A stretch of DNA of 52,169 nt from Clavulina sp. PMI_390 (Eukaryota > Basidiomycota > Agaricomycetes > Cantharellales > Hydnaceae): the NCBI GenBank assembly GCA_015039315.1, contig WIDE01000143.1, positions 1 to 52,169 of the forward strand, in the 5' to 3' direction. Position numbers and translations under genes: made by a program. Below the pieces are notes generated by a model. It worked only from the letters and a program-made list of their open reading frames with translations, made no database searches and was not told where the DNA came from. Position 1 is the first letter of the stretch. Each line of letters starts with the position of its first letter. Below are positions 1-52,169 of this stretch, in pieces.

Positions 1-116
1 CCTTCCAGCGGGCGTCAGTGCTCTCGATACTTGTCCGACGTGAAGCGTAATGCGTCCTGCTGTCACTATTCTTCACTGCCACCCTCCTAGGCGCACGAGT
101 TGAACTTAACCAATGT

Positions 117-2151
117 ATGCTTCCGAAAGGAGCCGCGTGTTTCCAGTGTCGCAAGCGTAAAGAGGTGCGAAGTTGACATGCTGGATTCGATCTATTCTCC
201 ATGTAACTACACCCCTTCACTGATACTTGATATCATGTCTTCCTGCTCCCTATCTATTTAGAAATGCGATGGCTTGAAGCCGTCCTGTTCTCGCTGCTGG
301 TGGGGTGGCACAGAATGTGTCTACGCCACTGGTATAGCAAGGCGACGACTCACAAACATGCTAGAAATTCGTGCGATGGAACTGGAGCAAATGATCCACA
401 AAATGACCATAATTTCTACGCATGAGTTATCTTTGGCATCTGCTAGACTATTAGCACGAATCAGGGGTTTAGGGGACGCAGCAGGTGTTAAACGGACATT
501 CATTGCGACTCATCACGAGTTGGCAGCGCCTAACTTTCTTCCCCAAAATGCTCTGTCTCAACATCAGTTGACCTCGTCTGACTGGGGGGAATTTGGTACG
601 CTACCGCTTGCATCCTCGCTGCACCTGTGGGTATCATCCTTATGAGGCTTGACGGACCGTTTGCTCATCACCATAAAATAGCATCAGCGTATTCCTACAG
701 CATCGCGAGCAATTTTATATTTTCATTGACGTTCCTGGCTTCATTAGCCGCGTTTCCCTTCCTCCCTCTCATCTAGAATCCATTCAACCTTGCCTATTGA
801 ACGCTTGCTACCTGGGAGCATGCTCCAAAGCTGGTGGGGAACTGAAACTCCTAGAACCCTACTTTCTTCGGCGTACTCGGCACTTCCTTGACCAGGCCCT
901 TATGTTTGTGGACCGCATCACCGACTTCCTACGAGCCAGTCTCATCCTGGGGTGTTACCTTGCAAGAAAGCAGCGAATGAAGGAATGCTTCAGCATCCTC
1001 GGTGCCGCTACGCAACTTGCATCGGCCTGCGGCCTAAGCAAAGCTAATGGAACTAGCGACTCCGATCCGGCTCAATATCTCCTCCCCCAAGCCAAAGATG
1101 CGGCGGAAGCCGTAGATAGGATTCGGCTTGCGCACTCATTCTATCTTATGGACCATATGTCACCTGTACTAGGAGGACCCGCCTCTTCATTTCCTTATGA
1201 TGGCCGATGGGTCATGACAGTAAAGGATGCTTCAATCAATTATCAATATAGCGAGGTAAGCATTGTTACTCAAATACTCTCGGCTTTCGTTGGTTCTCAC
1301 TAATTGTATAGGGAACGGCCCTGGACGAGAAGCATCTCTCAGAGCTTTGGCGTTCCCATGGGCACCTCAAAGTTGCCTTAGCGAGAACGTTAGATCAAGT
1401 GATGAGCTTTGCTCGATCCTGTCATGGTATGGCACCTTACATTGTATTCGATCTTTCACCTTAATAGCCTTGCTTCTCATTAGAGAGGGGATCCAATGGT
1501 TCCGACCATGAATATACTATGTTGGCGGCACAAATCAGCTCCCAGTGCACCGCGCTCCCTCCATTATGCGACGCACAGGGTCATCGGTCTCAAGAAGATG
1601 AGGGGGCCTTTAAACCCGATATGCTTCCCGCTTACATGGCCATGCATGGAAACGGATTGCTTTTGCACACAGTATATGCCAGCAAGGACCCTGAGGCAAG
1701 GAGGCAGATGCTCAAGTGTATAGATGCGATTTTTGGACTCTGCGAGACCATCCAGAGGCACGGGCTCCTTCGCGGGGTGCAATCCTGCTTGCTAATTGCG
1801 GTACCTGGCGCTCCTTACCTCTCCACCTCTATGCAAGCTAACTTCGTATCTGTAGATGCATATGATGAATGCTACCCGGGTAGTCGCTCATGAATTACAG
1901 CGATCTGAAGCAAAGGCGAATGCAAGGCTTTCGACCAACTATTGCAACCTAATAGACCTATTCCTTGACATCATTGACGATATAACCTTACTGAGCCCAA
2001 CCTTGGGTACGTATCCGATACTATACAGGTTCAGGTCCCGTATATGGCTGATACTTCTTTCCGGTTGTGGGTCTTTCGCCTAGCTGATTCTCCATTGCTA
2101 CTCAAAGACTCCCTCACGGCCGCAGTGAACTCGTTGATAACTACCTACTAG
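117..2151 (+). CDS. TF1: Zn2Cys6 fungal transcription factor, array copy 1
   Basis: Predicted nuclear DNA-binding regulator of the fungal Zn(2)Cys(6) class. Seven exons fit: 117-164, 262-626, 682-1255, 1312-1426, 1484-1800, 1856-2006 and 2084-2151, giving 545 residues. The zinc cluster uses Cys 8, 11, 18, 25, 28 and 35 (spacing C-x2-C-x6-C-x6-C-x2-C-x6-C), and intron 1 falls just before the third Cys codon pair. A helix rich in Leu/Glu (about residues 50-85) is a likely dimerisation coiled coil. Residues of about 140-330 match the fungal-specific TF (middle homology) domain, with the family block LNACYLGACS and the F-L-D-Q-A-L-M-F helix. The start at 117 is chosen because it aligns with the short exon 1 of the other copies. 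This copy lacks the WLPIYP-like block found in exon 2 of several paralogues. Target genes cannot be inferred. Confidence 0.9.
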
Positions 2152-2743
2152 TATCCCTAAGCCATTTCATCGCGCACTTGAGCCACCCAACCTCCACAAT
2201 CCAAACCATACGCACTTCCCCACCGTACGGTTCCATTAATTTTCTTCTCACTCTGCTCCTACTTGGTTCATCGAACATCGAAAAATCCTAGCATCTGTTC
2301 CGGGTCTACATTCTCATCCTCCTAGAACCTCCCTTGCGGCTTCCGCCGTCAAACATTGTAGAATCGAATAGTAATATCACGAAAAAATGTCCCATGTATA
2401 AGTTGGGCTTCCGTCGGAATGACAAGATTTCACTTTGTATCAGAACCTGACCCAAAGAGGGAGGCTAGCAACGCACAAACGCATCAGGAGACCGCGTTGG
2501 CTTACTATAATCGCAGAATATAGGGTACCAATTGTCCTCAGTTCCTCATTCATCTTATCAATCAGCCGCGACTAACAGCCGGCGTTCGATGACGCGAGGC
2601 CGAAGATACTCAAATCCAATAAATTGACATTGTGACGGCTTGGCCCTGTTCAAGCGACGAGTTCCTGGTGTGACAACCTCTGAGTTTCTCATATCGATCC
2701 GTTTCAGCACTAGACTCTTGAGTACCATCTAACTCGAGTCATT
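2152..2743. other. Intergenic TF1-TF2
   Basis: 592 bases that should hold the TF1 3' end and the TF2 promoter. No coding frame, RNA gene or clear repeat seen. Confidence 0.5.
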
Positions 2744-4814
2744 ATGGAGATGATCGCTAAGGGGGCCGCATGTTTCCGGTGTCGTAAGCGCAAACGGGTG
2801 CGAATACACTCCCCTACCTTACTCTGTTGTCTGTCCACTATGCAACCTCATTGGCTGACCCTCACCTTGCTTCCTCTCACTCATTCAGAGATGCGATGGC
2901 TTAAAGCCGATCTGTTTGCGCTGCCGGGAGTGCCACGAAGAGTGTGTTTACCCTGCTGGAATAGCTCGACGACAAACACAGATGGACGTTTTAGAAGCTC
3001 GTGCCCTAGAGCTGGAGAGAAGGATCCACAAGCTGATCCTTGGTTCCGCACACGACCTACCCTTAGTTTCTGCCAAACTCTTGGCCCGAATAAAGGGCTT
3101 GAAGAATGTCGTCGACCAAAGGCAATCACAAGCTCGAACCCATCCTACTGTGTCTCCGCAAGAATACTGCCTTCCATCTCACAAAGTTTTGATCCGCCAC
3201 CAACTGATTTCTTATGAGTGGCTTGGGTTTGGCGATCTCCCCGCTGCAACATCACGCCATCTGTGAGTGGCATCTCTTGTAGGTTGTAGAACCGTTCATT
3301 GACCGATTTATGACAGAATCGACCTACTCCTACCGCATTGGCCTCACTTTTGTTTTTTCATTGATCTTCACAAGTTCCTTGAATGCGTCAACCTTCCTCC
3401 CCCACATCCGGACTCGATCCACCCTTGCTTGCTGAACGCTTGCTACCTCGCTGCTTGCTCTAGAAGCGAAGGGGAGTTGACCTCCCTTGAGCCTTACTTT
3501 CTTCGTCGTACTCGGCACTTTCTTGATCAGGCTCTCATGTTTGCAGACCGAATCACACACTTCCTATGGGCCAGCGTTATTTTGGGCTGCTATTTTGCCA
3601 TGAAACGACGCTTAGAAGAATGCTTTTCAGTTACAGGCGCCGCTACACACCTTGCGTTTGCCTGTGGGCTCAGCGCCCCCCAAGGTCCCGAGGCCGATGG
3701 GACTGACGGGCGTGACCAGACAGCCCACCTTCTATCTCTACCCAAGGACGAGGCAGAAACCCTGGATCGAATCAGGCTTGCCCATGCAATTTTCCTCATG
3801 GATCATCTTGTGCCCGTCTTGGGTGGGCCCCCATCTTCGTTCCCTTTTGATCCTCGCTGGACGATGACTCCAAAAGAAGCTTCGCTCAGATATCAATATG
3901 ATGGGGTAGGGTTGATGCATTGCAATGTCACACTTCTGCGCCATTTTTCATTCATTTCATAGGGGTTAACTGTCGGGGAGAGACAAATGTCGGAACTTTG
4001 GCGCTCCGAGGTGCATTTCAAAGTTCTCTTGACCAGAACAACTGAACGAACCATAGGTTTCGCTCAATACTCTTATGGCATGGAACCCGCATTTTCTTAG
4101 TTGCACAATCGAGCCTAACTACTTTTCCTTATATCTAGAGGGCAGCAGTCAGGGAATTGACGATGAGTACAGCAAGTTGGAAGCGCAGATCAACTCCCAA
4201 CACACCATGATTGCTCCCTTATCGGATACGGTGAAGCTACGATCCCAAGGGCCTCTAAGCACCTTCAACGGCCTAGTTCTTGCCGCCCATATAGCCATGT
4301 ACACAAACGGGATACTTTTACATGCTGTACGGGCTGGTAAGGACTCAGAGGCAAGGATAGGCATGCTCAAGTGTGTCGATGCGGTATTGAGCATCTGCGA
4401 GACGATACGAGAGTATCGACGTTTCCAAAAGGTGGAATATGGTTTAGTAGTCGCAGTGAGTAACCGGTTTTCCTTTCATCCTAAATTGAAGCTACAGGTT
4501 ATACGATTATAGGCGTACATGTTAATTGTCATTCGAGGGGTCGCCCGCGAATTACAACACTCTGAAGCGAGAAGAAACACGGGGGCTTCGACAAACCACT
4601 GCTACGCAATACATCTGTTCCTGGACGTGATTGAAGACATCACTTCATCAAGCCCAGCATGGGGTAAGTTGCTCGCGCGCGGCTGGTAGTCTACCGTTGG
4701 CTGATGCTGCTATGTTCACCATGATCGACTCTACACTTAGCCGACACTCCTTTGCTTCTCAACGACACCCTCATGGCCGCAGTCAACTCCATAATGCTAC
4801 CCACTACTCCTTAA
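2744..4814 (+). CDS. TF2: Zn2Cys6 fungal transcription factor, array copy 2
   Basis: Second intact copy in the same orientation as TF1. Exons: 2744-2797, 2889-3262, 3317-3905, 3963-4077, 4139-4455, 4513-4663 and 4741-4814, giving 557 residues. Zinc-cluster Cys are at 10, 13, 20, 27, 30 and 37, with an extra Cys at 33. Exon lengths 3-6 (589, 115, 317, 151) equal those of most paralogues, which supports the model. The donor of intron 4 at 4078 reads GCATGG where TF1 has GTATGG at the homologous site, so this is either a GC-AG intron or a weakened splice site. The middle homology domain is complete, with blocks LNACYLAACS and ITHFLWASVILGCYF. Exon 6 is diverged: the usual H-M-M-N-A-V block reads Y-M-L-I-V-I. 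Function by family: sequence-specific regulator; target unknown. Confidence 0.87.
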
Positions 4815-5021
4815 TGAATCAATCTTATTATGCTAGGCTACCGGACCTCGCGTTAGGCTAATATGGGAGCGCTACATGGTGCGGCAGTAACTACAAATAG
4901 TGCCTAAGCTACCTTTATGGCTCCCCCGCATATTCAAAAGTATTCACCACGCGGCGGCGGTCTCTACGCGAAGAAATAATGAGGCAACGTAAGCTTCGGA
5001 CTGAACGCCTCTTGTTCCAAT

Positions 5022-5684
5022 GGGCTCAACTGTAGGAGAAGGGCAGTTATCCGAGCTCTGAGAGTCAGATTCATACTTCAAGGTCTCGATGGCAAGGGAA
5101 TATCAGCGGGTATTAAGGTTTTCTCGATCCGCTTATGGTATAATGCGTCAAAACCTGGGCGCCAGGATTCTCTATGCATATGCTTACCACTCGAACCACA
5201 CATAGCACGGAACTATTGTAGCTTTGGCCAGGAATATGCTGAAATGCGTGGAGACGTTGGATGTATGCAAAAGTGTGCAGGCAAACAAACGCTTGCAAAG
5301 AGGCCAGGCAGGTATGATGAACGTCGTAAGCATCTCAATTCTATTCCTATCTTCATCCTCTCACTCCATATCTGAAGACCCACATGATGAATGCTGTCCG
5401 GGTCGTCTCTCATGAAGTACAGCGCCCTGACGCAAGAGGAAACGCCAGGATGTCTGCGGACTATTGTTCTGCAATTGATGTGTATCTCGACTTCATTGAA
5501 GATATTTGCTCGTCAAGCCCAGCGTGGGGTGAGTATCATACTAACACGTTATGTCTGCTATGACTCATAGTATGAGCTGATACCAGTCTCTCCCTTTCCG
5601 CGGATTTCTCCGAGTCCCGCAGCCAGGACTCCTGCGTTACTGAAAGATGCGCTCGTAGCTGCAGTCAATGGACCGATTACGTAG
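5022..5684 (+). pseudogene. TF3: truncated Zn2Cys6 transcription-factor pseudogene
   Basis: This matches only exons 4-7 of the neighbouring regulators. Exon 4 (about 5023-5137) reads in frame as G-Q-L-S-E-L and then TGA where intact copies have the conserved Trp codon TGG. The acceptor before it is also lost. Only the second half of exon 5 remains (about 5220-5328, block M-L-K-C-V-E-T-L-D-V-C). Exon 6 (about 5391-5529, block HMMNAVRVVSHE) and exon 7 (to the TAG at 5682) are well kept, with usable GTGAGT and AG splice sites between them. The zinc cluster and most of the middle homology domain are absent, so it cannot encode a regulator. It lies about 200 bases downstream of TF2 on the same strand and looks like a decayed tandem duplicate. 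Confidence 0.85.
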
Positions 5685-6110
5685 AGCATAGCTGAGGGGC
5701 TTCATCATGTCTCTGAAGTGACGACTGTGATTGCACTAAATTATCCGGGAGTGTGTCGAGTATTCAACCCTCTCAATAAGACGCTTTGTCAAGGACGATT
5801 TTTCCTTCCCTATTCTCTATTTCCATCTCCTCAAAATCGGTTGACTAATCATAGCTTGCGGATACGATGGTAGACTACGACAAGTCAGAATAACTGAATG
5901 ATATTAACCCAACGTTGTATGTACCCAAAGACTAATACAGGTGTTTTAACTTCTTGGTGCATCACGAAGTAGGGGGTGATATGATATGATTCTCGTAATA
6001 CATGTGGCTGGAGGTTTCTTGTGGAAAATAAATCAACGATTGAGCGGGAGTAAGAATATGTGCAAACAAGCGTGCGGATATGGATCAAGGCATGGCTTGG
6101 AGAGTATAGC
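5685..6110. other. Convergent junction of the two halves of the array
   Basis: 426 bases between the 3' end of TF3 (+) and the 3' end of TF4 (-). No gene seen. This is where gene orientation switches, so it is the likely site of an old inversion or of inverted duplication. Confidence 0.5.
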
Positions 6111-8273
6111 TTAGGCCATGAGTGAGCTTGCTGCAGCACTGAGTGGAGCTTTGAGTAAGAGAGGTGTTTTGGCTAGTAGCGAAAGCACATCAGACAGCCG
6201 CACGGTAGTATTACGTGGATACAACTTACTCCAGGCTGGGTTCAGCAAAGTGATGTCGTCGATGAAATCGAGTAGCAACTCTATAGCATAGCAATTGCTG
6301 GTGGAGACCCTGGCATTTCCTTTCCGACCTGAACGCTGCAGTTCACGAGCGACTATTCGGACAGCATTCATCATATGAGCCTACCAATATGGTAAAATGA
6401 GCGTTTGGAAGAGATCCCCAACACCATTAATAAGCTGCTTACTGCATTTAATAGACCCGACTGGACCCTCCGAAGACGCTTGTTGCCTCGCACGATCTCG
6501 CACACATCCAGTAGCCCTTCCACACACTGGAGCATCTTTCTCCTTGCTTCCACATCTTGATCTGCTCGTACGCTGTGCAGAATCATCCCACTTCCATATA
6601 TCGTGATATGTACTAGTAGCAGGTGGGGATTGAAGTTGCTGACGGCCTCGTGAGCCTGGAGCCCTGTTGGATCGGACAGTGGAGGAATACTCGATTGCTG
6701 AAAGCTAATCTGGGCCGCTAAGGCCGTGTACTCTTCATTGAGGATATTATAGCTTGTCCCTGGTGTTATGGAGATAAAGTTAGGATCGACCTATGACTGA
6801 GACTGTTCAAGAAATTCGTACCAGAGGCGGCGGAGCGAGCAAAGTTCATCACCCGTTCAAAGGTTCTTGCCATTATGACTTTGAGGTGCGTGTCTGAACG
6901 CCAGAACTTTGAAAGTTGTTCTTCGTTCACAAGTGAGGTCTGGTGGGACAAGATGAGTCTTTTGAAGGCTGAGGGAGCCCAGATGCGTTGGAGAACATAC
7001 CTCGCCATACCGATATCTAACTGCAGCTTCTCTTGGAGATAAAGCCCATCGCTCATCGTAAGGAAATGAAGGTTGAGATCCGCATAGGAGTGTCAGTGTC
7101 TGATCCATGAGGTAGAGTGAGTGCGCGAGTTGTATTCTTTCCATCAAACCAGTTGCATCCTTGAGTTGAGGTAGTAGGTATCCTGGGCCGCTAGAGTCGC
7201 TCTTCCCATCCACATTCGGCTTGAAAGGTGCGGTTAGACCACACGCAAAGCCGAAACGGGTAGCGGCGCCAGCAACCGCGAAGCATTCTTGGGACCGCAG
7301 TTCTCTGGCGAAAAAGCATCCCATCGCAACACTAGCCCATAGAAAGTGATTGATTCGGTCTGCAAACATGAGCGATTGTTCGAGGAAATGGCGAGTGCGT
7401 CGAATGAAGTGAGGCTGGAGGGAGGCAAGCAAGCCTCCGCCGCCAGCACAGGCACCGAGGTAACAGGCATTCAATAGGCAAGGGTGGATGGCATCTGGGT
7501 CTGATGGGGGAAGGGAAACACAGTGGAGAAAGTGGGGAACATCAATGAAGAAATAAAACTGGGCGCGATATGGGAGGAACAGATTGATTCTATGACGAGA
7601 GGGCCAATGAAGTAGTTAGCAAGATATTAATTTAGGATCTGTACGGTGATAGAGACGTACAGATGGAGCGATAATTGAGGTGATAACTCCTCTAGCCCTG
7701 TCCACTGATACGAGTTGAGCTGGTGCTCGACCAAGGCTCTTGGTACCACAGAGTTATACCCCTCTGCATTATCTTCGCCTACAATTCGGCCCCCCTGTGG
7801 ACCTGTTTCGTTCTGTTTAGGTTGAGGATATATCGGTAGCCAGGTCGTGTCGAGGGTGGCGGCGATCTGCTTGGGGCGAACAACATCACCCAAGCGGCCG
7901 ATGCGCTCCAGGAGCCTCCCTGACGCCAGGGAGAGATCGTGGGCTGAGGCGAGCATCATCTTGTGAATCTGCAGTTCCAATTCCATTGCCCGAGCTTCTA
8001 GAGCTTCCGTGATTGGACCACGCCGAATAAGACTGCCAGGATATACACATTCTTTGCGACGCTGCTTGCAGCGAGAGCATGTTGGTTTCAGACCATCACA
8101 TTTCTATACCAAGATGAGGTACATTCAGGCGGTGAATTCAACGAATGACACATAGAGAAGTAATATGAGTGGGGAACAGGGCAGAAATATGAAGGGGGAG
8201 GACATGACGTTGCTCGCACCATTTTGAGCTGGCGACACCCCGAGCATGCAGCCCCTTTGGCGAGCATGCTCAT
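6111..8273 (-). CDS. TF4: Zn2Cys6 fungal transcription factor, array copy 4
   Basis: First of eight copies on the - strand. Exons in reading order: 8220-8273, 7661-8103, 7001-7589, 6822-6939, 6443-6759, 6230-6380 and 6111-6172, giving 577 residues. Zinc-cluster Cys are at 10, 13, 20, 27, 30 and 37. The start at 8273 gives exon 1 the 54-base length shared by most copies; an in-frame ATG at 8300 would add nine residues. Exon 2 encodes the coiled-coil helix and the WLPIYP linker block. Exon 3 encodes most of the middle homology domain (LNACYLGACA, NHFLWASVAMGCFF). The basic stretch after Cys13 (R-Q-L-K-M-K) is less basic than in its relatives, so DNA contact may differ. All splice sites are GT-AG. 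Confidence 0.9.
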
Positions 8274-9068
8274 AGTGCCTTCCGCAGTGAGGTTCGACAT
8301 CGCTGCAGTACAGAAATATCAGCTAGCATTGTTACATGGGATCGCGTGGTAAATTGCCTCGATGTCGGTGGCAGTACTAGACGCCCGGCGCGCGGCCCAA
8401 TGTTGCCGCGCCTTTGCCTTTCTGAATTGCACCGGCACTACGGGTTGTGCATTCTATTGCTTTCTCTACAGCATTTACGTCTTGAACCTGCCGAGCGAGT
8501 GGGAATCCGAGCCCTTGCTCTTCAGGTGGCTGGTACGAGCCGCAATTTCGGAGCAAATATTCCTGATAGTCTCTAATAGTGTACTGCCTGATTTGCAAGG
8601 CACCCAAATCCAATCTGTCCGAGAACGAAAGTTCTACTGAGAATGAACACCAAAGGAGCATGATATCGACCGCTCAACCCTCGTCGTCAGGCAATGGACC
8701 GCCCCAACATCGGGTAACTGGTCTTGGTTCGGCCAACGGATGGGCCGAATGGGAAAGGGGCGAAATTATCCGAACTTCAGCTGTCCTATCACTATCAGAT
8801 GACAAGAGGGACATTATCCAAGTGGGAGAGTAGATCCAATATTAAGGCATTCATTCGATAGTCATAAGAACATCCGAAAGAGACGAGACGAATGTAGATT
8901 TTCTCTTCCTTCCCAATCGAACGGCGCAATCCCCCGCGGTCGATTGCGAGATCGCAAAACCAAGGGAAGAACCAACTGAATATTGACATTGGTATGAGAT
9001 ACAGGCCATGTTTGGGAACAAATCGCAGAAACAAACTTCTGGAGAGCTGCAAGTGGCCGGTGACTGAT
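8274..9068. other. Intergenic TF4-TF5
   Basis: 795 bases: promoter side of TF4 and 3' flank of TF5. Small open frames occur but none has family similarity or splice support. Bases of about 9005-9068 are nearly repeated at about 11763-11819, as part of the TF5/TF6 duplication. Confidence 0.5.
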
Positions 9069-11219
9069 TTAGGCAACAAGTGGAGTGACAGCATCCATCA
9101 GAAGATCCTTGACTAACGCAGTCGTCCCAGCTGCAGAAGAGCCAATGCGAAAAGAAAGAGAATCAAATGTTAGACTCGGGGCTCTGTGACAAGTGAAATG
9201 ATACGCACTCCACGCGGGATTGAAAAGTATCAAATCGTCAATAAAGTCGAGGAATAGCTCGATAACATAACAGTCATTAATCAAGAGTCTGATATTCTCT
9301 CGTTGTGCGCCATTTTGTCGGAGTTCATGAGCAACAACTCGTACGGCATTCATCATGTGAATCTGGAGGAATGGGAATAAGCTGCTTGAACGACTTGCAG
9401 AAGTGAAAGGCCATCTTACTCCATTCATCATGCCCGCTTGCACCCTGTGGAGACGCTTGGTCCCTCGGACTTTCTCGCACACATTCACCAGGGCCCGCAC
9501 GCAATGGATCAGTCTTCCCTTGGCCCCCATATCTCGTTCAGCGGGCAAGTTGTGCAGAACAAGTCCACTCCCATATAGCATCATATGGGCAAGAAGCATA
9601 TTTGGGTTGAACGTACTGACTCCTTCCATAGGTTGGAGCCCGCGAGTATCGGATAGTGGAGGAATATTGGACTGTTGGAAGTCAAGATGAGCCGAAAGCA
9701 CCATGTATTCTGCGTCAGAGCCACGTTTGCCGATCACTGGACATGATCAAATGTGGTCAACAGAGAGTGGGTCAGCAGGCAGAGATGGTGTGATAACTCG
9801 TACCACAGGCGAGCCGGGCAAATGTTGTCACTCGGTCCAAGGTTCGTGCCATGGAGACCTTGAGATACAACTCTGAACGCCAAAGGTTAGAGAGACGCTC
9901 TTCGCTAATGAGCGAGCCCTATGCGTTGAATTTCTCAATAATGCGCCATGGCGATGAGGTATTGAAGTTACCTTGCCATAAGGGTACGCGAGGGAAGCTT
10001 CTTTTGGACCCAATTCCCAGCGAGCGTCGTAAGGAAACGACGAAGGTGCTCCACCCAGAATGGGGGTCGTTATATCCATGAGGTAGATCGATTGAGCAAG
10101 CCGAATCCTATCCACGGCTTCTACCTCATTCCTGGGCTCTGGGAGGAGGAATCCAGTGGTACCAAAGTCATTCGTCACGATAGTCCTAGGATCTAGAGGT
10201 AGGACAAGACCACATGCGATCGCGAAGCGGGATGCAGCGCTGGCAACTGTAAAGCACTCTTCTAGCCTTCGTGTCCTGATGAAATAGCACCCCAGGACGA
10301 GGCTAGCCCATAGGAAATGGGTAATCCGGTCTGCAAACATCAAGGCTTGGTCCAAGAAATATCGAGTGCGCTTAACAAAATAGGGCTCCAACGAAGCCAA
10401 AATGCCTCCGCTACTACTGCAGCCAGCAAGGTAGCAAGCATTCAACAGGCAAGGGTGAATGGAATCAGGGTCAGAGGTGGGAAGGGAGGCGCAGTGAAGG
10501 AAGTGGGAAACATCCATGAAGAAATAATAGTGCGAGCGATATGGCAAGAAGAGTTTAATTCTGGAGCGGAAGAGTCGCCAATGAAGAACTTGTCAAGTTC
10601 AGCTCTAGAATAATAGCGAAAGCTCCTACAGTTGGAGCGATAGCAGCGGTGGCACATGCGGCTCATCTAGTCTTGCCCACGAATGTGAGGTCACTTGGAG
10701 CTCCACCATGGCCCTAGAAACCACTGAGGTATACCCTTCAGTACTATCTTGACTTAATATTTGGCCTCGCGACGGTCCAGCTTCGCCTTGTTGAGGATAC
10801 GGGAATATGGGGAGCCACGCTGTATCGACTGTGACCGATCGCTGCGCTGGGCGAATAATATCCACATCATCAAGGTGCCCTATCCGGTCTAATAGTTTGG
10901 TTGAAGCCAATTGAAGGTCGTGCGTGGAGGTAAGTGCAAGCCTATGAAGATTTGTCTCCAGTTGCAGAGCGCGAGCCTCCAGAGTCTCCAAGACCGATGC
11001 ACGCCGATTGACTCTCTTAGCAGGATAAACGCATTCCCTGTGATGGTGCTGGCAGCGAGAGCAGGTTGGTTTCAAACCATCACATTTCTGCACGAGAACG
11101 AAAGGGAATAAGTTTCAATTGGTCAAGGAGTTTGGCAGATGACAAAACCCAAGTGGAGTTAGCACACGTGCCTGTTTGCTATCACGACATCGAACGCAGG
11201 CCGAACTCAGGGCTGGCAT
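9069..11219 (-). CDS. TF5: Zn2Cys6 fungal transcription factor, array copy 5
   Basis: Exons in reading order: 11172-11219, 10630-11087, 9972-10560, 9804-9918, 9420-9736, 9209-9362 and 9069-9130, giving 580 residues. The N-terminus M-P-A-L-S-S-A-C differs from the usual M-S-V-L-A-K-G; cluster Cys are at 8, 11, 18, 25, 28 and 35. Intron 1 appears to use a GC donor (GCACGT at 11171 downward), because only that site keeps the x6 spacing between Cys11 and Cys18. The middle homology domain is complete (LNACYLAGCS, ITHFLWASLVLGCYF). Introns 5 (57 bases) and 6 (78 bases) are multiples of three and free of stops, so the 3' half stays open even if they are retained. TF6 is its closest relative by eye. 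Target unknown. Confidence 0.88.
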
Positions 11220-11480
11220 ATTCGAGTTGATTTCGCGCACGATCAGGCGTCTCAGCAGCGCTAAAGGTTGAGAATGTCATTATGTAGGAGTGATGACAAG
11301 AAAACGCGTCGTTGGTCATCCTGGCAGATTAGCCCAAGTCTCAAATAAGTTGAGTTAGTCAGCAGCGTCATGGTGGGCGCTTCTTACTCGTTCCCACGCC
11401 CGGAACGCGGGCGGTCGTCGCCAATATCAACTGAATAATCAAGCTAATAGGTTGTGATGCTCAGCAGCGTGTAATGAACT
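11172..11480 (-). repeat. 5' part of TF5 duplication unit (exon 1 plus promoter)
   Basis: Exon 1 and about 260 bases upstream of TF5 closely resemble the matching part of TF6 (13943-14250), including the shared stretches GGGCGCTTCTTA and CCTGGCAGATT. The copied unit therefore carried its own promoter. Confidence 0.75.
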
Positions 11481-11819
11481 AACTTGCCCCTAACACTCAT
11501 GCCGGATAGTACTGTAAGAAATCACACAAACTATGTGTCTTCACATGATGCCCACAGCTTACTTCGCCCTATTGATATTTGTGGGAAGCTTTCTTGCGAG
11601 TCGGTGCCCATGAGGGATCATAAGGAAACGAAGTCGAAGCTCTGCATGTCATTGTTTTTCTTTCCTGATCAAAGAGTACAACCCTGCACAATCGGCTACT
11701 GGATCCTAAGACCGGCGGAAAATGGACTTAATCATTTATATGGCTATAGGATACGCGCCAGGTTTAGGAACGAATTGCGGAAACGAACATTGGGGGGCTG
11801 TAAGTGACCGATGACTGAT
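11220..11819. other. Intergenic TF5-TF6
   Basis: 600 bases made of the TF5 promoter copy (to about 11480), a scrap of a further regulator gene (11553-11643, listed separately), and the 3' flank of TF6 (from about 11763), which repeats the TF5 3' flank. No intact gene. Confidence 0.6.
11553..11643 (-). pseudogene. Relic of a Zn2Cys6 regulator: exon 3/intron 3 fragment
   Basis: About 90 bases that align closely with TF8 at about 18287-18376. They include the intron-3 donor region, the Y-Q-Y-G-E end of exon 3, and the F-V-S-L-S-L/S-F-P-Y-D coding stretch before it (shared run GGGATCATAAGGAAACGAAG). No other part of a gene is recognisable around it. It sits between the two TF5/TF6 duplication units, so it is probably left from an extra copy lost or cut up by unequal recombination. 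Confidence 0.7.
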
Positions 11820-13990
11820 TTAAGCAACGAGTGGAGTGACCGCATCGGTCAAGATATCCTTGAGTAATGCAGTTGTCCCAACTATTCCAGACGAGCCAAT
11901 AACGGTAGAAGAAAATGTCAGATTTTAGCCTCGGGACTCCACTCCAGGCTGCCACGACTGAAAAGATACGCACTCCATGCGGGATTGTAAAATATCAAAT
12001 CGTCAATAAAGTCAAGGAATAGCTCGATAACATAACAATCGTTAATCAAGAGCCTAATATTTCCTTGTTGTGCACCAGATCGCCGCAGTTCATGAGCAAC
12101 GACTCTGACGGCTCTCATCATATGAACCTACGGGTATCAGAATGAGGTGCTTGACCAGCTCAGGGAAGAGACGTGCAATCTTACTCCATTCATCAAGCCT
12201 GCCTGCACTCTGTGAAGACGCTTGGTCCCTCGGACTGTCTCACACACATTCACCAGGGCCTGCACGCAATGGAACAGCCTCCCCTTGGCCCTCATATCTC
12301 GCTCAGCGGGTAAGTTGTGCAGAACAATCCCACTCCCATACAGCATCGTATGGGCGAGAAGCATATTCGGATTGAAAGTACTGACTCCTTCCAGAGGTTG
12401 AAGCCCGCGGGTATCAGACAGAGGAGGAATATTGGATTCCTGGAAGTCAAGATGAGCTGAAAGAACCATATATTCCGCATCGTAACCGCGTCCGCCAACC
12501 CCTGGACGCCATCGAAGGTGGTAAGCATGGACCTGGACAACGGGCGAGGATGAGGTGATAGGTCATACCATAGGCAAGTCGAGCAAATGTCGTCACTCTA
12601 TCGAACGTTCGTACTATGGAGGCCTTGAGACATAACTCTGAGTTCCAAAGGTCGGATAGGCACTCTTCACTAATGACCGAGCCCTATTTGGTAAATTGAG
12701 TTTTTCAGTACCGTAGCATGATAATGAGGCATCGAACTTACGTTACCATAAGGGTATGCGATGGAAGCCTCTCTTGGGTTCAGTTCCCAGCGAGCATCGT
12801 AAGGAAATGATGGAGGGGCTCCGCCCAGAACCGGAGTCGTTTGATCCATGAGGTAGATTGACTGAGCAAGCCTAATCCTATCTACGGCTTCCGTCTCATT
12901 CTTGGGTTCTGAGAGGAGGAATCCAGTTGCACCAAAGTCATTTGTCGCATTTGTCCTGGGATCCAGAGGTAGGACCAGCCCACATGCGATCGCGAAGCGA
13001 GATGCAGTGCTTATGACGGCAAAGCATTCTTCCAGCCTTCGTACCCGGAGGAAATAGCACCCCAAGATAAGGTTGGCCCATAGAAAGTGGGAGATCCGGT
13101 CTGCAAACATCAAAGCTTGCTCTAGGAAATACCGAGTACGCTTGATGAAATAGGATTCCAGTGAAGCCAGCGCACCTCCGCTACTGCTGCAGCCAGCAAG
13201 GTAGCAAGCATTTAGCAGGCAAGGGTGAACGGAGTCAGGATCAGAGGGAGGAAGAGATATGCAGCGAAGGAAATGAGGAACATCGATGTAGAAAACATAG
13301 TGTGCGCGATATGGTAAGAAGAGTTTGATTCTGTTGGGAGGGGTCGTCAACAAAGGACTTGGAAAGCTCAGCTCAGGAGTACCAGTGGGGGTTCTTACAG
13401 CTGAAGTGCTAGCGGTAGTGGCACGTGTGGTTCATCCACTCTTGCCCACTGATGTGAGGTCACCTGATGCTCAACCACAGCTCTCGGGATAACAGACGCA
13501 TACCCCTCGGTGCTATCGCCGCTTAATATTTTTCCCCGTTGCTGTCCAGCATCGTCATGTTCAGCGTACGGAAATATCGGTAGCCACACACTGTCGGCCT
13601 CCACGGATAGATGGATCGGCCGAGTTGTATCAATATTGCCGAGGCGTCCAATCCGCTCCAGCAGGCTGGCCGAAGCCAAATGGAGGTCGTGAGTTGAGGT
13701 AAGTGCAAGCCTCTGAATATTTGTCTCCAGTTGGAGAGCGCGAGCTTCCAGAGTCTCCAAGATGGATATACGCCGGTTGACTCTCTTGGATGGATATACA
13801 CATTCCCTGCAGGATTGTTGACAGCGAGAGCAAATTGGCTTGAAGCCATCACATTTCTGCACAAAACCGAAGGAATAAAGTTCAAGTGGTCAGGAAGAAG
13901 CCTACTAGGTGAAAAATCACAAGAAAAGCGCTGCAGACGTGCCAGTTTGCTATCGCGACATCGAATACAGGCTGAACTGTGGGCTGGCAT
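11820..13990 (-). CDS. TF6: Zn2Cys6 fungal transcription factor, array copy 6
   Basis: Exons in reading order: 13943-13990, 13399-13856, 12742-13330, 12569-12683, 12185-12501, 11974-12127 and 11820-11881, giving 580 residues, the same as TF5. Every exon length equals that of TF5, and most of the protein is the same or conservatively changed, so the two are recent duplicates. Cluster Cys are at 8, 11, 18, 25, 28 and 35, with an extra Cys in the last loop. As in TF5, intron 1 appears to begin with GCACGT. The coiled-coil segment (L-E-A-R-A-L-Q-L-E-T) and the middle homology domain (LNACYLAGCS) are intact. Changes against TF5 are scattered, with no frameshift or stop. Confidence 0.88.
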
Positions 13991-14250
13991 ATTCGAGGTG
14001 GTATCGCCCGCGTTCAGGTGTGCCGACAGCGCTAACGGTGGGGAATGTCATTATTGAGGATCGATGACAAGAATATCCATCGTTGGGCAGCCTGGCAGAT
14101 TTGGTTAGTCTCCAATGAGTTGCGTTGATCAGCGGCGTCAGGTTGGGCGCTTCTTAGTTGTTCCCACATTCGGAATACGGGCAGTCCTGGCCAGTATTAG
14201 TGGGTTGCAATGCCCAGCTGCGCGTAATGGACTAATTTGTTCGACACTAC
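13943..14250 (-). repeat. 5' part of TF6 duplication unit (exon 1 plus promoter)
   Basis: Counterpart of 11172-11480. The similarity continues up to about 14250 and then fades, which marks the approximate left (upstream) edge of the roughly 2.5 kb TF5/TF6 duplicated unit. Confidence 0.72.
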
Positions 14251-14580
14251 CTTTCTGAGTGAGCCTGAAGTGGTTTAGCGGAGCGGGTATTGTCATCTTG
14301 TCCTGCAAGGAGGGGCTGGAATCAAATTCCATGGCATTTCCTCACTCCATCTCGATCTGTGTACTCGCACATTCAAACCACTCGTTGCAGCACCATGATT
14401 TTAGTCCATTCCCATCGGTGATGTGCCGATATCGAGCATAAACAAAGCATTACATTCTGGGGTTGTGTTAGCATGAAGAAAATGATGTAAAATCTTCTGT
14501 GGAAGCCCCATGTCAATGATAGAAGCATACCGTGGCGGTTGCGGGCTCGTACCTAGAAGACAGACCAAAGGGCACCAATA
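13991..14580. other. Intergenic TF6-TF7
   Basis: 590 bases: TF6 promoter (to about 14250, repeated upstream of TF5), then non-coding DNA up to the TF7 stop. No further gene seen. Confidence 0.5.
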
Positions 14581-16726
14581 TTAGGTGGCAAGCGAATTCA
14601 AGGCGGTGGTGAGCGTCTCCTTGAGCAGCACAGGAGTCTCAGCTAGATAGGAAAACCGAGATAGGGGATAAGATTAAGTCAACTGATTGATCTTCGCCGC
14701 GCCGGTTCTAGGTCGGACCCTTGGGGAAAGACTTACCCCAGGCGGGGAACAGTACCACTACTTCTTCGATGAAGTCTAGGAGCGATTCAATATAATTGCA
14801 CTTGGTGGTCGAGAGCTTCGAGTTCCCTCTCGTTTCGGAATGTTGAAGCTCGCGAGCAAGGACACGAATGGCATTCATCATATGGACCTATCGACATCAG
14901 CTGGGTGAATGGTTTTGATCTTCTGAGAGGAATATGGACACGGACCAAGTTCACGAAACCTGTTTGAACCTTGCGGGGGCGCTCCTGGGCTCTTACATGT
15001 TGGGATATTTCAACCAGGGCTTGAAGACACTGATACATCCTGCGTCTTGCCTCCATGTCATCGCCCGCCCGCACGCTGTGCATAAGCAACCCAATACCCA
15101 ACAAAAATGGATTGACCAAAAGCATATTGGGCTTGGCGATGTTAGCGTGTCCTGACGACTGAGGCTGAGGTGCGTCCGATGAACGAGCGATAGCAGATTG
15201 CTGATCACTAATCTGAACCTCCAAGGCACCGTATTCGTCATTGAGGTACTGGTAGCTCGTTTCTGGTTGTATTCAGCAGTAGTCAGTGCACAATGCGGGA
15301 GGGGACAAGTGAGAGCTCATACCACTAGGATCCCGTGCGAAATCGGTCACTCGATCAAACATCCGTGCTATCGAGACCTTGAGATGCAAGTCCGAGTTCC
15401 ACAGCTTTGACAGGTGTTCCTCGCTGACAACCGATCCCTTTATAGCCGTTGAGCGTGTAGGAAAAGCTGGAGTATCGCATTGAAACATAAAACCGACCTT
15501 GCCATATGGATACTCCAAATTACCCTCTGTTGGGTTTGATGCCCAACGAGGGTCGTACGGAAACGAAGGTGGGCATCCGCCCACAAGGGGTGCCGTCTGA
15601 TCCATAAGATACAGCGCATTCGCAAGCTGTATCCTATTTATTGCTTCGGCCTCATCCTTGGGCGGAGCAAGCAGGTACCTAGTGTCGTCGGGCTCATTGG
15701 GTTTGCCAGCATTGTTATCCTGAGAGCAGAGACCACATGCAAACGCAAATCGAATGGCTGAGCCCGCAACCACGAAGCACTCTTGTAGCCGTCGTTCTCT
15801 TGCAAAGTAGCAGCCAAGGATGACGCTCGCCCATAGAAAGTGGGTGATGCGGTCAGCAAACATGAGGGATTGCTCCAAGAAATGTCGAGTGCGTTGGATG
15901 AAGTATGGTTCCAGGAAGGCCAACGTGCCTCCGCTGCTAGCGCATGCAGCAAGGTAGCATGCATTGAGCAGGCAAGGGTGTATGGAGTCAGGATGCGAAG
16001 AAGGAAGGGAGAGGCAGCGGAGGAAGTAGGATGCATCAATGAAGAAATAAAATTGCACCCGATAGGGTAAGAACATGTTGATCCTATCGGTGGAAGGTCA
16101 ATAGAATGTTGAATGCAAGGGGACTATTACGCACAGGTGGAGCGACGTCGGGAGTGGTAGTTCGCCAAGCCCAGCCCACTCATATGAGACCAGCTGGTTC
16201 TCAACCAGCGCCTTCTGGATATCGGATGTGGGACGATCAAGTAGCTTCTCCACGGCAATCTGTCCACCTAGTCGTTTCCCCTCACCATATTGGGAGATAG
16301 GATAAACTGGTAGCCAAACCGTTTCCACTGCCAAGTGCTTTGGGTTAACAGCGACATCGCCAAGACGCCCAATCCGCTCTAGGAGTCTCGCGGATACGAG
16401 AGAGAGATCGTGCTCGGAAGCCATCGTTAACTTGTGGATGCTGAGTTCTAATTCCAGAACTCGAGCTTCCAGAGCTTCTAACATTGGGGCACGTTTGGGT
16501 GGATAGACGCATTGCTCGTTACGATCTTCGCACCGAGAGCAAATGGGTTTCCTTGCGTCGCATTTCTATGGGACATAGATGGAAGATGTGAATAAAGGTC
16601 TCGAAAGAAAATTGGCATGCATTAGCAATGCGGAGAGACCATGCTCGTGCCAGTGAGCAATGTACCACACACCTCTTTGCGCTTATGACATCGAAAACAC
16701 GCGGCTCCTTTAGCAAGAACACTCAT
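14581..16726 (-). CDS. TF7: Zn2Cys6 fungal transcription factor, array copy 7
   Basis: Exons in reading order: 16673-16726, 16135-16565, 15498-16083, 15323-15437, 14946-15262, 14737-14887 and 14581-14642, giving 571 residues. Cluster Cys are at 10, 13, 20, 27, 30 and 37. The usual C-D-G-L-K-P loop reads C-D-A-R-K-P, a change in the DNA-contact region. The donors of intron 3 (GTCGGT) and intron 5 (GTCCGT) are unlike the GTAAGT/GTGAGT-type donors of other copies. Intron 3 is 60 bases, in frame and stop-free, so its retention would add 20 residues between the middle homology domain and the following helix. The domain is otherwise complete (LNACYLAACA, ITHFLWASVILGCYF). Confidence 0.88.
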
Positions 16727-17365
16727 GACCTCTTCTTTCACCTTGCGGATGGATAGCGGCGCAGTACAAGAGGTTCATCACGAAGCTATACGCAGCTGCC
16801 GTGCTGCAACGATCTGTCACAGAATGTGAAATGTGACCCAAACATGGTGAGCGCCAGATCGAGAGTGGTCATCCTTGACATCTGAATCCACATTTCGAGG
16901 TCCGAAAAGAAAGATATTGGGAGAGTCTCTCTCCGAATTATATACGTGAACTACGTACGAAACGAAGTCGTGGAGTGCTGCCTTTAGAAATCTGCTGCAC
17001 AGTGTGATGAAGGACCATGATGTCGTGCACCAACCTTCCAGGTTCTGCTGCTTGAGCGCCGTTATCGCTCGACCTTCGGCTTTCAAATTTTGTCGAACTT
17101 AGTGACTCCCCAAGCCGCGCACGCCCCCAGCACGCGAACCCTAGCTACCCCGTCGAGCGCCGCGCTCTTTGGCGCATCCATGCACACTGGCAACAGACAA
17201 GTAACACCACCAGCAAACCGTGAGGCTAGCAGATCGCCGAGACCCCAATGCCATTGGTAATAAGCCACTGATGGTGTGGTGAGAATGGTTTTAGCCGTGT
17301 GCTTCCGGGTACTCTGACAAAACATAGTGGAGGACATACCCGTTGAGATGCAGATTGCACGCTGT
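16727..17365. other. Intergenic TF7-TF8
   Basis: 639 bases upstream of TF7 and downstream of TF8. Open frames here show no similarity to any family I recognise. No repeats noted. Confidence 0.45.
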
Positions 17366-19590
17366 TCACTTAACCGGCTGGGAAGTTTTCGAGACGAGTG
17401 GGGTCACTGCGGCAGTGAGTGCATCTTTGAGCAATAGAGGGGTTTCAGCTGCAAGAAGAATCCAATGCGAATCACGGGATGAGTGTCTAGTCAGATTTCA
17501 ATATGCTGCAAACAACAAAACACTTACTCCATGCAGGGTTCAGCATCGTTACATCATCGAGAAAGTCGAGGAACACCTCAATGGCATGGCAATTGCTTGT
17601 CAGGAGCTTCGCATTTCGTCCTCGAGCCCCTGATCGCTTTAGTTCATGTGCAACAACCCGGACGGCATTCATCATATGAGCCTGACAAGCACAGCGTCAG
17701 CTAATTGAAGGCTGTGATGGACGAGAGACAGAACACGTACTGCATTCATCAGACCCGACTGCACCTTGCGAAGGCGCTTGTTCCCTCGAACCTTTTGGCA
17801 CACGTCCATCAGCGACTCCACGCAGTAACGCAATCTCTTCCTAGCCTCCGAGTCTTTGTCGGCCTGCAGGCTATGCAGAATGAGCCCGCTCCCATAAAGT
17901 GTGATGTGAACAAGAAGTAGGTTTGGGTTGAACATGCCAACAGCTTCCGATGATTGAAGCCCGACTGGGTCAGATAGTGGGGGGATTGCAGAGTGCTCAG
18001 AGTCGAGGTGAACCTTGAGGCTACTGTACTCTTCGTCAAGCTCGCGGTAGCCAGCCCCTATATATAATTTTAGTTAGTTAGCAAAGCTTCGCACCACATA
18101 AATAGGATGAGAAGTCATACCAGAGGCGTGCCGAGCTAGGGCCGTTACACGATCAAAGTTTCTGGCCATCGACACTTTGAGGTGCATGTCTGAATGCCAG
18201 ATCTCCGATAATCGCTCTTCTCTCACACTCATACCCTATCGCACTGGTAAGAACTTGCAGAGAATTGGAGCGTTTTTATGAAGTGCACAGCTTACCTCGC
18301 CATATTGGTATTTGTGAGAAGCTTTTTTGGGGGTTGAAGCCCACGAGGGATCATAAGGAAACGAAGTCGACACTCCGCCCAATATTGGCGCCGTTTGATC
18401 CAGAAGATACAACGAGTGCGCGAGCCTAATCCTGTTGATTGCTTCAGTCTCATCTTTGGGGGGCGGAAGAAGGTATCCGGCAACATCGAAATCCTTCGTT
18501 CCATTGAACGTGGGATCCCCGGACGGACTCAGGCCACACGCATAGGCGAAGTGAGTCGCGGCATTTGCAACCGCAAAAGATTCATCTAACCTGCGGGCCT
18601 TTGCGAAATAGCACGTCAATATAATGCTTGCCCAGAGAAAGTGGGTGATGCGGTCCGCATGCTTTAGCGATTGGTCGAGGAAATACCGAGTGCGCCGGAT
18701 GAAGTAGGGCTCCAAGGAGGTCAAGGTGCCTCCACTGCTAGCACAAGCGCCCAGATAACAAGCATTCAATAAGCAAGGGTGGATGGCGTCAGGGTGGGAA
18801 GGGGGGAGGGAGACGCAGTGAAGCAAGTGTGGGACATCCATGAAGAAGTAATAGTGCGCGCGATACGGCAAGAATAGCGAGACTCTGTGGCGGAATGAAC
18901 AAAGGGTGTTAATATTCCTTTCATATTTCGATCCAGGGTCATAGTGGATGGTACCCACAGCTGAAGCGACAACGAGGGTGGCGCATCTCGCTCACCCAGT
19001 TTTCCCCACTGAAACGAGTGCAGTTTCTGCTCCACTACAGATCTCTCGATAATAGACGCATAGCCCTCCGTAACATCCTGACTAACAATTTGTCCTCGTT
19101 TTTGCTCAGTTTTGCGGTGTTGAGAGTAGGGGTATATCGGTAGCCAAGCCGTCGCGGTCGAGACCAATGGATGCTTGGCGGGAACAGCATTCCCTAGTCG
19201 TCCAATGCGATCCAGTAGCCTGGCGGACGCCAGAGATAGGTCATGCGTGGAAGCAACTGTCAACTTGTGAATGATCATTTCCAGCTCCAAAGCTCGAGCT
19301 TGAAGGGTTCCCGAGATCGGCGCACGCCTTGCGATGCCTGTAGGATAAATGCACTCGTTGGGGCGTTTCCGACAGCGAGTGCAGGTGGGCTTCAAGCCAT
19401 CACATTTCTATAGAAAGGAAGAAATAAGGAACATTTTAGAGGTTTAGTTCTTCAAGTGGAGTGGAAGAACAGAAGGCATGGTCGACCGAGAAGACGACGG
19501 AACCCCCAGCTTGTCAAGGAGGGGCTGATCACACACCTCTTTGAGCTTTCGACACCGCAGACACGCGGCTCCTTTGGCAAGTACGCTCAT
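17366..19590 (-). CDS. TF8: Zn2Cys6 fungal transcription factor, array copy 8
   Basis: Exons in reading order: 19537-19590, 18959-19407, 18296-18884, 18121-18235, 17741-18057, 17528-17681 and 17366-17448, giving 586 residues, the longest copy. The start is M-S-V-L-A-K-G, with cluster Cys at 10, 13, 20, 27, 30 and 37. The linker contains WLPIYP and the T-E-G-Y-A-S block. Exon 3 encodes LFLPYRAHYYFF, LNACYLGACA and the Y-L-L-P-P-P-K-D-E loop. The extra C-terminal length comes from a shifted stop that adds S-K-T-S-Q-P-V-K. All introns are GT-AG with good donors (GTAAGC, GTACGT, GTAAGT), making this the best reference copy for the family. The relic at 11553-11643 resembles this gene most. Confidence 0.91.
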
Positions 19591-20154
19591 AGCACCTTCC
19601 GCTGGGCAGGCCGAGGGTGTAAGACAGGGAATTTCACCACCACCACGTTACAAGTCATGAAGAGGTCGGCCTGATGTTTGTGACACGAAGGTACTTCCCG
19701 TGACATTTCTGATCGCCATCAAGAGCCGCCGTTCATCAATTTAGGCTCACTTCTCGAGCATGAGGGACCCGGATGTATGGGCTTAGGGGTGTAATTCATT
19801 GCGCAGTAGCCTACATGTACGTTATACAATGCGACTCTGGCGAGGCAGATTCGACGGTCAGCATGACGCAGATTTCGCTTGGGTGGCCGAGCGGTACATC
19901 ATTTATTCCTATTTCATCCGGTTGATCACATGCAACTCCCCCACTTGGGATGAGTTTTTGTGGATCTGGCGAATTGTTTTTTACGGGCGATGCCATGATC
20001 TCTTCCACCCTGCCCTCCAGCGCATGAGACTCATATGGTGGGTGGATCTGACACGATCCCTCCCGAAGTGCTAGCAAATGATGCCCACACGGGTAGCTGC
20101 GGAAACCTGACAATCCTTTCTCATCAGGTGTTCACACAGGTGCGCTGACGAAGT
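19591..20154. other. Intergenic TF8-TF9
   Basis: 564 bases with no gene. A stretch at 19879-19895 resembles the A box of Leu/Ser tRNAs, but no tRNA fold follows (see rejected items). Confidence 0.5.
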
Positions 20155-22232
20155 TTAAGCTGGGGTGGCAAGTGGAGTGATGGCTGCAATCAAGGTATCC
20201 CTGAGCAATAGGGATATGCCAGCTATAGGCAACCCGCAAAGGTGAAAGATAGCAGGTGATATCAGCTCGTCGATCAATAGACAAGGGGCAGCGAGCTACA
20301 AGGATGAGACTCACTCCACGCGGGAAACAGCAACACAACCTCTTCAATGAAGTCAAGGAACAATTCAATGTCACGACAATTCCTCGCCGAGAGCTGAACA
20401 TTTTTCCTCGTCTCGGGCCGCCGAAGGTCGCTAGCTATGACGCGAATAGCGTTCACCATATGGACCTGGATGCACGACATGAGCCGAGCAAACACGCAGT
20501 CCTGAAGAAAAGTGTACGCACCAAGTTTACGTACCCTATCCGCACTTTATGAATGTGCTGGTGAGCTCTGATATCCTCGCAGATGTACACGAGCGCTTGA
20601 ACACATCGAAGCATGTCCCTTCTCGCGTTGACATCGTTTTCCGCACGCGCACTGTGCAAGATCAACCCGCTCCCATATAAGGTAGTGTGCACCAGAAGTA
20701 GGTCCGGTCTTGAGGGCCCAGGTCCATCGGCTACGGAAGCTCGACCTCGAGAGAGGCCAGAGAGTGGAGGGATTCTTGATTGATGCAGGACTATCTGGTC
20801 TGATAGGTCGGTATACTCGTCAAGCGAATATTTGTCATGCTCTAGAGTGACCTCGAGTCAGCCGGGGGTTTTGCTACCGACAATAGAAAAAGAACGTGTA
20901 CCGTGTACAGATCGATAGAAGTTGGTCACCCTTTCAAACGTTCTTGCCATCGATACATTTACATATGTCGTGTGCTTATGCTTTGATTGCTGCTTTTCGT
21001 TCGAGACCGAGTCCTGTGAAAACGGTCAGAATCTCGTATGACGAACATGCTATGGGATTCGGTTGAACCCACTTGGTCGTTTTGGTGCCCAGGGGAAGGT
21101 TCATTCGTGATAGATGCCCACCGTTCATCGTAAGGGAACGAGGGAACATACTTCCCAAGAACAGGAAGTGTTTGATCGAGGAGGTAGAGAGAGTGCGCGA
21201 CTCGGATCCTGTCGATCATCTCGGCCTCGTCTTTGGGAGGAGGGAGGATGTAGGCGGCGTTGTCAAGGTCATCGATTCCATGCGCATTCCGAACGTTAGG
21301 AACGCATAGGCCACACGCAACTGCAAAACGGCCAGCAGCACCAACGACAGCAAAGGATTCTTCTAGTCGCCTCTCCTGCGCCAAGAAACAGCCAAATATA
21401 ATTGAGGCCCACAGGAAGTGTGTGATACGGTCACTAAGCATGAGAGCTTGCTGAAGAAAGTAACGAGTGCGGTGGAGGAAGTACGGCTTGAGAACCGCCA
21501 GTTCGCCCTGATTGCTAGCACATGCAGCGAGGTAGCAGGCATTCAATAAGCAAGGGTGGAGGGATTCAGGGTGCGAAGGCGGACGGGCGGCGCAGTGAAG
21601 GAAATAAGGAACGTCAACGAAGAAATAATAATGCTCGCGGTGTGGTATGAACAGGTCAATGCTACGCCGAAACGGTTAATGAAGTAGAACGAGGCTCGCT
21701 CTTGGAGGAATCGTACATACATGTCGAGAGAGGATCGCATTGGTAGTGCATCCAACCCAGCCCATTGATGAGGGTTGACATTGTACTCGACTACCGTTGT
21801 GCTGGCCAAAGCGGACGCCTGCAAATTTCGGACGGTGTCCCCCAAGTTTCTGATCCGCTTCAAAAGTTTATCGGATGCCCGATTAAGATCGTACGCAGAA
21901 CCGAGCGTCAGCTTGTGGATCATAATCTCCAGCTCCAGGGCACGAGCTTCCAGAACCTCGGTCAGCGGTCGACGTCTAGCGATACCGGTGGGATAAGCAC
22001 ATTCTTTGTAGAGGGATTTGCAGCGAGAGCATATAGGTTTTGCGGCATCGCATTTCTACCGAGACAAGGTAGAACCAATACAGCAGTCAGTTACGAGTAG
22101 GAGGATGCAGCGATTGATAGTGAACGTCGGCGAAAATCCGATTATCTGAGTCGCAAGCACAGTTGACGAAACACGCACTTCTTTGTGCTTACGACACCGA
22201 AAACACGCAGCTCCTTTAGCAAGCACGCTCAT
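20155..22232 (-). CDS. TF9: Zn2Cys6 fungal transcription factor, array copy 9
   Basis: Exons in reading order: 22179-22232, 21721-22055, 21073-21661, 20902-21013, 20522-20841, 20315-20465 and 20155-20222, giving 542 residues, the shortest intact copy. Exon 2 is about 100 bases shorter than in TF4-TF8, because the WLPIYP/T-E-G-Y linker is missing while the coiled-coil helix (L-E-A-R-A-L-E-L-E-I) is kept. Cluster Cys are at 10, 13, 20, 27, 30 and 37, with C-D-A-A-K-P in the loop. In exon 4 the family motif H-L-S-E-L-W-R-S is replaced by a Lys/His/Gln-rich stretch. The exon 5 acceptor is taken at TCTAG just before 20841, which gives the expected phase. The frame is open throughout, so it may be functional but diverging. 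Confidence 0.85.
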
Positions 22233-23005
22233 ATAGCTCGAAAATGTAGAAGTAGGGAACCTGAGCGGGCATCGTTTGGCCTCCTGTGCCGTCCTCTGGA
22301 GGTCACAACGGATGTGACTGTCTCGGACGGGCGTCACTATTGGATTTTCGATCGGTACCACTGTATCGTCACTTTTTCTCCACGATCTCTACTTGAGATG
22401 GTCGCCGCTGTGTGTATCCATGCCCTTCCCTATTCAACTTCTGTTTTTTTTTTTGTGAATGATCCTCTCGTGTGCCACCGAGTGCGCGAAGGCTCTACCA
22501 GAACAGTTGGGGATTCCGCATTCATTCGCCTGTGACAGGCGGCCATAATTTCGGGGAACCTTGTTGCAAATGGAACGAAGCAACGCTATGTGAAATAGAC
22601 AACTAAAGAGTATCTACCAACGATCTAGGCAACACATTTGACAGCCACGCATTTAGCCCTCGCACAATTCAAAAGTCTAATCGGCTGGGGTCATTTTCAT
22701 ATGGCTGATAGACGCAGCACAGGGATATCCATAGAAATTTGAGGTGTTCCCCACGTGTCAGGGGGACGACGCTTGGCAAGGGCGCAGGTACAGGGATCAA
22801 CGATGCGCGGAAACGCAGCCGATCAATTTGTAGCGCCCAATCCTTTGAGCAGATTCTTGCCTCTAACCCTAAACCCCCACAGTTCCCCAAAAGGCATATG
22901 GAACAACGTTCGACTGGGAATAGTCAGGGCTCAAATTTAAGGAACAGGTCCATGATACCGACCATGTACCTGGCGTCCCTTGCCTGTTCTGGCCAATGTT
23001 TATCA
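22233..23005. other. Intergenic TF9-TF10
   Basis: 773 bases, including the TF9 promoter and an 11-T run at about 22445-22455. A single telomere-like CCCTAAACCC at about 22866 is isolated. No gene seen. Confidence 0.5.
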
Positions 23006-25174
23006 CTAGAGGCCAGACTGGGTGGTGATTGGAGTTAATGCAGAGATGAGGGTGTCTTTCAGTACTCTTGGGGAGTTAGCTGGATTAGCATGGGCAATAA
23101 CAAATGATATTCGTCCGATCGGTCAATCCCGAGACAGTCTGCGGAAGCTATAATTTGCAGGGGACTCACACCATGCAGGAAATAGCACTACGACGTCGTC
23201 AATGAAGTCGAGGAGCGTCCCAATGTTATTGCAGTAGTTGACTAGGACCTTGGTGTTCGTTCTTGTGTCAGACCGCTGTAGTTCGCGAGCGATGACACGC
23301 AGTGCATTGAGGATGTGGACCTACATTCAGTGCATTGGTGAGTGATGCGAATCATCCACAGCAATATGGAAATATACCAAATTAGCGAAGCCTATCTGCA
23401 CTCTTCCGGAGTTCCTGTGAGTTCGAGTATACCTGCAAATATCCACCAGCGCCTGGACACAATGAAGCAAATTTCTTCTTGCCTCAATATCAGTCCCGGC
23501 GCGCACGCTGTATAGAATTAGGCCACTTCCATATGGGGTGGTGTGTTCAAAAATGTTGTCGGTTTTCAAGGCGCTCATATTCCCTGGAGCTGGTGACCGA
23601 CGCGCACTGGACAAGGGAGGTATTATGAGCTGTAAGTTGTCCATCTGTGCCGTGATGTCACCATATTCTTCCAAGGAGCTGGAACGGCCTTGCCCTGATG
23701 GGAATGCGAATAGTCAGGAATGGTTTGTTTGAGTGAGAGTATAGAGCATTCATACCAAGGGAACCTTGAGCAAATATAGCTACCCTCTCGAAGACCCTTG
23801 CCATTGAAATCCTAAAGTCCGTCCGTGAGTGTTGAAGCTCCAATGTGGGTTCATCCATCTCGATCGAGTTCTATAGGCCGAGGAGTAAAGTTAACAGAAA
23901 CCCGAAGTATCCTGAACGTGGTTGAACGTGCCTGGCTGCTTCTAGGCACGAGAGGTACCTCTGGGGCTGGCCCCCAGCGGTTATTATAAGGAAACGACGG
24001 TACGTAGTTGCCAAGAGCGGGTAGAGTTTGGTCCAATAGGTAGAGACAATGTGCAAGTCGTGTTCTGTCGATTGCCTCGGCGTCATCCTGGGGTGGAGGG
24101 AGGAGATATGCGGCAGTGTCTGGTTCCTCACTTCCACTTGCATGGGAATCGTGAGGAAGCGCTAGGCCGCATGCATAACCAAAGCGGGTTGCTGCGCCTG
24201 CGGTGGCGAAGCATTCCTCTAAACGTCTTTCTTGGGCGAAGAAGCCGGCCAATATGACAGAGGCCCATAGAAAGTCGGTGATACGATCACAAAACATAAG
24301 GGCCTGTTCCATGAAATGCCGGGTGCGCTGAAGGAAATATGGTTGGAAGAATGCCAAATTGCCTCTGTTGCAGGCGCAAGCAGCGAGGTAGCACGCATTC
24401 AGCAAGCAAGGGTGTATAGACTCGGGATCGGACGGAGAAAGGGAGACGCGATGTAGGAAGTGGGGAAGGTCAATGAAGAAATAATATTGCGCGCGGAATG
24501 GCAAGAGCAGGTGTACGCTGTGTCGGGGCTGTGGATCAGCAGTAGCAATCATTATCGCTAAAGAAAGGATCGTACAGGTAGAGTGACGATGGTAGTGGGA
24601 GCGGCTCGTATCCAGTGGACAGAGAAGAGTCCATGTGAGCCTCAATTATATGTTTCCGAATCACGGAAATATAGCTTTGAGTGATTTCGTCACCCCTTAT
24701 CAGCGCTCCTCTTGAACCAGTCCCCATTCTATCAGGACGAAGAAGCACTTCTGGGCGAGAGATATCCCCCAAACGTGCAATTCGTTTTAGAAGTCCGGCA
24801 GACACCAGAGAAAGATCATGCATCGATGCAAGCGTTAACTTATTGACTATTATCTCCAGCTCCAGAGCGCGAGCTTCCAAAACGTTTGTCGCTGATCTGA
24901 ATCTTCGTCTAGCTACGCCAGTGGGATAAAAGCATGTTTCGTGCCGGGATTGGCAGCGAAAACAGGAAGGTTTTGTACCGTCACATTTCTATGGGATCAA
25001 TGTAGAGTAGAACGTCCATTTCGGTCGAACCAATGATTAGACGAAGGCACCCCGAAGTAGTGAGTGGATAAGAAAGAGAATCATGTGAAAATGAAGCGAC
25101 ATAAACGGGGATGAACGCACCTCTTTGAGTTTACGACATCGGAAGCAGGCTGCCCCTTTGGCAAGAACGTTCAT
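23006..25174 (-). CDS. TF10: Zn2Cys6 fungal transcription factor, array copy 10
   Basis: Exons in reading order: 25121-25174, 24576-24988, 23932-24517, 23756-23870, 23378-23694, 23170-23320 and 23006-23079, giving 569 residues. Cluster Cys are at 10, 13, 20, 27, 30 and 37 (C-D-G-T-K-P loop). The usual V-Y-P after the cluster is F-Y-P. Exon 3 must end at 23932 to match its relatives, so the donor is GCACGT: a GC-AG intron, as in TF5 and TF6 but at intron 3. The tail of exon 3 (R-W-G-P-A-P-E-V-P-L) and exon 4 (M-D-E-P-T-L-E-L-Q-H) are diverged from the family motifs. The middle homology core is intact (LNACYLAACA, ITDFLWASVILAGFF). Probably a functional but fast-changing paralogue. Confidence 0.84.
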
Positions 25175-25825
25175 AACGAATTGGACTAAGCCTCGGGGCC
25201 GGGTGGAAGTGGAGAGAATGAGCGGGGGGCGTTGGAGGTGTTCATATCTTATAAGAAGTACGCCGAGTGGGTCGCCGCTACTGTTGCCGAGTTATGAGAG
25301 CACTGGGGCCACATGGGCCCCAGTTCGTCGCGTTGCCAAGGTGGGTGTCGCGCGGGAGGACGAATCCCTTGAATACCTTAGCCCCAGCCCGCAGATCAGG
25401 TCTCATATACGTGGCCGATTGACTCAAACGGAACAAGGGCCGCGAGGCCAAGAAGAACAGTGCCCCGCTCTTCAATGCGTAGCTCTCTGGGTCGTTTGAT
25501 CGAAAATCACCTGCAACGTTATCTTCTTATTGCGGCACCACGGTGTTCGCAGGCGTCGGCTCTCAGGCTGGCCCCGCCCGAGGAGTTGAGCCAGTGCATC
25601 TTTAACGTCTTAGGCGTTTGGTGGTAGCTGGCCTATAGGGTTCGTACTATACAGGAAAGCAGCGCAGCTCATCTACGCTTAATACCATTCCTGTTCGCGT
25701 ACGGCGAGATTTGTCAGATAGACAAACATACATTAGAGTCATTGAGTTGCCAAATTAGTCATCGATCCACAAGTTCCAATCGGGTGTCCTGCCCGTGTAC
25801 CGAAAAAGGGACGCAACAAAATAGC
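25175..25825. other. Intergenic TF10-TF11
   Basis: 651 bases between the TF10 start and the TF11 stop, somewhat GC-rich in the first half. No gene or repeat recognised. Confidence 0.45.
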
Positions 25826-27968
25826 CTACGTGGTAAGCGTGCTTACGGCGGCGGTGAGGGTGTCTTTGAGCAAGACCGGGGTATCAGCTACAGAGCAACG
25901 GATAAAACGAGTAACCGTATCAGCTCGGGGATCTGGCGAGATCAAGGCAGCAAGTGGAACAATACTTACTCCATGCTGGGAATAAAAGTGTTGTGTCATC
26001 AATAAAGTCCAGAAGCAATTCAATAGTGTGGCAGTAGTTCGTCGATAACCTGGCATTTCCTCTCACGTCGGGTTTTTTGAGTTCGCGAGCAAAGACTCGG
26101 ATGGCGTTCATTACATGAACCTACAATAAAGGATAAGTTTCTTGAACCAACCGGAAGCATGGGACAAGGTGCCTACAACGTTCACTAAACCTGCTTGCAC
26201 CTTGCGAAGGCGTTTATGGCCTCTGACATGCTCGCAGATTCCAACCAGTGCTTGTGCACACTCGAGCATCTTGAACCTTGCCTCTGGGTCATCTCCCGAT
26301 CGCACGCTATGTAGGATCAGTCCGCTCCCATATAGTGTAGTGTGCGCGAGAAGTAGGTGGGGGTTGAAGGTGCTGACGGCTTCAAGCGGCCGAAGCCCTC
26401 GTGGATCAGATAATGGAGGGATTGATATCTCATGGATGTAGAGTTTTGTTCTCAGGCGAACATACTCATCCTCGAAGCCATGAAAACCGTTTTCTAAGCA
26501 AAAGGTAGGCGGTCAGCAGTTACAGGAGTAAAGTTGAAGATGGCGAATATCTCATACCATGGACAGACCGAGCGAACTTGGACGCCTGGTCAAACATCCT
26601 CATTATGGAAACTTTCAGATGCATATCTGATTGCCACAATTCCGACAAATGGTTTTCCATTGATCCGTTTTTTGAGAACTATACGTCCCGCGGAAGTGTA
26701 ACATGTTAGATCTGTAGTGAGCTCGGGGATGAATACAAACCTTAGAACTTTGGTACCGAGGCAACGCTTCCTCGGGCGTGAGTGACCAACGATGATCGTA
26801 AGGGAATATAGGCAGATGTCCCCCAAGCACAGGGGCGGTTTGATCTGTCATATAAATCGCCTGGGCAAGTCTGATTCGATCCATCACCTCGATATCATCT
26901 TTGGGAGGGGGTAGTAGAGATATACCGTTGCGGGAATTCTGACCTCCCATCGAGCTTTGTGGGGAAATCAGACCAAAGGCAGATGCCAAGTGGGTAGCCG
27001 CCCCAGCTACTGCGAAGCATTCATCTAGCCGTCGCTCCCTCGCTAGGAAGCAACTTAAGATGATGCTAGCCCACAAAAAATGGGTGATGCGGTCTGTGAA
27101 CATGAGCGCCTGGTCAAGGAAGTGACGAGTGCGCTTAATGAAGTATGGCTGGAGCAAAGTCAAACCTCCTCTGCTGCTACCACAAGCACATAGATAGCAG
27201 GCATTCAACAGGCAGGGGTGTATGGAGTCGGGATGGGAGGAGGGGAGAGTGACGCAATGGAGGAAGCGGGGCACATCGACAAAAAAATAATAGTGTGATC
27301 GATAAGGTAGGAAAAGGCTAATTCTATAGGGTTGAAAGGGAGCGGTTAGCCTCTGCCAGAACAGCACGAACAACGCACATACAGGTGGAGCGAGAGAGGC
27401 AGCGGTAGTTCTTCCGACCCCACCAACTTGTACGAATTCAGTTTGTGCTCAACTAAGGCTCTCTGAACGACAGATGTGTAGCCTTCCGTGACATCCGCGC
27501 CGACAATTTGTCCACCTTGCCATCCGGGACCGTGTTTTTCAGGAAGAGGGTATATTGGCAGCCAGGGCGTACCACTAGTCGCGGACAGCAGCTCTGGTTC
27601 AACGCTACCCAAACGGCCGATCCTCCTCTGGAGCTTGGTAGAAGCCAATAAAAGGTCATGGGCAGAGGCGATGGTCAATTTGTGAACTACGGTTTGCAAT
27701 TGATCGGCTCGTGCTTGCAGACTCCCCAGAATTGGCCCGCGTTTACGAGCCGTGATTCCGGAGGCATAAACGCATTCTTGGCGATGATACCGGCAGCGAG
27801 TGCACGCTGGCCTTAAGCCGTTGCATTTCTTAAAGTTGAGAACACCAAGAACGGCGAGAGTATCAGGACTGAAACGATGGGTGCGAGAAAGGAGAGGTCG
27901 GATGAAGCACTTACTTCCTTGAGCCTACGACAGCGTAAACATGCGTATCCTTTTGGGAGTACGTCCAT
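25826..27968 (-). CDS. TF11: Zn2Cys6 fungal transcription factor, array copy 11
   Basis: Last copy of the array. Exons in reading order: 27915-27968, 27383-27828, 26741-27323, 26558-26678, 26177-26493, 25970-26120 and 25826-25887, giving 577 residues. Cluster Cys are at 10, 13, 20, 27, 30 and 37, but the loop reads C-N-G-L-R-P, with Asn for the usual Asp. After the cluster the I-A-R-R linker is I-T-A-R-K-R. The coiled-coil segment is changed (L-Q-A-R-A-D-Q-L-Q-T), so it may pair differently from the others. Exon 4 is six bases longer (F-S-K-N-G-S start) and exon 3 six bases shorter than the family norm. The middle homology domain is otherwise typical (LNACYLCACG, ITHFLWASIILSCFL). Confidence 0.88.
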
Positions 27969-28636
27969 AAAGACCCGAATTGAGAGGCTCGGAAGTGATG
28001 TGGTAAAAAATCTTATCGTGCATCGCTAGACTCGTTAGATGGTCATGGTGATCCTTTTCCTCCCCGCGCGACCCCATTGGATAACGTGAGAAGGATCACG
28101 TGTCTGTCCTCTCAGCCAATCAGGGTTGGTAAAGGCTTGCCAGGCGGGTTTGAAACGCAAACAAAATTGAAACTCTCCTCGGAGGTCCGATCCATGAGGC
28201 CTGATTAAATTGAGCTGGTCAGCGGGATCTACCATAGGAGCGACCCGATGTGTCAATGTCAATGGCCAAACTATCTACCTACACACAAATCAATCACAGA
28301 AAGGGATGAGCGGCGAGCAACACTGGGAGGGCGCTGCGCCGTACAATTAGTTGGCTAGCGATTGGTATGCTTAGAAACCATCTCTTCCCTTATGGTCATC
28401 TTCTGCCCGGAATTTCTCATCGCTCGGCTCTCAAGTACATTCTAGGCCAACTTCTCGAGCCTCCACTTGGACTATTTTGGTGATGGGTATCACAGTAGAA
28501 TCAGATCCCAGGGGTTTACAGATACATCGTTACAGCGAAATCGTAAAACGAAACCAAGATAAAGGGCATGACTTTCCAGGCTGGGCTCAAATCGTAAAAA
28601 GAACTACTCGGACAAAGAGCAGGCTCAGCAATCCCA
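27969..28636. other. Intergenic TF11-sugar transporter
   Basis: 668 bases holding the TF11 promoter and the 3' flank of the transporter. No gene or repeat seen. It marks the edge of the regulator array. Confidence 0.5.
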
Positions 28637-31602
28637 TCAATCCATTCCAGACTTCTCGTCCTCTGCGGCGTCTTCCTTGACCTTCTCGATATGGCCGTGC
28701 TCCGCCACCCCAGGATCGCTAGTCGAAGCAGCGTATTTGTCGAGGCCAAGGCGACGCTGAATCTCTGCAAGGCGAGCTTGGTCCTCGGAGGCCCGTCCAG
28801 TGCCTCCAGCACCAAAGATCTCATCCATTTCCTCGAGTGTATAGCCTATAAATTCCGTCTCAGGATTGGTAACAAGAACGTTCGTGATGATTTTCCTCTA
28901 ACCTTTCGTCTCAGGAACCTGAAAACGTGCGATGATTCGAGTGGGAATCGCAAATCAGTTCAGCGCAAGATAAGATGAAAAGAACGCAAAAAACCCACAA
29001 AGAACATCACAAAGAGCCCTCCAAGGAAGCTGAAAACTCCGAAGAATATGAACTGCGAACGGATGGGAGATTCGTCAGTTAGTGGCGAAAATAAAATCTG
29101 CCGAGAGTCATGGGAGCACAACGCACTGTGCCGTAAGTGAGATGCTGGATCATATTCGGAGTAACCTATTACGAAATGCAGCCATAAGTCGTTATAATCC
29201 GCAACAGGTCCCAAAGGAGGTAAGGAAGAACGCACTTGGCCAACTGTATCACGAGCGAGGGTAGTATGAGAATTAGTGGAGGATCATATCTATGGTTCAG
29301 CCAAACGCACCAATGAAATTGTTCATCTAGAAGAGGTGGAGGATCATCTCGGGATTATTGACATATTTGGGCAGATCCAGCTCATCATGCTTACCCAATT
29401 ACTCGACGCAGCGATCGAGAGACCCTTTCCGCGCACGCTCACTAGCAACAAAAGTAAGAAACGTAGCTCACTCCATCACACAGAGATAACGTACGAGGGA
29501 AGATTTCAGCAATGAGCACCCACGGGCCAGGCCCCCAAGAGTACCCAAATCCAATGGCGAAGATCCACACGAGCACGCAGGCAACCCAGCCAGCTGCCTT
29601 ATGACTTGGCCAGTCGTGCTGGAACCGGGCTGTCAAGATTGCTACAATAATATGACAGGTGGCCATAATGAAAGCTCCAGAGATCATGATCGGTCGTCGT
29701 CCAATGCGGTCGCTATACAAAGAGAGGATTTAGAGGTAAATTCGGGGAGGCGAATACATAGGTAACTGACAGATAGATCCTGAGGTATGGAGTAAGGGTA
29801 ATAGTAAGGCACTGGTGTTTTCTTGACCAGGAGATGGAGACTTACACAGTAGGAATCGTTGCAAGGAACATAACAATACCTACGACTCCAGTCGCGAGGA
29901 GGGAGGTTGTGTTGCCGCTAATAAAAGAGTCAGCTGGGGTGAGAAGGATGAGCAGTAGTGGTAACTGACGTGAGGCCAAGATCCACGAAAATAGATGGCG
30001 CATAGTACAGAATCTAGGGAAAATGGGATCGACTTAGTTGGTGAGCGTAGCCAATGTGCCCGAATTTCGTACCGCATTGACTCCAGTCCATTGCTAAGGT
30101 AGCGGAATCATCAGATAAGAACGTAATAAGGAGCAAGAAGACACAGTCACGTACTTGGAAGAACATCACTAACGACCCAATCGCCACTCGACGGAACAGA
30201 GCTAGAAAGAGCTAGTGAGCCCTCGAGCAGATGGGTCAGGTGGTGGTCTAATGGGAGCTCACGTCGTGATGTCAATAGGCTGAGATAACCATGGATCGTG
30301 AGCTGGAGTTCGCTCTTGCTTGATCCGTCCTGGTACTGAGGGAACATAGCTTCAGAGGTCTCCTTCTCAAAGAGGTGCTCAGCCTTGATTTCCCTTCGGA
30401 GATGATGTCAGTGCCAGCATCGGCTTTTGATGATAGGTCCATTAGGATCTCACAAGAATTCAAGCTGAATGATCTCGTTTTCAGCTGGCAGCTTGCGGAC
30501 GTTGGCCAGCACTGCTAGTGCCTCATCTTCACGCCCCCTTCCGACCAACCAACGTGGACTGTGCGGCATAAACAGCATGCCGACCCCAAGGATGATGGCA
30601 GGAACTAAGGTGGATGGAAACAATGAGATTCGGCGAAAGAGGTAATGAAGAGCTCCTTACCAAGCTGAAGGGCTAGGGGAACTCTCCATGCAGCGTCGCT
30701 CTGGCCTTGGCCGGTGCCTCCAATGTAGTTCGTGCCATAATCAATCCAGAACGAGACCTGCATGAGTTTCGAGTTAGTTATATAACGACCTGTTCATTAC
30801 TCCCTCGGAACCACATACCATGATGCCAAACACGATCGAAAGTTGTTGGAGGGCAATCAGGGATCCTCGAACTTCAGGAGGGCTGATCTCTCCATTGTAC
30901 AAAGGCACAGCCATACTGATACATCCAACGCCAAAACCGGTGATGAATCGACCAACATAAATGGATACTGCATGGAACGCCGTCGTTTGGACCAGGACAC
31001 CGATGCACTAGAAAGAACAATGTCATGATCCTAAGCATTAGGGCAGTATCGGACGCGACTTACGAAGACTACGACGGCAAAGATGATGGTATACTTTCGA
31101 CTGAGCCTATCCGCGAGATATCCCGTGCACAACACACCCAGCCAAGCACCAAGCTCCAAGACGGAGACGAGCCAGCCTTTCTTGCCCGAGTCCACGGCAT
31201 CGTTTCCGATCTTGTTAATGAAGGATTTCATTGGAAGAACGCTGGAGAAAACGCCCTGTGGTCAAAGTGACGCAATCAGAGACTCGCTCATGCGCAATCG
31301 CCACACGGGACAAACCTGATTGTAACCTGCACCAATGACAATGAGAGAAATTCCAGGTAAAACGACGTAGTAATGAGGGCATACCATAGAGCAGTCCTCC
31401 AAGAGACGCGAAAACAGCAATCCCAAACACTCGACGGTTCTCGAGCAACCCCGCCTGGTAACTCCACGTATCAGCGGCGCTCCAAGAGATGCGGAGATAG
31501 TGTCACAGTAGAAATAGCACATACCAGTCCATCTTTGCCGGCCAAGGCACTGCGACGCTGTGCTGCGATGCTAAGGACTTGTCCACCACCACCTCCAACC
31601 AT
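28637..31602 (-). CDS. MFS sugar transporter
   Basis: Membrane transporter of the major facilitator superfamily, sugar porter family (probably H+-coupled hexose or polyol uptake at the plasma membrane). Twenty exons fit: 31525-31602, 31385-31454, 31316-31326, 31064-31255, 30819-31007, 30661-30757, 30454-30604, 30263-30393, 30155-30201, 30073-30093, 29970-30013, 29846-29917, 29495-29712, 29395-29441, 29311-29326, 29236-29243, 29127-29165, 28999-29052, 28903-28918 and 28637-28845, giving 569 residues. Family signatures are GLLYGYNQGVFSS in the first helix, ADRLSRK in the first loop, PHSPRWLVGRGREDEA, a Q-W-T-G-V-N-A helix, DRIGRRP, GPGPWVLIAEIFP, and PETKGYTLEEMDEIF at the start of the cytoplasmic tail. 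Hydrophobic segments occur where the 12 helices are expected. Substrate cannot be told. It is divergent from the kinase gene at 32693. Confidence 0.92.
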
Positions 31603-32692
31603 GTTGATAAGCCAAGGCTGTTTGTTAGGAAGGAAGGAAACGGAGGGCAAAAATGTCGGAACGCGGGGTCATTTATAGAGATTGTACAGCTGTCTAAGCT
31701 TTTAGCCAGCGAGGTTCATCTCCATAAGGAGGTAGAACCGAGTGGCTTCTCCAAGCAACTGAATGAAAGCACATTCATTTAGAGCGAACTGAGATGTGGG
31801 GGTGTGGGGTAGGATTCAGAGAGGCTTGAAGTTGTTGCTCAAGGAGCATCCCCATGAGGATATAGAGCCGAGGGTGCTTCTTTCTATTACGACAGAAGCA
31901 AAGAAGCACCTTCATTTAGAATGCTCAGAAGGGGATGCTGATCGCCGGCTTAGTCCAAGAGTGTACAAGATCAGCGTGGACTAGGGGTATTGAACTTTAC
32001 TCCAGATAACGAGGGCCTTTTGTTGGCCTATATCGCACAGTCGGTCGGCTTCAAGACGGCCCGGATAGCCCTAGGAAAGTCTTGGGTCTCTTAGCCAGAA
32101 TATTGAGTAGTTTAATGAAGATGTATGCGAGGCGGCTTGCTGGGGAAGAGAGGGAATGATCCTATCGCGCGCGCCACGGTGCCAATTATGAGCGAAATTG
32201 TAAGGATGGTCTGGTGCCTGCACTGCACTCCAAAGGCGAACTTGCTCGCATCCGCCGGGTTTTGCCGCTATTGGAGAGGAAACACATCACCTCCACAGCG
32301 CTTTTTCGACTGACGCTCTATACATTCACTTTTCTGCCAACTAGAATTTCTAAAGTCTTCTTTGATGGTAACGTGGAATCTAGGAGTCTTGAAATTTGCT
32401 TGTTCTTCATATCTCACACAATGCCAACTTTGAGCGAACATCCACTTCCTTTTGTGGAATGCAATAACAGCCCGCCTTGGCGGCGCTTGAGGGCTAAGCG
32501 GGCACCCAGCCCACCTCACGCGCCATATCTGAGCCGATTAGGCTGATTCTGACTCGTTCGTCTGACGGGACCGCTTGCGAGATCACTCCTCGGAACCGCT
32601 GCATTCGTTTATGACTGGCCAGACACCTTTATCTTGACAGATTTTGTCCATCTCTGATCTCCATCCTGCCCCTACTCCCATACTCTCGAATC
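31603..32692. other. Divergent promoter region, transporter/APH-like kinase
   Basis: 1.09 kb between two outward-facing genes, so it should hold both promoters. It contains an imperfect direct repeat (31700-31783 and 31829-31920, listed separately). No intact gene. Confidence 0.5.
31700..31920 (+). repeat. Imperfect direct repeat with coding-like frame
   Basis: Two units, about 31700-31783 and 31829-31920, share the pattern AAG-C/T-T-rich, GAG, CAT, CC, AGGA, TAGA, CCGAG and the ending TTCATTTAGA. In the same frame they read K-L-L-A-S-E-V-H-L-H-K-E-V-E-P and K-L-L-L-K-E-H-P-H-E-D-I-E-P. This suggests two diverged copies of a short peptide-coding unit, perhaps a relic of a gene or mobile element. 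No start, terminal repeats or flanking open frame support a live gene. Confidence 0.5.
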
Positions 32693-33876
32693 ATGGACGA
32701 GTTCACCACATCAGAAAGCGTCCTCAACTATCTATCCACCATTGTTGATGGTGCATTCATCGGGGATTCGTGCAGCAGACTTTCGGGTGGCTTTGGCAAC
32801 TTTGTCTGGCGTGTCCAGCTAAAGAACAGCTATCAGCGGATGAGCTCTGTTATTCTGAAGCATGGGAAGGACTATGCGGCTGCTAGTCGGGAAATCAGTT
32901 TCCCCCTCGATCGGATGGCGTTTGAGCTGGATGCCCTCAACATCTTCAGCAGTATTTTCCCCTCAACGAATATTCATGATGACATGCCCTCCGTTCGTGT
33001 GCCGAGGGTCCTTCATGCCGATCTAGAGTCCCATGTCCTCATCATTGAGGATGCGGGCGATCATCCATCTCTCAAAACGTTCCTATCCGCCTCCCCTCCT
33101 CATCCTTCTGCCACCTCAATTTCGATCGATGTCGGGAAAGCTCTTGGTACTTTCCTCAGGACCCTCCATGAGCTGGGAAGGAACAACACTACGTATAGGC
33201 GCTTGTTTTCCAACAACACTACAGCCCGCAATCTTTGCGCTTGGAGAGACGCAGGAAGACTCGAGCAAGCAGTTCAACAGTACGGAGGATCCGAGTACCT
33301 CAATGCCACGCGCGAGATAGACGGCTTTATCCAAAGCGCTATCCATAAGAGTGAGGAGACCTTCAATATGGGCGACTTCTGGTAAGCCGATTTCCCCTTC
33401 GTACTCAGTACCTGATCTTAATTGCCGATGACCATAGGACCGGGAATATCCTCATCGAGACGTCCAAAGATCAGCAACCTGATGGCTCTACTCGGCTCGT
33501 AGCCGCCTGGGTCATTGACTGGGAGCTAGCAAAATATGGTCCAGCAGCAACTGACCTTGGCCAATTTTGCGCCGAGGCCTGGAATCTTGCTCGGTTCAAG
33601 CACCGTGAGGCGGGAAATGCTTTGCTTGACACCTTCAAGACTGCGTATCTAGCCGAGTCATCCTTGGCTACCTCAGTTAAGCCATCGCTTGCTGCGGAAG
33701 TGGCCGTCAACGCTGCCACACATATCGTTGTTTGGACTCCTCATACAGGGTGGAGTGACGATAAGTCACTCATTGAAACAGTTGAAAAGGAGGGGCTCGA
33801 CCATCTTATCACCAGCTGGAAGGTTCTTTCCGACGCTCAGTCCAAACAGGTGAATTGGTATCCCCAGTTGGTATGA
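32693..33876 (+). CDS. APH/choline-kinase-like phosphotransferase
   Basis: Two exons, 32693-33381 and 33438-33876, give 375 residues of a small-molecule kinase with the protein-kinase-like fold (aminoglycoside phosphotransferase family, Pfam APH). A Gly-rich turn (SGGFGNFVWRV, about residues 31-41) and the V-I-L-K-H-G strand with its Lys form the nucleotide site. The catalytic loop is M-G-D-F-W-T-G-N (Asp228, Asn233); intron 1 splits its Trp codon. The metal-binding Asp257 lies in V-I-D-W-E. The His usually found before G-D in this loop is Met here. Fungal members are often called methylthioribose kinase-like, but the true substrate is uncertain. It converges on the FGGY kinase with a 154-base gap. 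Confidence 0.85.
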
Positions 33877-34030
33877 TGCTTTTAGCCTTGCTTTGTTGCT
33901 GTATGGTAGGGTTATACAGCTACACTAGTAATACAATCTGTCCTTGTGACGTAGACACATCAGGTCTATATTTGTGATTTGTGGCAGGAGTCGAAACTAT
34001 CACGATGCATTACCCATGCTGGTGGTAAGA

Positions 34031-36604
34031 TCAGTTCGCAGCCTCCTCCATCTCTTTCCTCCACCTGCGCTGGATGTCGATCGCCTCGCGGAAGATCTTG
34101 TACTTCGCCTCAAGGAGCTTTTTGTCCTTGGCGGAAGCAGCCGGGACGATCTGATTACCAGGTTGAGTCATCTCCACCTAACGTCACCGAGGAGTCAGCA
34201 CAAGAACTTGAGATCTTGATACAGCGAACGAAGACATGCAGACTCACCATGATTTGCCACAACCTCTCGCGATGCGTTTCGCTCGCTCGCTCCACATCCG
34301 TTTGTGTCTCGAGGAATTTGTCTTGTCCTTCGACAGCCGAAACTTCGGCGGCAAATCGCCCCAACATCGCGGAACCGATCACGACTGCCGCTCCAGAGGA
34401 GAAAGGGAGAATAATAGGGATGTTGCACGTGTCAGCGAAAAGCTGCATTAGCTTCGCGTTTGCTGCTTGACCACCTATTCACCAGAATACAACATTGAGA
34501 TTCGTGCAGTGTATCCAGGACATGAGGCAGAAGTTGATAATAGGGGGATGGTAATGCATATACGAACCACTCATGTAAATGCCTTGGATATCGTAGCCCT
34601 TGGCGTTCATCTCGTCAACGATATGACGAGTTTGCAGAGCGATCGCCTATGAGGGTGATCGTATCAGTCTGCGTCGATAGCCTCTCGTGAGGGAAAGCTA
34701 ATCACCTCCAATGTGACATTGAACTTCTTGGCGAGGTCATTTAGTCCGCTGTCCAGCGCCAATCCAACGATGGAGCCTCGCATCTCAGGATCGGCCAGAG
34801 GGGAGCGATTGCCTGATCGAAAGGGGAATGCATTTCAGACAACGAACCCTCACCAAACCTAGCAGCAATCAGAGACCCCTGCGGGTGCTCACCATGAAGA
34901 TCAGGGTAGATATGAAGGTCCTTCGTCAGTTCAGTCAGCGAGAAAGCCTCGAATGACTTCTTGGCTTCCTTGGCGGCTTCGAGACGGAGCTCTTCGAGAA
35001 GATCAGCGAGTACAACATGGATCTTAACCTTCCTGTCCTCAGCAAGCTTCTTCAGCTCAGGGTATGCAGGATGTGTGGTGATAATAAAATCAATCAGCTA
35101 TTGGGGAAAGAATTGATGGTTGAATACCAGCAAATGTATTAGAGAGCGAAGTAGCTCTGAGAAAGGGAGTTTCCATACCTGCCCCGTTGAGCTCTGACCA
35201 CCCTCGTTCATCCACCATCCGGGGAAGATAGCATTCTAGAACTCGGCGTCGTCACCATCAGCCAACGAGAAACATCCTCCTTGTGTTATTATCCTCACCT
35301 GATATGGTCCCCATACGCCTGGGACGAATATGCCGGTGGGGTTCTGCAAACGACTGTAGTATGAGTTATCTCCACCCGTCCACTGCAAAGGTAGACTCAC
35401 CTGAATAACATGGCATGTGCTCGTACCAGCGACTGCAGCCAAGCGATGCTTCGATTCTGCAAGAGAGACGCCAGGACTGAGTTCCTTGGAATCCTTTCCG
35501 GTGGTGTACCGAGCGGCGACGGTGCCGATCCATCCAGCATACCTAGCGGCAATCCAAAATGAGCGACCGAGAATTTATCGAGATGAGGTATTGAGACACA
35601 CGCGTCGATAACACCACTCCCTACGGGTGTACCAGCCTTTAGTCCAAGCTCACTCGCAGCCTTCTCAGTCAGACCCTTTGCGATTGGTAGCCCTGCAGTC
35701 AGCACTTTGGAGCCTTCTTTTCCCGGGAAACCGCCTAGGCGCTTGCACCCCTCGCTGACCAACGATCCGAGGCCAATTTGACTCAGGAAATCTTCATTCC
35801 ATCCACCTGGTGGGACAAAAGAGCACTTGCAGACAAGGGAGCAATTTGAGCGAGCCAGATCGCCTGTGGCTTTGTAAGTCACTGTAACAAATGTGCCAGT
35901 CAGGTAACTATCACATCATTCTGAAAGGTAATGCCTACGGAAGTCCGGGAGATCGAAAAACTGGCATTGAGCAAACCGCTCGGCTGGCATATTATTCTTG
36001 AGCCAAAGGGTTTTAGGGATCTCCATTTCAAGCTGAGGTGATACCGAAATGGATGATAAACATAGGTTTCTTTCCTTAAGGAAATCATGGATATCGACTT
36101 ACACTCATGGTTCCGCCGACGTATTTTAACACCTCAGAGCCCGTCGAGTTGATAAGCTTTGCTTCTTTCCATGCTCGATGATCTGCCCAGAGAATGATGT
36201 CTCTTTCTCCTGGAGTACCGATATTCGCGCCAGTAGTGACAGATACGGGGTTTCCCTGCAGATCGCTGACGGCTAGTGAGCATGTCGCATCGAACCCAAT
36301 GCCCTTGACTTGGGCGGGATCAATCCCAGTTTCTTGCAGGACAGCCCGAGTGCATTTCCCAATAGCGGACCAGATATCTGTCGTAGATTGTTCAAATATA
36401 TTGGCATCTGTAGGGGAACGGAAGGTCTTGGTTTCCTGCGTGAATGTGGCCTTGATGTCGCCGGAATGGCTGACGAGCGCCGCTCTAGCAGAGCCTGTTC
36501 CGCTACAAAACGTTGACACAGGCAAGGTTCAGAGAAGGACACGCGACGATATCTGAGGGATGGACCTACACGTCGATTCCGATGTAGTAGTCGCTGCTAG
36601 ACAT
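34031..36604 (-). CDS. FGGY-family carbohydrate kinase (D-ribulokinase type)
   Basis: Cytosolic sugar kinase of the FGGY family that transfers phosphate from ATP to a pentulose. The sequence style is that of yeast YDR109C and human FGGY, known D-ribulose kinases. Twelve exons fit: 36570-36604, 36103-36502, 35939-36032, 35602-35881, 35401-35542, 35299-35343, 35179-35235, 34893-35097, 34706-34812, 34568-34646, 34248-34474 and 34031-34177, giving 605 residues. Motifs: GIDVGTGSARAALV (phosphate loop, residues 9-22), KGIGFDATCS, ILWADHRA (substrate contact), GVIDAYAGWIGTVAARY with the catalytic Asp, AGTSTCHV, GWWMNEGGQSSTGQ, GNRSPLADP, and M-S-G-G-Q-A-A-N-A near the C-terminus (adenine site). Both lobes are complete. 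A role beside the sugar transporter, in uptake then phosphorylation, is plausible but inferred. Confidence 0.93.
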
Positions 36605-37023
36605 GGTGGTGGTAAATTTACCGCTCAGAGGCGAATCCGATTGATCATTTCTCCACTTCTTTCATTCTCGACATCAACAACGTCATGGGGCAGATCAACA
36701 ATGGCGAATGAATACGGAACGGGTGTTTGTCCCTCCTCGGTGCAAACACTCTCGGCGCAGCACCTCCCTTCTGCCAGGACAGACACGAGACTATTGCTAC
36801 CAAATAACTAAATAAAGAAGATTTTTTTTTTTTGGTTTCCCGACTGCAGTAGGGATTGTCTGCCCGTGTTGTGTTTTTTTTTTTTTTTTTTTTTTTTTTT
36901 TTCCGGTTGACTGCTCACTAAACCGTGAGTTATCCCATTCCTGTCTCTCGTTTTCACAAGGACAATTTGTGCTGTTCAATGCTGATTTCATGTGTTGCTT
37001 TTCAGCTAACACTGAGTGTCTCC
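36605..37023. promoter_or_regulatory. Divergent promoter, FGGY kinase/F-box gene 1, with poly-T tracts
   Basis: 419 bases between outward-facing genes. It holds a 12-T run (36822-36833) and a 29-T run (36874-36902). A GTGAGT at 36925 and TTTTCAG ending at 37005 look like a 5'-UTR intron of F-box gene 1. Confidence 0.55.
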
Positions 37024-38535
37024 ATGCCTTACCAAGCAATCAGAAGATCTATCCGTAAACCTCCACAAACCATGCCGCGTGTCAGCCGCAACATGGACGT
37101 TGATAACCTGCCTTGGGGTTCCAAAAAGGACCTAAGCCTCGCTGTATCTCGCCGTAGAGAAACGAATGCCCGTCTTCACGCAGTTTACTTGCCCACTGAA
37201 ATCCTCGAAGAGATATTCGTACTTGTGTGCAGTGCCTGGGCTGAAGACCGGGTTTGGCCGAGATATTGTGGCCATCGTGAGGCTCGAAATGCTATCATGC
37301 GCACATGCTTTCTGTGGCAGCAGGTCGCGACCACCGCTTCCCGTCTTTGGGCTCGTATCTACCTTCATGAAGACCAGCTAGAGGGCGCTATGACACTAAC
37401 CCAGCTCGAAATCAAGCGAGCAGGTTCCAGATCAGTTGATCTCTTTATCATCTGCTCGGGAGCCGTTTCTCGCCACCTAAATACGTTTGTCAGCTCCCTT
37501 TTCCAACGCAGTAATCACGTCCAGTATGATCCTGGAGTTTTGGAGATCGATTTCTCTCACCTCCACATCGATTGCTCAACTGCTGTGGTGCTGCACAATG
37601 TGCGTTCCGTCCATCTTCTTTCAAAAGCTCAAATTTATCGTGGATCTGATTTTGGCTCTATTGTTTGGAAAGTGCCGCTTCTTACCCCCAATCTTCGAAG
37701 CTTAGTTGTTGCTGGAACATTGTGCAGCCCTTCAGATGATGTTTCATTCGCTCCCATTTCTACCCAACTGACGGTACTCAAATTGAAAGACACGGCAGTA
37801 GCCCAAGCGAAGTCAATCCTCCGCAGCCTTCAGAGCTGGGTCAATCTGGCAAGTGTACAGTGGTACGAGCAATCTCCCCCATGGCCCGGCGACACTGTAC
37901 CCGACTGGGAAGATATCATATTTGAACGTCCATATACCCATTTAACCGAGCTGGACGTCCGAGGCCATGCACCCATCAATTTTGTCAATGAGGCAAGCTT
38001 TCCCGCCCTTCGGACGTTGCGCCTGGGGGTAGAAAAAAATCGCCCAGCCATCCCAAACCCAGCTCTAGTCAAAAAGGTCCCTCTCCTCCGGCAGCTTTCT
38101 CTCAGCGGTTTCCTTGACTATGATGAGAGTGTCTTGAAGGATGAGTTCCTTCATGCCATATCCACGCATCTGCTGATCGAAGATCTCCATCTTTCCGAGA
38201 CTTTAGGGGGCGAATGGGCCGAACGCCTTAGTGGAGAGCCCCAAGCCAATCAAACCACATTGTTTCCCAGCCTTAAGCGCCTCTGGGTCCAACCTCAGGA
38301 GACCGCGTCCGAGCATCCTGACTTCTTTTATGCCTGGCATCTCCTTAACGCGCGGAAGCATCAAGAGGAGACATGGCCTACTTTCATGCTCTACATGTAT
38401 CGCGTATTTGACACTGACAAAGACCGGGATGTCAGTTCAAAAATGGTGGATCATCTAGAGGATCACTTTAGGGGCCATTTTGAGCTTGACACACCCATGG
38501 CATATTCAGCCCCTCATGCATGGTTTAATTACTAG
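37024..38535 (+). CDS. F-box protein 1
   Basis: Single coding exon of 503 residues. The F-box is at about residues 55-105 (LPTEILEEIFVLVC, then C-F-L-W-Q-Q-V-A and L-W-A-R-I-Y-L), the segment that binds Skp1 in SCF ubiquitin ligases. The rest is a long leucine-rich repeat-like region such as fungal F-box proteins use to choose substrates. The ATG at 37024 is preferred over 36979 because a good 5'-UTR intron (36925-37005) would remove the earlier one. The C-terminal motif E-E-T-W-P-T-F-M-L-Y and H-F-E-L-D-T-P-M is shared with the genes at 38698 and 42361, so these three are paralogues. The ubiquitination target is unknown. Confidence 0.85.
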   Translation: MPYQAIRRSIRKPPQTMPRVSRNMDVDNLPWGSKKDLSLAVSRRRETNARLHAVYLPTEILEEIFVLVCSAWAEDRVWPRYCGHREARNAIMRTCFLWQQVATTASRLWARIYLHEDQLEGAMTLTQLEIKRAGSRSVDLFIICSGAVSRHLNTFVSSLFQRSNHVQYDPGVLEIDFSHLHIDCSTAVVLHNVRSVHLLSKAQIYRGSDFGSIVWKVPLLTPNLRSLVVAGTLCSPSDDVSFAPISTQLTVLKLKDTAVAQAKSILRSLQSWVNLASVQWYEQSPPWPGDTVPDWEDIIFERPYTHLTELDVRGHAPINFVNEASFPALRTLRLGVEKNRPAIPNPALVKKVPLLRQLSLSGFLDYDESVLKDEFLHAISTHLLIEDLHLSETLGGEWAERLSGEPQANQTTLFPSLKRLWVQPQETASEHPDFFYAWHLLNARKHQEETWPTFMLYMYRVFDTDKDRDVSSKMVDHLEDHFRGHFELDTPMAYSAPHAWFNY

Positions 38536-38697
38536 TCTTCACGAATATTCCCAGATTTATTTCAATTATCTTTCCATCACTGCTGATCTGGTCAGCCTAA
38601 TTCATTGTTATTCATTGTTAGTCATGTCAACTGATAACGTGTCGATCCCACACACCCATCCGACAGGGGGTGTCAAGACAAAGAAGGAAATAGACCT

Positions 38698-40116
38698 ATG
38701 GATGGCGGCGACGCTTTCGTGTCCCCACAACTCGCGTCCTTTCGTCTCTCAAACTCGAGACTTCCTGCTCTGAATCTTCCAGCAGAGATCCTCGAGGAGA
38801 TTTTCGTCATAGTTTGTCGCGCACGCGCCGTGGAAGATGGCGAATGGCCAAAGCGGCTGTTGGGGCACCGTGAGGCCAGAAGCGCTATAACAGGAACGTG
38901 CTCCCAATGGCGCACCGTTTCCCTTCATGTAACTCGACTCTGGAATACGATCTACATCCAGTATGCTGATGGGAAGAACTTCCCTGCTCACGAACTCGTT
39001 CAAACTGAGCTTGAACGATCAGTACGACGCTCTCTAGGACTGTGTGTTCACGCCAATGATACAGTAACTCTGTCGGATTTTCCACGGTACATTGCGAGTC
39101 TCGGCTCGAGGTGCCAGACCATAGAGCTTGTCATCGTGTTTAGGGAAAGTGTCAACCTTGACTTGTTCACCTTCGTGGATGGCCAGATGGAACTTACCGC
39201 GTTGCATTCCTTATCTCTCACGTGGGCCATACGGGACCCAAGGTGCCTGCCACAGCTCGCGGCCCTTCCGGTGATCTCTCTAGAGAACGCTCCAAATCTA
39301 CGCAACCTGACGGTTACACGGATACATTCACCGACCACTTTATTGGCCGCAAAGATTCCGTTCCGTAACGTTAGAATTACTTTGTCGACGCTTAACCTAC
39401 ACTATAGTGTTGTGGGGGAATCTGCCATAGAATCGCTTGCCCAGCTCCCGATGTTCGAAAAGCTATTATGGCGCGACGTCTCTCCTACTCCTTTTCGAAT
39501 GACGTCATCAGCCAGTCCGACAAGTATTTCGTTTCGTCGACTAACCGAGATGGAAATTGAAGGAGCATCCCCTTTGCGTTTCTTTAAGGATTTCACATTC
39601 CCCTCCCTTCATTTTCTCCGTGTCCGTGCTAACAACCCAAGTGCGGATTCTGTTCCATCTCCTGAATCGATTCGACGCCTCACTTCCTTACGGAGTGTTT
39701 CGCTTATTGGTTTTCGCCGGGGCATCATATCCCAACCCACCCCGACAGATGCATTCTTCGATGCGGTGTGCACTTTACCCAGTCTTGAAGATCTTCACTG
39801 CACTGATTATCTCGGGAGTCAGTGGTTGAACCAGCTGCGGAACAACTTCAATCTGAAACGGATATGGATACGTCCACAAGTAGACGGAGACGATACCCCC
39901 CGTTTTCGTTATGTCCAGGAACTTCTCGGTGCTTGGCAATCTCATGAAGAGACCTGGCCGTCATTCATGTTGTACCTATTCAATGTGTTTTTCTGCCAGC
40001 TCGAGATTGATCGGACTGTCAGGGATGTGGCTGAGATGCGGGAGAGATTTGGACCTCACTTCGAGCTTGACACGCCCATGTCACGAACGGAGCTTCCGAT
40101 GGGGAGCGTGGGATGA
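38698..40116 (+). CDS. F-box protein 2
   Basis: Single exon, 472 residues. The F-box is at about residues 26-75 (LPAEILEEIFVIVC, then C-S-Q-W-R-T-V-S and L-W-N-T-I-Y-I). The leucine-rich region has short repeats such as N-A-P-N-L-R-N-L-T-V and L-T-S-L-R-S-V-S-L. It ends with E-E-T-W-P-S-F-M-L-Y and H-F-E-L-D-T-P-M, as in F-box protein 1. Only 162 bases separate it from that gene, which suggests tandem duplication. Expected role: substrate adaptor of an SCF ubiquitin ligase. The frame is intact. Confidence 0.85.
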   Translation: MDGGDAFVSPQLASFRLSNSRLPALNLPAEILEEIFVIVCRARAVEDGEWPKRLLGHREARSAITGTCSQWRTVSLHVTRLWNTIYIQYADGKNFPAHELVQTELERSVRRSLGLCVHANDTVTLSDFPRYIASLGSRCQTIELVIVFRESVNLDLFTFVDGQMELTALHSLSLTWAIRDPRCLPQLAALPVISLENAPNLRNLTVTRIHSPTTLLAAKIPFRNVRITLSTLNLHYSVVGESAIESLAQLPMFEKLLWRDVSPTPFRMTSSASPTSISFRRLTEMEIEGASPLRFFKDFTFPSLHFLRVRANNPSADSVPSPESIRRLTSLRSVSLIGFRRGIISQPTPTDAFFDAVCTLPSLEDLHCTDYLGSQWLNQLRNNFNLKRIWIRPQVDGDDTPRFRYVQELLGAWQSHEETWPSFMLYLFNVFFCQLEIDRTVRDVAEMRERFGPHFELDTPMSRTELPMGSVG

Positions 40117-40450
40117 TGCCTTCTCACACCCGATTCTTGCTCTAAGACGGCCAGCGAGTTGTATTCCTATCTGCTAGCCTCTATCTATAGCTGGTACCAT
40201 CAAGCTTGCTGAAAAAACTGTGAGATTTATAGTGTTGTAACTTTTCGTGGCTGCGCATATGACGATCTGCACCACTGGTCTAAGATGGCTATGTGACCAA
40301 GCGTTCCCGGTCACACCCACCGAGTCAGTCCAGCCCCGATCTCGCGTCACCGACCACTCGCACTGTGCGTCCTACCCTGTCCGATATAGCGCCTCTTTTT
40401 CGACTCCTCGGCTTTTCAACTTACCTCATATCATTCAAGTCATACTTGTA
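40117..40450. other. Intergenic F-box 2-F-box 3
   Basis: 334 bases. The frame of F-box gene 3 is open upstream to about 40250 with an ATG at 40259, so a longer N-terminus is possible. Otherwise it looks like promoter DNA. Confidence 0.45.
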
Positions 40451-41986
40451 ATGGCGAGCCAGATAACCTCTTACAAGCCGACTGGCGCTCTTCCCTATGA
40501 GCTATTAGTTGAAGTAGCAAAAAACATCCCTGAACGCCACGCCATCTATGATTGTGCTATTGAACTGCGCGACTTGGCTGCTTTTTCCGCTTGTTCCAGG
40601 ACTCTACGTACGATTGGCCAGGAGATGCTCTTCCAAGAGGTGCTGATAACGTCAGAGAACCAGCTTCAGGCTCTGATGAGAGTCCCTCCACGGCTACTAC
40701 AGCAGACCAAGTATGTTCACTTTTTGCCCAGGGGCAAGAACATATGTTTGACCATTCACCTGCCCTCTAGACAACTAAACATCCTCATGGATATTAAGTT
40801 TTACAGCAGCTGGTTGGAATGGGCGTCTATCAGCTCACTCCAACGAACCGAGTTGGCTGGTCGCCACCCACCCCCAGTCTCCCCCTACGCCGCCCTTGCT
40901 ATAGTTCTCTCTCACACCTCTCAACTTGGAACACTTCGCATCAGCGTCGCTGAAAGCACCGGGCCACACTCCCCATTTTCGAAGCTCGGAGCACTTAGCA
41001 TCCCGTTCGGTGCTGGTCTCGCTCATGGCTTTTCACACGCTTGTTCAGATTCGATGCTCATCTCTCTTGATGGGGTTCGATTACCTAAGTTGACCAAACT
41101 ACAACTGGCAGGATTCGAGGATGTCGAGCCACTATTACAGCTGGCTCCCAACTTAGAATATCTCACCATGGAGCTCGCTGGAGGGTACTCTCAGACTGCC
41201 ACAGTCGATTTATTGGGAGCTCTTGCCGCGGTCCCCAGGATGCGACATCTAGCGTACTCTCCCAAGCGCTTATACATTGACGAATTGGACTCAGCGGTAA
41301 TCCGCAAGCATGACATCCCAAGGCCGATCAACATGATTGCTATCATTGGGAAGACTTTCTCAGAACTGGAGGTTCTTGATCTCAGGAACTATCAGCAAGA
41401 TGATAAAATCAGCTATGTCTGGTCTGTGGAATATCTTGTTCATGAGGTACGTGGCCTCTTTCCCTCGTTATTTCAATAGTGCCGTCTGACTAGCTTTTTG
41501 CTTCAGCACATCATTTACTCTCTATCTACCCTCCCTCGAGTGCACACACTCATACTCCCTATGACCGTAGTAACAGAACAAGACCTGATTACCCTCCGCA
41601 TCCCCTTCACTTCTTTGAGCCAACCCCACCTCTCCCGCATGATCATGCGCCGCCAAACCGCGATAAGCAACATCGAGAAGGCAGAATTAGAACTTGTCAA
41701 ACAGGTGTGCGATGTGATGCCTGCTCTTCGCTCCCTCTCCTTTGTGCGTCCAAAGTCGCCAACCGGGGTGGAAGACTCATGCGTCACATACAGGCTCGAA
41801 AAAAAGCTGAAATCGCCCATTCCCAATGTCACATCTGTCCCACCCCTGGTGCCAAGGATTTTGGCACCAATTCCGACTCCTCGCCTTCTTGTATCTCCTC
41901 TCACAGCGTTCCCAGTCATAGTCCCGCGCAGGGTTTCCCCTTCAACACCTCTCCTTGTTGACCCAAACCATCTCAGTCTGTCTTGA
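40451..41986 (+). CDS. F-box-like protein 3 (different family)
   Basis: Two exons, 40451-41446 and 41507-41986 (donor GTACGT, acceptor TTCAG), giving 491 residues. The N-terminal segment LPYELLVEVAKNI, then L-A-A-F-S-A-C-S-R-T-L-R and E-M-L-F-Q-E-V, is F-box-like (about residues 14-62). It is of another type from the two preceding genes and lacks their C-terminal motif. The middle has leucine-rich segments (L-P-K-L-T-K-L-Q-L-A-G-F). The C-terminal 70 residues are Pro/Val-rich and low in complexity. An upstream in-frame ATG at 40259 would add 64 residues. Probably a ubiquitin-ligase adaptor; target unknown. Confidence 0.7.
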
Positions 41987-42360
41987 GTACATCCTTACCC
42001 CCTTCATCTACCCTGCAGCCATAGCCCCAAACTGGGACATATGAATTTATTCACTAGATATCTCAAGTATAACAATATTCTACTGTATGAATCGCCAGGC
42101 AGCAAAACTTGTGATCTCCCAAAAGTGAGTGATTGAATGCAGGGTCCCGTGAGATCATGAGGCTTCCCACTGTCGAGGTTGTACTGAGTAAAAGTAGGAG
42201 AACGGGTTCAGGATACTTGCCAGCCTCTCAGGGGAATCTGGCAGTAAATAACATATCTCTCTATACTCGACTGTTTGTAGGCCACGTGATAGGGCTAATA
42301 TGATAATACTTGTTGTTGTCGAGAGCACTTTGAGGGAAACCGACGTACAGTGTCCTCCCA
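41987..42360. other. Intergenic F-box 3-F-box 4
   Basis: 374 bases, no gene or repeat seen. Confidence 0.45.
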
Positions 42361-43831
42361 ATGCCACCAATGCCTCCCGGGCTGGTGCAAAACAATGGAG
42401 AATCTTGGATTGATCTTGATGGTGGCTATGGCTTGCAGCCTGCGCTGCTTCGCATGTCGAATTTGAAACGCTCTGCGGTCAATTTACCCGTGGAGATCCT
42501 GGGGCAGATTTTCACCACTGCGTGCTACGGGAAGAGCAAGGAGGAAATTGACTACTGGGGCCAGCCAAGGGGGCATCGCCGAGTTCGAAGTGCTATAGGG
42601 GGAACGTGCTCCTATTGGCGAGATGTTTCCCTCCAGGTCGCCCAACTCTGGAGCGTCATATACATCAAGCACAGTAATGCACAAGACTTTCCTAATCGGC
42701 CGCTGCTTGACATCGAGCTTGAAAGATCTGGCTCTTTCCTTCTAGACCTGCATGTTAATGCTAGTGATCTGGATGCCTCATCGGGATTCCCCCAACTCAT
42801 CATGGATCTTGGACACAAGTGTAGATCCATGAATCTTGTATTGATTTTCACGGGTGTGAGACAACCCAACTTCTCAGCCTTCATCAATGGGCGGACGAAG
42901 TTTACTTCACTCCATTCCTTCTCCCTCACATGGGCAATAAGACACATTCCAAGAGGAGTGATATTATCCTGCGAATCTTTAGAGGTTTCTCTTGGAGATG
43001 CTCCCAATCTGCGCAACTTAACCGTGAAAAATATGGATCACTACCCCAAAAATATCTCAAATAGACCTATCCTTACTCAACGTCGGAAATGCCTTGAAAA
43101 CACTGAACTTACAGTCTGGTATTGGACATCGTTCTGCTCTGGATGTGATAACACAACTACCAGCACTGGAAAAATTAGCATGGCGATACCCCAACCCTAC
43201 CCCCTTCTCACCCGCCTCGATTGAAGGCCTCCCAAAAATCTCATTCCCTTGCCTAGCTGAAATGGAGATAGAAGGGCCGCCTCCAGCAATTTTCCTTCAA
43301 CACTTGGCATTTCCATCCCTTCAGGTCCTCCATCTTAGGATGTATCAGCCACGAGCCCCCCACGGCTTCCCATCCCCCCAATCTGTTCAGTGTCTCACCT
43401 CCCTACAAAGTATTTCCCTTTTTGACTTTCATACTAGCCTCGAAACCAATCCAGCGTCAATGGATGCATTCCTCGATGCAGTCTGCACTCTACCCCGTCT
43501 GGAGGATATATATTCCACTGACACCATCGGAAGCGAATGGGTATTCCGGCTCAAGAATGCTCCGGCCCTGAAGCGGGTATGGATGCGCCCAGAAGGGGAT
43601 GCCGAGGGAGTCCCCGACTTCTGATACGCCAAAGAACTCCTTGATGCTCGAAAATCTCGAGAAGAGACTTGGACCTCATTCATATTATACATATATGATG
43701 CTTTTTCCTCCCCAGCTGATTTCTATCGAAGCACCAAAGATTTGCGCGAGATGCAGGAGAGATACGGCCCTCATATTGAGCTGGACACATCGACCGCGCG
43801 AGAAGAGCCTCTGTCGATGATCCCAAGATGA
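42361..43831 (+). pseudogene. F-box protein 4, frameshifted and stop-containing paralogue
   Basis: Closely follows F-box protein 2 from the F-box (LPVEILGQIFTTAC, about residues 43-56) to the C-terminal motif, but the frame is broken twice. Around 43055-43065 the match moves to the +1 frame. Before it comes D-A-P-N-L-R-N-L-T-V; after it, L-S-L-L-N-V-G-N-A-L-K-T-L. No intron of suitable phase explains the shift. At 43622-43624 a TGA follows G-V-P-D-F, where F-box proteins 1 and 2 continue. Behind it the frame is open again (Y-A-K-E-L-L-D-A-R-K, E-E-T-W-T-S-F-I-L-Y, H-I-E-L-D-T) to a TGA at 43829. Either a recent pseudogene or, less likely, a gene making a shortened product. Confidence 0.75.
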
Positions 43832-44720
43832 TTCATTAGGACACGAAGCCAAAGAGATTCTTCTGATTATTTTAAAAGGTGGCTCGCTGTTCTTCCGAAA
43901 TAGTGTGGAATTATAGGGATGCCGTTCGTTTTGTCTGTCAGAATTGCGTAATTCATCAACATTGATAACCATTTCTTTTACTCGCGTGGGACATCTGTAT
44001 CGCTTCATTGATAGCTCAATATACCCAACCCGAAGGAATTCTCAATTGCGTTTCTGAATCGGCTTCTGTGGCGCAGCCCGCCACGCCCAAGTTGTCTTCA
44101 TTTGGCCGTTCAAATTGCTGGTCGAAGAGTGTGGATAATCCACCGAATTGTCTCTATAAGCACGAAAGCACTATTTTTATTGCTGGTTTTCTTCTTAACA
44201 GGCTCACCGCTACCTCCAACAGTTCTGGCAAGCGGGCAACCTCACGTTTCCTTTTCCTATCGTAAATCAGCGTTGAGATTGCATGAATGCTCCGCCGCTG
44301 GTCACCATCAGCGATTTGATCGAATCTCCGAGCTAATGATCATGTTGAGTTGGCCATCGACACCGCCCTGAGCCTCTTGGATGAGTTACCCACTTTACTG
44401 GCAGAGAGTAAAGCAAAAGAGAAAGTAAAAACAAGACATCTCGCTCCACACATATCTATGACAACTCGAAATCCCTTCGGTATGAGAACCAGCTTCGATT
44501 GAATCGCGTGAAGAAAAGTTGAGGACTGGGGAAGTGTTTGGAGGCCTCGAACATGTTCGGCGTGGTGTGCGCACTTGTGATGGTTTCCACCATATCGAAA
44601 AGCAGTGCGTCTCAACAGGATTCGGGCAGCTCAATTCGCCAGACCTATACAAGGAGATATATTAAGGGTCACAAAATGTGATTCATCCTGTATTCGATCT
44701 TATCCACTACCCCGCCAACC
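43832..44720. other. Intergenic F-box 4-TPR gene
   Basis: 889 bases. A coding-like stretch at about 44345-44430 reads H-V-E-L-A-I-D-T-A-L-S-L-L-D-E-L-P but has no start or splice partner I could support. It may be a relic or an unrecognised 5' exon of the TPR gene. Nothing else recognised. Confidence 0.4.
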
Positions 44721-47700
44721 ATGTCTGGGTCAACACTGGCAGAGGACCCTCAAGGAGAAGGCGCGTTTGGGGCATTGGCTTTATTCAGTATGCTCTCTCT
44801 CGACGGCTCATCCCCCACACTCGTCGAAGAACCGGACAGCGAGCTCGAGCCTAATCCTTTTGAGTTGATGGCATCCGATATGCTAGCTATCATTTCAGAC
44901 CTTCGCAACTCACTGCACTCAATCGAGTCCAAAGAATCTGCCGACAAAGGGGTTGAAAAGGGGAATTCCTATGATCCCGATTCAGAATCACTCCAGAATC
45001 TAGCATCAACTCCCGCTAGTCGCGTGAAGCGGTTCTGGCCATTCAAGGGTTCACTTCCTTTGGTGAAGTCAACAGCCACGTTACCTTCTTCGGACCCCGC
45101 ATCCGAGCAGCTTACCGAAGCGTGGAGATGGCTTCTAGATGCCTGTCTCGATACTGTCAATCGCGCTATCGCTGCCCAAGTAATCCTTGAGACTGCCGCA
45201 GACGTCAAGAACCACAAGCCGCCTTTGTTCTGGCTGCTATATGCAGGTCATAGGTAGCCTATGATACCATTATCCCTTCTATCATTATTGCTAAATGTGA
45301 TATTTGTATGTAGAGCTCTTCAGACGCTACAAGAGTTTGTCAGAAGCGATGGGTCGTCAACTCCTTCATTAGACAAGTGGAACCCTCACCCGCTTCTGCG
45401 CTGGTGTTCCGAGGCCAAGGCTCGTTCTTTCTCTATGATACAATCGAATATTATTTTGAATTTCCATATAGAAGTTGTTTGAGAAGCACGGGCTTGCGGA
45501 CGACCAGCCGCCTGCATCAAAGGAGTTGAGTGAACATTCGAAAGGGGCTGATAATGTGCGCCTCTGCTCGTAACTTGGCTCTGGTATGGCATAGACTGAC
45601 ATATCTTTAAGAGCACCAGCCCCCTCCTTCGACTCTTGCCCCCTGGGCTCGTTCAGCACCCAAGCCAAGGGGCGCCGTTCTGTGCTGCGAGCAACTTCAC
45701 GTCGTGGGCCGTCAATAATATCACCCCTCTAGAAGAGATGTCCATAGGGCGTCTCCAAGAACTCTACCTTTTTCGCGGCAAAAAGGCTCCTTTCCATCAC
45801 GAATTCCTCGTTGCTGGGTTCGGCGATGATGGCCGGGAGATTGAAAGCTGGATGCGTATAGAGCGTAGCGCACGGACTCAGGGCGGGAGCTCTGGCCTAC
45901 CCGCTGGGGTGGAGTCATATGGGCCCCTGCTTGGTGGAGTTGGAGCTCGAGAGACGATTTCATTCTCGACCTCCAAGGCCACATTGTCTACAAATGCCAA
46001 CGAGCTGGCTAAGGTCATCCTCCCCGCTCCAACCACCCTTCCAATCTTTATTATTGCAGTTGGCCGTCAAATTCAGTCAACGACCAACTCTAACGAGAAA
46101 TACCAGCTATTTACGACGAATTGTCGTTGGTACTCCCGACGAAACTTCCTCAACATCCTTCAGTGGTGCGACATCGCCAAAATCCCGGCCACTGCCCTCT
46201 GGAAAGGCACAGAGACCTCTCTAGAGCGTATTCAAGCCAAGCTCGAGAAAGAACGTTTTGGGGGATCGAAGCTAGTGGACTTGCGGGCCAAAGGCCTCGA
46301 CTACCGCAATCTGATCCATTTGGCTTCTTCGCAATCTGGTGGGGATTCCAAGCGACTTTCTCGGGCGGTGCTCGATCCAATTCTCGAATCATTGATGACT
46401 ACGACACTGGACCCTGAAGAGCGATCGGTCCTTATCGCTGACTTGCTCACCAAACGATCTCACGTTGTTGCTTCAGAGGACCTCCCTCAAGCTCTCGAGG
46501 ATGCTGAGCGCGCCATAAAGCTTATGCGCGATCTCCCCAAGAACGCGTTTCGTCGAGATGAACAGCTCGTCTGGTCCCTCGGCGCATTGGCTCACGCTTT
46601 ACTATTGGACGGCCGTTATGAGGAGGCGATTCCCCTCCTCCGCGAGTCTTTGGAACTTGATGATCCCCGCTCACATACCTTTGCCATGAGGCTCGCCGAA
46701 CTGGGCGTAAACCATCGATTCCTGGGCAACATGGAGGAAGCGATCAAAGCCCTCAGGCAATCTGCCCACCTCCTAGGTCGTATGGAGGGCAGCGACTGGA
46801 CGGATACGCGCTTGCAACGAGCCAATATTCTCATCATCCTGGCCCAAACATTCGAAGGTCTTGACCGTGATAAGGAGGCACTCCCAATCCGTCAGGAAAT
46901 TGTGTCCATGCGCCGTGATCTTCCGGGAAAAGACGACGATGGTGACGATCTCCTCACCCTCGCCCTCATTAATCTGGCCAAATGCGCCATCCCTGCAGAA
47001 CATTATGAGGCCGCACAACAAGCTTCGAAGGAAGCAATCCGCCGATGTAGAGCCGATACCAAGAATGACCATATGCTATTTATGGCCCTGCTGCTTAGCT
47101 CACACGCTTCGTATGCCCTCGACGACATGAAAACTGCCATACAAAACATCACAGCGGCGATGGATCTACGATCTGCTGCCGACGATAGCGATGAAGATAC
47201 CGCGACCAGAAGCCGCGGCAGTTTGTTGATGACCAGGTCAAAATACTTCTTGCAAATTGGGGATGCACACCACGCATTAGCGGATATCGAAGCGGCCATT
47301 ACGTTATCCGAAGCGGCCCATGACCATAATCCCGCCGACTCTCGTATCGCTAACAAACTGTGGGAGATGCAGTTCGCTGCTGGCAATCTACTCAAGAGAC
47401 TAGACCGCGCGGACGATGCGCTGGATGCGTACCGCAATGCCGTCAACGTTCGCCGGCCAGCAGTGGAAGCTGACCCAGAGGGCCCTGAACAACTCGTTCT
47501 CGAGCTGGTCCTCTCCTTGGAAGGGTGTGCAACGATGTTGAAAGAGCTTGATCGCCCCAATTCTGCAAAATTCTTCGCCGAGGAAACTATCTATTACCTA
47601 CGTCTGCGGAATCGGTCCTCAGTATCCTCCACTAATACCAGTGAGGCTCTCCGCATGACTCTACTTCGCCACACCCAGTATTTATCGGAACTAGGAGATG

Positions 47701-48656
47701 AAGAGGAAGCACTCGCTCTCGCAACTGAAGCTGCAGAGATCAGCGAGCGACTCGAGGCTGATCAACTGCAAGTATCGGCACTCATGCATAAGATGCTTCA
47801 AGAAGTCAAGAATGGCTACCCTGAGCGCGCCATCGTCACTGCGGAGGCGTGCTTTGAGCTGTGCGAGACCCGTCTATCTGATCGACGAGATCTGCGCAGT
47901 CTCGCTCTCACCACATATGCGCGTGCTCTTGACGAGGTTGGGAAACACGCGGAAGCAGCAGTAAAACAGGAAGAATCCATCTCAATCTTGCGCGAAGTGG
48001 CTGATTTCACCACGCTTGATGCCAAGACTCAACTTGCTCAGCGCCTGGGCAAGATTGCCGAATACTATCAAGACGCAGGAATCTTTGACAAAGCCCTTGT
48101 CTCTATCAACGAAGCTGTGGGGCGTTATCGGACCCTGTATGAGGAGGGTGAGGCCGCCGGGATGGAATACACGCGGAGCATTGCTCGCAAAGCTAGCATT
48201 CTCTTCTCACTAAACAGACGCAAAGAGGCTAAAATTGCGTTGGATGAAGAATTCGAGATGCTCAAAATTGTCCTCGTGAGCAAGTCTGTGGATGAAATCC
48301 TCGAACAGGCAGATGCTCGCCACAGCGATGCAATGATTCACACGATGAACGGGAAACCAGCTGATGCTCTCGATTGTGCACGGCAGCATGTCCTCTTAAC
48401 TCGTCTAGCTTGGTCATTCGAGCCAAGGTACTCCAAGGCTGATGATGGCAAGGATGAGGAGGAAGAAAAACCTAAGAGTGTGCTCGAGACTGCTCTTTTT
48501 GGACTGGGTATGATCGCCACCATGAATGGTTACCGCATGGATGCTGCGGAGGCCATGTTGGAAGCGTTTCAGCTGTCCCAGGGTCTTAACCTGGACCTTG
48601 ACGGGGACATAATGCAAAAACTGATTGCCGATACGACAGAGACCGAGCTGGCTTGA
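44721..48656 (+). CDS. Large TPR-repeat protein
   Basis: The main exon (about 45612-48656) encodes some 1,000 residues of helical repeats of TPR type. Pairs of helices with the A-x-x-x-G/A-x-x-x-x-A-L spacing recur, for example DGRYEEAIPLLRESLEL, NMEEAIKALRQS, RADDALDAYRNAV and GKHAEAAVKQEESI. I count roughly ten to twelve repeats. The part before the repeats (KAPFHHEFLVAGF, WMRIERS) resembles N-terminal modules common in agaricomycete repeat proteins. A first exon 44721-45253 (M-S-G-S-T-L) is likely, and one workable join is 44721-45253, 45314-45338, 45472-45555, 45612-48656 (1,228 residues). The two middle exons are uncertain. If they are wrong, translation could instead begin at the ATG at 45738. 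Likely a protein-protein scaffold; no catalytic motif is visible. Confidence 0.75.
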
Positions 48657-49422
48657 CCTGATTGTACGTCTTCGCACCACCTCCGTCTCTTGAGCTCAAC
48701 AATGTAACCTTACACCAGCTCTCCTTATCTTTATTCCGATTTGTAGAGAAACCCGAAGACCCATCTCTTTCTTTTGTTTTCGAGACAAAATCCCCTGCTT
48801 TCATCTTGACCAGTCGCATTATCTCGTGTTGTCACTTTCCTTTCCTTTCTTTTTCATCTATTTGAAATAGTGGCTGCTCTTCATACACGACTTGACACCC
48901 TAGCCATACAACCCATAAAAATAGTTCAGCCGTGCTGTACAGAATTTCTTCGCTTTATTCGAGAATATACCAACAGCGACTTCGCGAGCTAATATGTTCC
49001 GCCCCACGTGTTCCCTGTCTGGTTCTGATGAGCTCGATTTAAATGGTGTCCTTTCCCCCAGATTCGATCACCCTATGCCCTTCCGCGAAAGCCTCTTACG
49101 TTCATCATCAAGCTCAGTGGTCCCTAAATCGCTGAAAAAAAAAATTGCACAAGCGGCGCCAAATGGGATGGATAGGGTCCAGGTATCATAATAGTCCCCC
49201 GTTGATGACTATGCAAAACACTTTTGCCATGCGGGATATATGGTCTCAAAAGAAAATGAAAAATTAGATAGATTTGGAGTGTACGTATTTAATGGACAGA
49301 TACAAGTAGGCGTCGTAGTTTTATTGTACAGTAGAAATGACGAGTGTGGGTGTTCAAGATGTGAATCGTGAGGTCAGACAGAAGAAGGGATCCCTTCACT
49401 GCTGAGATACCATGAGCTAGAA
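48657..49422. other. Intergenic, convergent (TPR gene/C2H2-like gene)
   Basis: 766 bases between two 3' ends. AT-rich 3'-UTR-like sequence with short T and A runs. No gene seen. Confidence 0.5.
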
Positions 49423-50816
49423 TTAATATTTCCTATTCACAGGCGCTGATTTCCTCGACGAACGACGAAGGAAAGGGCGATCATCAAGGGATTTGGCGTT
49501 ATGGACATCATCCTGATTGGAATGGTCGAAGGAAGACGGACAATACCCTACTCGGGATCTAGGTTTTCTTGGACGTTTGTGGGCTTGGGACAGATTGCAA
49601 GCCCTTGGAGTGTGACGGTCCGCCCGAGGGAATAATTTCTTACAGTCTACGCAGTGAAATAATTCGATGATGCGCGAATACACTCCACGGATACTGATAA
49701 GTAGCTGATCGATAGCTGGATCAGACAGGATCTGTGCCGTCGTGAGCGCGTTGAGTTTGGATTCCAGTCGATCACAAGCAACCCTTTCAACCAGTTCGAG
49801 ATGGAGATAGTTCTCTGTGGCTGCGAACTGCGCTCCAATGGGTACCATAAACTTAGTCGATATCCCAATGGCTACAGCAACCAGTTGCTGCGTTTTTGAC
49901 ACATATTCATTCTTCGAAATCCTGAGAGCTATGTCCCAGAAGTGGTTCTTGTGGCTGGGTGAGCGATAGAGGTGGCGTCTGCTTGCATCATCATTGGCGA
50001 GCACAACATCACAGACGGGGCACTGGCGACCGTTACGCCTAAGCCTAAGCTTGCGTACGATGCCCCCAATGTCCATTTCAGGTGAATCCGTGGAAGACGC
50101 TGTGGGTGTTGGCTCCTCGCTACTAGAGGGGGTCTGGCCAACCTTTAGTAGACGAGCGGGGCGCACGTCCTGGGGAGACACTTTTACGCGTTTAGGGTGT
50201 GGTGGCTCTGGCAAAAGAGGCTCTTCGAGTTCTGCGAGCCTCCGGACGAGGAGGCCAGAGGCGCCTGACGGCGGGAGGGCTCGTGTGGTTCGGGGCTGTG
50301 GAGAGCTGGAGGGTGGCGATAGGGCCGAGGAACTGGTGGAAGAGGATGGAGAATACACCGGGTACAGGGGGGGCGAGGGAATCTCGAAGTTTGAGGACAG
50401 AATGAAAGCCTGTCCTGGAGAGGGCGACGGGAGGTGGCTCAAGAAAGGCATTGATTGACCCCTCAACGTTTGGGGGTAGGCGAGACGACCCCCGGCGCTG
50501 CCAAATGCCGAAAAAACAGGGGCAAAAGTCCCATCCAAGGGCAAAGCGGGCGCCGGGCTATGGGTGAGCAAGCTGGGGTCGATGACTATCAGGGGAGGGA
50601 GAGGGAGATGGCGTCGTGTCAGGAGGATGTTGGGGCGCAGGGGGGCCAGCACGTACCGTTGAACCCCGCGTCAAAATCTCCAAATTGTTGAGGAAAATCA
50701 AGGCCACTGGGAATAGAGGCGCTGGATAAGTAAGAGAGAGCTTGAGAGGGGGCATCTCACGTACAATGGTATGGTGCTGTTGGCGCGAAGCCTTGGGGGT
50801 CGTGTTGGATTAGCAT
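49423..50816 (-). CDS. Pro/Ser-rich protein with C2H2-like zinc-binding pairs
   Basis: Exons in reading order: 50761-50816, 50657-50721 and 49423-50585, giving 427 residues from the ATG at 50816. The N-terminal half is rich in Pro and Ser (likely disordered) with a basic patch P-H-P-K-R-V-K-V (candidate nuclear signal). Around residues 230-255, C-P-V-C is followed by R-R-H-L and H-K-N-H, a zinc-finger-like arrangement with loose spacing. A second pair, C-V-D-C, then R-H and C, lies near residue 365. The C-terminus is basic (K-R-P-R-K-P-R-S-R). By family habit this may be a nuclear DNA- or RNA-binding protein, but spacing is atypical and the function is open. A stop-free stretch upstream to about 51104 might belong to a longer 5' end; no ATG in that frame supports it. 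Confidence 0.7.
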
Positions 50817-52169
50817 CAAAACTCCCCACTGTGCAAGGTCGGTCAAACTTACAGATTGATGTGTTCGGACATCTTGAAAGGGAATAGAGAGCTCGTATAC
50901 GGGGCGGAAGGGGGAGGCGAGGGGGTCGGATGGAGTGGAATTGGTGGAAGTTGAGAGTAACGGGGTTTTGAAGGATCCATCAGTAGCTGTGCCATCACAG
51001 AGCCGATAAAGACGGTGGATTGTAAAAGCTGCTTTAGAATTCTCCAGGGAGGGGACCAAAAAAGGACTATATTTTGGCACAGAAACGTCGAATGAAGGTC
51101 CCAATTATGGAAGTACAAAGAGCCATCGTCTCCCCTTCTATTCCCACCTGCCCAAACCACTCAACACGAGGCGAAAAGGAGAAAAACATTCTTTCGGACA
51201 ACAAGAGAACCGGCATATGAAAACATAACGTCAAATTTGGTCCATATTCGGGAAAGGTCCTCTTTGTACTAGACCGTCCGCGTGGCTCAAAGCTGGCGAG
51301 TCATCGGCGGTGGAGCGATTACTTAGGGATAAATTGGCGCCGGTAGTAATAGCACGTTGATCCCTGAGCTGGCCTCATCAGGAAGGTCCAGAACACTTAC
51401 CATGGTCTCTTTCATCTAGCCAACAGGCTACCGTATGCGGGACAATCGACACGTTTCAGAGAAGCCCAGAGATAAAATCATTCCAAAAACGTTCGATTCC
51501 TCGGAATAACCCAGAGGTGTAGGGCTTACGGGTGGTGAGGGACCAAACTGTTTAGGAAGACTATATTGACACTCAGATAGTGCTGGTAGCCCTCAAAATA
51601 CTTGTGAAAGTGGGTTTTAAAGGACAAAACGACCATCTTTCACCTTAGGCCTCACAAATATAACCCGTTATGGCAGTGAATAACACCAAAATGACCTTTA
51701 TTCGTTCAGTGCGTGCATAGCGGCATCATTGGGTCCGAGTGGCGAATAACATGGTAAAATATCTATCCTATCGGCATGAGGGCAGTGATAAGATGAAGTG
51801 TTTTTATGAGGCTTACTTTGTGGTGCGGTGCCCATCGATTGCATGCTCAATGTTATGAGGCTCAGGGCTTGGTTTTGGCGACTCGAACTACCATCACGAC
51901 CAACTCATGGGACGAGCACCCCAGAACGCGTGAAATATCCAAGAATATCCTTTGTTAGGCTAGGATTAGGCTTGATGACCCCGCGAACCGGTGAATCGAG
52001 GTTATGCATCGCGCGTGATGCGCCCATCCGAAATCGGCGTCGTCCTGGAGCTAGAGCACAACTCTGTCGCTTCGAGCCGAATTTCCGCCGTGCAATGAGG
52101 CAGTGGAAAAGAGTAAGTATGTATGCATTGTGCAGGAATCATCATCGGGTTTGACAGCAGAGGCCATAG
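50817..52169. other. Right end of window, no convincing gene
   Basis: 1.35 kb. The first 300 bases are probably the promoter and 5' UTR of the C2H2-like gene. An open frame at 51828-52154 (+) has no motif, repeat or splice evidence and I do not call it. It might be part of a gene that continues beyond the window. Confidence 0.4.

Follow-up and report, generated by a model that had tools for sequence, protein, structure and literature searches.

The array in the window

The window analyzed here is the whole 52,169-nucleotide stretch of Clavulina sp. PMI_390 DNA (GCA_015039315.1, contig WIDE01000143.1, positions 1 to 52,169, forward strand). As predicted, spliced alignment with family proteins placed ten Zn2Cys6 regulator genes (g1 to g10) and one 5′-truncated pseudogene within positions 117–27968, and ten spliced models confirmed that a shared domain plan and seven exons per gene extend across the array. 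The g6 protein was spliced by hand and placed in the window by tblastn, models were built with our own splice-aware aligner, and they were then realigned with database proteins as templates. In each model the stop codon follows the aligned end immediately or by at most two codons.

The orientation is mixed. The plus strand carries g1 (117..2151, 545 aa, 7 exons; 100% identical to NCBI P0014), g2 (2744..4814, ∼552–561 aa, 7 exons in the spliced models) and the pseudogene (5023..5684), in which spliced alignment found exons 4–7 left, exons 1–3 missing and two in-frame stops. The eight remaining genes lie on the minus strand: g3 (6111..8300, 586 aa), which starts at 8300 according to NCBI P0002 or at 8273 according to the paralogues; g4 (9069..11219, 580 aa) and its local duplicate g5 (11820..13990, 580 aa; covered only in part by the 201-aa NCBI P0086); g6 (14581..16726, 571 aa; NCBI P0001, 97%), the search query; g7 (17366..19590, 586 aa; NCBI P0003, 100%), whose structure was modeled; g8 (20155..22232, 544 aa in the spliced models); g9 (23006..25174, 569 aa); and g10 (25826..27968, 577 aa). 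Between g4 and g5, also on the minus strand, lies a stop-containing relic of the family's exon 3 (11563..11676; 66% identity to g7 across 38 residues). Among the NCBI proteins retrieved, 41 are at least 96% identical to a model, nine of these being window genes, and none reaches that level for g2.

Intron phases 0-2-0-1-0-1 were obtained for nine of the ten window genes in the second alignment round, with database templates. Intron 4 of g2 was ambiguous (GC-AG in phase 1 in the first alignment, phase 2 in the second). A GC donor was found in intron 1 of both g4 and g5 in the first alignment, and the g9 model fitted to its NCBI protein has one GC-donor intron that was GT-AG in the first alignment.

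The units are separated by spacers of 212–771 bp. Eight frames of at least 100 residues in or overlapping these gaps gave no Pfam match above cut-off (one sub-threshold match, E 0.063). To the right of the array, where 20 reading frames were scanned by Pfam, an FGGY_N-bearing frame and a TPR frame of 1018 residues scored above cut-off, sub-threshold F-box-like, LRR and APH matches were seen, and no visible partner of the array was detected. The array starts at base 1 of its contig; since the first unit sits at the contig start, the array may be cut.

In exon 3, each of the other nine copies in the window matches g6 with an E value between 1.3e-85 and 7.2e-67, so their resemblance is not due to chance. 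Allelic or collapsed copies might have been taken for an array, and a pair elsewhere in the genome (C264:2400-4700 and C86:40216-42511), 98% identical over 2.3 kb, lends some substance to this concern. This pair is perhaps allelic, one locus being counted twice, or else a young duplicate. In the window, however, the closest pair, g4/g5, shares only 80% protein identity, and genome-wide matches to g6, g6 itself excluded, do not exceed 66%. The window copies are therefore too diverged to be alleles, which rules out allelic duplication of the window, and we consider the probability of an assembly artefact to be negligible.

The family across the Clavulina genome

Three exon-3 queries from different subfamilies were run against the genome, with the best 150 of 177, 177 and 178 candidates scored, respectively, and each returned at least 150 matches. 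Their raw union comprises at least 155 family loci on 40 contigs, fragments and the one perhaps allelic pair included; an extra broken locus lies on C52 (46004–46545) besides these. When loci spaced by up to 6 kb are counted as one array, at least 118 of the at least 155 loci fall into at least 33 arrays, and 37 loci are single. The window array had been thought exceptional, a view that fails within its own genome: the largest array listed, that of C277, is a row of 20 loci, twice the ten of the window, which comes next. In 84 of 85 cases adjacent loci share a strand; random placement would give 3.6 such neighbors. Contig C50 starts and contig C52 ends inside an array, and the two may be one array broken by assembly; a search for a C50–C52 overlap gave no linking match of 80% or more.

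The zinc cluster is split by intron 1, so intron-blind searches find only part of it, which helps explain the misses by single-exon searches and by some database models. At least 82 PF00172 matches were found in the genome (best 150 of 195 candidates), 60 of them just 5′ of a family exon 3 and 22 elsewhere.

In the protein database, the g6 search returned 70 hits, each a protein of Clavulina sp. PMI_390, and a full-length profile returned 79, of which 78 were from Clavulina (best 7999 candidates by shared words in both cases). The lone other hit was from Crepidotus variabilis (E 4.7e-8, 23% identity). An exon-3 profile gave 18 hits, six without organism assignment (P0071–P0073, P0081–P0083). 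Homologues in other species may exist, because only the best 7999 candidates were scored and these six hits are unassigned. No published account of the expansion was found by title or abstract start in the open-licence PubMed Central literature; the accessible text of PMC6634985 mentions Clavulina and PMI390. We show that the window array is part of a ∼150-gene Gal4/Cep3-type hyperexpansion in Clavulina sp. PMI_390.

Duplication history

A quick tree of 99 proteins placed the window genes in a clade of 19 together with four genes from C52, four from C237 and one from C43 (SH-aLRT 99). The careful tree (26 rows) grouped g1 and g2 with C52 (100/100), where the closest relatives of g1 lie, g8 and g9 with the C237 array (99/98), and g10 with a gene on C43 (90/88); g9 stood directly beside the four-gene C237 array as its sister (100/100). 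Constraining the ten window genes to one clade cost 334 log-likelihood units (AU p = 1.6e-55, 26-row tree). Monophyly of the window members, whose failure had been set beforehand as a ground for refutation, is thus rejected, and the premise that they are each other's closest relatives falls, as g1, g2, g8, g9 and g10 side with C52, C237 and C43.

Physical and tree distances were correlated in the window (rho 0.44, p 0.0036), in the 20-gene C277 array (rho 0.35, p 0.0014) and among seven C240 genes (rho 0.85, p 0.0006), and the closest in-array relative is the adjacent gene for five of the ten window genes. Hence the proposal of repeated local duplication stands as far as tandem origin is concerned, but not as the history of a single clade. 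Its supposed signature, the seven-exon structure, does not prove local duplication: divergent subfamilies on other contigs have identical intron phases, so the exon structure is ancestral, and dating the array by it was rejected. Odd intron phases in some of the C240 models may be aligner errors.

Neighbors tend to be related, yet the window genes are not monophyletic, which indicates that the arrays were made by tandem duplication and by copies moved between places. The family grew by same-strand tandem duplication and by seeding of arrays on other contigs.

Age, selection and integrity of the copies

Twelve pairs, hand-picked and mostly close relatives, with the 98% identical C264/C86 pair left out, were analyzed by the Nei-Gojobori method (own script). 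dN/dS was 0.11–0.33 in all 12; the youngest tested pair had a dS of ∼0.30, and g4/g5 a dS of 0.68. The region 96–160 was exceptional, as dN there approached or exceeded dS in some pairs (0.29 vs. 0.16 in C237_188/195; 0.63 vs. 0.59 in g1/C52_39). The tested copies are old and under purifying selection. Rapid turnover, one of the possibilities originally raised, finds no support in these pairs (dS ∼0.30 or more), although the C264/C86 pair would be young if non-allelic.

Among 76 modeled loci, 66 are intact: they lack stops and frameshifts, keep the whole zinc cluster and reach 500 residues or more. Of these 66, 54 have the standard intron phases. The ten others comprise four with frameshifts or stops, three truncated where a contig or stretch ends, and three unclear models.

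The family could also be largely redundant, having expanded by unequal crossing-over and persisted through drift and partial subfunctionalization, its high number having no special use. Such a process would accord with the same-strand tandem layout, with the pseudogene and relic in the window, and with the four broken loci among the 76, three of which fall among the 20 loci of the C277 array. The dN/dS values over old pairs and the 66 intact models instead point to selection on most copies, and we give this explanation only a minor chance.

Protein architecture

Pfam assigned g6 to Zn_clus (PF00172, 37.3 bits). The cysteines are present in all 71 rows covering the cluster, and the full pattern in the 66 intact models of 76, where it is itself a criterion of intactness. 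The predicted g7 structure consists of the zinc cluster, a long helix (39 residues, 49–87 in the model) and an all-helical domain. Cep3 is the best fold match of this domain, only modestly beyond the chance level for helical models, and Foldseek gave no match at E ≤0.001.

Positions 17 (69 K and 2 R among 71 rows) and 19 (58 K and 13 R), which we take from Gal4 to be DNA-contacting, are conserved. KRAB zinc-finger proteins are repressors of transposons, and a fast-evolving arms-race family would be their fungal counterpart. The lineage restriction and the tandem arrays would suit such a family. Against it, the presumed contact positions stay K/R, when fast change at DNA-contact residues is the KRAB-type trait, and young duplicates are absent among the 12 tested pairs; we regard this possibility as very improbable.

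The long-helix region (residues 41–80) is fairly conserved, with a mean pairwise identity of 0.42–0.47 across the family (R56 in 69 of 71 rows, L60 in 70 of 71). If conserved coiled coils allowed free pairing, the number of paralogues would multiply the possible heterodimers, and the copies could serve as combinatorial dimer partners. A conserved helix is equally expected from homodimers, however, and we consider such a role unlikely. The most variable region (∼97–140) has low model confidence, and because of this drift accounts for the variation there no less well than adaptation.

The proteins resemble the CeGAL class, defined by the motif CX2CX6CX5-16CX2CX6-8C in the accessible text of PMC10141177: they have a CX2CX6CX6CX2CX6C cluster, a following long helix and, as the putative middle homology domain, the all-helical domain with Cep3 as top fold match. 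They differ in forming one subfamily with ∼150 loci in one genome, mainly in same-strand arrays, and g6 reaches Fungal_trans at only 16.7 bits (cut-off 23).

A candidate motif upstream of the family

CGG-N2-CCG ranked first of 1344 inverted dyads upstream of 70 models, with 20 sites vs. 6.2 expected (p 7.5e-6, ∼0.01 corrected); it had first been spotted in these very regions, in a set of 72 spacings, and the enrichment test is thus not independent. It was present in 19 of the 70 upstream regions and in 12 of 158 control chunks, which are not promoters of unrelated genes (Fisher p 2e-4). In the window, only g9 carries it. No 8-mer upstream of family genes passed the filters set. As a lead only, the excess would fit cross-regulation among family genes.

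Discussion

We lean toward a lineage-specific Gal4/Cep3-type hyperexpansion kept by selection, whose members would most likely serve as conditional sensors. Because the cysteines are invariant, basic residues are conserved ahead of the third cysteine and a long helix is present, each protein may bind CGG half-sites as a dimer. The copies would differ in the input received by the variable linker and helical domain, and, by analogy, the family could form a repertoire of conditional regulators, for instance for plant, soil or microbial compounds. Response to different inputs would be the simplest function for so many copies.

A bolder version would see in the family a fungal parallel to the explosion of nuclear receptors in nematodes: about 150 Zn2Cys6 receptors, gated by ligands, that share a single half-site code, take many inputs and are cross-wired via promoter CGG-N2-CCG into a chemosensory network. 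We hold this to be rather doubtful. By analogy only, nematode nuclear receptors are likewise a lineage-specific explosion of one regulator family, with 270 GR-like factors in Caenorhabditis elegans (PMC5415576) and hundreds of nhr genes in many nematodes (PMC10938818), as far as the available text of these sources goes. In contrast, their DNA-binding domain is another one, Pfam on g6 having returned only Zn_clus and weak Fungal_trans, and ligand control like theirs is only conjectural for the Clavulina family.

Among fungi, FTF1 of Fusarium oxysporum is a zinc-cluster protein encoded, like the present family, by a multicopy transcription factor gene. It is described in the accessible part of PMC10054582 as confined to highly virulent strains and to the accessory genome. 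More than 200 fungi were covered by a 2017 survey (Shelest 2017, PMC5415576), whose available text states that regulator repertoires grow with genome size via a few families. The largest single-species expansion that this text gives, 27 C2H2+homeodomain genes (others 5–10), likewise concerns one regulator type in one species, a loose comparison as the survey's units are entire DNA-binding-domain families, with every zinc cluster placed in a single one.

Under the sensor reading that we favor, the family, mostly old and kept functional, may form a large sensor repertoire. Some 150 mostly intact zinc-cluster genes, all of one clade and within a single basidiomycete, would make a strong case of a regulator burst in fungi. 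The role of the middle homology domain is called "largely elusive" in the accessible text of PMC10141177, and this series of paralogues is natural material for asking what that domain does.

Half-sites upstream of family genes and gene models

Inverted CGG-N2-CCG half-sites, with variable spacer letters, were present upstream of 19 of 70 genes of the Gal4/Cep3-type Zn2Cys6 family and were more common there than in the rest of the DNA fetched. One example is at window position 25194, upstream of regulator gene g9.

Intron 1 of g4, intron 1 of g5 and intron 4 of g2 are of the GC-AG type, and most paralogues have GT-AG at these positions; the true splicing of g2 may differ from its model. The zinc-cluster profile PF00172 was absent from two NCBI proteins of contig C277 (P0034 and P0041), but the spliced models of their genes, unlike the database versions, start with the family zinc cluster.

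Array surroundings and other contigs

To the right of the array, reading frames on the forward strand (window 38638–40113, 42334–43221 and 43028–43621) gave F-box-like and LRR_14 matches below threshold. Together they span 38638–43621 and are possibly a second small tandem family adjoining the array. The flank also contains a partial FGGY_N carbohydrate kinase domain (36088–36528, reverse strand; E = 6.4e-10) and a 1018-residue open frame with TPR repeats (45600–48653, forward strand).

Elsewhere in the same genome, C264:2400–4700 and C86:40216–42511, on two contigs, share 98% identity; the two stretches may be allelic, may reflect an overlap between the contigs, or may stem from a recent duplication. 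On C46, PF00172 matches at 447102, 452863 and 459837 lie on one strand, ∼6–7 kb apart. They are not family members and perhaps form another small zinc-cluster array.
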